NCBI GenBank assembly: GCA_028753945.1 | Contig: JAPNXP010000007.1 | Coordinates: forward strand, 248,001 to 312,000 | Source: Hexactinellida sp. DTS-2022 | Lineage: Eukaryota > Porifera > Hexactinellida | DNA length: 64,000 nucleotides | Direction: 5' to 3' | Shown here: positions 1-64,000 of the stretch, piece by piece | Layout: each line of letters starts with the position of its first letter | How positions within the stretch are numbered: position 1 is the stretch's first letter | Made by a program: the position numbers and the translations under genes | Notes under the pieces: generated by a model | What the model saw: the letters and a program-made list of their open reading frames with translations, nothing else | Database searches by the model: none | Told to the model about the DNA's origin: nothing

Positions 1-3000
1 GTTATAACACCTCTCTACTCTTTAGTACAATCGGATGACTACGATAGAATCAAGACTACCTTCAAGAGATACGCGGGTCACAAAGAGACTATTTCTCAAA
101 TGACTTTTGTTAGAGATATATTCGCAGAAGTTCCTCCCAGAATATCTGAGGTACACTAGCGTTGCTAGGGTAGATAGCCAATAGAATGTTAGCTTTGTAG
201 TCGTATGTTATTCTGTTTGTTATATTTATGTTGTTAGTTATTTCGGGGTTTGTTTCAATTGTTTGTTTATGTATTGTTGTTTACTTGTTTATTTATCTTT
301 GTACTGTTGTTACTTGTTTGTTTACTTGTTTGTTGTTTACTTGTTTAGTTAATTGTGTTGATGTTTACTTCCTTGTTTACCTGTTTGTTTATTTGTGTTG
401 TTGTTTACTTGTTTGTTTACTTGCTTGTTTACTTGTTTGTTTACTTGTTTGTTTACTTAGGAGCTATATTTGACGTTTGGCGGACATCCTACGAAAGGAA
501 TTTCTTTCAAAGATCTGTTCTGTGGTTTAGTTCTCCTTTGCAGAGGATCAAACGATGAAAAGATTAAATGTTAGTTCCATAATATACTATACAGTCGACT
601 CCGCTTAATAGAGTCACCTCGGGACCAGGTTGCTTTGACCCAATTAAGCGGAGAAATCTATTAACCGGTGGCTCTATTAAGCGGAGTTGACTGTATTTAT
701 GTTTAGGGCATTTCAATCGTTACGTAACTCAAAATTCCTGGCAATTTCCTCCCTATGTCACACTTTTTGACCATTTTATTATCTAAAAAGTATGGTCTGT
801 CACACATTGGTTAATTTACCCATTTTGAAGCATACGTAACGTTTTAACTGCCCTTATAACCATATTTATAAACTGCCAAAAGTGGTAGGAAAGGAACATC
901 TATAGGTACAAACAAGGAATTATCCAGGAGAGACGCTCCTATTTGGAGTATGATATTTTGAATTTTTGAGCGCGTTAATTTGTAATCTTCTCCTATACCG
1001 TAACATTAATTTGTGATTTAGGCGTATTAAAATTGTATCATACTAGGATTAGGAGCGTATTTACAAATGGCTGTATAATACACTGTGTACATAACTGTGT
1101 TATGATTGTGTCTGTTTATAGTTCTGTTCGCTATAATATCCGGAGGACATAATGTGGTGTCTATTGAGGATATCAGTCGATTGTGGAATTTCTCTTATTC
1201 GTCTCCGCTGGCTGAGAATATCAAACAAGACTTTGTAAGTTTAATTATTTAATTAATTAAATATCTATATATCTATCTAGCTATCTATCTATCAAAGTAA
1301 TAACTAACTCTTACATATACATTAGTATTACCCAGTTAAATTACGGTGAACAAAATACAGTAGAACCTCGTTAGTAGGAACACCAGGGGACCGTCTAAAT
1401 GTGTTCGCCTTATCCGGAATTCGTATTTACCAATATCATTTGTATTTAAAAGGCTTTGAAGGGGACTGAAATAGTGTTCGTTATAACCGTGTTCGTACTA
1501 ACGAGTTTCTACTGTATATAACTAGCTTACTTACTACAGTCGACTCCGCTTAATAGAGCCACCTCGGGACCAGGTAGTTTTGACCCGATTAAGCGGATAA
1601 ACCGATTAACCGGTGTTCCTATTAAGCGGAGTTGACTGTATCTAACTAACTAGCTAACTAACAAACTAACTAACTAACTAACTATCTAGCTAACTAACTA
1701 ATATCTTACCTGTATATCTCTATATAGAAGGTACCCCTGAACCTATCTGACTTCAGAGTGTGGCTATTGGACTACAGAAGCATAACAGACTTCACTAAGT
1801 GGCTCCTTATGGAGAATATGAACTCTATTCAGCTCTCCGACGATATTTATGTTCCCACTTTCCATGAGACCCTAGCTGACTATTGTAAACGTAAGTTATA
1901 CTAAGTTATAGTTATACAGTAGCCTATACGTACAATGTAAGTTATATGTTATGTTATACTAGCCTATGTATATACCTACAGTAGAACCTCGTTAGTACGA
2001 ACACAGTTAATATGAAATTATGGTTAATACGAACACTATTTCAGTCCCCTTCAAAGCCTTCTCAATACAAATAATATTGGTAAATACGAATTCCGGATAA
2101 GGCGAACGCATTTGACGGTCCCCTGGTGTTCCTACTAATGAAGTTCTACTGTATTACATTATTATTATTTATATGTTTCAAATTCAAGTGCTAAGAATTT
2201 TGGCGCGTTAAATTATAATCATTAGGATATAATTTACGCGCCTAAAATTTTAGCGCCTGAATTTTCACACTGGAATGTTAGTTTGTTCCAATTTCGTGAT
2301 CAAATATTTGTTTGTTTGTTTGTTTGTTTACTTTATATAATTTTGTTTAGTGAGCAAGAAAGATATTTGGGATTTCGAAAAAAAGTTCTATCTTCTCAAA
2401 AGCAAATCCGAAGCTTCCAAGTTTGACCTCAAATATTTTATTTTAATAACTTGCCCTCCTCTACCACGAGAACTTTCCACAGGTAAAAATAAACAGAATA
2501 ATTATACCTCCTTTATGGAACTAACACCTTGTTATATCCAACTTTCTTTTTCCAAATTGGAACTACAGTAGACAATGTTAATAGGAACACCAGGGGACAG
2601 TCGTATTAACCGGAATTGGTATTAACCGGAGTCACTTGAATGCATTAGTATAGGCTAGAAGAATTATTAAACCTTGTATTTCTAATGCTTGTGGTTAATT
2701 AAGCATTCTTATAAATCTAAAACTTTGGGTGTGCATATTAGTGCATCTTGTTCCGATTACAACAGTTATTATATATTATACAAAGCTTTATTAACATAGT
2801 CTACTGTAGTTATTTCCGGTCCCCTTCAAAGCCTTTTGATATTTTAGAAAATACAGTAGACTTAGTTAGTTAGCTAGCTAGTTAATTACTTAATTAGTTA
2901 GTTAGTTAATTAGTCAGATAGCTACAGTCGAAATCGGGTTTTTATGCCACGGGTTTTTTCCCCTCTTTTCCATGCATTTAGGGGGTAAAAAAATCCGATT

Positions 3001-6000
3001 TCGACTGTACATAGTTGTTAGATAGTTAAGTAAATTAGTTACTATTAACAGAGTATTATGTACATACTATATATAAGTGTCACATGGTTTTTATCACAAA
3101 GTTAATTAGTCAGATAGTTAGTTAGCTAGTTAATTAGTTATATAGCTAGTTAGTCATATAGTTAGTTACTTAGTTAGTTACCTATTAACAGAGTATTATG
3201 TACATACTGTATAGAGGTTTATATGTGTTGTGTATATTAGAGCTATTCAAGTGGCTTGATCAGAACAAGGACGGACATCTTGACATTGTTGAGATGGCTA
3301 AAGGGATTGCCTACTTATCTAGATTTGATAATAATAAGAGAATTGAGAGTAAGTTGTTGTTGTTGTTGTTGTTATTAAGAATTCGCTCCCAATTTCAGTT
3401 CCTATACAACTTGTTTTAAATAAAACTTACTTATTTTTCGGCCAACATCCTACTATATAAAACCCGGCTTTGCAAAGGTGAATTTATGATGTTAAAATGA
3501 TTTTCCAGTACCTGAAAATTACATTAGAAAAGGTGCTTACCGATGTATAAGCAATTCCTTTTCAATTTATATTAACCGGAACTAAGAATATACAGTCAGG
3601 TCTGCTTAGTGTGAAACTTTTATTATGAACAAGCCCTATGGTCCCAAATTAACAACTACATAGGTTTTGTATTAAGTTGAGTTCGCATATTATAAAGAAC
3701 TGGACTGTATTATCGAAACTAATCTTATATTAACCGTAACTATAAGTGTTCTATAACTATGTATTTATGGCTCTATAACTATGTATGTCTTATTTTAGCA
3801 ATGTTCGAGTTGTTCGACAGAGACGGAGACTCTCTTCTCAACCGAGAGGAGCTCAGGAATGCTATAGAACTGCTATACGAGATTAAGAGAAGAAACCAGA
3901 TGGACTGTACTCCTGTAAGCTGTTGTTGTTGTTGTTGTTGGTGTTGTTGTTGTTGTTGGTGTTGTTGGTGTTGGTGTTGTTGTTGCAGTTGGTGGTATTG
4001 CTGTTGTTGTTGTTTGGTTGTTGTTGTTTACTACAGTGGTGTTCGCCTAATAGCAATTGCTCTAATTGCAAGTTATTTCAGTCCCCAAGCGAGCATTTAA
4101 TGTTAATTCTGTTCCTCTAATAGCAAGTTGGCCTATTAGCAAGCAAATTTCGTGCAAAATGCGACTTGCTATTACGCGAACACCATTGTACTTTTGTTTA
4201 CACATTTGTTTATATTTATATTATGGTTTTAGGAAGAAGTTGATTTGCAACAGATTGTTAAGGAAATATTGCAACTTGAGAATGAAACTGAAGGAAAACC
4301 TAAAGATTTTGTTAGTTAAAATCAATACAAACAAATACAGTAGTTCTGTTAATAGGAACACCAGTGGACCGTCTTAATATGTTCGTATTATCCGGAATTC
4401 GAATTAACCGGAGTCACTTGCATGCATTTGTATAGGCTAGGGGAATTAACCTTGTATTTATAATGCTTGTGGTTAATTAAGGATTCAGAAAAATCTAAAA
4501 CTTTGGCTGTGCATCTTGTTCCGATTACAACAATTACTATATGTTATACCAAGCTTACTTACAATCAGGATTTCATCCAGAAAAAATAATTTGAGCTCGT
4601 TCACACGCGCCTTAATTATTCATTCCGTATTAAGATATTTCCCTTATCCGTGTTCCTACTAACGAGAGTCTACTGTTGACATATAATTTGTTTACTAGTT
4701 TGTTTACTTTCCAGATAACACTGACAGAGTTTATAAACTGGGGGTCAAAAGATGGGTGTGTATTAGAGGAATTGTTAAAAGTTATTTTCCAAATCTGCCA
4801 CATTATATTTGGACTCAGGCCTGAACGGAGAATCGATGAGAGAGATATTATTAAGTGAGTCAATTTATTCTACAATGTATTCCTATTTGTTTACCTCTAG
4901 TTTACAATTTGTTTATTTTAAATTTATATTTTGTTTACTTTAGGTTTCAATTTGTTTACTTTAGGTTTCAATTTGTTTACTCTAAATTCAATTTGTTTAC
5001 CTCTAGATTTCAATTTGTTAATCCCTTAGGTTTTAAGTACCAATTTTGGTTTACATTAAATTTCTATATCTTTACTCAAGATCCCAATTTGTTTACCCTA
5101 GGGTCAAATTGTTTTCCTTTAGATTTCAATTTATTTATACCTTAGATTTCAAATTGTTTACCTGTACTTTACATTTAAATTTTATTACCCCAGGGTCTAT
5201 ATATTTACAACATTTTCCTGTACCTTTGGTATAACATTACACAAACCACATTGGTATTAATTAAAACCACATTGGTATAATATTATTTATAGAGGTTACA
5301 ATACTATAAGCACTATATAACATTATTCCATTGGCATGGTAATCTTGGTATAACATTATTCCATAGAGGCTACATGATACGAGACATGAAGGAGAGATTG
5401 TGTATCGGAGACACGAAATATTTAGTTTCAAATACTTGGTTTGTAAACTGGCAGAAATTCGTTGAATACGACCCCACAACTACAACAGTTCCCTATTCAA
5501 ACAAACACTTTAAGCACAGCTCAAAGGCAATTCAGCCTAAGCGCATTAAGCAGGGCGAAAGAGGATATTATATGGACGAATACGAGCCTTATGACGTAGT
5601 GGCTGATAATGAGTGTAGGAAGTTAAGGGGGCCTGGCCCTATTGAGAATAGGAACCTGTGTCAATTCGATGCTAGAAATAAGGTACAGGTTAATATAACT
5701 CGGTTATAACAACATTCAAGGGACCAAAAATTGTGTTCATAATAGAGAGACTCATAATAAGAGAACTAAACTTAATACAAACCCTATGTAAGTTGTTAAA
5801 TTGGGACAATAGGGCTTGTTCTTAATAAAAAATCTTCATATTAAGCAGACGAAATCTTGTTCATAATAAGCAGACCTGACTGTATTATGGAAAAGTGGAC
5901 TCTGACAATTTAACGCGGCTAAAATGCCTAAATTTATACACGAAATTATTAATTACTCTGTAATAACTCTATATTATGATTGTCTGCTAATAGGCCTGCT

Positions 6001-9000
6001 CAGTACTAACAGGAGAGGGGGGCATTCTTAAGGTTACCCCTCCTCTGGAGGAGAACACGCATTACGTCACTCTACCGGAGCCCGTCTGGAAGGCACTGGC
6101 CAGCTGGTACGAGGGGACACACCCCCTGCCAAGAATTGTAAGTATAGGAACTACAGTAGAGCCTCTGAACAACGGACACCTTGGGACCGGAACCGTTGTC
6201 CGTTATTTAGAGGTTGTCCGTTATTTAGAGGTTGTCCGCTATTTAGAGGTTGCTTTTCTATTAGACATATGCTAAATAAATAAATCCGTGCCACGAGGGT
6301 TGTCCGCTATTTGGAGTGTCCGTTATGGGAGGCTCCACTGTATATGTATATGGAACTGGAACTATAGGTGTATTAGTTCCAGTGTTAAAGCGACATAAGG
6401 TATTATAAAACGACATAAGGACAGTTATAAGTAAAGCTTGGTATAATATATAGGAACTGTTGTAATCGGAACAAGATGCACTAATATGCACACCCAAAGT
6501 TTTAGATTTGTACGAATGCTTAATTAACCACAAGCATTAGAAATACAAGGTTAATTCCCCTAGCCTATACAAATGCATGCAAGTGACTCCGGTTAATACT
6601 AATTCCGGATAATACGAACATATTAAGACGGTCCCCTGGTGTTCCTATTAACAGAGTCTATTTTACATTTAATGGACTCAATTAATCGCTGTACAAACTA
6701 CAGTATACTCCGCTTAATAGAGCCACCGATTAATAGATTTCTCCGCTTAATGGGGTCAAAATTTCACAGGATTTATAGGACGGAATTACAGTTTGGCATA
6801 AAATATTTTCGGTTAATAGATTTCTCCGCTTAATCGGGTCAAAGCAACCTGGTCCCGAGGTGACTCTATTAAGCATCGTCTACTCTAGTTCTATTAATAG
6901 CACTATATCTATAAATAGGCCTACTTGAACAAAGACACAGAAACAATAGAACTAGAGCTCTACCCAATAAACCTATCCTTCTACAAACACACTTCGTTCC
7001 CCTCAAAGCACCAAGTGGTTAAACAGGGAGATAGCAGTGGATCTATAACGGTACAGAGTATAATACAGTATGTAGTGAATCTGAGTGGAACTGGTGGCAC
7101 AGCTGGCAACACCGGGCAACCCCAGAATATTAATCCCCCCGGCGTTCTTAATCCTATTTATAGACAGCAGTCCTATTATGGGGCCTTCAGTAGGTTAGTT
7201 AGCTAGTTAGATTGTTAGTTAGTTTGTTTGTTTATTAGTTAGTTAGATTGTTCGTTTGTAAGTTAGTTAGGTAGATTGTTTATTCGTTCCTTCGTTCGTT
7301 AGTTTGTTTGTTTCGTTGGTTGTTTGTTTATTAGTTGGTTAGATTGTTTATTTGTTTGGTTAGTTGGTTAGTTAGTGTTTGGTTATTTGGTTAGTTAGTT
7401 AGTTGGTTACTTGTTTTAGTTGGTTAGTTGGTTGGTTAGTTCGTTCGTTTGTTAGTTAGTTAGTTAGATAATTAGCTAGTCAATATCTACATATTTAGCT
7501 ATACTTGAAAGCCAGTTCATTGTTGTTATTGTTATTGTTGTTGTTTACTCTATCCCTATATATATATATCCCCAGATACGCTACCCTGAAGCAGGTGCAG
7601 GAGTTCATAGTTAGCATATTTAAGCTGAAGTGCGAGGAGGTGCGACTGTGGGACCTAAGTGAGGAGGAGAGTCCCGTTCTATTGGAGGAGGAGAGTAGCA
7701 CCTTAGAGGAACTGGGGTACACGGATAAACACAAGCTGCTCATAGAGATTAGGAACAAGGACAACTCCTGGCCAGAAGAAGTAAACAACAACAATAACAT
7801 ATAGTATACTAATAAATAGATTGTATATTAATAAAGTATACAAACAAACAAACAAGTTACAAGCTAACTAACAAACCAATAAGCTAATAAACAAACTAAC
7901 AAAGAAATAGGCAAACAACAAACTACTAACTAACATATCAAACAAACAAACAAACTCCCGAACGAACGAACGAACGAACGAACGAACTACGAACGAACTA
8001 CGAACGAACTACAAACGAACGAATCACGAACGAAAAAACTACGAACTACGAACAATCTACAAACAACAACAACAACAACAACAACACTTAACACTTAACA
8101 CTATCTACTTAGGTAATACAGGTAATGCGTAAGGTGCAGAGACAGGAGAGTGACAAGGGTAACGTCCCTCAGTCCGCTGGTTCCAGTAAGGTGTTAAAGG
8201 GTTGCACCGGTCTAAACAACCTAGGGAACACCTGCTATATGAACTCCGCTTTTCAATGCCTTTCCAATACACACATATTCACACAGTACTTCCTAGTAGG
8301 GAGACATCTTAAGGAACTAAATAAGATTAATCCCCTGGGCACAAAAGGTGTATTGGCTAAGAGGTATGGAGAACTTGTGCATGATTTGTGGTCGGGTAAT
8401 AATAGAGCGATTGCACCACTCAAGTTCAAGTGGACACTAGGCAGGTATGTAACTGGTGTTTATATTTTATATCTTTCGTAAACATAAACGTAAACAAATA
8501 CGCACCTATATTTATTGCTTCTAAGTACAAGCTCGTTAATTTGAAAAATTATGTTCCGATTAGTAAATTCGTTCGATTAGTAAAGTAATACATTTATTTC
8601 TGTGGATGGGCATCTATAAATGAAACCCCGATAATCCGAACCAAAGTTATCAAAACTTTTAATGAAAACTTTTTTATAATAACTTTTACAGACAGTTTAT
8701 AATTATCTCCTATATACAAATTCCAATCTCATTAACTCGTATCTATAAAGCTATATACAGTAGAACCTCGTTAATACGAACACCAACGGACGGTCCAAAT
8801 TTGTTCGCTTTATCTGGAGTTCGTATTAACCGGAGTAATACCCATTCAATAGCCATTGTAGGGACCTGATTTTGTGTAAACATCTGTTCGTCTTATCCGG
8901 AATTTCGTATTACCGTGTTCGTACTAACGAGGTTCTACTGTATATAGCTATGCCCCTATATATATACATTCCCATATCCCCTATATCCCCTAGATACGAG

Positions 9001-12000
9001 CCCCAGTTCAACAACTTCAACCAGCAGGATGCACAAGAGCTGTTATCAGTTCTGCTGGACAGACTGCATGAGGACCTCAACCTGGTTATCAACAAGCCTT
9101 ATAAGGAGCTGCCCGACTCGGATGGGAGGCCGGATAGCGAGGTGTCGCAGGAGCACTGGGACTACCATCTCAAGAGGAACAGGTATGCATGCACATAACT
9201 ACGAGTGGCACCATAATATCCCCTCTAGGGGGCTAAAATAGAGGGTCAGAAATCGATCCCCTGGAAAGTTAGGTTACAGGGTAATTTTAGAATTTTCAGA
9301 TTCAATATTAACCCATAATTCGTATTTATTATATTTAAATTTTTATACAATTATCCACAACAAATTATAAACTAATTATTAAATACTTTTCAGATGAGAC
9401 ACTTTTTACTGGCACCCTAAGGTTCCATTTAATAATTCCCCCCAACGAGTATCCAATGTGTCCATATTTCACACAAGGAATTATCCAGGAGCGCGATCGC
9501 TCCTTTTTGGAGTATGATTTTTGGAAAATTTGAATTTAGGAGCGAAAAATTTTGGAATCCTCTCCTAATACTCCTATACCGTAACATTAATTTATGATTT
9601 AGGCGTATGAGAATTGGATTAGACCAGGATTAGGAGCGTATTCACAAATAGCTGTATAATACACTGGTACACACATAACTATGTAACCTGGGGTAACTAG
9701 GGGGGTATAACTCGTCTCATAAAGGGATATAAACCTTATTTTCGCTATATAACCTATGAATGGTAAAACACTTAAATTCAAGAGTAAAATTTCTCACAAT
9801 TAAGAGTTATGCAATAAAGTACAGTAGAGCCTCGTTAGTACGAACACCAGGGGACCGTCAAAATGTGTACTCCTTATCCGGAATTCATATTAACCAATAT
9901 CATTTGTATTGAAAAGGCTTTGAAGGGGCTGAATAGTGTTCTTACTAACCGTGTTCCTACTAACGAGGTTCTACTGTAATCAATTAGAAATCTGTTTTAA
10001 TTAAGACAGAATAATAATTATCTTCTATCTAGGTCGATTGTAGTACAGTTATTCCAGGGCCAACTCAAATCCATAGTCCGTTGCAAGCAATGTGGTTACA
10101 CAAGTGTTAAGTTCGATCCATTCACATTCCTAACCCTGCCACTTCCAACTGACTCCGATACAAACATTGATATTATCCTAATTCGGCTAGGGGGGGCAAT
10201 TCCCGAGAGGTACTCTCTTAAAGTTGACATCGAAGCCAAGTATTTCGATATAAAAAACCGTTTGGAAAAGGAATGCGATTTGAAGAAAGAAGAAATTATT
10301 TTCACAGATGTGAATGCAGGCACTGTTAGAAGTATTGTGCCTGAAAACCAGAAAATTAAGACTGTACTTACTGGTCAGTTCTTATGCAATAAAAGTTATT
10401 ATTTCGTTAGGAGCTTTATTTTAAAAGTTATTACGGCTATTATAAGCTATTATAGGAGCCACAGGAAATTAGTAGGAAATTAGGGCCAATTTAGGGCCAA
10501 TTTAATGGGAAATACAGTTTTATTTTTACACTCTAAATTACTGTATACTACGTTCTAATTTATAAATGTGAAATTCGAAATCAGCATACTAATTTACCAA
10601 TAATAATTCGGAAGTTAGTTTATATCTCAATTATAAAGCGGTTTCTATTCCCCCATCACTTTAATACAATCCGGACAAACAAACAAACAAACAAACAAAC
10701 TAACAAACAAACAAACAAACAACAATCGAGTTTTAATAAAATAGATTTTCAGACACATCAAGGCTATTATTTCCAACAAAAATCATCTTTATAAACCCTG
10801 GTATTATATTACAAAGGTGTTATCCGATATATAAGTCATCCCTTATTAATATATTCCCACTATTAGGTCAGCTGTATGCATTCCAAATACCCCCATGCGT
10901 TGCCGTGGAACCCACCCCTAGGGCGAATAGTCCAGACGCGATATTCAGAAAGAGAAAACTCTCCCAATTAAACAAAGCTAGCGAGCCCCGTCCTACAGAT
11001 AATAACATAACGGCTACACCAACTGTCAATGGTATAAATAACCTGACTGTATTTGATGTTGTTGTTGTTGTTGTTGTCTATCCTGTTCTTATTTTAATTT
11101 AACTACTTTAACTTTGGAACTACAGTAGGTCTGTTTGTTATGAACAATTTTTCGTCTGCTTATTATGGAAACTTTTTATTATGAACAAGCCCTATGGTCC
11201 CAATTTAACAACTTACATAGGGTTTGTATTAAGTTGAGTTCGCTTATTATGAAGTCTCTCTATTATGAACACAATTTTTGGTCCCTTGAATGTTCATAAT
11301 ATAAATAACCTGACTGTATTCACTTATGTTGTTGTTTACATTTATTATATTTTCACACCTTTCTGACAACAGGTGAGGTAGCTGAGAAGCCTACAGATTC
11401 CACCAATCAGATCCCAGGCTTGTCGGATGAAGAGGAGATAGTCTCTCAAGGAGAAAGATTTATTTTTGCGTTTCACAGAAAATGTGTAAGTTCCTATAAT
11501 TGGAATAGTAAGTTAGTAACTACAGTCAACTCTTCTTTTGAAGGCACTATCTTTTGGTCACACATTTATTAACCCTTCCATTGGAGGCGTTACGTAACGT
11601 TTGAACGGCCCTTAAGTTCAAATAGTAACTACAGTAAAACTCTGTTATAATGTACCACCTTTGAATGGAATAAGTACGTACTAACCGAGTTTACCCTACA
11701 TAGAAATATATCTGCTTTATAAACTTGGTTAAATAATAGTAGCTGTACAGTGAACTCTCGTTATAACACGAATTATGGGTGATTATTGAATCTGATAATT
11801 CTAAAATTACCCTGTAACTACAGTCAATTCTCGTTATAACGAAGTGCTTGGGACCTGTAAATCCCTTCGTTATATCCGGATATTCGTTATAAGCGGATAA
11901 TAATTAATACTAACCCAGGTACGTTATAACCGAGTCTACTGTATAAAGTTTGTTTTAAAACCTTAGTAAATTAAACACGCGAAAAAACACTTTCATTTTC

Positions 12001-15000
12001 ACTTTTAATTTTGAAATTCAATTAAACTTCACTTTCACTTGGCAACTAAGAGCTAGTTAGAGGATACTAGTTTAATAATTCTAATTATTCCTATTATAAT
12101 TATAACTATAGATACCAAATGACACCTATTTCGTGACGTCACAGAAGAACAGACCTCAGATATTCTCACAGCCTATATGCATTCCCTTCACGCCCGGACA
12201 CACGAAGCGCACTCTCTACGAACACGTCATGAAGAGTACAAAGCGACTCCTGTCAGATGTCCCCCCTGCCAACCAGGATGAGTAAGCACAAGTTATATAG
12301 ATACAGGCTATATAGTATTAGATTTAGTTTATATATATTATGCGCAAGTGGTAATAGCAAGTCGCATTTTGCAAGAAATTTGCTTTTTAAGGTCCGATCA
12401 TTAATAGGCGAACTTGCCCAGATTTAGTTTATATACAGTGGAACCTCGTTAGTACGAACACGGTTAATAGTATGAACACTATTTCAGTCCCCTTCAAAGC
12501 CCTTCAATACAAATGATTTTGGTTAAAAATAGTTAGTTAGAAAAACCTATTGAAAATAAACGGAATTGTAATTTTCTTACATATTTAGAAAAACCGATTA
12601 GTAAGAAACCCGGTTTCTATTTGTATTCTATTTATAGCTCAGACTCGGGTGCCTCTAAGGAACAAGAGAAGTCTGAGTTCCCATTCCAGCTAAAGACGGT
12701 GCACAAAGACGGAGTCACCTGTGCCACGTGCCCCTGGTACACATTCTGTCGGGGCTGCCTGATACCCTGTGACGACACACTTATAGAGACCACCGTAACC
12801 TATTGCGGCATAGACTGGGAACCAGGCGTGCTGCATCTCAGATACCAATACTCGGAGGAAAAGGTAATACACTAACCGGCCAAAAGTATTTGAACAGCAA
12901 TAATTTGTATTCAGACTTTTGAGGTTATACCAGCGTAATAACATTAGTAGATGCTACAAAATGGCTATTTACATGAAACGATATGTAAAGTATAATAAAA
13001 CAGCAAAACTTTCGAATTTAAATTTTTATGGAGCGCTAAATTTTCAGAGTTGTTTAGATAGCCGTTAATAAGTTACCAGACGAGTATTGTGTGTTATTAA
13101 AATCCCTATAGTTCAAATACTTTTGGCTGGTTAGTGCATTAATGATATTCACATTGCTTTAACCACATAAATCATGAAAAGTTTTAAAAATTTACATATT
13201 AAATACAATGTTATGTTAAAAATATCCCATTGCTTTAGTTTAGACATCAGTTAAGGAGTACAAGGTTTAATTCCCCTAGCCTAGACGGTCCCCTGGTGTT
13301 CCTATTATTCTATTTAAAGCGCCATAAATATAACTTATTATAGGAACTGAACTAACACATTTCTATAGGTCCCAAAACCCTTATACTCAAATAGGACTAT
13401 AAATATATATATATATATACCTTAGGTAAACAAGTAATCAACATAATCAGTCCTCCTAAAGTTACAATTCACACGTAATTAGCTCTATGTTATATAGCAG
13501 AGTACAAGGTCTATAAGTACTAATACATTAACAGCAACCACTGGATTTCTCAATACCAACTTTTTTCCCTGGATCGATACTATCATGAGTTTTCTTTGTC
13601 AGAGGTGTTTGTGTTTCGGCGCCTAAATGACTCTTTATTTCGGAGGCCATCAACACGAATGCTTGTTCTACATTTGTAGCTCCTTTCGCGCTTGTTTCTA
13701 AGAATGCTACTTTCAGACTTTCCGCATATTCCTTTGAAGTTGTATAATCGACGACTTTTTGGTTTACAAGATCACTTTTGTTGCCGACTAATAATCGCTG
13801 TACTTGGTTACTAGCGTATTTATTGATTTCAAGCAACCAATGTTTCACGTTATCGAATGATTCTCGATCGGTCACGTCGTAAACAACAATAATACCGTGG
13901 GCCCCTCTGTAATAAGAGGAGGTAATTGTCCGAAATCTTTCTTGTCCCGCCGTGTCCCAAATTTGGAGTTTTACGATCTTGTTATCGAGTGTAAGAGTTT
14001 TAATCTTGAAATCTACTCCGATAGTAGAAATGTAGGAATCAGAGAAAGTGTCGTCTGCGAATCGAAGAAGTAAACTGCTTTTTCCCACGCCGGAATCACC
14101 GATTAGTAACACCTTGAATAAGTAGTCGTATTCACCGCTCATATTATTAGCAAATTAGTTAGCTGCTCAATCAAATGTTAGAATAAATTGTTGTTAGAAT
14201 AAATAGTTCTTAAGAATAAATAGTTGTTAGAATAATCGATTGTTGAAATAATTAATTGTTAGAATAAATAATTGTTGGAATATTCAATTGTTATAATAAA
14301 TAGTTCTTAGAATAATTAATTGTTAGAATAAATAGAGCATCCTTATATGTAGACGGTCTATAAAAGCCCATACAAACTAAGCAAAAAATTTGTAGACTGT
14401 CTCTAAATTCTGTTTACCAAAAGCCCTACCATCTATGGGTAATACTATATTATATGTAAAGAAAACCTGGTCTAGAAAATACGGTCTACATATAAGTTAT
14501 TTCGAATAGATAGTTGTTAGAATAATTAGTTAGCTACTCAATAAATTGTTAGAATAATTATAAACTATACACATATTAGTTCCTATTTATAGTTCTACAA
14601 TAGTTGAACGTAGAAATTATAACGTCATCTCTAAAACTCTAGTGAATTGAAACTGAATTAAGTGGATTTTTTCTAAATTTAGACAATTTATGTCGTGTGC
14701 TTCATATTAGTTAAGTAAGCACTTTGATTAGTCAGGATTTTGACCTAAATTCTGTAGAATATTAATACGTATTTAAATTTAGGCAAAAATAGGAAATAAG
14801 CGTCGAAAAATAAACTAGAAATTTCTAAAATTGCGAAATTAGAAACAGAAATATATAATTAATATTTATTAACTATACAGTAGACTCTCGTTAGTAGGTA
14901 CACGAATAAGGAAAATATCTTAATACAAAATGAATAATTTTGGTGCGTGTGAACGAGCTCAAACTACTTTTTTTTGGATGAAATCCTGATTGTAAGTAAG

Positions 15001-18000
15001 CTTGATATAACATATAGTAACTGTTGTAATCGGAATATGCACACCCAAAGTTTTAGAATTGTACGAATCCTTAATTAACCACAAGCATTATAAATGCCGT
15101 TACAACGAACTATAATAACTATAGTTAATAGGAACACGGATAAGGGAAATATCGGTTAAGGAGTACAAGGTTTAATTCCCCTAGCCTATACAAATGCATG
15201 CAAGTGACTCCGATTAATACGAACATATTACGACATTATGTTGTTATTATTACGGTATACTAGGCATTGGTCGATTGTTGTTGTTGTTGCTATTGTTCTT
15301 ATTACTGTTACTGTTGTTGTTATTACAGTCAGGTCTGCTTATTATGAACAAGATTTCGTCTGCTTAATATGAAGATTTTTTATTATGAACAAATCCTATG
15401 GTCCCAATTTAACAACTTACATAGGGTTTGTATTAAGTTGAGTTTGCTTATTATGAAGTCTCTCTATTATGAACACAATTTTTAGGTCCCTTGAATGTTC
15501 ATAATAAAAGAATCTGACTGTATTATTATTGTTGTTGCTATTGTTCTTATTACTGTTACTGTTGTTGTTATTATATTGTTATTATTACTGTTGTTGTCCT
15601 ATAACTATTATGCTACACTAGGCATTGGTTGACAAGACCCCCCGAGAGTTGCAGCAGGTGGTAGCAGAGTCCCCTGTGGACCTGTACCAGTGTCTGGAGG
15701 CATTCTCCCGAGAGGAGGAGCTGGGAGGGGAGGAGATGTGGTGAGTATAAATAGAAGCGGAAACCGAGATTATAGGCACTATGTACCGATTAACCGGTTA
15801 GCTATAGTAGACATACACATCCATATACAGTAGAGCTCGGTTATAACCGTGTTCGTGTTCGTTCTATTTTAAATAATTAGCTTACTAACTAGATAATGAA
15901 CAATACAGTAGAACCTCGTTAGTACGAACACGGTTAACTGGCTCCTAATCAGTGTATTACATTATCATACGCCTAAATCACAAATTAATGTTACGGTATA
16001 GGAGAAGATTCCAAATGTTCGCGCTCCTAATTTAAATTTTCCAAAAATCATACTCCAAAAAACAGGAGCTTCTCTTGGATAAATCCTTAATAGGCTATTT
16101 TTATTGTGCCGATGACAATACAAAAAATCTAAAATTACAGCTGTGCCGATAGCATTTTTCCTTTTGGAGGCACTCAAACCACCAGCCACCAAAGGATAGT
16201 GCCTTCAAAGGAACATGCTGTCGGCACAGCTGCAATTTTAGATTTTCCATATGGAACTCGCGTTTTAAATCTTCGCCCTCCTAAATTCTAATTTCCCAAA
16301 ATCATCTTCCAAAAATTTTTCGCGCTCCATTAATTTGTGATTTAGCCGTATAAAAATAGGATCAGACAAGGATTAGGAGCGTATTTAAAAATGGCTGTAT
16401 AATGATTAGTATTATAGATGGTTTGTTATACTGTATATATTATACTGTAACTATAGGTATTGTAAGAAGTGTGCCAGTTTACAATCTGCTACTAAGAAGC
16501 TGGAAATATTCAGACTACCTCCTTTCTTGGTAAGTAAACAATAAACAAATGACAAACAAACTAACTAACTAATAAACAAACCAATAAACAAAAAAACAAA
16601 CCAATAAACAAACTAACTAACAAACAAATAAACAAATAAACTAACTAACTAACAAACAAATAAACAAACTAACTAACTAACAAACTAACTAACACACTAT
16701 TTATGGATACCCCTTATATATTTAGATTATTCATTTGAAGAGATTCCAATTCACTAATGGCCGCTGGGCTAAATCACAGATCCCAGTTACGTTCCCATTT
16801 GAGAACTTACAACCTGTTCCCATTAAGGAACAGTCATCCTTCACACCTGTGACCGCAACTAAATCAGACCACAGGGATAAGTTAATCAAAGCGACACCAA
16901 GTAACACCTCTGATGAAATAGCCCCAGTTATAGATGGTAGTTTGTAAATAAGTAAACATGTAAATACAAATACAGTAGAAACTCGTTAGTACGAACACTA
17001 TTCAGGCCCCTTCAAAGCCTTTTCAATACAAATTATATTTGTTAATACGAATTCCGGATAAGGCAAATAATTTTGATGGTCCCCTGTGTTCGTACTAACG
17101 AGGTTCTACTGTAGTTATAAGTATATATCGGTCATCACCTTTTATAATGTAATTTTAAAGGTTATTTTTGTAACATAAAAATCACCTTTCAAAGCCGGTT
17201 TGTTTATTTAAAAAGGGTGTTGGCCGATATAGTATAAGTAAGGTTGTTATTATTGTTTGTTTTCGACAGAAAACAAAACAGATTTGGAAATGAAACCAAT
17301 GGAGGATGTTATTATAGAAGATCACACCTCAAGAAATAAAGTGTATGATCTATATGCCATGACGGTAGGTGACAAAATATGAATATAAAATATATACTCT
17401 CGTTAGTTAGAACACCAGGGGACCGCGAAATATATTCCCCTTTTAACCGAAATTGATATCTATTCCGAACAAACAAACAAATAAATAAACAAACAAATAA
17501 ATAAACAAACAAACAAACAAACATATAATTTAAAAAAACATCGTGATTTAATATATAAGATTTTTGTTCTACTAACGAGAGTATAATTAAGAATTATTTT
17601 ATTATTTTATAAGAATTATTTTACCAATAGGCAATAGGAATTATTTTATTATTATATTTACATTCCATAGACACACTATGGTTACCTAGGAGGAGGGCAT
17701 TACGTATCATTTGCTAAGAGTAGAGAAGATAATAATTGGTATTATTATAACGATTCTTCTTGTAAGGTTAGTTGCTATTATACTATCAGTAAAATGGCCC
17801 TAAAATAAGGATAATTTTTAACGGGCTTTCTATATGTAGACGGTATATAAAACCCATACTAAGTACAGTGGTGTTCGCCTAATAGCAATTGCTCTATTAA
17901 CAAGTTATTTCAGTCCCAAAGCGAGCATTTAATGTTAATTCTGTTCCTCTAATAGCAAGTTCGCCTATTAACAATCAAATTTCGTGCAAAATGAGACTTG

Positions 18001-21000
18001 CTATTACACGAACACCACTGCAATCTAAAAATCTGTAAACCGTCTATAAATATTGTAGACCAAAAGACCCTTTCGTATATGGGTAATAATATTTAAGTCA
18101 AGAAAACCTAATTTAGAAATAGACGGTCTACATATAAGTTTTCCATTTCAATACTAATCCAGTGGAATTTAAGTTGCAGTACCAATATTGATATAAATAT
18201 ATTATATAGGGGGGGGGGGGGGTTAAATAAATACGAAAAAGGTGTTAATTAATCTATTTCCAACTCCCTTAGTATTTGGCCAATCAGGTTTTCAAGTCGT
18301 TTCGGATCTAAATCAGTTCTGACTCTTGTTTTGCGTTCGCATAATTTCTTTATTCCCGCAGGTGTGAAAATTTGTAGTTTTACACAATCATCTGTGATGA
18401 CGCGTTTCAATTTTAGATATTCTAAATCGCAACTAATCGGTTCGTCTTCTTCATAAAATGACGTCATTCCAGTTGGTTTCAGTTCCAGATCTGTTGGTTT
18501 CAGTTCCAAATCTGGAATAGTTATAATTGGTTCTGTATTAATAGTCTCCGTTTGTGGCAAATCTGGGATTTTATTTTTTGATGTCGCTTCTAATGACGTA
18601 ATATCATTAGTTCCAATGTTAGTTCCAATTTCGTTTGGCTTCATTTCTGATAGGTTATACGTTAGATTAAGACTAGCATTCCTATCTCCCGTATTGGTTG
18701 CTATGTCGGATAAGTGTAGCTCCTCTTCAGTTAGTTCCGATTCATGATCCGGATCGGAACTATAATCAGATTCAGTTCCAGAATCCTAAATAAACAAAAT
18801 GTAAAATTGTTGTTGTTGTTGTGTTCGTATATGTAAATTATGTTGTTGTAGTTGATTGTAGTTGTTATGACTGGTTGTTGTTGTTTGTTGGTGTTGTTGT
18901 TGTTTATTTTGTAGCTTACATTTGCCTTTGGTTCCAACTGTTTTTCAATTCCTATTTTTTCTTTGTTAAAATATTTTTCTTTAATTTTTGATTGAATATG
19001 TTTATATTTATTTATAACATTCCTTTGCTGGCGATTGGTTGCTAACTGAGTAGCACATACACTTGTTACTAAAGAAGGAAAATTTGTTTTTTGTCCTAAA
19101 CATTCCGATTTTGTTGTGTGTCTCCAAGGTGTTGGTGTTGTTGTTGTTGTTTGTTTTGTTGTTTTGTTTCTATAATATGTTTGTTTTCCAGTTTTAGTTA
19201 TGCGTGGTTTTATAGGGGATCGGTTGCCATAGAAACCATCTAAATTAACTAAATCACTAATTGCCTGACTGCCTTTCGAATCTTGAAAATCTAAAAACAA
19301 CAACAAAAATACATAAACAAAAAATGGAAAAATAAACAACAACAAAATTTAAAAAAAACGCAATAAAACTACAACATTACATAACAACAACAACAACAAC
19401 AACAAAAGACAAACAAAAACCAAAGAATACAAGTGAAAAACGACAAAAATCATAAAAAACCCCAATAAAACTACAAAATAAAAAATGAAAATAATTACAA
19501 CAACAAAGTACAAACAAAGACAAAAGAAGAATACAAGTGAAAACAACAACAACAACAACATAAACAGATATGTAACTTACTTGTTTTTGGAACATCTACA
19601 CTTCCAATACTAACTACATCTACACTCCCATCTAAATACGCCTCACTTTTCACTGGCAGACAAAACCTATATTTTGACTTTACACATTTAACAGCTGATT
19701 TAGGTATAGCAGTGTCTATTCGAGATTTGGCGCCTAATATTCTCTTAGCATGACTGTGCATATGGTAGTCGATCAGCTGATGAGAATACTTGTTATAGGC
19801 CACTGGAGCGAATGGGTTTACTTTAAGTTTCAATTGCTCTTGTTTTGATGGCGGTCTCAATCGTATTTGAGGCATTTTGCTAGTCTATATAACTTGTAAA
19901 CAATTTTATAATATCAGAATTTGTAAACAAAATTGTCCCTTAAGGCTTGTCCCAATTTATGAAAAGACCCTTAATAATATTATACCTCGTTAGTAGGAAC
20001 ACCAGGGGACCGTCATAATGCGTTCACCTTATCCGAAATTCGTATTAAGCAAATATCATATGTATTGAAAAGGCTTGAAGGGAACTAAAATAGTGTTCGT
20101 ATTAACCGGAGTCACTTGCATGCATTTGTATAGGCTAGGGGAATTAACTTTGTACTCCTTAACAGATATTCCCTTATTTGTGTTCCTATTAACGAGTCTA
20201 CTGTTGTTCGTTATAACGGCATTTCTAATGCTTGTGGTTAATTAAGGATTCCTACAAATCTTAAACTTTGGGTGTGCATATTAGTGTACTTGTTCCGATT
20301 ACAACAGTTACTATGTACTTAGCAGGGTTGGGTTCAAGTACAATTTACTTAAGTACTTCTGTTCGCCTAACATTATACTGTATTACAATTCAAATCTAAA
20401 CACATACAATAACTAATATCAGCTAACTAGCTAACCAATCAGGTCCTACCCTATAAGCCTATTTATCCTTTCGCTTGCGTTTGTTGAGTTTCTGTAGAAA
20501 CCCTGGGTTTTGAGAGGTCAAAAACACACAGGCTCTTCTCACAGCTATTTCAGTTAGTTTCGGTCTATAACACCTTTTCTTGAGAATTCTGCGAATTGAA
20601 CGGTAAACAGACCTTCTATCACTGTTAAGACGAATCCGTGTATGCATTGATTTAGGCCGTCGTGAGTATCTAGGTCGTTTTAGTGTCATTATAATTCCAC
20701 CATCTGAATGTGGTTTGATACCAATGGTTTTCCTTGGAATGGAACCACTGAATTTCCGTGAATGTTTATTGGTCAGATTATTCGGCTCTTTTGAGAATCG
20801 GAATTTTCCGCTTTGAACTATAAACTTTGAGTTTTTTCGCATAATACTCCATTGGACGTCTTGAGACATTCCTATTGCTACTAATGGTTGCTATAATTAT
20901 GTATTGTTATAAGGGACATGATAGTATATAGCTGAAATAATAATGTGTTTGTGCCCGAATTTGGACGCTTAAAAATTAAAATGTTGTTTTTGTTTACAAC

Positions 21001-21596
21001 TTTGGGAAAAACAGTGAATATTTCCCCAATTTTTAATTCACAAATGGTACATATGAATATCTATGAACCAAACCGATATAATTCCATATATAAAGGTATT
21101 AATTAACGAGAATTTAGACCATTAAAGTACTGTACAGTAGATACAAATATATATCTTATAGTAGTTATATGGTATACAGTAGAACCTCTTTATACGAACA
21201 CCAGGGGACCGTCAAAATACATTCGCCTTATCCGGGATTCGTATTAACTAATATCATTTGTATAGAATTGCTTTGAATGGGGACTGAAATAGTGTTCGTA
21301 TTAACCGTGTTCCTACTAACGAGGTTCTACTGTATACTTAGTATATTACCAGTATAGGATTTAGACTGTTCTTATCAACAAAAATCAACAAAAAGGTGTT
21401 ATTAATATATATTTTATAGCAAACAGAAGAAGAGCGAGTAGCGAAGGAACCTGCTTATTTACTATTCTACAAACAACAAGGGGAACTAAACATAGAGAAA
21501 ATAAGCGGCGAACTTCATGATTTTAAAGATACCGACAGCGACGAAGAATCAGAAGAGACAACTGACCGACAAAGGAGCAGATGCCCCTTAATGTAA
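1..21596 (+). CDS. USP32: USP32-type ubiquitin carboxyl-terminal hydrolase (5'-partial, 25 exons seen)
   Basis: A cysteine protease that removes ubiquitin; vertebrate USP32 acts at Golgi and endosomal membranes. Exons, with reading frame followed through every splice: 1-150, 1122-1234, 1728-1890, 2351-2482, 3241-3348, 3799-3914, 4233-4310, 4715-4854, 5367-5682, 5994-6137, 6919-7193, 7576-7780, 8113-8444, 8994-9182, 10033-10373, 10867-11031, 11373-11485, 12112-12281, 12638-12863, 15622-15740, 16457-16529, 16726-16936, 17270-17364, 17671-17766, 21420-21596 (TAA). About 1,415 residues are visible; only a few tens are missing at the N-terminus compared with human USP32 (about 1,600 aa). The order is EF-hand region, DUSP, ubiquitin-like segment, USP core, and a tail ending CPLM, a CAAX prenylation box as in human USP32. 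Every junction keeps frame except exon 1/2, which is one base short. Introns hold MITEs and three antisense genes. USP6/USP11 relatives are excluded by the EF-hands plus CAAX end. Confidence 0.95.
592..693. mobile_element. Pogo-like MITE, CAGTCGACTCCGCTTAATAG family (short form)
   Basis: Inverted ends CAGTCGACTCCGCTTAATAG and CTATTAAGCGGAGTTGACTG with TA on both sides. A near-identical copy is at 1537-1638, and variants are at about 6700-6887, 24448-24708 and 29136-29237. Confidence 0.85.
913..1085. mobile_element. hAT-type 190-bp element in USP32 intron 1
   Basis: Body of the CCAGGAG...GCTGTATAATA family. Flanks GGTACAAA and TGTACATA agree at 6 of 8 positions, an aged target duplication. 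Confidence 0.65.
1358..1514. mobile_element. Pogo-like MITE, CAGTAGAACCTCGTTAGTAGG family
   Basis: Inverted ends CAGTAGAACCTCGTTAGTAG and CTAACGAGTTTCTACTG, TA flanks, with the interior motif CCGGAATTCGTATT typical of the family. Confidence 0.8.
1537..1638. mobile_element. Pogo-like MITE, CAGTCGACTCCGCTTAATAG family
   Basis: Same length and sequence class as 592-693, 22 bp after the preceding MITE, TA-flanked. Confidence 0.85.
1979..2151. mobile_element. Pogo-like MITE, CAGTAGAACCTCGTTAGTACG family
   Basis: Inverted ends, TA flanks. Opposite interior orientation to 1358-1514. Confidence 0.8.
2924..3007. mobile_element. 84-bp pogo-like MITE with CAGTCGAAATCGG ends
   Basis: The ends CAGTCGAAATCGGGTTTTTA and AAAAAATCCGATTTCGACTG are inverted, with TA flanks. 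Confidence 0.8.
3593..3707. mobile_element. Pogo-like MITE, CAGTCAGGTCTGCTTAGTGTG family
   Basis: The left end matches the family; the right end AACTGGACTG is diverged. TA flanks. Confidence 0.65.
4338..4675. mobile_element. Long pogo-like MITE (CAGTAGTTCTGTTAATAGG family)
   Basis: About 338 bp. The interior carries CACTTGCATGCATTTGTATA and CTAAAACTTTGGCTGTGCAT, found again near 2570-2800, 6355-6660, 14878-15240, 20100-20320, 22735-22935 and 56865-57023. Confidence 0.75.
4880..5165. repeat. Degenerate 20-22-bp minisatellite in a USP32 intron
   Basis: Units of the form TTTCAATTTGTTTACTTTAG recur about 11 times with changes. Each resembles a polypyrimidine tract plus AG. Confidence 0.7.
6154..6340. 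mobile_element. Pogo-like MITE, CAGTAGAGCCTCTGAACAACG family
   Basis: The ends CAGTAGAGCCTC and GAGGCTCCACTG are inverted. The unit GTTGTCCGTTATTTAGAG is repeated three times inside. Confidence 0.75.
7194..7490. repeat. GTTAG/GTTTGTTT simple-repeat tract in a USP32 intron
   Basis: Tetranucleotide tract (TTAG, TTTG, TTCG variants) directly after the donor of exon 6919-7193. A complementary-looking AAAC/GAAC tract fills 7845-8085. Confidence 0.85.
8758..8940. mobile_element. Pogo-like MITE just upstream of a USP32 catalytic exon
   Basis: The ends CAGTAGAACCTCGTTAATAC and GTACTAACGAGGTTCTACTG are inverted, TA-flanked, and end 53 bp before exon 8994-9182. Confidence 0.8.
9474..9666. mobile_element. 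hAT-type 190-bp element in a USP32 intron
   Basis: Body of the CCAGGAGCGCG family. No clear target duplication remains. Confidence 0.65.
9822..9976. mobile_element. Pogo-like MITE, CAGTAGAGCCTCGTTAGTACG family
   Basis: Inverted ends and TA flanks. Ends 56 bp before USP32 exon 10033-10373. Confidence 0.8.
11123..11316. mobile_element. Pogo-like MITE, CAGTAGGTCTGTTTGTTATGA family
   Basis: Inverted ends with AACCTGACTG on the right, TA flanks. Confidence 0.7.
13528..14142 (-). CDS. RAB1: Rab1-type small GTPase, intronless, nested in a USP32 intron
   Basis: A Rab GTPase controlling ER-to-Golgi vesicle traffic. The 204-residue protein has all G motifs: P-loop GDSGVGKS, switch I/effector [11 protein letters not shown], switch [27 protein letters not shown] and ETSAK. 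It ends in GCC, a double-cysteine geranylgeranylation signal. The effector region, [14 protein letters not shown] and [10 protein letters not shown] identify Rab1 rather than Rab8 or Rab35. The P-loop has SS where most Rab1 proteins have SC. The gene is a single exon lying antisense within the USP32 intron 12864-15621. The lack of introns may reflect retroposition or intron loss; the frame is intact and every motif is present, so it is probably functional. No poly(A) tract or target duplication was seen. Confidence 0.95.
14160..14560. repeat. Degenerate TTGTTAGAATAAATA minisatellite upstream of Rab1
   Basis: About 16-20-bp units of the type TTGTTAGAATAAATA repeat from 14160 to about 14340 and resume at 14506-14560. 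A MITE (about 14342-14496) interrupts the array. It occupies the presumed Rab1 promoter. Confidence 0.6.
14342..14496. mobile_element. MITE with CTTATATGTAGACGGT inverted ends
   Basis: The left end CTTATATGTAGACGGT is mirrored by GGTCTACATATAAG at the right. No ORF. A second copy lies at about 17830-18140, and left-end fragments are near 44290 and 50735. Confidence 0.7.
15326..15520. mobile_element. Pogo-like MITE, CAGTCAGGTCTGCTTATTATG family
   Basis: The ends CAGTCAGGTCTGC and AATCTGACTG are inverted, TA-flanked. It stands between two copies of a roughly 45-bp TTGTTGCTATTGTTCTTATT... tract. Confidence 0.8.
15942..16405. mobile_element. hAT-type 190-bp element in reverse, interrupted by another MITE
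   Basis: The body of the CCAGGAGCGCG family reads in reverse from about 15942, is broken near 16100 by a different inverted-repeat element, and part of the family sequence reappears in forward orientation to about 16405, so at least two copies are involved. Confidence 0.55.
16124..16246. mobile_element. MITE with AAAATCTAAAATTACAGCTG inverted ends
   Basis: The left AAAATCTAAAATTACAGCTG then TGCCGATAGCA is mirrored at the right (TGCTGTCGGCA, CAGCTGCAATTTTAGATTTT). Fragments recur near 28710, 35275 and 48550. Confidence 0.75.
16973..17111. mobile_element. Pogo-like MITE, CAGTAGAAACTCGTTAGTACG family
   Basis: Inverted ends CAGTAGAAACTCGTTAGTAC and GTACTAACGAGGTTCTACTG, TA flanks. Confidence 0.8.
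17830..18140. mobile_element. Nested MITEs: TATATGTAGACGGT element carrying a CAGTGGTGTTCGCC element
   Basis: The outer ends TCTATATGTAGACGGT and ACGGTCTACATATAAG are inverted. Inside, about 17874-18031, lies a second element with CAGTGGTGTTCGCC and AACACCACTG ends. A relative of the inner element lies at about 4031-4190. Confidence 0.7.
18249..19875 (-). CDS. SPATA7: SPATA7-like protein, three exons, nested in the last USP32 intron
   Basis: Probable orthologue of SPATA7, a ciliary transition-zone protein of photoreceptors and other cilia. Exons on the minus strand: 19581-19875, 18920-19290, 18249-18785, giving 400 residues with frame kept at both junctions (GTAAGT and GTAAGC donors). Residues about 33-60 ([20 protein letters not shown], then DTAIPKS) match the hallmark SPATA7 block (LxxxHMxxHxxKILxAKxxVD...P.S). 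The C-terminal about 60 residues ([45 protein letters not shown]) match its conserved helical end. The middle is low in complexity and rich in T, N, Q and K. Human SPATA7 is longer (about 600 aa), so the linker is shorter here. Identification rests on the two end blocks. Confidence 0.8.
20459..20869 (-). CDS. RPL28: 60S ribosomal protein eL28, intronless, nested in the last USP32 intron
   Basis: Large-subunit ribosomal protein. The 136 residues match eukaryotic eL28 (137 aa in human): [38 protein letters not shown], a central basic region, [15 protein letters not shown], and the block [15 protein letters not shown] before a lysine-rich tail. The start MSQDVQW corresponds to the usual MSxxLQW. 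It lies antisense in the same USP32 intron (17767-21419) as the SPATA7-like gene, 584 bp upstream of that gene's start. No intron interrupts the coding region. It could be the sole gene or a retrocopy; the undamaged frame favours function. Confidence 0.9.
   Translation of the reverse strand: MSQDVQWSIMRKNSKFIVQSGKFRFSKEPNNLTNKHSRKFSGSIPRKTIGIKPHSDGGIIMTLKRPRYSRRPKSMHTRIRLNSDRRSVYRSIRRILKKRCYRPKLTEIAVRRACVFLTSQNPGFLQKLNKRKRKDK
21177..21332. mobile_element. Pogo-like MITE in the last USP32 intron
   Basis: The ends CAGTAGAACCTCTTTATACG and CTACTAACGAGGTTCTACTG are inverted, TA-flanked, and end 87 bp before the last USP32 exon. Confidence 0.75.
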
Positions 21597-21623
21597 ACAA
21601 CAACAAAACCACGAGAAATACAT

Positions 21624-21629
21624 AATAAA
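21624..21629 (+). terminator. Candidate poly(A) signal of USP32
   Basis: AATAAA lies 28 bases after the USP32 stop codon, at a plausible position for 3'-end formation. Confidence 0.5.
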
Positions 21630-21950
21630 CATATCGTATTTATGTAAAAAGTTTTTATATCTAAAGTATATGCTTGTATATATGAATTGAAATTATTTCT
21701 TAATTTTAGTTCTACATTAATACATGTGTTAGATTAATATGTTGCTATAGTTACTTGTTGGTATGTTGATAAAGGGTTTGTTTTATAAAGGATTACAGTA
21801 ATAGAAAGTCGCATTTTGCATGAAATTTGCTTGCTATTAGGCGAACTTGCTATTAGAGGAACATAATTAACATTAAATGCTCGCTTGGGGACTGAAAATA
21901 ATTTGCTAATAGAGCAATATTGCTATTAGGCGAACACAACTGTAGTAATA

Positions 21951-22162
21951 AATCGGTCAACACCTTTTTAATATAAAAATCCGGCTTCGCAAAAGTGAAT
22001 TTTTGATATTAAAAATGAAAATTTCCGAAATAAATTCCATATGATTATATTAAGTTCAGTTTTATTAAATTTCAGGCACTGGCAAAGTCCTTTTGACATC
22101 AAAATTCACTTTTGCGAAGCCGGGTTTTTATTTGAAAAAGTGTTGGCCGATTTATAAGTAAC
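21951..22162. mobile_element. MITE with long inverted repeats (AAATCGGTCAACACCTTTTT family)
   Basis: Both ends carry the same roughly 50-bp sequence in inverted orientation (left AAATCGGTCAACACCTTTTT ... CGGCTTCGCAAAAGTGAA; right TTCACTTTTGCGAAGCCGGG ... GTTGGCCGATTTAT). Related copies lie near 3440-3555, 10745-10835, 17125-17235 and 54265-54360. Confidence 0.75.
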
Positions 22163-22317
22163 CGAAACTATATATGTATATATAACCGAAGTACCGAAAT
22201 TAACGAAAATAGACAAAATAAGAATATATAATACAAAATAAACTTAACCAGAAGTGAAATCAGTGTTGTTACAATTAGAAATAAATAAGAAAACCAAACA
22301 TAAGTACAAACTAAGAA

Positions 22318-22440
22318 AAGTAAACAAATCTGTAGAAAACAAATCTATAGAAAAACAGTAAACAAATCAATAGAAAACAAATCTATAGAAAAACAGTAAA
22401 CAAATCTGTAGAAAACAAATCTATAGAAAAAACACAAACA
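22318..22440. repeat. A-rich minisatellite, about three 38-bp units
   Basis: Units of the form GTAAACAAATCTGTAGAAAA then CAAATCTATAGAAAAACA repeat about three times just beyond the stop codon of the filamin-repeat gene. Confidence 0.7.
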
Positions 22441-22465
22441 AACACACACACTAAAATAAACAAAC

Positions 22466-25400
22466 TCACACCACTTCTATTGTAAAAGGACTCCCATTTA
22501 TATGCCCAGGATTTTCATCATCGCCCCAAAGCAATTCCAATATATATTCCCCTTTATCAGTCGCTACAAATGAAACTGACATTGTACCATCTTCATTCTT
22601 CATTAGGGACATTTCAGCTTTTTTGCGTCCGGATAATTTGGCGCGTAAAGGGCCAGGGCCGGATCCCTCTCCTAAACAGGAATTTAAACATTCCATAAAC
22701 ACATATACGTTGTTACGGTAGATTCTGTTAACTAGCATATCATATATAGTAACTGTTGTAATCGGAACAAGATGCACTAATATGCACACCCAAAGTTTTA
22801 GATTTGTAAGAATCCTTAATTAACCACAAGCATTAGAAATACAAGGTTTAATTCCCCTAGCCTATACAAATGCATGCAAGTGACTCCGGGTAATACGAAC
22901 ATATTAAGACGGTCCCCTGTTGTTCCTATTAGCAGAGTACTGTAACTACGTATATGGGTATATGGAATGCTAGTTAATCAACCTACTGTATTAAGTTAAT
23001 ATAGAAATAAGGGCCACAAGTTATCATGGTAAATTGATGATATTATTATATATACGTACATCAATTTACCAGCAAACTAAGTTATAATCCCTGGGATATA
23101 AAATAAACAAACAACTAACTAGCTACCTACCTGCTTCTATCTTGTATGACACGAGTTGATTAACGTTAACCTGTCTCTCATACCCGATGGCCCTGACCTG
23201 GCTGGTGTCCCTAACAGCTAGTCCGGTTACATGCGCTATAAAGGGAGACCCGCTAATGTGCTGTCCGCCCCAAGTGGCCTGTATCTGGTAATCCCCGGGT
23301 GCCACTGGGTTGTACCGCACCTTCATGTAGCCCCCACACGGCGTTATCACGATAGGGCCCGCCGGATAGGGACCCAGCACCGATACCGCCAGGGGACCAG
23401 GGCCCGCCCCCTCGTCTATGTGCACCTACAGGGGAATAGTTTTGCTAAGGGAATAGGAATAGGAATATAATACAGTGTTATATAGGTAGCTATCTAAATA
23501 ATTAACTTACTAACAACCAATAGGAATACAGTGTTAATTAACTACAGTCGAAACCGGTTTTTCTAACCAATTCTTTGTAGAGTATTCTTTGTAAAATAAA
23601 ATAAAATAAAAATACGATAGTTAGAAAAAACCGATTGAAAATATGCAAAATTGGAATTTCTTGCAAATTTAGAAAAACGGGTGTTAGAATAATCCGGTTT
23701 CGACTGTACTAGCTAACTAACTAACTAACTATGTACCTATCTAATTAACAAACTAGCTAAATGATTAACTAACTAACCAACTAACTAGCAAAGTGTGACG
23801 AAATTAAAAGACGAAATCTTTTAGTAATATAGCCTATATATTATTTAATCTCGCGCTAGCTAGCTAGCTAACTAATTGACTAACTACCTAGCTATCTAAC
23901 TACTAACATAGCCTATACATACTATATCTAACCTCGAACTCTGCTGGTACATTGACTTCCCCCTGGGCTATCCCGTCTCCCTTGGCGCAACAGAGACTCC
24001 CGTCTGATGCCCTGCCCTCCCCCTCTATCTTGACTCCCAAAGGGAAGTTAGGAATGTCCTCCTCGCCCCAGCGGAGGTGGATCTCGTACTGACCCGGGTC
24101 TCTGGAAACATGTCAATAATAATAACAATATACCTGTAAACAATGTTATAAACAACAATAACAACAAAGGATATATGTAAACAAGTGCATAAATCCCCTT
24201 CAAAGCCATTCAATACAAATGACACCGGTTAATACGAATTCCGGATAAGGCAAACGAGATTTGATGGTCCCCTGGTGTTCCTACTAACGAGATACCACTG
24301 TATACGAAAGGGGACTAAACCTTGTACTCCTACACCGATATTCCCTTATCCGTGTTCCTAATAACAAGTATCTACTATAGTTCAAATTAATACTATAGAT
24401 CCTATTTAAAGATCGATATTTGTTCCTACTAAAGAGTATCTAATATACAGTCAACTCCGCTTAATAGAGCACCGCTTAATAGATCTCTCCGCTTAATGGA
24501 GTCAAAATTTCACAGAATTTATAAGACGGAATTACATTTTGAAAATATTTTCGGTTAATAGATTTCTCCGCTTAATCGGGTCAAAATTTCATAGGATTTA
24601 TAGGACGGAATGACAGTTTGACTCAAATATTTCAGTTAATAGATTTCTCCGCTTAATCGGGTCAAAGCAACCTGGTCCCGAGGTGACTCTATTAAGCGGA
24701 GTCGACTGTATCCCATTATATACTCCTTAACCTATACATGTCCCTACTAACAGAGTATCTACTACATGTCCCTATTAACAGATCTGTACACTATCTACCT
24801 GCATGTGTATGTGACGGTTATACTCGAGTCCTCCGCCTCCTCCGCCACTATGCTGGGCTTGGTGGGACCGGATATCTTAATGGAGAGGGGACCGGCACCC
24901 GCCCCGGTCTGGGGGCTAACCTGGATACGCAGTGGCTCATTGGTATTCCCTCCCTTCAGTCCCTCTCCTTCTATTCGCAGTTTGGAGACGTCGTTTCTAG
25001 TCTCGCCGCCGATGTTAACCAGAAATGGAGATCCTATATAGTTATAGCGATATTGTAGCGGTAATATAGGCACACATATATAGGCGCCCATTATAAATTT
25101 TAAGAGCCGAATTTGAAAATTTATTAAGCGAAGTAAAAAATTTAGGCACTAACTAGTTATTTTAAGCGCAAATATTACAATTATAAGCGCCAAAGTGAAA
25201 TTTCTAGGCGCCAACTAAAATTTTAAGCGCTAAATATTATAATTTTTAAGCGCCAATTTTTAAAATTATAAGCGACAAATCTTTTATTTTAGGCGCCAAA
25301 TTAAATTTCTAGACGCCAACTCATAATTTTAAGCGCCAATTATTATAATTTTTAAGCGCCATAATGAAATTTCTAATTATAAGCACCAATATTTTTATTT

Positions 25401-28400
25401 AAAGGCGCCAAATTAAAATTTCCTTCCCCAACTATTACTTTTAGGCGCCATAATGAAATTTATAATTATAAGCACCAATTTGTATATTTTTGGCGCCAAA
25501 TTAAAATTTGCTTCGCCAACTATTACTTTTAGGCGCCATAATGAATTTCTAATTAGAAGCACCACTGCATTAAACTTACCTGCTATATGAGCCTCTGCCC
25601 AAATAATTTTAATCTTGTACTGTCCGGGAGAAGTAGGATGGTACGTGACATTAATTAGTTTGTCTTCTTCCACCATTTCTATTGGTTCGGCCTTGCTGGG
25701 TCCCAAAATGTGAACTCTGAGACGGGCAACTTGGGCCTCAGGGCCACAGCGAATCACAAAGTTACACTTCTCGCCTGTAAACAAGTAAATAACAACATAA
25801 ACAATCTTTTTCCTTTCGTGACCCTCTTTTTAGGATCGAGTAAATTGTTCAAAAACTAAATCTAAAAATTAAATCTAAAAAATTAAAAAAAATTAAATCT
25901 AAACTAAAATTTTGGGATCCTAAAAATATTCTTGTATATCCATGGTTATAACAATGGTTATGCTAAAACAATGGAGATAATAAGTGGAATATGAATGTGC
26001 ACTATACCTGTGTTACCGCTAATTAGCCCCATTCCGTCTGCCGTGCATTTGTCTGTAAACTCAGCGAAGTCTACAGTATTATGGAAAGGGGAACCAGGGA
26101 TGTGCTGACCCCCAACCTATAAACAGGTATATTGTCAACAACAATAACAACAGAAACATAGAAAATAAGAATTAGAAACACAACACCAACAAGGATAACA
26201 ATAAGCAAGAAAAAAATTTTTGAAAAAAAAACTACAAATTTTTCAAAAAAATAAAATAAAAATAAAAAATAAAAACAACATCAACAACAACATATTGTTT
26301 ACCTTTACTTCTACAGAATACTCTCCTGCTACCCTAGGTGTATACTCCACTCTAATCCTATCCCCTGATTGGCTTATATCCGTCTTATTAGGTCCAGAGG
26401 GTCCAATAACACTAACACCAACATCCGAGGGAATCAAATCCGGTCCTATAATCTGGAACCAAGTTCTCTCAGTCGTTCTTAAGGTTCCGGTTAAGCCAGG
26501 CCCCTCGGCGCTACACAACTGTTCTGTACCGGCGCTAGCTTGAGTGGGCCCTGGGTAGCTAGACCCTGTCGCTACCTACATAGGTATTGACGGAGTCAAT
26601 ACGAGCAAAGGCACTTCGGCCGCCCGTGAAATGTAAAACTAGGGCTGTGCCAATTAGTTTCCATTTACCGGGCGTGTACGTACATTGACCGGAGTTTACC
26701 CGGATTCTGTTATACTCCGGTTAATAGTACACTTGTATATAGGTGGGTCGAATTACAGCCTCAAGCAGTTGGCACAGCCCTAGTTTTACATTTACCGGAC
26801 GTGTACTATTGAAACGGGTTTATAAGTGGATGGTGTATAAGTGGGTGGTGTATAAATGGGTGGTTATAAGTGGGTGGTTTATAAGTCCCGGGTATTTATA
26901 CCCTATGTCTACCTGGTTGAGATCAGAGAGGAGATCGTCCAATGAGCTTGCTGTCTCTGAGACAGGAGGAACAATAGGCTTTGCGGGAGGAAAGCTGATA
27001 GGAGGTGGAGGCTTAGTCGGAGATCTGATTGGCTTAGAGGCGTAGGAGGAGCGCTCTGGGATAGGGGGACCTATAAATAGGAGTGTGTAGTAAGGAGAGT
27101 ACCATGGATATGCTGTTACATAACTATATTGATAACTATTCTGTTAATAGGAACACGGATAAGGGAAATATCAGTTAGGGAGTTCCTACAAAAGAAGTTT
27201 AATACAGTCAAGTCTGCTTATTGTGTACAACTTTTGTCTGCTTAATATGAAGATTTTTTATCATGAACAAACCCTATGGTCCCAATTTAGCAATTTAAAT
27301 AGGGTTGGTATTAAATTGAGTTCGCTTATTATGAAGTCTCTCTATAATGAACACAATTTTTGGTCCCTTGAATTATCATAACAAAAAGAACCTGACTGTA
27401 TACTAAATCACTATTACTGTCAGGCCTTAATACAGTAGCTATGCTTGTGAACATAACTGTTATAGGAACTGTAGCTTTACCTTGGGACTGCTGCAAGGTA
27501 GCGACTGGTGTTATGGTTGTTCCGGTTAGTTTATTCGGTCCCTTCTCGAACTGTCTCCGCAGAGCAGAAACCGAGATAAACCCCTCGTCATCTCCGTCTC
27601 CTCCTCCGGAAGTAGCCATGCCACCCTGAGTGGCGGCGCGACCTATAAAGGAATAAGGGATAGTTATACATACTGAATATGTTATAGGGTCCTATAGTTA
27701 AGCCCTATAGTAAATGTATTTAATGTTATAAGGGGTAATGAGTTATAAGGGGATAGTTATTAAACTGAATATGTTATAAGGCCCTATAGTTAAGCCTTAT
27801 AGTATAGGGGATTAGTATAGGAAATGTATCGGATCCTACTAGACAGTTATGTCCTATAGGGAATAATTATACATTCCTGAAAAACATTGTCTATTCTCGA
27901 TCCTAGTTTATATAGCTTAAAGATAATTTTTGTTAGTTTGTTAATTAGTATAATTGTTTCTTGTATACGTCCTATTATTACGTCCTATAGGGGCATACTT
28001 ATAAGATCCTGAAAAATGTTGTAAGATCCCATAGGAGATTATAGGATTCTGGAAAATGTTATGGTCACGATCCTAGTTTCTATAACTTAAAGGGGAATAA
28101 TATGTTTTTATTTTTTTATAGTTTGTATAAGGATCTACGATAAGATTAGATCCTCACAAGCAGGGTTTTTTTAAGGTTGAGACCTTGGTGTAATTCAGCA
28201 GCGGCCGTGGTGTAACTCAACACTGCAGCGGCCGCGGCCGACCCGAATCGTGGTGTAACTTCCCAAAATCTTGGTGGCATTTTGCCACCAAGAAGACCCT
28301 TAAAAAAAACCCTGCTCACAAGTATAGAAATCATAAAAAATTAAATACAAAATAATGTCCTGTCTACCGATAGCTTTCGCTTTCTCTGTTTTAGACGGCA

Positions 28401-29118
28401 CTCTGGGTGGCGGCAGTTTGGTAGACTTAACACTGACAGTTACGCCTCCGAATTTGTGGGGTTTGTTATGCGTTTCCGGAGTTAGCAGATCCTCTGGGGG
28501 CGGAGGAAGATCCTGGAGCTTGCTGGGAGAGCCGTCAGAACCTAACCGGAACTAAGTGTAGTATAACCGGAACTAAGTGTTATATAACCGGAACTAAGTG
28601 TAGTATAAGTGGAACTAAGTAATCTAGCCGCGCAGATTTTTTTGCCTGGATGAAAGCCTGGTTTGACTGGCTCCTAAATTAGGCATATTTTATAGTGACG
28701 ACGTCAATAATCTAAAAATACAGCTGTGCCGATAACATTTTCTTTTTGGAGGCACTATCAAACGACCAACCACCAAAATAAGCCGCTATTGTTGTTATAT
28801 TTCATCATAAATTTCAAAAAAAAAATTCCGCATAATTTTTTTCCCGATGAAATTTTTGAATTTTTTCCCGCAGAATTTTTTTCCTGGATAAAAGCCCGGT
28901 TTGACCTGCCGCTATTGTTGTTGTTTACCTTTTGAGAAGGTGACAACACTCTCGAATATATCGCTTGGGTCCGGGGCTGGCGGCAGGTCGGTCGGAGAGT
29001 CGAGAAGATCCTCAGAGGGGGGCGGGGGAGGGGGAGGGGGGAGGTCCGAGAAATCCTGTCCGATTCTCTCCAACTCAGCTAACAGTTGTTCCGTCTCTGT
29101 TGAAAGCTCAGCTGCCAT
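22466..29118 (-). CDS. Filamin-repeat protein with proline-rich, LD-motif N-terminus (11 exons)
   Basis: Exons on the minus strand: 28929-29118, 28368-28541, 27481-27642, 26913-27070, 26303-26575, 26008-26116, 25580-25774, 24799-25033, 23933-24101, 23131-23425, 22466-22671 (TGA), giving 721 residues with all splice phases consistent. Start chosen at 29118 (AACAAATGG, good context); a MITE begins 18 bp upstream. Residues 1-228 are acidic and proline-rich: an LD-like LLAELE at 12-17, FSDL plus eight prolines at 23-34, further PPPP stretches, and a strong LD motif LDDLLSDLN near 219-227. Residues from about 242 to 721 form five filamin immunoglobulin-like repeats (GPGL/GAGPGPL starts, Y.P..PG.Y.I...W....I.GSPF cores). 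There is no calponin-homology actin-binding domain. LD motifs and poly-proline recall paxillin, zyxin and migfilin, so a role as an adhesion scaffold is inferred. No named orthologue recognised. Confidence 0.88.
23544..23706. mobile_element. Pogo-like MITE, CAGTCGAAACCGG family
   Basis: The ends CAGTCGAAACCGGTTTTTCT and AATCCGGTTTCGACTG are inverted and flanked by TA. A shorter relative lies at 2924-3007. Confidence 0.75.
24448..24708. mobile_element. Pogo-like MITE, CAGTCAACTCCGCTTAATAG family (long form)
   Basis: Inverted ends and TA flanks. The internal unit (GATTTCTCCGCTTAATCGGG) is reiterated, making this copy 261 bp against about 102 bp for the short form. Confidence 0.75.
25090..25565. 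repeat. GGCGCC-spaced AT-rich array in a filamin-gene intron
   Basis: About 20 copies of an AAGCGCCAA/AGGCGCCAA core occur at irregular 20-35-bp spacing in an otherwise A/T-only background, filling most of intron 25034-25579. Confidence 0.7.
26629..26793. mobile_element. MITE with AAATGTAAAACTAGGGCTGT inverted ends
   Basis: The left sequence AAATGTAAAACTAGGGCTGT followed by GCCAA is mirrored by TTGGC ACAGCCCTAGTTTTACATTT at the right. It lies in a filamin-gene intron, 54 bp from exon 26303-26575. Confidence 0.7.
27205..27398. mobile_element. Pogo-like MITE, CAGTCAAGTCTGCTTATTGT family
   Basis: The ends CAGTCAAGTCTGC and AACCTGACTG are inverted and TA-flanked. Related copies lie at 3593-3707, 11123-11316 and 15326-15520. 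Confidence 0.75.
28161..28314. mobile_element. hAT-type MITE with 8-bp target duplication
   Basis: The ends CAGGGTTTTTTTAAGG and CCTTAAAAAAAACCCTG are inverted and flanked by a perfect 8-bp direct repeat CTCACAAG (28153-28160, 28315-28322). The interior contains GC-rich GCGGCCGC palindromes. It is non-coding and lies in a filamin-gene intron. Confidence 0.9.
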
Positions 29119-29135
29119 TTGTTCTATTATAGATA

Positions 29136-29237
29136 CAGTCAACTCCGCTTAATAAAGCCACCGGTTAATAGATTTCTCCGCTTAATTGGGTCAAAACAAC
29201 CTGGTCCCGAGGTGGCTCTATTAAGCGGAGTCGACTG
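29136..29237. mobile_element. Pogo-like MITE abutting the filamin-gene start
   Basis: Ends CAGTCAACTCCGCTTAATAA and TTAAGCGGAGTCGACTG, TA-flanked. It sits 18 bp upstream of the proposed start codon, so it may form part of the 5' leader or the promoter. Confidence 0.75.
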
Positions 29238-29293
29238 TACGTACAGTCAACTCCCGTTATAACACGAATTATGGGATAAATATTAGGTGACTA

Positions 29294-29481
29294 CAGTAGA
29301 ACCTTGATTATACGAACACCAACGGACGGGAAAAATATGTTCGCTTTATCCGGAGTTCGTATTAACCGGAGTAATACCCATTGAATAGACATTGTAGGGA
29401 CCTGATTTTGTGGAACTGTTTGTTTGCTCGTCTTATTCTGAAATTCGTATTAGCCGTGTTCGTACTAACAAGGTTCTACTG
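29294..29481. mobile_element. Pogo-like MITE, CAGTAGAACCTTGATTATACG family
   Basis: The ends CAGTAGAACCTTG and CAAGGTTCTACTG are inverted with TA flanks; no ORF. Confidence 0.7.
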
Positions 29482-30599
29482 TATAGATACAGTAGATACC
29501 GGATATAAAAACATCGTTGGAAAACGGTCGCCATATACTCCATATAATTTACACCGGTTATAAGAACGTTATATGCAGTTCCCAACTATGTTCTTATAAC
29601 GGATATCCACTGTATAGTAAACTCCCGTTATAAAACACGAATTATGGGTCATTATTGAATCTGATAATTCTAAAATTACCCTGGAATCAGTCAACTCTCG
29701 TTATATTGAAATGATTGTGACCTGAAAACTCCTTCGTTATATCCGGATAATCGTTAAACTAATTACATTATTCTATACAAATATAATTAAAGTGAACTCC
29801 CGTTATAACGAAGTCGGAATTAACGAAATAACCGCTTATAACGAAAAGATTTTCCCCCAGAGCACTAAATGCATTAAATATTATTCGCTTATAATGAATA
29901 TCCAGATATAACGAAGTATTTACAGGTCCCAATCACTTCGTTATAACGAGAGTTGACTATACTCTATAAATCGGCACCCAAAATTGCATTCAGCTAGGAA
30001 ATAGCGCCTAATTAGAAAAAGCCTATTAAAAAGCACTAAATAGTATTTCTTAAGTTGGCGCCTAAATAATGAGCCCATATCAAATATCTACAAGAGCCGA
30101 ATTTAGCTATAATCCAATCATATTACTTTCTTTACAAGACAGACTGAACAAGCAACCAAACAACACTTTATTTGGTACTTATTTCTATATATTTACAGGA
30201 ACTAATTTCTCTATTGGTATCAGTTAGATAATTAATAGATCCACTGAATACCTATAGACTCTATAGAGTTAGTGCAGCATTAATAATTTAATATGGCATA
30301 GATATCGTATAAATCGTAGACAATTCAATGCGGATGAATAATAGAAGCGGTTAAGATAAAATGATAAAGGAAATTTTAAGATTTTTTTGTGAGTGCGTGT
30401 ACTTGGTTTGCAACAAAGTTTTGCCAGCAATATATATTATATAAGCTTATTCAGGGATTTAGGGTAAATTATTGTTATTTTCTTTGTTATATGAAGTGTA
30501 CTCACTGTCGAATATGAGTTGTTCAACTGTGGAATATTATAAAGAATACTCGACTGTCGAATAAGAAATTGAATATGGCTCTACGTAATACGTATACTC

Positions 30600-30722
30600 C
30601 TATTATAATACACCCATATCACTGATGTACAATGTAATCACTAATGTACTCCTACAATAACTCATCAGAATAATTATTTATACAAACTTCACCTTTTAAT
30701 CTGTTGAATATTCTATCATCTC
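30600..30722 (+). promoter_or_regulatory. Upstream block shared by the LRR-EGF family
   Basis: This block carries CTACAATAACTC, a TATA-like AATTATTTATACAAACTTCA, then CACCTTTTAATCTGTTGAAT just before the ATG. The same elements, in the same order and spacing, precede the other six paralogues. This marks a promoter and 5' leader that were duplicated with the genes. Function is inferred from conservation alone. Confidence 0.6.
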
Positions 30723-33700
30723 ATGTTTCTATCGATCCTATCGATTCCTGTTTTCCTGCTACTCTGCAGTTATACCCCTGTGGTACATGGAATTTGCGTA
30801 GAGCCAGAGATAACTTGTAATATTTATACTACTTATAGTTCCTGTACATTCAGGGCATCCAACGCTTCCAGGACAAGCTACCTTATAGCGAAGTGTTCTG
30901 GTGAATTAGCAGATAATGGAAGAACTTATATTGACTTTTATGTGTTTTTGACGGAGAATAATGGAACTGTCACACTGGATATAGGTGGAGGTATATACAT
31001 ATTATATTTGTTTGCTTATGATACATTCTCGATTGAATTCAACAAGACTCAAATTGACATCCAATATCTGATTTTACATCCACTTAGTTCTGCTGTTATA
31101 TATTGTCCTTATGATTTGTTAAACTATTTCCCAAGCGCTATATACCTCAATATACAAAGTGCTGTATTCGATCGCTTTCCATACTTAAACTCGACAAGTT
31201 TAACAGAACTGTATCTCTACTACCTTACGCTACCTAGTGTCGTAACCATTCTGCCGTCAATGCTTATTCTACCTAACTTGAAGTGGTTAAGATTGTATCA
31301 ACCAGAAGACGCACAGTGGTATCGTGCTATTCCCAGCAGTTTCGATAATACTCGTATTGAGTATTTAAATCTGGGAGGAATACAACACCTCTATAGTTAC
31401 CAGTTTGCTAACTTGACACGTTTGAGAACATTGTATTTGTACAGATTTTTCACTAATTTCACATTTGAAGAGAACGCACTATCTGGATTAGATGGATTGA
31501 CAACATTATATACTCGGTACTTGCAAACAAATTTAGATTTGGTTTCCGAAGAGACATTTCCTAGTCTAACATCTTTCGATTTACGTTATTCTTCTGTAAC
31601 TACACTCGAACAAAGATTTTTTGAAAGACAGAAAGCATTATCCAGAGTATATGCTCATTCTGTTCCATTCCATTGTAACTGCGACATGGCATGGGTTAGT
31701 TATGTTGTTAATAATCTGGGTTGGTACGTTTATGGCAGGTGTGAAACCCCTTCCAGTTTGAATGGGAACTCAATAAGTAACAGTTCCAATTACGTCAACT
31801 GTTCAATCCAATCCTACCATTGCTTCAATGATACTTTCATTTGTCCTTCTGGGTTTAACTGTGTTAACACAGCAAACAGTTCACACTGTGAATGCATAGA
31901 TGCGTATTGTGACTGTGGAGAGGGATACACACTAAATGCAATTACCAGATTATGTGTGGATACAAACGAGTGCACTGGCACCAACTACTGTGAGCATACC
32001 TGCACTAACTCAGTAGGTTCCTATTCATGTTCCTGTTTACCTGGATTCATTCTTAATTCCCCTCATTTCTGTGAAGATATTAACGAGTGCACTGGCACCA
32101 ACTACTGTGAACATAACTGCACTAACTCAGTAGGTTCCTATTCGTGTTCCTGTTTACCTGGATTCATTCTTAATTCCCCTCATTTCTGTGAAGATATTGA
32201 CGAGTGCACTGGCACCAACTACTGTGAGCATAACTGCACAAACACAGTAGGTTCCTTTTCATGTTCCTGTTTACCTGGATTCACTCTTAATCCCCCTCAC
32301 TTCTGTGAAGATATTGACGAGTGCACTGGCACCAACTACTGTGAGCATAACTGCACAAACACAGTAGGTTCCTATTCATGTTCCTGTTTACCTGGATTCA
32401 CTCTTAATCCCCCTTACTCCTGTGAAGATATTGACGAGTGCACTGTCACCAACTACTGTGAGCATAACTGCACAAACACAGTAGGTTCCTATTCATGTTC
32501 CTGTTTACCTGGATTCACTCTTAATCCCCCTCACTTCTGTGAAGATATTGACGAGTGCACTGGCACCAACTACTGTGAGCATAACTGCACAAACACAGTA
32601 GGTTCCTATTCATGTTCCTGTTTACCTGGATTCACTCTTAATCCCCCTCACTTCTGTGAAGATATTGACGAGTGCACTGGCACCAACTACTGTGAGCATA
32701 ACTGCACTAACTCAGTAGGTTCCTATTCATGTTCCTGTTTACCTGGATTCACTCTTAATCCCCCTCACTCCTGTGAAGATATTGACGAGTGCACTGGCAC
32801 CAACTACTGTGAGCATAACTGCACTAACACATTTGGTTCCTATTCATGTTCCTGTTTACCTGGATTCACTCTTAATCCCCCTCACTTCTGTGAAGATATT
32901 GACGAGTGCACTGGCACCAACTACTGTGAGCATAACTGCACTAACACAGTAGGTTCCTATTCATGTTCCTGTTTACCTGGATTCACTCTTAACCCCCCTC
33001 ACTCCTGTGAAGATATTGACGAGTGCACTGGCACCAACTACTGTGAACATAACTGCACTAACTCAGTAGGTTCCTATTCATGTTCCTGTTTACCTGGATT
33101 CACTCTTAACCCCCCTCACTCCTGTGAAGATATTGACGAGTGCACTGTCACCAACTACTGTGAGCATAACTGCACTAACACAGTTGGTTCCTATTCGTGT
33201 TCCTGCTTACCTGGATTCACTCTTAACCTCCCTCACTCCTGTGAAGATATTGACGAGTGCACTGGCACCAACTACTGTGAACATAACTGCACTAACTCAG
33301 TAGGTTCCTATTCATGTTCCTGTTTACCTGGATTCACTCTTGACCCCCCTTACTCCTGTGAAGATATTGACGAGTGCACTGGCACCAACTACTGTGAACA
33401 TAACTGCACTAACTCAGTAGGTTCCTATTCATGTTCCTGTTTACCTGGATTCACTCTTAACCCCCCTTACTCCTGTGAAGATATTAATGAGTGCACTGTC
33501 ACCAACTACTGTGAACATAACTGCACTAACACAGTTGGTTCCTATTCGTGTTCCTGCTTACCTGGATTCACTCTTAACCTCCCTCACTCCTGTGAAGATA
33601 TTGACGAGTGCACTGGCACCAACTACTGTGAACATAACTGCACTAACTCAGTAGGTTCCTATTCATGTTCCTGTTTACCTGGATTCACTCTTAACCCCCC

Positions 33701-34964
33701 TTACTCCTGTGAAGATATTAATGAGTGCACTGTCACCAACTACTGTGAACATAACTGCACTAACACAGTTGGTTCCTATTCGTGTTCCTGCTTACCTGGA
33801 TTCACTCTTAACCTCCCTTACTCCTGTGAAGATATTGACGAGTGCACTGGCACCAACTACTGTGAACATACCTGCACTAACACAGTAGGTTCCTATTCGT
33901 GTTCCTGTTTACCTGGATTCACTCTTGACCCCCCTCATTTTTGTGAAGATATTAACGAGTGCACTGATACCAATATTTGCGAGCATACTTGTACTAACAC
34001 AGTTGGTTCCTATTCGTGTTCCTGTTTACCTGGATTCACTCTTGACCCCCCTCATTTTTGTGAAGATATTAACGAGTGCACTGATACCAATATTTGCGAG
34101 CATACTTGTACTAACACAGTTGGTTCCTATTCGTGTTCCTGTTTACCTGGATTCACTCTTGACCCCCCTCATTTTTGTGAAGATATTAACGAGTGCACTG
34201 ATACCAATATTTGCGAGCATACTTGTACTAACACAGTTGGTTCCTATTCATGTTCCTGTTTACCTGGATTCACTCTTAACCCCCCTCACTCCTGTGAAGA
34301 TATTGACGAGTGCACTGTCACCAACTACTGTGAGCATAACTGCACTAACACAGTAGGTTCCTATTCATGTTCCTGTTTACCTGGATTCACTCTTAACCCC
34401 CCTAATTTCTGTGAAGATATTAATGAGTGCACTGTCACCAACTACTGTGAGCATAACTGCACTAACACAGTAGGTTCCTATTCATGTTCCTGCTTACCTG
34501 GATTCACTCTTAACCCCCCTCACTCCTGTGAAGATATTGACGAGTGCTCTGGCACCAACTACTGTGAGCATAACTGTACTAACACAGTAGGTTCCTATTC
34601 ATGTTCCTGTTTACCTGGATTCACTCTTAACCCCCCTTACTCCTGTGAAGATATTGACGAGTGCACTGGCACCAACTACTGTGAGCATAACTGTACTAAC
34701 ACAGTAGGTTCCTATTCATGTTCCTGTTTACCTGGATTCATTCTTAACCCCCCTCACTCCTGTGAAGATATTGACGAGTGCACTGGCACCAATATTTGCG
34801 AGCTTACCTGCACTAACACAGTAGGTTCCTATTCATGTTCCTGTTTGCCTGGATTCACTATACTACCTGGTCTATTCCCCTGTATCTCTTCCGGAGTAAG
34901 TCAGCTTACTTATTCGATACCTTTCGCTATAGTCTCTCTCTTGCTTATCTCACTCCTCCTATAG
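30723..34964 (+). CDS. LRR-EGF surface protein A with 25 calcium-binding EGF repeats
   Basis: Single-exon gene for a 1,413-residue secreted protein, member A of a seven-gene cluster. A signal peptide (MFLSILSIPVFLLLCSYT..VVHG) spans residues 1-23. About residues 100-300 form degenerate leucine-rich repeats. An LRRCT-type cap (PFHCNCDMAWV ... YVNC) lies near 313-362. One EGF follows, then 25 cbEGF modules of exactly 39 residues (about 413-1387, consensus D-I-D-E-C-T-G-T-N-Y-C-E-H-N-C, then GSYSCSCLPGF). The tail SGVSQLTYSIPFAIVSLLLI ends the protein without basic residues, fitting a GPI-attachment signal. D-I-D-E and the Asn in N-T-V-G-S-Y fit calcium ligands of cbEGF modules. NxS/T glycosylation sites are abundant. 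A role in cell-surface recognition or adhesion is inferred. No orthologue recognised. Confidence 0.92.
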   Translation: MFLSILSIPVFLLLCSYTPVVHGICVEPEITCNIYTTYSSCTFRASNASRTSYLIAKCSGELADNGRTYIDFYVFLTENNGTVTLDIGGGIYILYLFAYDTFSIEFNKTQIDIQYLILHPLSSAVIYCPYDLLNYFPSAIYLNIQSAVFDRFPYLNSTSLTELYLYYLTLPSVVTILPSMLILPNLKWLRLYQPEDAQWYRAIPSSFDNTRIEYLNLGGIQHLYSYQFANLTRLRTLYLYRFFTNFTFEENALSGLDGLTTLYTRYLQTNLDLVSEETFPSLTSFDLRYSSVTTLEQRFFERQKALSRVYAHSVPFHCNCDMAWVSYVVNNLGWYVYGRCETPSSLNGNSISNSSNYVNCSIQSYHCFNDTFICPSGFNCVNTANSSHCECIDAYCDCGEGYTLNAITRLCVDTNECTGTNYCEHTCTNSVGSYSCSCLPGFILNSPHFCEDINECTGTNYCEHNCTNSVGSYSCSCLPGFILNSPHFCEDIDECTGTNYCEHNCTNTVGSFSCSCLPGFTLNPPHFCEDIDECTGTNYCEHNCTNTVGSYSCSCLPGFTLNPPYSCEDIDECTVTNYCEHNCTNTVGSYSCSCLPGFTLNPPHFCEDIDECTGTNYCEHNCTNTVGSYSCSCLPGFTLNPPHFCEDIDECTGTNYCEHNCTNSVGSYSCSCLPGFTLNPPHSCEDIDECTGTNYCEHNCTNTFGSYSCSCLPGFTLNPPHFCEDIDECTGTNYCEHNCTNTVGSYSCSCLPGFTLNPPHSCEDIDECTGTNYCEHNCTNSVGSYSCSCLPGFTLNPPHSCEDIDECTVTNYCEHNCTNTVGSYSCSCLPGFTLNLPHSCEDIDECTGTNYCEHNCTNSVGSYSCSCLPGFTLDPPYSCEDIDECTGTNYCEHNCTNSVGSYSCSCLPGFTLNPPYSCEDINECTVTNYCEHNCTNTVGSYSCSCLPGFTLNLPHSCEDIDECTGTNYCEHNCTNSVGSYSCSCLPGFTLNPPYSCEDINECTVTNYCEHNCTNTVGSYSCSCLPGFTLNLPYSCEDIDECTGTNYCEHTCTNTVGSYSCSCLPGFTLDPPHFCEDINECTDTNICEHTCTNTVGSYSCSCLPGFTLDPPHFCEDINECTDTNICEHTCTNTVGSYSCSCLPGFTLDPPHFCEDINECTDTNICEHTCTNTVGSYSCSCLPGFTLNPPHSCEDIDECTVTNYCEHNCTNTVGSYSCSCLPGFTLNPPNFCEDINECTVTNYCEHNCTNTVGSYSCSCLPGFTLNPPHSCEDIDECSGTNYCEHNCTNTVGSYSCSCLPGFTLNPPYSCEDIDECTGTNYCEHNCTNTVGSYSCSCLPGFILNPPHSCEDIDECTGTNICELTCTNTVGSYSCSCLPGFTILPGLFPCISSGVSQLTYSIPFAIVSLLLISLLL
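31959..34884 (+). repeat. 25-unit, 117-bp coding tandem repeat
   Basis: Each unit encodes one 39-residue cbEGF module. Units differ by few bases. A two-unit (234-bp) higher-order period, GT/SV then VT/TV-NLP, recurs at about 33390-33830. Three DTNICEHT units at about 33950-34240 are almost identical. This pattern indicates recent unequal exchange. Confidence 0.92.
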
Positions 34965-35747
34965 GATAGTACTGTGCATGTCAGAATTGCTACCTTTATT
35001 AGTGGTACCGTGGTTTTCTGAATTATCCGCAAGTATTTAGAATTGTATCTTGTTTTTGCTAGGATGTATAGTTGTATATAATCGTAGTACGTTTTATGAC
35101 TTTCCATTGTTGGTTTTATTTGTACTTTTGATTGAACTAATTTTCATTGTTAATACTACCGTATATCTAAATTATCGCGATCCTAATTAAAATTTCCCCA
35201 AAATCATGCTCCAAAAGGAGCATCTCAGGATTAATCTTTTGATAGGCATTTTTTAATGACGATGACATTACAAAATCTAAAATTACAGCTGTGCCGATAA
35301 CATTCTCTTTTTGGAGGCACTATCAAACGACCACCCACCAAAGGAAGCCACTAATGTTGTTGTTTACAAAGCTTGCCGCTATTGTTGTTGTTTACCTTTT
35401 GAGAATGTGACAACACTCTCGATTATATCACTTGGGGTCACACTCGTTGGGACAGGATAAAATGTGTCGGATTAGCACAAACTTGAGTAATTAAATTCTT
35501 ATTTCATCAGAATTTTTTCCCAATCAAAAAACCTGGGTTGTTTAAAATATATTAACACTTTATTTGAGAGGAAACATAAATAATCCAAAATTTTCTTTTT
35601 TAAATATTTGAGTAAAAAACGAAGTATAAAAGTGCAGAAACAAAAATATGTTTGGGAAAGAATAAATAAGTAAAGTCACATGGAGATGAGTAAAGAAGTG
35701 AAAAACTAAGAAGATTCGAAATAGGTAAGTGAGAATAGAGAAGTTAC
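34965..35747. other. Spacer between LRR-EGF genes A and B
   Basis: The 3' flank of A (to about 35150) resembles that downstream of gene F. Then come fragments of the GCTGTGCCGATAACATT MITE family (about 35230-35350) and AT-rich sequence. The 3' ends of A and B face each other. No gene seen. Confidence 0.6.
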
Positions 35748-37372
35748 TTATACGAGGAGTGACATAAGCAAGAGAGAGACTAAAGCGAAATATATTGAAG
35801 ACTTAAGCTGACTTACTCCGGAAGAGATACAGGTTGCTAGATCAGACTGTAGAGTGTAACCAGCATCACAGGAACATGTATAAGAACCGATGTTGTTAAT
35901 ACAGTTCTGATCGCAATCGTTGGAAGTAGAACCAATACACTCGTTAGTATCCACACATAAGTTGTTGGTTGCATTTAGTGTGTATCCCTCTCCACAGTCA
36001 CAGTATGCACTGTCTGCTGTGTTAATACAGTTGATCTCCGAAGGACAAATGAATGTATCATTAAAGCAATGGTAGGATTGGATTGAACAGTTAACGTAAT
36101 TGGAACTGTTACTTATTGAGTTCCCATTCAAGTTAGAAGGGGTTACACATGTGCCTGTAACTGTCCAACTCAGATTATTAGCAACATGACTAACCCATGC
36201 CATGTCGCAGTTACAATGGAATGGAACAGAATAAGCATATATTGTGAATAATTCTTTTTGTCTCTCAAAAAATATTTGTTCGAGTGTCATTATAGAAGAA
36301 GAGCTTAAATCGAAATATGTTAGACTAGGAAATGTCTCTTTGTAAACCAAATCTAAATTTGTTTGCAAGTAGTACATTAGAACAAATAATTGTGTCAATC
36401 CATCCAATCCAGATAGTGCGTTATCTTCAAATGTGAAATTAGTGAAAAATCTGGACAAATACAAATATGTCAAACGTGTCAAGTTAGCAAACTGGTAACT
36501 ATAGAGGTGTTGTATTCCTATCAGATATAAATACTCAATACGAGTATTATCGAAACTGCTGGGAATAGCATGATACCACTGTGCGTCTTCTTCTTGATCC
36601 AATCCTAACCCATTCAAGTTTGGTAGAATAAGCATTGACGGCAGAATGGTTACGACATTAGGTAGCGTAAGGTAGCGGAGATACAGTCCTGTTAAACTTG
36701 TCGAGTTTAAGTATGGAAAGCGATCGAATACAGCATCCTGTATATTAAGTTCTGTAACGCTTGGGAAATAGTTTAATAAATCATAAGGACAATTTATAAC
36801 AGCCGGATAGGATCCATATAAATATAGAGTTCGGATCAGTGTATTTTATAAGGATTAAAAAAATGTTTTTTATTGTTTTCGTGGAATGAAAAAATGGATT
36901 TTCGGTAGAAATGGAATCTTGAAATGGATATCAGACGATAAAAACTCACTATTCAAGGGAGTAAAAAAATGAAAATTGGAATAAAAAAATGGGCTAGGAA
37001 TAAAAAAATGGGCTTATAATATACCCTGGTTCGGATGTCAATTTGAGATTTGTTGAATTCAATCGAGATTGTATCATAAACATACAAATATAATGAGGTT
37101 ATGCCTCCAGCTATATCCAGTGTGATAGTTTCATTATTCTCCGTCAAATACACTCTAAAGTTAATATAAGTTCTTCCAGTCTCAGCTACTTCACCAGAAC
37201 ACTTCGCTATCAGGTAGCTTGTCCTGATACCGTTATCTGCCCTGATTGTACAGATACTGAGAGTAGTATAAATAGTACAAGTGAATTCTGCCTCATCGCA
37301 AATTCCGTGTACCACAGGGATATAACTGCAGAGTAGCAGGAAAATAGGAATCGATAGGATCGATAGAAACAT
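35748..37372 (-). pseudogene. LRR-EGF gene B, split by a transposon insertion
   Basis: Paralogue of gene A. It starts with the family signal peptide (ATG at 37372), runs through the N-terminal cysteine region, and is cut by a 192-bp hAT-type element (36837-37028) that brings stop codons. Beyond the element the LRRs, LRRCT cap (PFHCNCDMAWVSHV), one EGF, one cbEGF (DTNECIGSTSNDCDQNC) and the GPI-type tail are open to the stop at 35748. The two halves differ by 200 bp (element plus one 8-bp target copy) beyond a multiple of three, so the element is the only lesion I can see. As it stands the gene would give a truncated secreted fragment of 139 residues. It may be a recent loss or one allele of a polymorphic site. 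Confidence 0.88.
36837..37028. mobile_element. 192-bp hAT-type element inserted in LRR-EGF gene B
   Basis: The ends CAGTGTATTTTATA and TATAATATACCCTG are inverted and flanked by a perfect 8-bp duplication GTTCGGAT (36829-36836 and 37029-37036). Paralogues C and D have a single GTTCGGAT at the same codon, which is the pre-insertion state. No transposase is encoded. Confidence 0.92.
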
Positions 37373-37480
37373 GAAGATTCAAGGAACAAATTGAAAGGTG
37401 AAGTTTATATAAATAATTACCCAATTTGGTTATTGTAGGAAACTTTACATTAGTGATATGGGTGTATTGTAATATCACTA
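37373..37480 (-). promoter_or_regulatory. LRR-EGF family upstream block, gene B
   Basis: On the minus strand: CACCCATATCACTAATGTAA, CCTACAATAACCAAATTGGG, a TATA-like ATTTATATAAACTT, and CACCTTTCAATTTGTTCCTTG before the ATG. Closely similar blocks lie upstream of genes C-G. Confidence 0.6.
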
Positions 37481-39729
37481 TACGTTCTACGTAGATGCTG
37501 TAGTTATATACCTTATTATAGGAAATTTACGCGCCATGAAATCAACGCGAATTGCTCCATTTCGCGTTAATTTCCATGCCTTAATTTCATGAAGCGTTAA
37601 TTTCCATGCCTTAATTTCATGCAATTTTTTCTATTTAGCAAATTTATCAAATGGACGGGTTTTTCTGAGATAACTACAAATACAGAAACAGCTAGACGCG
37701 TGTCACTCTCATCATGTACATGCCTCTTCCCACTTGTTGGGGACTAGCGTGTCGGCATATCCTAAATATCCAAAATGTCTGATGATATCATGTCCAGATC
37801 ATGGTTAGTTAAAGGTGAGAGACAGAGAGGTATTTAGTAAATGAGCTAATAACTACTAATCGAAAGCACCTGAACATAATGTTTCACATTTACCACACAC
37901 TTATGACGGAAGATATGCACTTCCTTGTAACGAATTCAAGAATGTCGCTAAAATAGCTTCGCTAACCTCTGAACCATAAAACTCCACCAGCATTCGTATA
38001 AAGAGAGAGCAAGCTAGTTATCTACTATTTTAAATGTGTATACATACTTACAGTCCAGTCCTGGTAATATTAAACATTGATAGAAAATTCCTTCATTATT
38101 TAACAGGGTTGTAGCACAGAGTACGGACGGTAGGGACATGGCCGGAAAATCGAGCACCCAATTCCTGCAAAACCAGTGTTTACGAGTGTATTTTCCTTTT
38201 TTCCTGTTTCGCTCTACAACTCAGATCTCTGTGCGAAAGCCCAAGCAATGATCTTTAGCATACCATGAGCCTAATGAGTTCAAAAAATTCTGGGGAATGT
38301 CCCAAATCCTTTATAATTGCTCACTTTGGATTCCATGGCCGGTCCGATTCCAATACCGCAATATAGGCACTGGCCTACTCTAGGGAAATAACAATCGATT
38401 ATCTGTGTGGAAGTCAAAGTTGGCGGCGCAGTAAAATTCGAATGCCTTATGTGCACATTTTTATTTCCCGTATCCTTAGAGCCCCCCTGCATCAAATCCT
38501 GGATTCGCCGCTGATTACAATACTTATTCACCTGCGATGAGTGATCATCTCAAATTTATGAACGCATTTTCTCAAAGGACATACTGTGGTGTAGCGTGGA
38601 ACCGCATATGACATGCTTACTGGCAGTGCAGCCTCTATTTCTGAACACACCAGGGGAAAATGTTTGACAGGTCCCAACGAGTAATTTATCTTTCAATTAG
38701 TTCTCCTAATCAGGGCAGGATTTACCCTTGAGTGGCCTGAAGGCTGAACCACACAAGTGGCCCGAACATGATCGACATTGGTCGGTAGTGGTCCTATAGT
38801 GGCCCATTTGTCCTGTAGTGGCCCGAAGGCTATAGCCTACTTAGCCTAATGGTAAATCCGGCCCTGCTCCTAATACTTAGTAACTTAGTGTTTATACTAT
38901 CTATCCTATAGCTACCAGAGTAACCCAACTTCTAGTCTCAATGAGTTCGATAATATTAATAAAGGTTGCACTCTATTTCACACCATCACATTATGAAGAT
39001 AGGTATCATTGGAATTTGAACTGTCTTTGAGTACTCTGTTATAGGTAAACAAGTACGTGGATTACGAATTTCGCGTATAGAAATCTCAAGACACTGCCTA
39101 GGCAAAGCACCTGGACTGTCCTAAATACTTTTGGACGAATGCATGCTACAAGTAGCTTAGAAGCTCCCAGCACTATATATTTAATCAAGATTGGGTTGGT
39201 TAACCGTTGTAAGATCTGATTTCTCGCAGCGGAAACCGGTTAACCTATTCAATTTTGTTTATATATAAGAATGACTGTATTATCTAGTAACTAGTTATGG
39301 GGTAGTCCCCATAAGTACATTAACTGATCTATTTCTTAATTTAGAAACAGTGTAGATACAGAAAATATATAATGTGATGATGGGAAATGGATTGAAGATT
39401 ATCTTTTTCTAACAAAATACACAAAAAGTTGAATTATTTATACATAATTTCGAATTATTCTGCTGAAATTCAACAAACTGGTTAATGAAATCTGCAACCG
39501 CCAACCGATTTAGCAACAGTTAATCGAATGCAACCTTGTGACAATAAATAACTTAATGAGTGTAGAAAGAGTAATAAATAAGAAAAAACTAATAAAAAGA
39601 GATTTATAGGTATAGAAAATGAAAAAAAATTAAGAAGTTAGAAACTAACAAAAACTAAAATTAGAAACTAACAAATAAGAATATAAATAAGTAAATAGTG
39701 ATAAATAGAGAAGTTACTTATGCACTATC
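37373..39729. other. 2.4-kb spacer between LRR-EGF genes B and C
   Basis: Beyond the gene B promoter I see no gene. A stretch near 38470-38520 (CCCCCTGCATCAAATCCTGG) and one near 38700-38860 (repeated GTGGCCCGAA, TAAATCCGGCCCTG) look like degenerate repeat elements. The remainder is unique AT-rich DNA. Confidence 0.5.
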
Positions 39730-41025
39730 CTATACGAGGAGTGACATAAGCAAGAGAGAGATTATAGCGAAATATAGCGAAGACTTAAGCTGACTTACTC
39801 CGGACGTAATACAGGTTAGTAGATCGGGTTGTAGAGTGTAACCAGTATCACAGTCACAGTACGCACTGTTTGCTGTGTTAACACAGTTGATCTCCGAAGG
39901 ACAAATGAAAGTATCGTTGAAGCAGTGGTAGGATTGGTGCGGACAGTTAAAGTAATTGGAACGATCACTTAATGAGTTCCCATTAACAGTGGGAGGGGTT
40001 GCACACGTGCCAATAACTATCCAACCTAGATTATCAATCACATGAATAATCCATGCCATCCGACAATCACAATGGAATGGAACAGAATAACCAGTTATTG
40101 CGGATAATTCTTTTTGTCTCTCAAAAATTCTTTGTTCGAGTGAAGTTATAGAAGAAGAGCTTAAATCGAAATATGTAAGACTAGGAAATGTCTCTTTGGA
40201 AATGAAATCTAAATTTGTTTGCAAGTAGTACAGAATATAAAAATGTGTCAATCCATCCAATCCAGTTAGTGCGTTATCTTCAAATGTGAAATTAGTGAAA
40301 AATTTGGACAAATACAATATTCTCAAATGTGTCAAGTTAGCAAACTGGTAACTATAGAGGTGTTGTATTCCTTCCAGACTTAAATGATCAATACGAGTAT
40401 TCTCGAAACTGCTGGGAATAGCATGATACCACAGTGCGTCTTCTAATTGAGACATATTTAATCTATACAAGTTAGGTAGAATAAGCATTGACGGCAGAAT
40501 GGTTACGACATTAGGTAGCGTAAGGTAGTAGAGATACAGTTCTGTTAAACTTGTCGAGTTTAAGTATGGAAAGCGATCGAATACAACATTCTGTATATTA
40601 AGTTCTGTAACGCTTGGGAAATAGTTTAAGAATTCATAAGGACAATAAATAACAGCTGCATTGTATGCAACTAAAGATAGAGTTCGGATGTCCATTTGAG
40701 TCTTGTTGAATTCAATCGAGATTGTATCATGAACAAGCACAATTAATGTGGTTATACCTCCAGCTATATCCAGTGTGATGGTTTCATTATTCTCCGTCAA
40801 ATACACTCTAAAGGTAATATCAGTTTCTCCAGTCTGTTCTATTTTACCAGAACACTTGGCTATAAGGTAGCTTGTCCTGGTTCCGTTATCAGCCCTGATT
40901 ATACAGTAACTATAAGTAGTATAAATATAACAAGATATTTCTGGCTCATCGCAAATTCCGTGTACCACAGGGGTATAACTGCAGAGTAGCAGGAAAATAG
41001 GAATCGATAAGATCGATAGAAACAT
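39730..41025 (-). CDS. LRR-EGF surface protein C (431 aa, no complete cbEGF)
   Basis: Intact single-exon paralogue. Signal peptide residues 1-23, LRR region about 100-300, LRRCT cap (PFHCDCRMAWIIHVIDNLGW), one EGF-like module (CFNDTFICPSEINCVNTANS) running directly into GYTLQPDLLTC, and the GPI-type tail SGVSQLKSSLYFAIISLLLM. The cbEGF modules of other members are absent, as though the first EGF had been joined to the end of the last. It probably sits on the outer plasma membrane. Ligand unknown. Confidence 0.9.
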   Translation of the reverse strand: MFLSILSIPIFLLLCSYTPVVHGICDEPEISCYIYTTYSYCIIRADNGTRTSYLIAKCSGKIEQTGETDITFRVYLTENNETITLDIAGGITTLIVLVHDTISIEFNKTQMDIRTLSLVAYNAAVIYCPYEFLNYFPSVTELNIQNVVFDRFPYLNSTSLTELYLYYLTLPNVVTILPSMLILPNLYRLNMSQLEDALWYHAIPSSFENTRIDHLSLEGIQHLYSYQFANLTHLRILYLSKFFTNFTFEDNALTGLDGLTHFYILYYLQTNLDFISKETFPSLTYFDLSSSSITSLEQRIFERQKELSAITGYSVPFHCDCRMAWIIHVIDNLGWIVIGTCATPPTVNGNSLSDRSNYFNCPHQSYHCFNDTFICPSEINCVNTANSAYCDCDTGYTLQPDLLTCITSGVSQLKSSLYFAIISLLLMSLLV

Positions 41026-41140
41026 GTAATGTTAGAATATTCAAGGAACAAATTGAAAGGTGAAGTTTATATAAATAATTACCCAAATTGGTTATTGTAG
41101 GAAACTTATACATAAGTGATATGGGTGTATTATAATAGGA
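41026..41140 (-). promoter_or_regulatory. LRR-EGF family upstream block, gene C
   Basis: Nearly the same order of elements as upstream of gene B: TATA-like ATTTATATAAACTTCACC, then TTTCAATTTGTTCCTTGAAT, then the ATG. Confidence 0.6.
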
Positions 41141-41445
41141 AGTACGGTGTAGAGTCACTGTAGACGGTGTAATACAGTTTGCCTATAGCAATTGCTCTAT
41201 TAGCATGTTACTATGCATAGTAAATGCACTATTTACACTAGACATAAAGTATAAATTGAGTCCTGGTACATACTTAGCAGAACTAATCATACGCTGGTGG
41301 AACACATCTGGCTTCCTTTTCTCTCACAACTTTGTTGTTCTCTATTTATCCCTTAGCCTATGTCACATGTCGGACACCAAATGCTGCTTCTGTATTGATT
41401 ACCACAAATGAAGTGAATGAGACGCAAACATCTATAACACTTGTG

Positions 41446-41636
41446 CAAGGGTTATGCAGGAGCGCGAGACGCTCCTTTTGGAGCATGATTTTTGCAAAAT
41501 TTGAATTTAGGAGCGCGAAAATTAGGAATCCTCTCCTATACCGTAACATTAATTTGTGATTTAGGCGTATGAAAATTGGATCAGAATAGGATTAGGATAG
41601 TATTTACAAATGGCTGTATAATACAGGCATTTGTTG
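41446..41636. mobile_element. hAT-type 190-bp element (CCAGGAGCGCGAGACGCTCC family)
   Basis: Shares its body (AGGAGCGCGAGACGCTCCTT, TCCTATACCGTAACATTAAT, TTTACAAATGGCTGTATAAT) with copies at 913-1085, 9474-9666, 15942-16405 (reverse, interrupted), 52934-53125 and 63585-63756. Confidence 0.75.
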
Positions 41637-41667
41637 TTTCAGGATCTGACATGAAAGTAAGTTTATA

Positions 41668-42027
41668 CAGTGGCGTAGCTAAGGTTTCGGGGTCCCCGGT
41701 TCAAAAGTATGTGCCGGGGCCCCTGTCCCCCTACTTCAAATTGGAGTAGTAACTTTTAAGGAGGTTCACGGCATACATCTGGGCAGTGGCGTAGCCAGCC
41801 CCGAGTGATTGCCCGGGCACAGAGAGAAGTTGCCCGGGACTGTGCCCCCCAGTCCCGGGCTTGGCTACGCCACTGCATCTGGGTAATTTGGGTTTCGGAA
41901 ATGGCATTTCCCACATTTTAACGAAGTATGATTGAAGTATATCTGCATATGGAGAATTTTGGAACCTTTGGGGGCCCCCAGACATCGGAGGCCCTGGTTC
42001 AATGAATCGCCTATTGCTACGCCTCTG
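41668..42027. mobile_element. hAT-type MITE, CAGTGGCGTAGCTAAGG ends
   Basis: The ends CAGTGGCGTAGCTA and TTGCTACGCCTCTG are imperfectly inverted. Flanks AGTTTATA and AGTTTATC form a near-perfect 8-bp target duplication. A younger related element lies inside it. Confidence 0.8.
41784..41875. mobile_element. 92-bp hAT-type MITE nested in 41668-42027
   Basis: The ends CAGTGGCGTAGCCA and TGGCTACGCCACTG are perfectly inverted. The 8-bp duplication CATCTGGG flanks it (41776-41783, 41876-41883). Confidence 0.9.
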
Positions 42028-42440
42028 AGTTTATCCTGGATGTCAACTGATGAGAATAACTGACCGGTTCATAACTGGAAGAGAACAGATTCTCTATATG
42101 AACTCTTGTTTTGCCATAAGTTAGGTTAATTAACCGACTATTTGCTCGATCAGGTTTTTATCATTCATAGTAAAAAATCACGAATTTATGTATTGCCAAT
42201 GTATAGTTAATATCAGCTGAGGATATACTTAATGGGGGGTAAGCCTAGTGTAATAAGTTCATCGCGAAGTTTGAACCTATTAGCTACCCATAACATAGAT
42301 ATTATAGTAACAAACATATAAACTAATGACGTTCTAAATACACTAAGTTTGAAGCTGTGTGTTCACTACAAACATTGTGTACGTGAACACACAGAAGTTT
42401 CTAATACACTGCAACATAATAGAGTTAGTCCTAACGAGAT

Positions 42441-43991
42441 TTAAAGAATTGAGGCTTGCATTAGTAGAGAGAGGAGTGCAAGGAGGATAGGAGCCGTCAG
42501 CTGACTAACTCCTGATACACAGGATGACATATCTGACTGTAGCGTGAAACCAGACATACAGGTACATGAATAGGAACCTAAAGTGTTTGTACAGTTGTGA
42601 TCACAGTTGTTTGAAGTAGAACATTCGTTTGTATCTTCACAGGAGTGAGGGGGGTTAAGAGTGAATCCAGACAAACAGGAACATGTATAGGAACCTATTG
42701 TGTTTGTACAGTTATGTTCGCAGTTATTGTTATCAATACACTCGTTAATATCCACACATAAGCTGTTGGTTGCATTTAGTGTGTATCCTTCTATGCATTC
42801 ACAGTATGCACTGTCTACTGTGCTGACACAAGTCTTCCTCGAAGGACAAATGAAAGTATCATTAAAACAGTGGTAGGATTGGTTAGAACAGTTAACGTAA
42901 TTGGAACTATCACTTATATAGTTTCGATACAAACTGGAAGGGGTTTCACACCTGGCACCAGCAACTGTCCAACTGAGGTTGTTAGCAACATAATTAACCC
43001 ATGACAGCTCACAGTTACAATTAAATGGAACATTAAAAGCAACGATTGTGGATAATTCTTTCTGTCTTTCAAAAAAGCTTTGATCGAGTGTAGTTATAGA
43101 AGAAAAGTATAAAGAAGAGGTTAAATCAAATTTTGTTAGATTAGGAAATGTCTCTTTGGAAACCAAATCTAAATTTGTTGGCAAGTCGCGAGTAAATAAT
43201 TGTGTCAATCCATCTAATCCGGATAGTGCGTTCTCTTCAAATGTGAAATCATAGAAAAATTTTGACAAATGCAAATATGTCAAACGTGTCAAGTTAGAAA
43301 ACTGGTAACTATAGAGGTGTTTTATACCAAGCAGATATAAATAGTCAATACGAGTAGTAATCTCGAAACTGCTGGGAATAGCATGATACCACAGTGCGTC
43401 TTTGTACTGAAACAATCCTAACAAATTCAAGTTAGGTAGAATAAGCATTGACGGCAGAATGGTTACAACATTAGGTAGCGTAAGGTAGGCGAGACGTACT
43501 TCTGTTAAAATTGTCGAAGTTAAGTATGGAAAGCGATCGAATACAGCACTGCCTATAGTGAGTTCTGTAACGCTTGGGAAATAGTTCAAGAAATCATAAG
43601 GACAATATATAACAACAGTCGGACTGGGTCCACCTATACTTAAAGTTCGGATGTCAATTTGAGTCTTGTTGAATTCAATCGAGATTGTATCATAAACATA
43701 CACAATTAATGTGTTTATACCTCCAGCTATATCCAGTGTGATGGTTTCATTATTTCCCGTCAAAAACAGACTAAAGTTAATATGAGTTCTTCCAGATGCT
43801 GCTAATTCACCAGAACACTTTTCGATAAGGTAGCTTGTCCTGATACCATTAGCTGCGCTGCCCCTGATTGAACAAGAACTATAAGTACCAATATTACAAG
43901 TGAATTCTGCCTCATCGCAAATTCCGTGTACCACAGGGGTATAACTGCAGAGTAGCAGGAAAATAGGAAACGATAGGATCGATAGAAACAT
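42441..43991 (-). CDS. LRR-EGF surface protein D (516 aa, two cbEGF repeats)
   Basis: Intact single-exon paralogue. The start was set at the family-wide MFLSIL (43991), not at an in-frame ATG four codons upstream. Signal peptide, LRR region, LRRCT cap (PFNCNCELSWVNYVANNLSW), one EGF, two cbEGF modules (DINECIDNNNCEHNC and DTNECSTSNNCDHNC) and the tail GVSQLTAPILLALLSLLM. The tail is shorter than in siblings but still hydrophobic, so GPI anchoring is likely. The cbEGF units are more diverged than those of A and F, so they have escaped the homogenisation seen there. Confidence 0.9.
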   Translation of the reverse strand: MFLSILSFPIFLLLCSYTPVVHGICDEAEFTCNIGTYSSCSIRGSAANGIRTSYLIEKCSGELAASGRTHINFSLFLTGNNETITLDIAGGINTLIVYVYDTISIEFNKTQIDIRTLSIGGPSPTVVIYCPYDFLNYFPSVTELTIGSAVFDRFPYLTSTILTEVRLAYLTLPNVVTILPSMLILPNLNLLGLFQYKDALWYHAIPSSFEITTRIDYLYLLGIKHLYSYQFSNLTRLTYLHLSKFFYDFTFEENALSGLDGLTQLFTRDLPTNLDLVSKETFPNLTKFDLTSSLYFSSITTLDQSFFERQKELSTIVAFNVPFNCNCELSWVNYVANNLSWTVAGARCETPSSLYRNYISDSSNYVNCSNQSYHCFNDTFICPSRKTCVSTVDSAYCECIEGYTLNATNSLCVDINECIDNNNCEHNCTNTIGSYTCSCLSGFTLNPPHSCEDTNECSTSNNCDHNCTNTLGSYSCTCMSGFTLQSDMSSCVSGVSQLTAPILLALLSLLMQASIL

Positions 43992-44100
43992 TAAATAATA
44001 CACAAGGACAAATTAAAAGATGAAGTTTTTGAATAAATAATTATTCAAACTGGTTATTGTAGGAAATTTTTACACTAGTTGATATGGGTGAATTGTAATA
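43992..44100 (-). promoter_or_regulatory. LRR-EGF family upstream block, gene D
   Basis: Family elements (TGATATGGGTGAATTG region, CCTACAATAACCAGTTTGAA, TTCATCTTTTAATTTGTCCT on the coding strand) precede the ATG with spacing as in the paralogues. Confidence 0.55.
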
Positions 44101-45359
44101 AATAAGTGTATAAGTTGATAAAAAAATCAAAAATGCTGAGTATAATATAGTGGATTAGTGGAATTTGCCTATTGCGTTTTACTGGAATAATTGTGCTGTG
44201 AAGTACATTGTCTATGCTCTAGTGCATTAATTTAGTTATTCTAGTCTGCAATAGCAAGTTAATAAACGTTATCACAAATTATAAAGAGCTTCCTTATACA
44301 TATGTAGACGGTCTCTAAAAGCCCATACAAAATAAGGAAATAAATAAATAAATAAATAAATTTGGGAAGTCTGTTTCTTCTGGTTGTACAGGGCCAGGCC
44401 GCTCCCAATGTTTTAATTAAATAGAATTTCAATATTCAAATTAAATTAATATAATTTAATTATTGTTTGAATTGTAAGATTTTAAATAAGAATCGTCTAA
44501 TTAATTAATTAAAGTATAATTATTACAAATAGAAATAGAAATGCTTGTAGTATTTACGTTACTATTTTGAGTTATAAAATTGGATCATCATAAACTGTAT
44601 GTTCCAAGTGTTTTCATTGCAGAATTCATGAAGCACATGATAACTTACAAACAACTAGTATAATAAAATACAGTCATCATCAAGTGTATAAGCATGTCTA
44701 TAAATATCAGTAAACGTACTAAGAGTAATTAAAAAACAAAATACTTATATGGAGCTGAGTTACTGGTAACTGAAGTAGGTTTTTATTTACGTATAAATTT
44801 CATTTCTGAGCTTATGGGTTTTTTAGAATTGAAACACCTCCTTATATGGCAGTTCAGTTACCAGTAACTGAGCTCCATGTAAGTAATCTGATTAAAAAAT
44901 GGAGAGAATACTGATTTATATAAAAACCGTTAATAAAACGTAGAATTGATTAGCGACCTATTCATTTTAATTGATATATAGAAAGAACATCATTAAGTGA
45001 ATACAACCTCTATATTTTCAATTGATAATTCGAATTATTAAAGAGTCACTAGACCAGAATACAAATTTTGATATAACTGACGAACAAGGACAAAATTGAG
45101 AATTCGGGCTTCGAGATGATCATCTACAGAAAATTCTCTATCTCCTTTCTAAATTTCAAATCGCTACCACCAATGGTCTAGTCAGGCCATCGCGTACGGC
45201 CGACCGGAAATCCATCAGACTATTTTAGTACTGTGCATCTTATACTATAAATCTTCGTCATTGTAATATTAGGTATATAATCGTATATTATTATTGTTTT
45301 GCTGTTACCCACAAACACGAGTATACTACCTCACATAGACTCCCAATTATATTACGCCC
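44101..45359. other. Divergent spacer between LRR-EGF genes D and E
   Basis: The D-proximal 450 bp resemble the F-proximal 50540-50960 stretch (GTATAATATAGTGGATTAGT, GCCTATTGCGTTTTACTGGA), including the same MITE fragment. An inverted pair (TGGAGCTGAGTTACTGGTAA near 44750 and TTACCAGTAACTGAGCTCCA near 44855) suggests a small foldback. No gene seen. Confidence 0.55.
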
Positions 45360-45456
45360 ATATTACTATTGTATAAGTTTCCTACAACAACCAAATTGAA
45401 TAATTTTTATCAAAAACTTCACCTTTCAATCTGTTCCTTGATTATTCTAATATCTC
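45360..45456 (+). promoter_or_regulatory. LRR-EGF family upstream block, gene E
   Basis: CCCATATTACTATTGTATAA, CCTACAACAACCAAATTGAA, CACCTTTCAATCTGTTCCTT, then the ATG. The TATA-like stretch is altered to TAATTTTTATCAAAAACTTC. Confidence 0.6.
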
Positions 45457-46878
45457 ATGTTACTATCGATCCTATCCATTCCTGTTTTCCTGCTACTCTG
45501 CAGTTATACCCCTGGGGTACATGGAATTTGCGATGAGCCAGAATTCACTTGTAATATTCAACCTACCTACAGTATATGTACAATCAGTGCATCTAACGCA
45601 ACCAGGACAAGCTACCTGATAGAGAAGTGTTCTGGTGAATTAGTACTGAGTGGAGTAACTGATAATAGATTTTATGTTCATTTGACGGAGACTACTGCAA
45701 CTATCACACTCAACATTCCTGATGGAGTACTCAGATTCTTTGTGTATTTTCATGGTACTACAATGATGGTTGAAATCGACGGGACTTTTAATGACGTAAT
45801 AGTTATGTACTTAACTGGGGTCACTGGTGTAGTATACTATCCTTGTGATCTGTTGAACCACTTCCCAAGCCTTTCATACCTCGAAATATCTAAAGGTGTT
45901 TTCGATTGCTTTCCATACCTTAACTCGACAACTTTAGGAGAATTAAAACTCCTCTTCCTTACACTACCTGATGTCGTAACCATTTGGCCGTCAATGTTTG
46001 TTCTACCTAACTTGGGTAGATTAGCACTGACTCAATCAGAAGACGCACAGTGGTATCGTGCTATTCCCAGCAGTTTCGATAATACTCGACTATATCTTTT
46101 GAGTTTGAATGGAATACAACACCTCTATACTTACCAGTTTGCTAATTTGCCACTTTTGACACATTTGAATTTGTATACCTATTTCACTAATTTCACATTT
46201 GAAGAGAACGCACTATCTGGAGTATTAGTTGCGATACAAATAACTATTCGTTTGTCGTTACCTACAGATTTCGATGCGTTTCGCCAAGCGACATTTCCCA
46301 GTCTAACATTAATCGATTTAGGCGTTTCTTCTCTAACTACACTAGATCAAGTGTTTTTTGAAAGACAAAAACTATTAGGCACACTAAATGCTATAAATAA
46401 TCCATTCTATTGTGACTGCGATATGGCATGGGTTAGTCACGTTGCTGATAATCTTGGTTGGACAGTCACTGGCAACTGTGAAACCCCTTCTATTTTGAAT
46501 GGAAACTCAATAAGTGACAGTTCCAATTACGTCAACTGTTCAATTCAATATTATCATTGCTTCAATGACACTTTAACTTGTCCTCTCAACAGCAACTGTG
46601 TTAGCACAGCTAACAGTGCCTATTGTCAATGCATAGCTGGATACACACTAGATGCAACCAGCAATTTATGCGTGGATACTAACGAGTGTAGTTGTTCTGG
46701 TATCAACAATTGCGAACAGAATTGTATTAACAACATCGGTTCTTATACATGTTCCTGTAATACTGGTTACACTCTACAGTCTGATCAAGCAACCTGTATT
46801 ACGTCCGGAGTAAGTCAGCTTAAGTCTTCGCTATATTTCGCTATAATCTCTCTCTTGCTTATGTCACTCCTCGTATAG
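45457..46878 (+). CDS. LRR-EGF surface protein E (473 aa)
   Basis: Intact single-exon paralogue. Signal peptide MLLSILSIPVFLLLCSYT..GVHG, LRR region, LRRCT cap (PFYCDCDMAWVSHVADNLGW), an EGF (CFNDTLTCPLNSNCVSTANS), one cbEGF (DTNECSCSGINNCEQNC, then GSYTCSC) and the GPI-type tail SGVSQLKSSLYFAIISLLLM. With G it forms a subfamily: both have FDCF in place of FDRFP, LPTDFDAFRQ, and TLTCPLNS. The whole tail is shared with C on the opposite strand, which indicates gene conversion or recent duplication. Probable outer-membrane-leaflet protein; ligand unknown. Confidence 0.9.
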   Translation: MLLSILSIPVFLLLCSYTPGVHGICDEPEFTCNIQPTYSICTISASNATRTSYLIEKCSGELVLSGVTDNRFYVHLTETTATITLNIPDGVLRFFVYFHGTTMMVEIDGTFNDVIVMYLTGVTGVVYYPCDLLNHFPSLSYLEISKGVFDCFPYLNSTTLGELKLLFLTLPDVVTIWPSMFVLPNLGRLALTQSEDAQWYRAIPSSFDNTRLYLLSLNGIQHLYTYQFANLPLLTHLNLYTYFTNFTFEENALSGVLVAIQITIRLSLPTDFDAFRQATFPSLTLIDLGVSSLTTLDQVFFERQKLLGTLNAINNPFYCDCDMAWVSHVADNLGWTVTGNCETPSILNGNSISDSSNYVNCSIQYYHCFNDTLTCPLNSNCVSTANSAYCQCIAGYTLDATSNLCVDTNECSCSGINNCEQNCINNIGSYTCSCNTGYTLQSDQATCITSGVSQLKSSLYFAIISLLLMSLLV

Positions 46879-48780
46879 AATAGTGCATAAGTAACTTCTC
46901 TATTTATCACTTACCTATTTCGAATATTATTAGTTTCTAACTTTTCATACTTTTTCACTTTCCTATACTCAATCTCTTTTTATAGTTTTATTTATTGTAT
47001 TATTCTTCCTATACACTCCTAATCAAATATAACATATCTCTTTTTGATATTTGTTTACTTATATGGGGGATACATACATAAGTACATTATTGGGGTAAAA
47101 TTTTGGAAATGTAAATTTCTATCAGCAGGTCCTTAGAATTCCATAAGGAATTTGATTATACTTATGAGAATATAAGTATTGACAATGGATACAGTCAAAG
47201 ATTAGATGCAGTGATACAGTAGATATAGTGGTAATTTGGTCAATAATCCCATGTTCATCACTATACTGTATATATCTTATATATTAAATCACAATGATTT
47301 TTTTGTTTGTTTGTTTGTTTGTTCAGAATTGATTGAGGAACTGGTAAGAGCTACAGGCTTGAAATTTGGCAGGGAGTTGGGAAATAGTGTATCTAGGAAC
47401 AAGTTCTAATATCTAAGAAAAATATTCATATCTTCCCTCTCAAAAGGTGTCAAAACTATCAGCTGTTAATTATGCATTATAGAAAGCCTAACAGAGACTG
47501 CAATTTAATTGGCTGAAAAAATAAATACAAATAATTCTGGGTCAATACATTTGACCAATAAATTTTACCCTATAAGTTAGTACTTCAATAGCCCTATTAA
47601 TCGCATAAATAGTATATTTAGTAAAAGTTAAACTCAAACCTTTCATTCCACCTTATAAACTCTTCATTTCCAAACTTTTGATTAATTAATCAATTAAATT
47701 TCAGATTTGCTACTCATAATCCCGAAAAAAGATATATTTGTTAGTTTGGAATAAATTTCGTATCAATGACTTTTTTAGCATGAATTAATGTATTAATTTA
47801 CCGAGGATCATGAGCATATATTATTATGATTTAGTCTAAAAGTCTTTCTTTCTGAAATAACAAATTTGTCTATTCTAATTAAGGAATCAAAATTGTTGTA
47901 AATTCACGCGAGGGCGAGAATAAGTTGTGAGAACGCGCGTAGCCGCGTAGCGCGGTCGATCAGCTTAAATATACTGCTTAGGGGGCCACTACATACTGTA
48001 AAGTAGAATCTGCTAAAGGTTACTCTATACACGGTCATTTGTACATAGGCTAGCGGACAGCTATTATAATTCCTAAATGATTTCCCATAATATAACCAAC
48101 CTACGTATGAGGCCTTCGAACGTTACGTAACGCTTTCGAGAGGGGAGAAGGATTACGAATGTCACAGATCGTACTTTTTATTCCAAAATGACAAAAAACG
48201 TGACGTAAGGAAAGGGATGTATAATTTTCGTTAAATTTCCGTTACACTCCACAGTATCTAAATACAACAGGCATAATTTGCCATGAATACAAGCGAGGGC
48301 GCAGGCCCGAGTGCAAGTTGTAAGAACGCGCGTAGCGCGGACGAGCAGCTTGTGTATATAAAGTCCACTTTTACAAAAATTCTTCTTTTACTACATTTCG
48401 GATATATTATACATTTGTGATCCTGAATGTCGTATACTGCTTCCATCAGTTATTCAAATCAGTTATTTTTACAGTATTTCTTTGTAGGCACTACTAGTTG
48501 CCAAAACCACCAAATGTAGTGCCTCCAAAAGGGAAATGCGTCGGCACAGGTTACAATTTTTGATTTTAATTTAATACGATGGGTCAAAATATAATACATC
48601 AGTTCAGTCAAAAGACAAGTACAAATATAACCTAATAATGGAAAGTCATAAGACGTATTACGAATATATACACTATAAAAACTAGCAAAACAAGATACAA
48701 TTCTAAAAATACTAGCACAAAATTCAGAAAACCATGGTGGCAGTAGCACTAAAAGAAGTTCTGACATGCACAGTACTATC
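46879..48780. other. Spacer between LRR-EGF genes E and F
   Basis: The 3' flank of E (to about 47030) matches that of G. A pair of related GC-rich segments (GAACGCGCGTAGC...GCGCGG) occurs near 47930-47955 and 48330-48350. A fragment of the GCCGATAACATT MITE family lies near 48480-48560. The last 200 bp before F resemble the 3' flank of A. No gene seen. Confidence 0.55.
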
Positions 48781-50424
48781 CTATAGGAGGAGTGACAAAA
48801 GCAAGAGACATACTATAGCGAAAGGTATCGAATAAGTAAGCTGACTTACTCCGGAAGAGATACAGGGGAATAGACCAGGTAGTGTAGTGAATCCAGGTAA
48901 ACAGGAACATGAATAGGAACCTACTGTGTTAGTGCAGTTATGTTCACAGTAGTTGGTGCCAGTGCACTCGTCAATATCTTCACAGGAGTGAGGGGGGTTA
49001 AGAGTGAATCCAGGTAAACAGGAACATGTATAGGAACCTACTGTGTTAGTGCAGTTATGCTCACAGTTGTTGGTACCAGTGCACTCGTCAATATCTTCAC
49101 AGAAATGAGGGGGGTCAAGAGTGAATCCTGGTAAACAGGAACATGAATAGGAACCAACTGTGTTAGTACAGTTATGCTCACAGTAGTTGGTACCAGTGCA
49201 CTCGTTTGTATCCACACATAAGTTGTTGGTTGCATTTAGTGTGTATCCAGCTATGCATCCACAGTATGCACTGTTTGCTGTGTTAATACAGATGTTATTC
49301 GAAGGACAAATGAAAGTATCATTGAAGCAATGGTAGGATTGAATTGGACAGTTAACGTAATTGGAACTGTCACTTATTGAGTTCCCATTCAAACTGGAAG
49401 GGGTTGCACACGTTCCAACAACTGTCCAACCAAGATTATCAACAACATGACTAACCCATGCCATCTGACAGTTACAATGGAATGGATTATAAGTACCAAT
49501 TACTGTGGATAATGCTTTCTGTCTCTCAAAAAATATTTGATCGAGTGTCGTTACAGAAGAATAGCTTAAATCGAATTGTGTTAAACTCGCAAAGGTCTCT
49601 TTGGAAACTAAATCTAGATTTGTTTGCAAGTGCCAAGTAGCCAAATATGTCAATTCATCCAATCCAGATAGTGCGTTCTCTTCAAATGTGAAATCAGTGA
49701 AAAATAAGCCCAAACGCAATTTTTTCAAACGTGTCAAGTTAGCAAACTGGTAACTATAGAGGTGTTGTATTCCATACAGAAATAAAACTTCAATACGAGT
49801 ATTCTCAAAACTGCTTGGAATAAGATGATACCACTGTACGTCTTCTGTCTGATACAATAATAAAAAATTCACGTTAGGTAGAATAAGCATTGACGGCAGA
49901 ATGGTTACGACATTAGGTAGCGTAAGGTAGCGAAGACTCAGTTGTGTTAAAATTGTCGAGTTTAAGTATGGAAAGCGATCGAATACAATATTTCGTACGA
50001 CGCAAATTGTAACGCTTGGGAAGTAGTTTAAGAAATCATAAGAACAATATATAACATCAGCATTGACTTCATATAAATATAGTGTTCGGATGGTATTTTG
50101 AGTCTTGTTGAATTCAATCGAGATGGTATCATAAGCATCCAAAATGAATGTGGTTATACCTCCAGCTATATCCAGTATAATAGTTTCATTATTCTCCGTC
50201 AAGTAGACAGTAAATCTAGTATCAGTTACTCCACTTTGTTCTAATTCACCAGAACACTTCTCTATTAGGTAACTTGTCCTGGTTCCGTTATCTGCCCTAA
50301 TTTCACAAGAACTGGAAGTACCAATAGTACAAGTAAATTCTGGCTCATCGCAAATTCCATTTACCACAGGGGTATAACTGCAGAGTAGCAGGAAAATAGG
50401 AATCGATAGGATCGATAGAAACAT
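48781..50424 (-). CDS. LRR-EGF surface protein F (547 aa, three cbEGF repeats)
   Basis: Intact single-exon paralogue closest to gene A at its C-terminus. Signal peptide, LRR region, LRRCT cap (PFHCNCQMAWVSHVVDNLGW), an EGF, three A-type cbEGF units (TGTNYCEHNC, TGTNNCEHNC, TGTNYCEHNC; last ending GFTTLPGLFPC) and the tail SGVSQLTYSIPFAIVCLLLL. The shared cbEGF sequence, tail and 3' flank with A show that the two arose by duplication, after which A's array expanded from a few units to 25. Predicted GPI-anchored surface protein. Confidence 0.92.
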   Translation of the reverse strand: MFLSILSIPIFLLLCSYTPVVNGICDEPEFTCTIGTSSSCEIRADNGTRTSYLIEKCSGELEQSGVTDTRFTVYLTENNETIILDIAGGITTFILDAYDTISIEFNKTQNTIRTLYLYEVNADVIYCSYDFLNYFPSVTICVVRNIVFDRFPYLNSTILTQLSLRYLTLPNVVTILPSMLILPNVNFLLLYQTEDVQWYHLIPSSFENTRIEVLFLYGIQHLYSYQFANLTRLKKLRLGLFFTDFTFEENALSGLDELTYLATWHLQTNLDLVSKETFASLTQFDLSYSSVTTLDQIFFERQKALSTVIGTYNPFHCNCQMAWVSHVVDNLGWTVVGTCATPSSLNGNSISDSSNYVNCPIQSYHCFNDTFICPSNNICINTANSAYCGCIAGYTLNATNNLCVDTNECTGTNYCEHNCTNTVGSYSCSCLPGFTLDPPHFCEDIDECTGTNNCEHNCTNTVGSYTCSCLPGFTLNPPHSCEDIDECTGTNYCEHNCTNTVGSYSCSCLPGFTTLPGLFPCISSGVSQLTYSIPFAIVCLLLLSLLL

Positions 50425-50540
50425 GAAATGTTAGAATAATCAAGGAACAGATTGAAAGGTGAAGTTTTGTATAAATAATGATTTCAAATTGGTTATTGTA
50501 GGAAGCTTGTACATTAGTGACATGGGAGTATTGTAATATG
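50425..50540 (-). promoter_or_regulatory. LRR-EGF family upstream block, gene F
   Basis: The coding strand shows the family elements CCTACAATAACCAATTTG, a TATA-like ATTTATACAAAACTTC, CACCTTTCAATCTGTTCCTT, then the ATG. Confidence 0.6.
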
Positions 50541-51279
50541 AGTATAAGTTACTGCATAAATGCTGAGTATAATATAGTGGATTAGTGGTGCTTGCCTATT
50601 GCGTTTTACTGGATTACTTTATGCTGTGAATACATTAGCTATACTCTAGTCTCTAGGACATTAATTTAAGTTATTCTAGTTTGCAATATCATGTCAATAA
50701 ACGTTAACACAAATTATAAAGAGCATCCTTATACATATAAAGCTAAAGACGGTCTCTAAAAGCCCATACAAGATAAGGAAAATTTTAAAACCCCATAGAC
50801 GGGCCCAATGTTTTATTTAAATAGAATTTCAATATTCAAATGCCATTTCATATTAATTTAATATAATTTAATTAATGTTTGAATAGTAAGATTTTAAATA
50901 AGAATCGTCTTTAATTAATTAAAGTATAATTATTACAAATAGAAATAGAAATATGTGTAGATTATTTGGGGTACTACTGTATTTGGAAAATATAATTGCA
51001 TCATCATCAAGTTAAAATGTTCCAAGTGTTTTCATGCATGTGACTGTTTATTATTCTAGTTGTTTGAAGTGATTGATTATGTGTTTCATAACCAGTGCTT
51101 ATCACAAGTAGTGTATTGCTAATGTAAATATTGGTATCAGTATTTAAGTATACTGTGAATTCTTATAGTATAGAACTTTGTCATTTGTAGAGCAATATTA
51201 GGTTTACGTAATATTATTATTTGCTGTTACCCACAAACACCAGTATACTAGACATCACATAGACTTCCAAATATATTAT
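50541..51279. other. Divergent spacer between LRR-EGF genes F and G
   Basis: The first 420 bp repeat the flank of gene D. The part nearest G resembles the flank of E (GCTGTTACCCACAAACAC). No gene seen. Confidence 0.55.
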
Positions 51280-51380
51280 GCCCATATCACTATTGTATAA
51301 GTTTGGTACAAATAACAAATCTGATTAATTATTTACATAAACTTCACTTTTCCCCTTGTTCCTGCGTATTCTATTATCTC
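51280..51380 (+). promoter_or_regulatory. LRR-EGF family upstream block, gene G
   Basis: GCCCATATCACTATTGTATA, AATTATTTACATAAACTTCA, CTTTTCCCCTTGTTCCTGCG, then the ATG at 51381. The most diverged block of the set. Confidence 0.55.
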
Positions 51381-52796
51381 ATGTTTCTATCGATCCTATT
51401 CATTCCTGTTTTCCTGCTACTCTGCAGTTATACCCCTGTGGTACACGGAATTTGCGATGAGGCAGAATTAACTTGTACTATTTATGCTACCTACAGTGTC
51501 TGTACAATCAATGTAGATAACGGAACCAGGGCAAGCTACCTGATAGAGAAGTGTTCTGGTGAAATAGTAGTGACTGGGGTAACTGATACTAGATTTACTG
51601 TTCATTTGACGGAGACTAATGGAACTATAATACTCAATATTCCTGATGGTATAATCAGGTTCTATTTGGCTTTTTACGGTACAATGGTGGTTGAATTCAA
51701 CGAGACTATTAGTGACGTACAAGTACTGACTTTTTATGCACTCTATGCTGTAGTATACTATCCTTGTGATCTGTTGAACTACTTCCCAAGCCTTTACTAC
51801 CTCAATATGTATAATGGTGTGTTCGATTGCTTTATACAGCTGGACTCGACAACTTTAGGAGAACTTTACCTCTACCACCTTACGCTACCTAGTGTCGTAA
51901 CCATTTACCCGTCAATGTTTGCTCTACCTAACTTGGTTAGATTAGCACTGCGTCAATTAGAAGACGGACAGTGGTATCGTGCTATTCCAAGCACTTTCGA
52001 TAATACTCGGCTATCTCTTATTGATTTAACTGGAATACAACATCTCTATAGTTACCAATTTGCTAATGTTCCAACTTTAACATCATTGCATTTAGCGAGA
52101 TATTTCGCTAATTTCACATTTGATGAGAACGTACTATCTGGTTCAGTTTTTGTACATTTAACTATTCGATTGTCGTTACCTACAGATTTCGATGCGTTTC
52201 GCCAAGATACCTTTCCCACTCTAACACGACTCGATTTAAGCTCTTCTTCTCTAACTACACTCGAACAAGCATTTTTTGAAAGACAAAATCTAATAGACAC
52301 ACTATTGGGTACTACTAATCCATTCTATTGTGATTGCGACATGGCATGGGTTAGTCATGTTGCTAATAATCTTGGTTGGATGGTCACTGGCACTTGTGAA
52401 ATCCCTTCTAACTTGAATGGGAACTTAATAAGTGACAGTTCCAATTACGTCAACTGTTCAATCCAATCCTATAATTGCTTCAATGACACATTAACTTGCC
52501 CTCTCAACAGCTACTGTGTTAGTACAGCCAACAGTGCATATTGTCAATGCATAGCTGGATACACACTAAATGCAACCAGCAACCTATGTGTGGATACTAA
52601 CGAGTGTATTGATTCTACTTCCAACGATTGCGAACAGAACTGTATTAACAACATCGGTTCTTATACATGTTCCTGTAATACTGGTTACACTCTACAGTCT
52701 GATCTAGCAACCTGTATTACGTCCGGAGTAAGTCAGCTTAAGTCCTCGCTATATTTCGCTATAATCTCTCTCTTGCTTATGTCACTCCTCTTATAG
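51381..52796 (+). CDS. LRR-EGF surface protein G (471 aa)
   Basis: Intact single-exon paralogue, sister of E. The start was set at the family MFLSILFIPVFLLLCSYT at 51381; the frame is open 26 codons further upstream, but that stretch is the conserved leader. Signal peptide, LRR region, LRRCT cap (PFYCDCDMAWVSHVANNLGW), an EGF (CFNDTLTCPLNSYCVSTANS), one cbEGF (DTNECIDSTSNDCEQNC) and the tail SGVSQLKSSLYFAIISLLLM. The cbEGF resembles that of B more than that of E, while the LRR part follows E, so the modules seem to have been reshuffled or converted between genes. Predicted GPI-anchored surface protein. Confidence 0.92.
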   Translation: MFLSILFIPVFLLLCSYTPVVHGICDEAELTCTIYATYSVCTINVDNGTRASYLIEKCSGEIVVTGVTDTRFTVHLTETNGTIILNIPDGIIRFYLAFYGTMVVEFNETISDVQVLTFYALYAVVYYPCDLLNYFPSLYYLNMYNGVFDCFIQLDSTTLGELYLYHLTLPSVVTIYPSMFALPNLVRLALRQLEDGQWYRAIPSTFDNTRLSLIDLTGIQHLYSYQFANVPTLTSLHLARYFANFTFDENVLSGSVFVHLTIRLSLPTDFDAFRQDTFPTLTRLDLSSSSLTTLEQAFFERQNLIDTLLGTTNPFYCDCDMAWVSHVANNLGWMVTGTCEIPSNLNGNLISDSSNYVNCSIQSYNCFNDTLTCPLNSYCVSTANSAYCQCIAGYTLNATSNLCVDTNECIDSTSNDCEQNCINNIGSYTCSCNTGYTLQSDLATCITSGVSQLKSSLYFAIISLLLMSLLL

Positions 52797-52933
52797 GATA
52801 ATGCATAAGTAACTTCTCTATCGAATATTATTAGTTTCTAACTTTTCATATTTTTTAACTTTCCTATACTCAATCTCTTTTTATTGTTTTATTTATTGCA
52901 TTATTCTTCCTATACACTCCTAATCATTATAAC

Positions 52934-53125
52934 CAGGGATTTATCCAGGAGCGCGCCATATACCTAGAGGCTATAAATTGGGATATGTTTGCGTTTAGGA
53001 GCGGAAAAACTGCCGAAAGTCCCCATAGAGTAATACAAAACTAACCTTTTAGGCGTACAAAATTCATTCTCTAGTGACCTTAGGAAAGTTAGGAGTGTTC
53101 AATTCTACTCCTGTATAATACCCTG
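52934..53125. mobile_element. Complete 192-bp hAT-type element
   Basis: The ends CAGGGATTTATCCAGGAG and CTCCTGTATAATACCCTG are inverted and flanked by a perfect 8-bp duplication ATTATAAC (52926-52933, 53126-53133). It defines the true ends of the widespread CCAGGAGCGCG family in this window. Confidence 0.9.
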
Positions 53126-53253
53126 ATTATAACACATCTCTTTTGATATTTTGTTTACTTATATGAGGGATACATACTTACGTTATGGGGTAAAATTTAG
53201 GATTTAAATCTTGGAATTGTAAATTTCTATCAACAGGCCCTTGTTAGCACACT

Positions 53254-53418
53254 ACAGTGGAACCTCGTTAGTACGAATACCAGGGGACCGTAAAAACGCG
53301 TTCGTCTTATCCGGATGTCGTATTGAAAAGCCTTTGAAGGGGACTGAAATAGTGTTCGTATTAATTAATTAACCGGAATTTCCTATTATCCGTGTCCGTA
53401 CTAACGAGGTTTTACCGT
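53254..53418. mobile_element. Pogo-like MITE, CAGTGGAACCTCGTTAGTACG family
   Basis: The ends CAGTGGAACCTCGTTAGTAC and GTACTAACGAGGTTTTACCG are inverted, with the right terminal bases mutated. Confidence 0.7.
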
Positions 53419-54655
53419 ATTAAGTATTGTCTGTAATTACCAATTTATCATGTTTCACCATATGTCCTATAACATCGTGTAATCACATTATGAACTCGAG
53501 TAATACAATACCATATAATGTATAGTAGCTCTATTCATCGATTATGTGTTAACTCGAATTGTCAGACAGTTCAATAGTAACACAAACTCTCTTTTATGAC
53601 AGAAGATAATACAATATACTATATCTTTAATTTTATTTATAAAGAATTCAAATATAAATTATTTATATTTTTAAATTAAATACAATAATTACTCACTGAG
53701 GATTGTCTCCAAATTCGTCCCAAAAGTTAACATAACAAACGAGTACAATAAATAATAATTTTAGTCTAATAAAACTCCTTTGTATTTATATAAATCACCT
53801 TCTATTGTTGAGTGCATACACCTTTTCTACTAAGTATAAATTAAATTCCAATTCTTTCAACTATGTTGCCTTAATTAATATTTATAATTTATTCTTTTGA
53901 AATTGAAGTTAAACAATGATCCTCTGTAATACGAAATGCCAAAGTGTACTTATAGTTACTATTCAATATAACTTGGGACTTGAATATCGGTACATTTGAT
54001 CCCTTAGGGGTTAATTATAATATCGTTAATAGACACCACATAAGGATTAAAAGGCTTTGAAGGGAAAAACTTAGTTCTGATTACTTGTGTAAACAGTAAA
54101 TAAGGTGCCTCCAAAGATCTTTAGGATATTGGGTATTTTCAACCCCCAAAAGCAAAGATTATACTGTTATTTGCATTAACTGTTACTATAGTTACTTAAT
54201 TCAGGTAGAATAAATCCTATACATTAAACACCCTTGCATACCAAAGGAATTATTTAATATCAACCACCAACACCTTTTATAGTGTAATTTACAAGCATTA
54301 TTCACCAAAATTCACCTTTGCAAATGCGGGTTTTATATTGAAAAGGTGTGGCCGATATTATATATGTATAAGCAAGCCCTTAAAATTGAACCTAAACACT
54401 CGTAAAGAAGAGTCTTTTAGTTCCTATGTTAGTTCCATATAGAGAGGTGTTACTTTATATACTTATCTACACAATAGGATGTCATTAGAAAAGTGAGTGA
54501 CAATTGTATTTCGTAATAAATCTAAAAACAATACTGTAAAAGGTTGTATAAGAAGCCAGGAGCAAAGCAAACTATCGAACTCCGAAGTTCTAAAGAAGTG
54601 AGTAATCTGGAACTATATAAAGAAGGTACTTTCGCGATTTATAACAAATTGGAAA

Positions 54656-55699
54656 ATGATGAATTCAACAGTTTTCAAGATAATATTTGTGATTTCAAGT
54701 CTTGTCACCATAAATGGGAAAAACTACATTGATATCGACTTGGAACAAATGCGACCAAAATACGTACAAAACCTTGGAATAATGCCAAACCCAGATTCCT
54801 ATCTTCATATATACGCTTTGCCTGTTGGTGATGGTGATGCGACAATAATACAATGTCCAGGGGGCGAACTGATTATTATAGACATGGGCACAAATAATGA
54901 AGGGGCAGGTTGGTCTTCTTATCAAGTTAAAACTTGGATGGGAAATAATGTTGACCTCGTAAGCACGATTATTGTCACAAAAGGAAGTGCTGATCATTAC
55001 AATTATATCCCATATGTCTTTCAGTATAATATGAACATAAATCGTATTATTTTAGGTGGAAAACAAGATGATTATTCAAGTGAGACTTTCACAACCTGGA
55101 TTAATCAAAGAACTCACGTTTTGGAATATGTTAACGGTCAAGAACCCTGTATTACAAATTGTAAAACAGATCCCCCTATGTGTCAGGGGAAAAATGGCAC
55201 GCTTAAATTCAGGTTTTTAGGCGCAAATTTAGGATCAGATGCAGATGGCAGAAGTTTGTTGTTACAACTGACAGCTAGAAATGGCGCGTTTAAAATGTTT
55301 TTCCCGGGCGATTTTGAAGGCACTGACATTGAAAATTTAGTTATGAATGAATGGATTTGGATGGGAGAAACAATTCAATCGACTCACTACAAAATATCAA
55401 ATCGAGGACTTGGTCAGAAATCGAACAGTTATGAATTTTTGAAAGCTATAAACCCTAAATACGCTTTTACAAGTAGTAAGTATCCTAGTAAATACAGTGG
55501 CCCAGAATGTTCTACTATAACTCGTTTGCTCACATTAGGATCTATAGGGAAACGAAGTCGATCTGGAAACTATGCTTGTTTTAATTCCAATGCAAATGCT
55601 ATTATGCAATATACAAGTTGGGTATATGACATATACACTACATCTCCCTATCCCAATCAAAGCGAGATTCTACAAATTGATGTCCCTATATATTCATAA
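54656..55699 (+). CDS. Secreted metallo-beta-lactamase-fold protein, ComEC-like, degraded metal site
   Basis: Single-exon gene for 347 residues with a signal peptide (FKIIFVISSLVTING, residues 1-21). The fold is recognisable from HIYALPVGDGDATIIQCPGG, LIIIDMGTN, FPGDFEG and the ComEC-type C-terminal block (STHYKISNRG, then EFLKAINPKYAFTSS). In active enzymes the first metal loop is HxHxDH; here it reads VTKGSADHYNY, so the first two ligands are K and S while Asp and His of DH remain. The later Asp (PGDF) and His (THYK) are kept. Catalysis with two metals is therefore doubtful, and a binding or one-metal role is possible. Bacterial-like family and lack of introns make horizontal origin possible but unproven. 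Either of two adjacent ATGs could serve. Confidence 0.82.
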   Translation: MMNSTVFKIIFVISSLVTINGKNYIDIDLEQMRPKYVQNLGIMPNPDSYLHIYALPVGDGDATIIQCPGGELIIIDMGTNNEGAGWSSYQVKTWMGNNVDLVSTIIVTKGSADHYNYIPYVFQYNMNINRIILGGKQDDYSSETFTTWINQRTHVLEYVNGQEPCITNCKTDPPMCQGKNGTLKFRFLGANLGSDADGRSLLLQLTARNGAFKMFFPGDFEGTDIENLVMNEWIWMGETIQSTHYKISNRGLGQKSNSYEFLKAINPKYAFTSSKYPSKYSGPECSTITRLLTLGSIGKRSRSGNYACFNSNANAIMQYTSWVYDIYTTSPYPNQSEILQIDVPIYS

Positions 55700-57453
55700 A
55701 TTCACACCCTTTCATTGCATTATTTTTGATACTATATATAGTTATATGTTGTTGAGTGAATTAGAACTTACTACCTTAAATATAATAAATTTAACACTTG
55801 ATGTTTCCGGGATTGTTTATTTAAACTGGCTTTTGAGGTTGTTTATTTATTGTTGGTTGTAAATATGTTTAGATTTACTAAAGGGTATTTGTTTATATAC
55901 ATAAAAGATGCTCCAAATAATAATAATAATAATTGTTTATGTTAAATTTAAATAATCAAACTATTTAAGTCTATTTTACCAATCAATTCAAACGATTATT
56001 TGAGTTCCTATTTAACAATTCCAATTTGTTAACTAATTACAATAATATTTGTTTACATTAAGTTAAATTTATTTTGGTAGAACAAAATATTTGCCCCCTA
56101 GGGGTCAAAATTGTCCCCTAAACATATGCTAACTATTCTAATTGACTTTCATTAGCAAACATATTAATTAACTTTACTAATGCCAGATGTTTGACTGCCG
56201 CATTTATATAGGGATTCCCAACCAATAGAAATAGACAAAGGAATTAGGTCTACCATATGGTCGCTTTACAATATAAAGTTATTGATAGAGCAAAATTGTA
56301 TTTCCTTTGTCAAAGAGACAATACGGTTGACAATTTTATTAATTAAACAACCAAACTGTAGTCCGAGAAAATACGTCATTTTGACAATGAAATTGCTCTA
56401 TGGGAGCAGCCTTGAAATGTTATTTACAAGAAATGAAGTCAATTACTATTAATCGCTTTAAGATAAGCAGAATTCTAATAAATTGGAGGTCCCGATGAGT
56501 GCTGAACAATGGTATAGCCAGCTTTTCAAATCAGGCTTCGATCGAACTGAAATATTATGAAACCCTTGCTTACTACAACCCAGCATATTGAGAACATATG
56601 GCTAGTATGAACTCTGATAAGATTGTACCACACAATAGATTTATATTATAATAATTGAATGCTAGCAATTTAAGCACAATTTCTAACAAATGTTAATTAA
56701 CGTTTCCAAAATAGGTGCGCGTTATGAGTAATATGCTTTATGATTACGTTAGCCAATTAAAAGTAGTTCTGGTTAATAGGAATTGCAGTTTATATGTAAA
56801 GTGAAATCTCTTTATAGGGACACCAAGGTAAATGCAATTGTAAATTATTGAGGTGCGAGTATAGTAGATTCTGTTAATAGGAACACCAGGGGACCGTCTT
56901 AATATGTTCGTATTATCTGGAATTCGTATTAACCGGAGTCACTTGCATGCATTTGTATAGGCTAGGGGGATTAAATTTTGTTCGCATTATCCAATGTTAG
57001 GTATTAATGAGCGTTTACTGTATTTGTAGGGAATTTGGTACTTTTAAAGCGTTATTTATAAGATGTTCCTTATAAAATTTTAATGTGTTAATAGAACCAT
57101 CAGTTAAGTGGGTCAAACAACCCTAGTGACTAATTAAGGTGAATCGATTGTAAATCTATCATTATATATGCTCTAATGCATATTAATGACATTTCATTCA
57201 ATGAAAAATATGCTAAAATACGCGCTAAAAAAGTATGCTTATTAATTTTCCCTTATATAAACTAGAGTTTAAGTTAAGTAAAGGTATTTATTATATTATT
57301 TCCATTCTAATTCATTCAATAAAATAACTTTTAAGGATACAGAGAGATTGACAGGAAAGATATAGTGAGTTTACAAGGAAATAATATACAACGAAATTTC
57401 TTATTTTACAGTACAAAATAATAGATAGATTAGTAGAAATCATTTTTTGAAAT
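55700..57453. other. Spacer between the MBL-fold gene and GRIPAP1
   Basis: The 3' ends of the two genes face each other. Mainly unique AT-rich sequence, with one short MITE of the CAGTAGATTCTGTTAATAGG family near 56865-57023. No gene seen. Confidence 0.55.
55784..55789 (+). terminator. Candidate poly(A) signal of the MBL-fold gene
   Basis: AATAAA 85 bases after the stop codon. Confidence 0.4.
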
Positions 57454-59700
57454 CTAATTTTCATTTTGGTCACTCCCTTGTTGAGAGAGACGTGCTTCTA
57501 TTTCAACCATTTGAGTTGTCAGTGATTCTAAATTATCTTTCAAATAAATATTCTTTGTCATTTCTTCTTCCAAAGCTCTTTGCACTTTCCGAAAAGATTC
57601 GTCCTTGTATTCATCATCTTCTGGTATGACAAAATTCAAAAGTTTTCTCGAAACAGATTTTGAAGGTGTTGGTGATGTTATTTTAGGATTTAAGTCTGCT
57701 TTATGACTCACAACATATGTCTTAATTATGGTTTCCTTTCGTAGCAAATCGTCGTTAAGTGCTATGTTTGAATCCTCTAAATGACTACACTTTTCTTCAA
57801 GAACCCATTTTTGTTGTTGAACTGAAGTTAGTCTGTCGATAAGATCTTTTGTTTCCTCTTGCAGTGGCGTTTCAAGGTTATTAAGTGTCCAATTTGAGAT
57901 CGATTTATTCCATGAAAGGGAACTGTCGCAATTTCGACCGATCGATCCTGATTCTTGGTCGTCGCCCCCTTGACTTTCATTGAAACTAGTTTGTTTAAGA
58001 TCGTTCATCTGTTCGGTTATTTTTTGGGATCGCTTTTGCTCTTGTTGTAGTTGTTTCTTTAGCTCTTTTATCATGAGAAGATTCTTCCTTTCACCGATTT
58101 TAAAACTCAATTTCAGCTCTTCTTTTTCTTGGCCGAATTTGAGGATAAATCTTTCCTTTTCATCAACTCTTTGTGTGAGTTTTTCGATCTCTTCTTGATG
58201 TCTGGATATCTCAGTTGAATGAGTCAACTGCAGTTTTTCAATTTCAGCTTCTAGCAGCTCCCTATTTTCAGAAATTCCGTTTTGTAAAGAAGCGACTTGA
58301 CCTTCCAGATCAGTTCTTTGTGTCTCCAGTTTTTTAACAGTCCTCTCCTGATTCAATCTGTCTTCTAGTTGGATTTTAAGATCTCTGATTTGTGTTTCCA
58401 AAAGGGTTCTCTCCTCTTGGTGGTTAGAAATTGCATCATCATGAATCCTATTTTTATCATGTAGTTTTAGTAAAAGTTCCTCTGTTCTTTTTTGGTTCTC
58501 GATTGATTGTTCGTCCAACATATTCTTTCGATTGTCAGCTATTTTCTTGTTGTTAGAACTTTCACTTTTTAGTGACTCTAGTTCAGTTTTCGCTTCGTTT
58601 AGCTGCGTTTCTAATAAACCCATTTTATCGTTTGATTCCTTCATCTGGTCCTGGAGAGTTTGGTTTTCTTCCCCACATTCGATTAGATTTTGTCGCAATT
58701 TCGCCGTGTGTTCGCTTGTATTTTTGAGCTTCTCTTCAATTGTAGATTTTTGGTTGTGCAAAGCTACAATTGCTTCGTTTTCCTTTCGAGAATCTTTTTG
58801 AAGTTTTTGATGTTCGTTTCTCAAAGTTTCGAATTCCTTTACGGTTTCAGGATTTACAAGTGAAACTTTAGTTCGCATAGTTTCAATTTCATGTTCCAAG
58901 TTGTTTATTTTGGCGCCAGATTCGAGATAAGTTTGGTTATATTTCTGTTCTGCTTCGTCGAATTTTGTTCGCGAAATTTCAAATTCCTTTTGAACATTCT
59001 GTAACTGTGTTTGATCATATCCAATTTTCGTTTTATGTTCGTATTGAATTAGTTCCTTTTCTTTTTGCAGTGTTTTTATTAATTCCTGTTTATGTTCAGT
59101 TTTCAGTTCTAATTGCTTTACTTGTTCCTTTAGTTGTGTGATTGTATCCTCCGAACTTATCGTGCTTTCAGAAAGTTGTTTGTTTAGAAGTTTTATTTGT
59201 TCTGTTTGTGTTGCCACTTTCAAATCCAATTCCGGATTACCAGTTTCCCCTGGCTCACTATCTTTCCGAAATGAAGATTTTAAAACGGAATTTTCTGCCA
59301 TCAAAGCTTGTAATTCTTCTCTGAGATTCATAACATCTTCGCTAGGCATTCGATCACCTTTTTCAATTGTCTTTTTCAACCTATCATTTTCTTCTACGGC
59401 CATTGTTAATTCATTCAATAATGTTTGATTTTGTTGTGCCGCATTTTCCTCAAATGCTTTTACAGTATTATGTAGTCTGTCATTCTCATCCTGCATTAAC
59501 TGTACATCTCGAGCTTTCTTACTACGGCTAATTGCTCTGTTCGCTCGTTCACACTCTCTCTCAAGAAAAACACATTTGTCTTTCAAATTTTTATAATCCT
59601 CTGAAACCCGTACCAATTTATCTTTTAAATCGTAATTTTCAGTTCTCAGTTCAATAAGACTAGCTTGCATTCGCAAAAGCTCTTCATCTTTCACATCCAT
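57454..59700 (-). CDS. GRIPAP1: GRIPAP1/GRASP-1-like coiled-coil protein, intronless
   Basis: Orthologue of GRIP1-associated protein 1, a Rab4 effector of recycling endosomes in vertebrates. The protein has 748 residues (human about 840) and is nearly all coiled coil. The N-terminus matches the family closely: ELLRMQASLIELRTENYDLK, then FLERECERANRAISRSKKAR and LLNELT (human EFQRMQAQLLELRTNNYQLS, AQKALSKSKKAQ, LMAEFS). Near residues 620-665, QQQKWVLEEKCSHLEDSNIA and LLRKETIIKTYV match the human QEKWMLEEKVKHLE...LCRKSAIIETYV. The end ALEEEMTKNIYLKDNLESLT matches [20 protein letters not shown]. The middle is variable coiled coil. It is a single exon, in contrast to the intron-rich neighbours, suggesting intron loss or retroposition; the frame is intact. 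Confidence 0.9.
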   Translation of the reverse strand: MDVKDEELLRMQASLIELRTENYDLKDKLVRVSEDYKNLKDKCVFLERECERANRAISRSKKARDVQLMQDENDRLHNTVKAFEENAAQQNQTLLNELTMAVEENDRLKKTIEKGDRMPSEDVMNLREELQALMAENSVLKSSFRKDSEPGETGNPELDLKVATQTEQIKLLNKQLSESTISSEDTITQLKEQVKQLELKTEHKQELIKTLQKEKELIQYEHKTKIGYDQTQLQNVQKEFEISRTKFDEAEQKYNQTYLESGAKINNLEHEIETMRTKVSLVNPETVKEFETLRNEHQKLQKDSRKENEAIVALHNQKSTIEEKLKNTSEHTAKLRQNLIECGEENQTLQDQMKESNDKMGLLETQLNEAKTELESLKSESSNNKKIADNRKNMLDEQSIENQKRTEELLLKLHDKNRIHDDAISNHQEERTLLETQIRDLKIQLEDRLNQERTVKKLETQRTDLEGQVASLQNGISENRELLEAEIEKLQLTHSTEISRHQEEIEKLTQRVDEKERFILKFGQEKEELKLSFKIGERKNLLMIKELKKQLQQEQKRSQKITEQMNDLKQTSFNESQGGDDQESGSIGRNCDSSLSWNKSISNWTLNNLETPLQEETKDLIDRLTSVQQQKWVLEEKCSHLEDSNIALNDDLLRKETIIKTYVVSHKADLNPKITSPTPSKSVSRKLLNFVIPEDDEYKDESFRKVQRALEEEMTKNIYLKDNLESLTTQMVEIEARLSQQGSDQNEN

Positions 59701-60930
59701 TGAGTCACAACCGAATTATGAAACAGGATAGTGACTAGTGTATAAGACAATGGATATATTATTCAATTTAGAGATAACTTATACAGCTTTCTATACAACT
59801 TCTATCCACAGTAAGCTCTCCCCAATAATAACATGGGATACCCTAATTATGTGCTAGTTTCCTTCTGAATTTAACAGGTTCACTAATTTTCCCCAAACGT
59901 TTACCGCATTCTAGATAGCTTAATTTCTTCCAAGTGTCCAAACCAAATTAGTGACAAAGATATTAAGAACTTTTCAAATGAGACACTTTTTGGTGGCACC
60001 CCCGAAGGATAAAAATACCAACATTTCGATTGATACACGAATTACGTAGGTGGTATAATCCCGTTTTCTGTCTAGTGGTATGTCAAAGAATATGGAACTC
60101 AATACTGAGTAACAAATTCTTTTATAGGACCATTGATTTTATCATGTTTTTTATAAAAAATTTGAATAGGAACAAATCCTCTGATTATAATTTTAGTTCC
60201 ATAGGATTGCATTAACTAAGCCCAATCACTTTGAAGTCTCATTTTATGACACAATTCATGCCCCTGGCCGATAGTAACAAATTAATTATAGATTTTGTCG
60301 CTAATGTGAACCCCAAGGGACTGAATTTGTGTCATAAAATAATACTTCAAAGTGATTGGGTTTAATTAATACAATCCTATGGAACTTAAATTGTAATCAG
60401 AGGATTTGTTTGTAAAATAGGTTCACATAAGCAACACTGAGTGAACAACTTTGTTAGAAAAGTTGTTCACAATACTCTCGTTAGTAGGAACACCAGGGGA
60501 CCATCGAAATTTGTTCGCCTTATCCGAATTTGTATTAACAGGTGTCAATAAGTTTAAAAGGCTTTGAAGGGGATCGACCAATGTATAGTAGACTCTCATT
60601 AGTATAATAGTTATGGTCCCCTTCAAAGCCTTATAATACTTATTGATACCTGTTAATACAAATTTCGGGTAAGGCGAACAAATTTCGATGTTCCCCTGGT
60701 GTTCCTACTAACGAGATAAGAGAGTCTACTGTCAACAACAACAACAACACCCCATATAAACAAATAAATACACAGATATATTAATAGATACTCCTACAAA
60801 TAATAAAAATAAAATATAAGTTATACAGATACAAATGGGAAGTCTCTAAGAATTGACAAAATAAATTAGAGAGAGTTTCTCCTAATGCTATATTAGTTAG
60901 AATAATAATATACGTAGAAATTAAGGGTGA
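59701..60930. other. Spacer between GRIPAP1 and the talin 3' end
   Basis: The upstream region of GRIPAP1 and the downstream region of talin. It contains a long foldback (60171-60410) and head-to-head pogo-like MITE copies (about 60470-60731). No gene seen. Confidence 0.55.
60171..60410. mobile_element. Foldback MITE with about 90-bp inverted arms
   Basis: The left arm (ACAAATCCTCTGATTATAAT ... CCAATCACTTTGAAGT ... TTATGACACAATTCA) is mirrored by the right arm (TGAATTTGTGTCATAAAATA ... ACTTCAAAGTGATTGG ... AATCAGAGGATTTGT). The loop is about 70 bp. No ORF. Confidence 0.75.
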
Positions 60931-63900
60931 TTAGTATTGAGGTTTGATGTCCTTCCGGTAATGTTTTATATTTTGTAGAGCGCTTCGTGCTGCTTCTAAC
61001 TCACGTTCCTTTTTCGCGATTTCGGACATCATTTCGAGTTCCTTTTTGAACGCATCACGGTCCCCATGGGGGTTATCCGGATCGGAAGCATCACCCATAG
61101 TCAATTTAGCTTCTAGGGCTGCCTCAACCAAACTATCCGTCGCTTTTTTAACGGCTAAACCTGCGCGACGTAAACGTAGGTTCGTCTCGGAATTGGGATC
61201 AGCTTTCACACGGCATGCCATTAATAACTGTGCGGTATGTTTAGCAATAGATTTAGCAGATGCAACTAGTCTATCCTGATTTTCAGGCATTGTACTAGTT
61301 ACACAAGCATTTGCTGATTCACACAACTCAGAAGTGGAACGTGCCACTTGTTTAGCAGCAGACACCAACCCTTCTGACCAAATGCTATTCTCATCACCGT
61401 AACCTGATTTCATTCTACCCTGTTTCACCAACTCATGTTGTGCATCGGTTGCAGCCTGTACCAAAGCACGCGTGGCTCGGGCTATCGCTTTCGCCGCGTG
61501 TAATATGGCCTCTTCGAACTTCATTTCCCCACTCAGCTCCGGGAGATCTCGTGCTATGGGCCTCGCCTCCGCTAGCTTCTTAGCTGCCATGTCGATTGCA
61601 GCGGCAGCCAGGAGCAGCTCACGCTCCGCTAGAACGGCCGGGTTGTCCGGGTGCGCGTACCCGAGGTACTCCTTAACCGCCTCCGCTACCTATAGTAGAG
61701 TATAGACAGGGAATAGCATAAGGATAGCATACAAGGGAAAGGAACTTTTCCAATAATAACTCCTTGATTGTGTTTCGTATGTACAATCAAGGAGTTATTC
61801 AGGAGCGCGAGACGCTCCTTTCGGAGCATGATTTTTATGGACCCCTGGTAGTACAAAGTATAGACAGGGAATAGCGTAGGGATCGTATAAACGTGAAAGT
61901 AATCAAATTTGTTATAGACAGTCCGATCGTAAAACTGTACCTAGAGGGACAGTAGAGCATAGATAAACTTCAACTTTTTATACAAAAGTTTTTGAAAGGA
62001 ACTTTTCTAGGCACACGAAATTCGAGAGATGCTCCCATAGACTTATTATAAAATTAGTAATTTTGGCTTATGTGAGCGATCTCAAACTCACTCTAAGCAC
62101 GCATAAAATTTTGATAGAATGATAAGCTGATTAGGGTTAAAAAATAGCTTTCAGAGTCCCCAGAATGTCTTTGGCAAGAATTTGTTTTGAATTTTATTTC
62201 TCGATGATGGATTTTGACAAGTTGGCCATTGTATTCGAAACGAAAAGATAGGGTCACAAAGGAAAAAGTTTGAATACCCTGGCAGTATAGCATAGCAACC
62301 ATATGGTATATAGGAATGCCTTAGGATTAACTAGATTAGTACAGTACCTGTACTAGCTCTGAGATACTATGAGCAACATCATGTGATAAAGTTCTAAGCA
62401 TCATTTGAGAATCCTTTTTCCCTGTCCCTGTCTTTACAAACTCCAGTAGAGCTGTGTAGTGTACAGCAGCGTCTCTACCGCTCTGCTGACACCTCAGCTT
62501 AAGATCCGCATTCTCTATATCCTGTGCCACAGACTTAACAATAGGTAGGAGACTCGTAACTGCATTACGACCGTCATTAGCCGCTGCTGTTAATTCCTCC
62601 TGCTTCTGGGATCCTAGAGGATAGGGGTAATGGTATTAGGTGTTTGTTTGTGTTTGTTAGGTTGTTTGTTGGTTGGTTGTTGTTTGGTTGTTTGTTGTTT
62701 GTGTGCCTCTTTGTTTGTTTGTGTGCCTCTTTGTTTGTTAGTTTGTTTGTTTGGTTGTTTGTTTATTTGTTTGTTTATTTGTTTGTTTATTTGTTTGTTT
62801 ATTTGTTTGTTTATTTGTTTGTTTGTTTGTTTGGTTGTTTGGTTGTGTGCCTGTTTGGTTGCTTGCTTGTTTATCTATTTGCTTGTTCATTTGTTCATTC
62901 ATTTGTTCATTCATTTGTTTGTTTGTGTATGTTTGGCCATTCATTTGTTTGTCTGTGTATGTTTGTTTGTTTGTTTGTTTGTTTGTTTGTTTATTTATTT
63001 GTATCGGTAAATGTCTGTCTGTTTGATTGTATTTATATCCAGATGTTGTTGTTGTTGTTGTTGTTGTTGTTTACTAACCAGGCAGCACTGCTCTAGCTGT
63101 CCTCGCGGTTGCCTTTGTCAGTTCCTTGGAACAGTTCAGCATTTCCTCGGGGGACCCCCTCTTATTAGACGGGGCCCTAGACTCATACTCTATCATACAT
63201 TGGTTGATAGCTTCAATAGCGGTCTCCAGCGCTCTCTGGCTGCGGCCTGCTTCGTCCTCAACACTTGTTATTGTCTTCATTAGTGACGTCACACTCGTGA
63301 CCATGCTCTTAGCGGCATCCTAAGGGGAATGTACTAGTCAGGTCTGCTTATGTGAACAGTTATTCGTCTGCTAATGTGAACTTTTGTATTATGAACAAGA
63401 CCATCGTTTTACTACAGTCAACTCTCGTTATAACGAAGAGCTTGGGATCTGTAAATTCCTTCGTTATATGCGGATAGTAATTAATGCATTTAGTGCTCTG
63501 GGGGGAAATTTCCATTTCGTTCTAACCGACTTCGTTATATCCGATTTGGTTATAACGGGATTTTACTGTATTATGCATTCAACTCAAGGATGTATTCTGG
63601 AGCGCGAGAAGCTCCTTTTGGAGTATGATTTTCTGGAAAAACTTTAATTAGAGCGGAAAATTTGTAATCTTCTCCTATACCGCAATTATTAGGCGTATTA
63701 AATTGCATCAGAGCAGGATTAGGAGCGTATATACAAATGGCTGTATAATACACTACATTCTACTATCGTTATAACGTGAGTTCACTGTACATAGGACATA
63801 GCACTCTACAGTACCTTTAGCTTTAGCATCTGTGTATCGGTCCTACTCCTCCCGCTTGCGTTCTTGGTTGCCTCTAGGAGGGTCCCCATTGCGATGGCCA

Positions 63901-64000
63901 CGTCCTTAACCGCATTAAGCAGTAGCACCTGCGCCTCGGGATCGTCCTCTGTTAGGGCAGCCGCCGCCAGCTTAGCGTTCTCAGACAGCTGCTGCACGTG
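60931..64000 (-). CDS. TLN: Talin, last four exons (gene continues beyond right edge)
   Basis: Talin links integrin tails to F-actin at adhesions. Exons on the minus strand: 63815-64000 (edge-cut), 63079-63319, 62348-62613, 60931-61689 (stop), 483 residues, with phases 0, 1 and 0 matching at the junctions. The last exon carries the C-terminal actin-binding I/LWEQ (THATCH) module: ILHAAKAIARATRALVQAAT, WSEGLVSAAKQVARST, then SAKSIAKHTAQLLMACRVKA and NLRLRRAGLAVKKATDSLVE, and the dimerisation helix MSEIAKKERELEAARSALQN. The upstream exons correspond to the rod helical bundles before it (SVEDEAGRSQRALETAIEAI). The product ends KDIKPQY; vertebrate talin ends a few residues later. Introns hold MITEs and a long GTTT microsatellite (62640-63010). 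Confidence 0.95.
62636..63010. repeat. GTTT/TTTATTTGTTTG microsatellite in a talin intron
   Basis: Nearly pure 4- and 12-bp repeats (TTTATTTGTTTG and relatives). Open in several frames only because stop codons are absent from the repeat unit. Confidence 0.9.
63413..63570. mobile_element. Pogo-like MITE, CAGTCAACTCTCGTTATAACG family
   Basis: The left end CAGTCAACTCTCGTTATAAC faces the right end GTTATAACGGGATTTTACTG. TA flanks. Relatives near 11820-11942 and 29690-29960. Confidence 0.7.
63585..63756. mobile_element. hAT-type element of the CCAGGAGCGCG family in a talin intron
   Basis: Body as in 52934-53125. Flanks ATTCAACT (63577-63584) and ATTCTACT (63757-63764) are a near-perfect 8-bp duplication. 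Confidence 0.75.

Follow-up and report, generated by a model that had tools for sequence, protein, structure and literature searches.

Are the clustered LRR-EGF genes of a glass sponge recognition receptors, and where do their copies differ? The stretch of DNA analysed (the window) covers 64 kb of contig JAPNXP010000007.1 of Hexactinellida sp. DTS-2022, positions 248,001 to 312,000. An earlier note had described in it seven single-exon paralogues within 22 kb on both strands. Seven homologous loci are indeed present and six of them (A, C, D, E, F and G) are intact, single uninterrupted open reading frames (ORFs), but gene B is broken by an insert. The features, in window coordinates, are as follows.

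30723-52796, both strands: cluster of seven homologous loci
30723..34964, + strand: gene A, 1413 aa, single ORF, LRR-LRRCT-EGF-25 cbEGF-GPI-like tail
31966..34859, + strand: cbEGF array of gene A, 117-bp units, 24.7 copies, 94% matches (Tandem Repeats Finder)
35748-37372, - strand: gene B as a whole, not intact, split by the insert
35748..36836, - strand: gene B downstream part, residues ~113 to the C-terminus
36837..37028, - strand: gene B insert, 192 bp, AT-rich, from reading of the junction
37029..37372, - strand: gene B upstream part, residues 1-115, from reading of the junction
39730..41025, - strand: gene C, 431 aa, single ORF, 0 cbEGF by motif count
40072..40755, - strand: gene C LRR region, residues 91-318, ten strands by motif, AlphaFold strands agreeing
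39928..40071, - strand: gene C LRRCT cap, residues 319-366
39811..39927, - strand: gene C EGF, residues 367-405
39733..39804, - strand: gene C hydrophobic GPI-signal-like tail, residues 408-431, no cytosolic part
41026..41160, - strand: gene C upstream module, common to 22 of 24 copies
42441..43991, - strand: gene D, 516 aa, single ORF, 2 cbEGF units
45457..46878, + strand: gene E, 473 aa, single ORF, 1 cbEGF unit
48781..50424, - strand: gene F, 547 aa, single ORF, 3 cbEGF units with the 117-bp period of gene A
51381..52796, + strand: gene G, 471 aa, single ORF, 1 cbEGF unit

In gene B, residues 1-115 are encoded in a different frame from the remainder, and the 192-bp insert that lies between the two parts is bounded on either side by the 8-bp repeat ATCCGAAC and has near-inverted ends (13 of 15 bases). 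It looks like a hAT-type miniature transposon (MITE), a class assigned from these features and not from a database match. The upstream module contains a TATA-like stretch and a CACCCATATCACTAATGTACAAG-like box. Scans of the 64-kb window for tRNA genes and Rfam families found nothing. Elsewhere in the genome an 18S locus was located, while a motif of silicatein type was sought with 0 hits.

The window ORFs share one architecture, as the earlier note had observed. A signal-peptide-like start leads into an N-terminal cap and an LRR block of ten strands, which is followed by LRRCT, a single EGF, 0-25 cbEGF units and a hydrophobic tail without a cytosolic part. Counted with the motif D[IT][NDT]EC, the cbEGF units number 25 in A, three in F, two in D, one each in E and G and none in C; domain matches in gene A comprise 25 EGF_CA stretches and 26 cEGF. 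LRRNT is not among the Pfam matches up to E 1, and the N-terminal cap has cysteines and a predicted helix at residues 48-64. In an AlphaFold model of gene C, whose confidence is modest (mean pLDDT 64.4, with LRRCT and EGF mostly below 50), the strands coincide with the motif-defined LRR strands and a helix occupies residues 411-430, within the tail. All 22 intact proteins from the excised loci have such a hydrophobic tail at the C-terminus without a cytosolic part, and a putative GPI attachment is suggested by hydropathy and inspection by eye rather than by a trained predictor.

The view of a single seven-gene, 22-kb cluster proved too narrow. With gene C as query the genome gave 102 matches spread over many contigs, including copies 30-39 kb to the left of the window start (C16:208796-218492) and further groups on contigs C1 and C5. 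Intact full-length ORFs were found at 22 of 30 excised loci, over six contigs, while the other eight are broken or frameshifted; one additional open ORF, at L049, has an in-frame absence of about three LRRs. The other 29 excised loci share 57-82% identity with gene C over about 300-430 residues, a resemblance beyond what chance would give. The family thus numbers 22 or more related proteins that appear to sit at the cell surface, and it is accompanied in the same genome by sister families of secreted and transmembrane type. An ITAM-like motif, found in one of 21 remote members within the last 170 residues scanned, may be due to chance. The genome also holds mosaic copies and many partial copies, and because trees of different gene segments conflict, the copies are read as exchanging parts. 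All these paralogues come from one assembly. The earlier note recognised no named family with this exact domain order; likewise none with the order LRR-LRRCT-EGF-cbEGF-tail appears among the papers listed by our literature search, and the passages available of papers on sponge grafts and sponge immunity (PMC5450542, PMC12723187) make no mention of EGF and describe no such family.

Where the copies differ was examined with gene C as the reference, concave-face positions being defined by motif as x3, x5 and x7 of each LRR strand. Diversifying selection is concentrated on these solvent-exposed concave positions, most of the remainder being constrained: dN/dS is 4.78 at the concave face (29 sites, 24 copies, p ~2e-19) and 5.2 in the six window genes alone, in comparison with 0.6 at the buried leucines, 0.42 in LRRCT (gene C residues 319-366) and 0.27 in the first EGF (residues 367-392). 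This rules out one outcome that the earlier note had named as refuting its idea, namely strong purifying selection acting evenly over the whole LRR region. The N-terminal cap also carries scattered positive sites (omega 1.08). Only six single sites pass false-discovery control (FEL). Two secreted-type families diversify as well (exposed-site omega ~2.6), with a clear register in one; in the other, g2, the peak is not register-specific, shifts of -2, +2, +5 and +7 giving 2.3-2.6. A transmembrane sister family is strictly conserved (exposed-site omega 0.24).

Recombination between copies can mislead tree-based tests. A recombination artefact was considered and rejected, the exposed-site result being retained with window-specific trees and with tree-free counts.

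Could the variation instead reflect relaxed constraint in ordinary adhesion or matrix proteins that were recently amplified? The many broken copies, the local duplications and a whole-set omega of 0.90, near 1, would be expected on such an account, as would the behaviour of two of the three closest pairs: non-synonymous changes are in excess at exposed sites in D/L029 (8.5 at 68 exposed sites versus 4.0 at 392 in the rest of the LRR), an excess that is absent in L011/L012 (1.0 at 70 versus 10.0 at 396) and E/L032 (2.0 at 70 versus 11.0 at 387). However, relaxation does not raise omega to 4-5 where strand residues are exposed while their buried neighbours keep purifying values, and since the exposed omega is well above 1 next to purifying positions we consider this explanation extremely improbable.

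In functional kind the family would be a germline-diversified recognition multigene family: multiple copies, exchange, diversifying selection on the presumed binding face and a constrained scaffold are all observed. The suggestion of recognition receptors in the earlier note gains the evidence of concave-face selection, and immunity, allorecognition and adhesion are candidate roles. We propose that these genes probably represent a germline-encoded, rapidly diversifying family of GPI-anchored cell-surface LRR recognition receptors. In the proposed mechanism, a ten-strand LRR solenoid capped by LRRCT would display a concave beta-sheet, and the side chains that point outward from it, differing between copies, would bind different ligands; one EGF and 0-25 calcium-binding EGF units would form a spacer of variable length, and the C-terminal hydrophobic peptide would be exchanged for a GPI anchor. 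The copies, which have a promoter-proximal module in common, would multiply by local and inter-chromosomal duplication, swap segments and often die. Receptors that meet many partners, whether microbes or other individuals, would be expected to have such a variable concave face, which is presumably the ligand-binding site; the ligands would more likely be microbial or symbiont surface molecules and less likely allogeneic markers. Signalling may need a partner protein, perhaps one of the conserved transmembrane sisters.

The less likely ligands lead to a distinct proposal, that variable concave faces act as self-markers by which kin and non-kin are told apart when individuals fuse or are grafted, through mutual binding or binding of a polymorphic partner. 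Diversifying selection, GPI-type tails, exchange and birth-and-death fit such loci too, and a surface type suits cell contact, but the intact copies are spread over six contigs instead of forming a single polymorphic locus, and selection has the same sign in the secreted-type sister families. We regard allorecognition as unlikely, yet worth keeping in view; it overlaps the preferred reading, and the likelihoods expressed here do not sum to one. A concave face that evolves fast in both GPI-type and secreted-type proteins might also point to gamete or sperm-egg recognition under sexual conflict, which we judge very unlikely, because 22 simultaneous intact copies together with secreted-type families are easier to reconcile with a repertoire than with a mating pair.

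Mosaic copies, many partial copies and the AID/APOBEC-like deaminases encoded in the same genome raise the further question of a VLR-like adaptive repertoire, assembled or diversified somatically, in which other copies and fragments would donate sequence through deaminase-driven gene conversion. The germline genes, however, are complete, and AID/APOBEC-like genes occur in other invertebrates as well. Examination of Ser codons and C3 depletion found no deaminase signature in the family: such a signature is not supported because Ser AGY is not enriched at exposed sites, third positions are depleted of C at non-WRC codons too, and the codon boxes GCY and GGY go in the opposite direction in the C3 test. 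Somatic diversification of this kind is most improbable. A broader, antibody-like version is highly doubtful; it would pair GPI-anchored and secreted LRR-EGF receptors having a Tyr-rich variable concave face with conserved transmembrane LRR-EGF signalling partners. The receptors would diversify as dispersed copies and fragments convert one another, perhaps in the soma too and aided by the AID/APOBEC-like deaminases.

Read as germline-diversified recognition receptors, the family offers a molecular candidate, with site-level evidence, for the way in which a large surface recognition repertoire could be kept by an animal possibly devoid of both antibodies and VLRs. GPI-type or secreted-type members that diversify stand here beside transmembrane members that are strictly conserved, which gives an internal comparison. 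Variable concave LRR side chains, known from lamprey VLRs and plant receptors, are combined with a stalk of EGF units and a tail of GPI type.

Several known systems resemble the family in part. Toll-like receptors combine a transmembrane segment with a cytosolic TIR domain, whereas each of the 22 intact proteins finishes with a hydrophobic tail, and an exon-by-exon search for the TIR family found no match in the genome. In Slit the LRRs form four blocks and are joined by EGFs, laminin G and a cystine knot; the window proteins have only one LRR block and EGFs. For LRIG1, LGI1, LINGO, LRRC4, FLRT, Slit and LRRTM2 the match is limited to the LRR/LRRCT part, and their C-terminal domains differ from the family. 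Sea urchin SpTransformer genes, in the passages available, are small, clustered and repeat-rich; they have two exons, unlike the single-exon family. Expanded innate receptor families of sea urchin, in the part of the source available, are TLR, NLR and scavenger-receptor-like (PMC13428168). Among invertebrate LRR proteins, amphioxus VLR-like Bf66946 binds bacteria via its concave face, and FrLRR shares LRRs and a predicted GPI site with the family, but has a folate-receptor domain and nine exons; the passages available mention no EGF stalk in either (PMC4731796, PMC10199209).

Plant LRR resistance proteins and receptors show the same site pattern: their hypervariable xxLxLxx positions are under diversifying selection, and they too belong to germline multigene families whose paralogues exchange sequence, although they are cytosolic NLRs, receptor kinases or receptor-like proteins without an EGF stalk. 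Agnathan VLRA/B/C, which are GPI-anchored, share the LRR solenoid, LRRCT, stalk and segment exchange. Passages of two papers place the diversity and binding of VLRs on the concave face of a solenoid with LRRCT and stalk (PMC10199209, PMC4731796), and the family likewise varies there (omega 4.78 at x3/x5/x7), with solenoid and LRRCT cap present, the latter in a low-confidence part of the model. VLR hybrids occur in the Foldseek list; a second list has vertebrate LRR proteins in its 50 rows, and no VLR hybrid is among these. The germline VLR gene is incomplete and is filled in from cassettes at its flanks, whereas here 22 of the 30 loci already form whole genes in a single ORF; the proteins have an EGF/cbEGF stalk and an N-terminal cap that Pfam does not recognise as LRRNT up to E 1. 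The family is best read, by analogy, as functioning in the manner of lamprey VLRs or of the LRR receptors of plants while not being VLR by descent.

The window spans C16:248001-312000 in a genome of 112.4 Mb on 18 contigs (C1 to C18), and at window positions 30723-52796 it contains seven homologous LRR-EGF loci, A to G. Six of them are single ORFs, as the earlier note claimed for all seven; the exception is B, where a 192-bp insert (window 36837-37028) splits the gene behind residue 115. This insert has an 8-bp repeat on both flanks and near-inverted ends (13 of 15 bases), and we take it to be a hAT-type, MITE-like element. Pfam detects EGF_CA/cEGF in most of the loci and the LRRs weakly; phmmer against solved structures matches LRIG1, LGI1, LINGO, LRRC4, FLRT and Slit, with the LRRs and the LRRCT carrying the matches. 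The cbEGF domains are of a type usual in animals, and their number, proposed earlier as zero to 25, indeed runs from 0 in C up to 25 in A, where the units form a 117-bp array with 94% matches. The window also carries a Ras/Rab-type gene, the end of a talin that includes I/LWEQ and IBS2B domains, and a single-exon ORF of 347 aa (window 54656-55699) that has a signal-like start and no Pfam match over the cut-off; its sequence is reminiscent of a metallo-beta-lactamase fold.

The cluster does not hold the whole family: a genome search with gene C returns 102 matches, and related intact copies lie on six contigs. Of 30 loci cut out, 22 have intact full-length ORFs (eight each on C16 and C1, three on C5, and single copies on C2, C4 and C7) and eight are broken or frameshifted, while many of the further matches are fragments or contain stops. 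One locus, L049, is an open ORF with an intact tail from which about three LRRs are missing in frame, a hint as to how LRR number changes. A single open frame encoding 3192 aa, rich in EGF_CA units, lies at C16:406508-412288, some 94 kb beyond the right end of the window, and other long single-frame EGF ORFs are numerous in the genome. An LRR-EGF ORF on C11 (L055, C11:14341500-14346000) has a C-terminal stretch with YEEL-x11-YGNI, an ITAM-like spacing that could be due to chance. Three sister families, with 25-33% identity, below that of main family copies, were analysed through members that are single long frames:

g1: C9 2.347-2.369 Mb and C10; in most, a Thr/Cys/Pro-rich tail with no membrane segment seen
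g2: C9 2.326-2.335 Mb, C1 and C13; in most, a Thr/Cys/Pro-rich tail with no membrane segment seen
g3: C11 and C18; a transmembrane segment and a cytosolic tail

Selection for diversity between copies centres on the concave face of the LRR solenoid. An MG94-type site model (own script) was applied to 386 codons of 24 copies, namely the 22 intact ones plus L029 and L032, in both of which the frameshift lies later. Omega is 0.90 for the whole set and 1.22 for the LRR region, and reaches 4.78 (LR 80.8) at the 29 exposed positions x3, x5 and x7, the strands being assigned from gene C's LxxLxLxx motif and the motif list having been drawn up after the alignment and the site list of a discarded faulty-null run had been seen. 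The adjoining x2 and x8 give 2.2 and 2.6, the buried L1, L4 and L6 0.63, the remainder of the LRR region 0.77, the N-terminal cap 1.08, LRRCT 0.42, the signal peptide 0.41 and the first EGF 0.27. Sliding the mask along the sequence produces the expected two-residue alternation, with omega of 0.37-0.82 at shifts of at least 7.

The excess recurs in the six window genes alone (5.19, p 1.2e-6), in the other 18 copies (5.29) and in 21 copies without near-identical partners (5.39), and none of 300 random 29-site sets within the LRR region reaches 4.78 (maximum 3.04). Trees built for separate sections of the alignment give exposed values of 2.8, 5.0 and 2.9, and an unbounded one where only three exposed sites fall; pooled tree-free counts give 2.44 against 0.28-0.73 elsewhere. 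Among the three closest pairs, the excess is present in D/L029 and absent in L011/L012 and E/L032. Tested one by one, 20 of 29 exposed and 29 of 357 other sites come out positive (p<0.1); six survive false-discovery control, four at exposed strand positions (95, 166, 190 and 216), one directly after a strand (194) and one in the N-terminal cap (42).

The sister families serve as controls. In g1 (seven of eight full-length open copies) exposed omega is 2.62 (p 6e-4), with its maximum at the correct register; in g2 (five of six copies) it is 2.56 (p 0.0017), and the register is ambiguous because mask shifts of -2, +2, +5 and +7 yield similar values. In the transmembrane g3 (all five close copies) exposed omega is 0.24 and the whole 0.18, indicating that a high omega is no automatic product of the method. 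Diversification goes with members of the GPI type and of the secreted type.

Trees of residues 24-185, 186-318 and 319-392 are mutually rejected (AU p <=0.0004). Copies L013 and L022 share identity of 0.68-0.93 over +102 to +991 and of 0.90-1.00 over +1048 through +2608, and L011 (C16) and L012 (C1) are 0.83-1.00 identical over the gene and one kilobase downstream, their homology ending about 135 bp upstream. The tree conflict and these two patterns indicate that segments move between copies, across chromosomes too; stalk and tail can be exchanged while the LRR faces remain distinct. Upstream sequence near the gene, carrying a TATA-like stretch and a conserved box, is common to 22 of 24 copies (median extents 103-197 bp); homology extends up to 1.2 kb in some pairs and is absent past about 135 bp in others.

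The genome contains seven AID/APOBEC-family deaminase matches, one at C6:497927-498346, which exceeds the Pfam cut-offs of APOBEC_N, APOBEC2, NAD1, SNAD4 and NAD2, and six clustered at C9:2173223-2186997, roughly 140 kb away from the receptor groups on that contig. Of these six, five reach or exceed the APOBEC_N cut-off, and the sixth falls below it and has a stop. The HxE and PCxxC zinc motifs are kept in the three deaminases read (L061-L063). A codon signature of deamination at variable receptor sites was looked for and not found; it is therefore only possible that such deaminases take part in receptor diversification. An exon-wise search of the whole genome for the TIR family gave no matches, a scope that leaves absence unproven, and a search for a silicatein-like motif found none. 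The 18S rRNA (L060, C5:4208200-4211200), with end motifs judged by eye, is about 1.97 kb, longer than the usual 1.8 kb.

We propose that the family constitutes a germline repertoire of GPI-anchored receptors, in which the variable concave face would bind, the EGF stalk would give reach, the common promoter module would allow joint expression, and exchange with birth-and-death would renew the repertoire. Signalling by a GPI protein requires a partner, for which we infer the conserved transmembrane sisters as candidates. Microbial or symbiont ligands, placed ahead of allorecognition as the likeliest, have roughly an even chance of being the right ones.

The earlier note recognised no named family with this exact domain order, and none was found in the open-access papers searched, mostly at the level of titles and abstract openings. 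Diversified LRR recognition families are already known as a kind; what is new here is the LRR-EGF-GPI form, in which the concave face is diversified and the transmembrane sisters are conserved.
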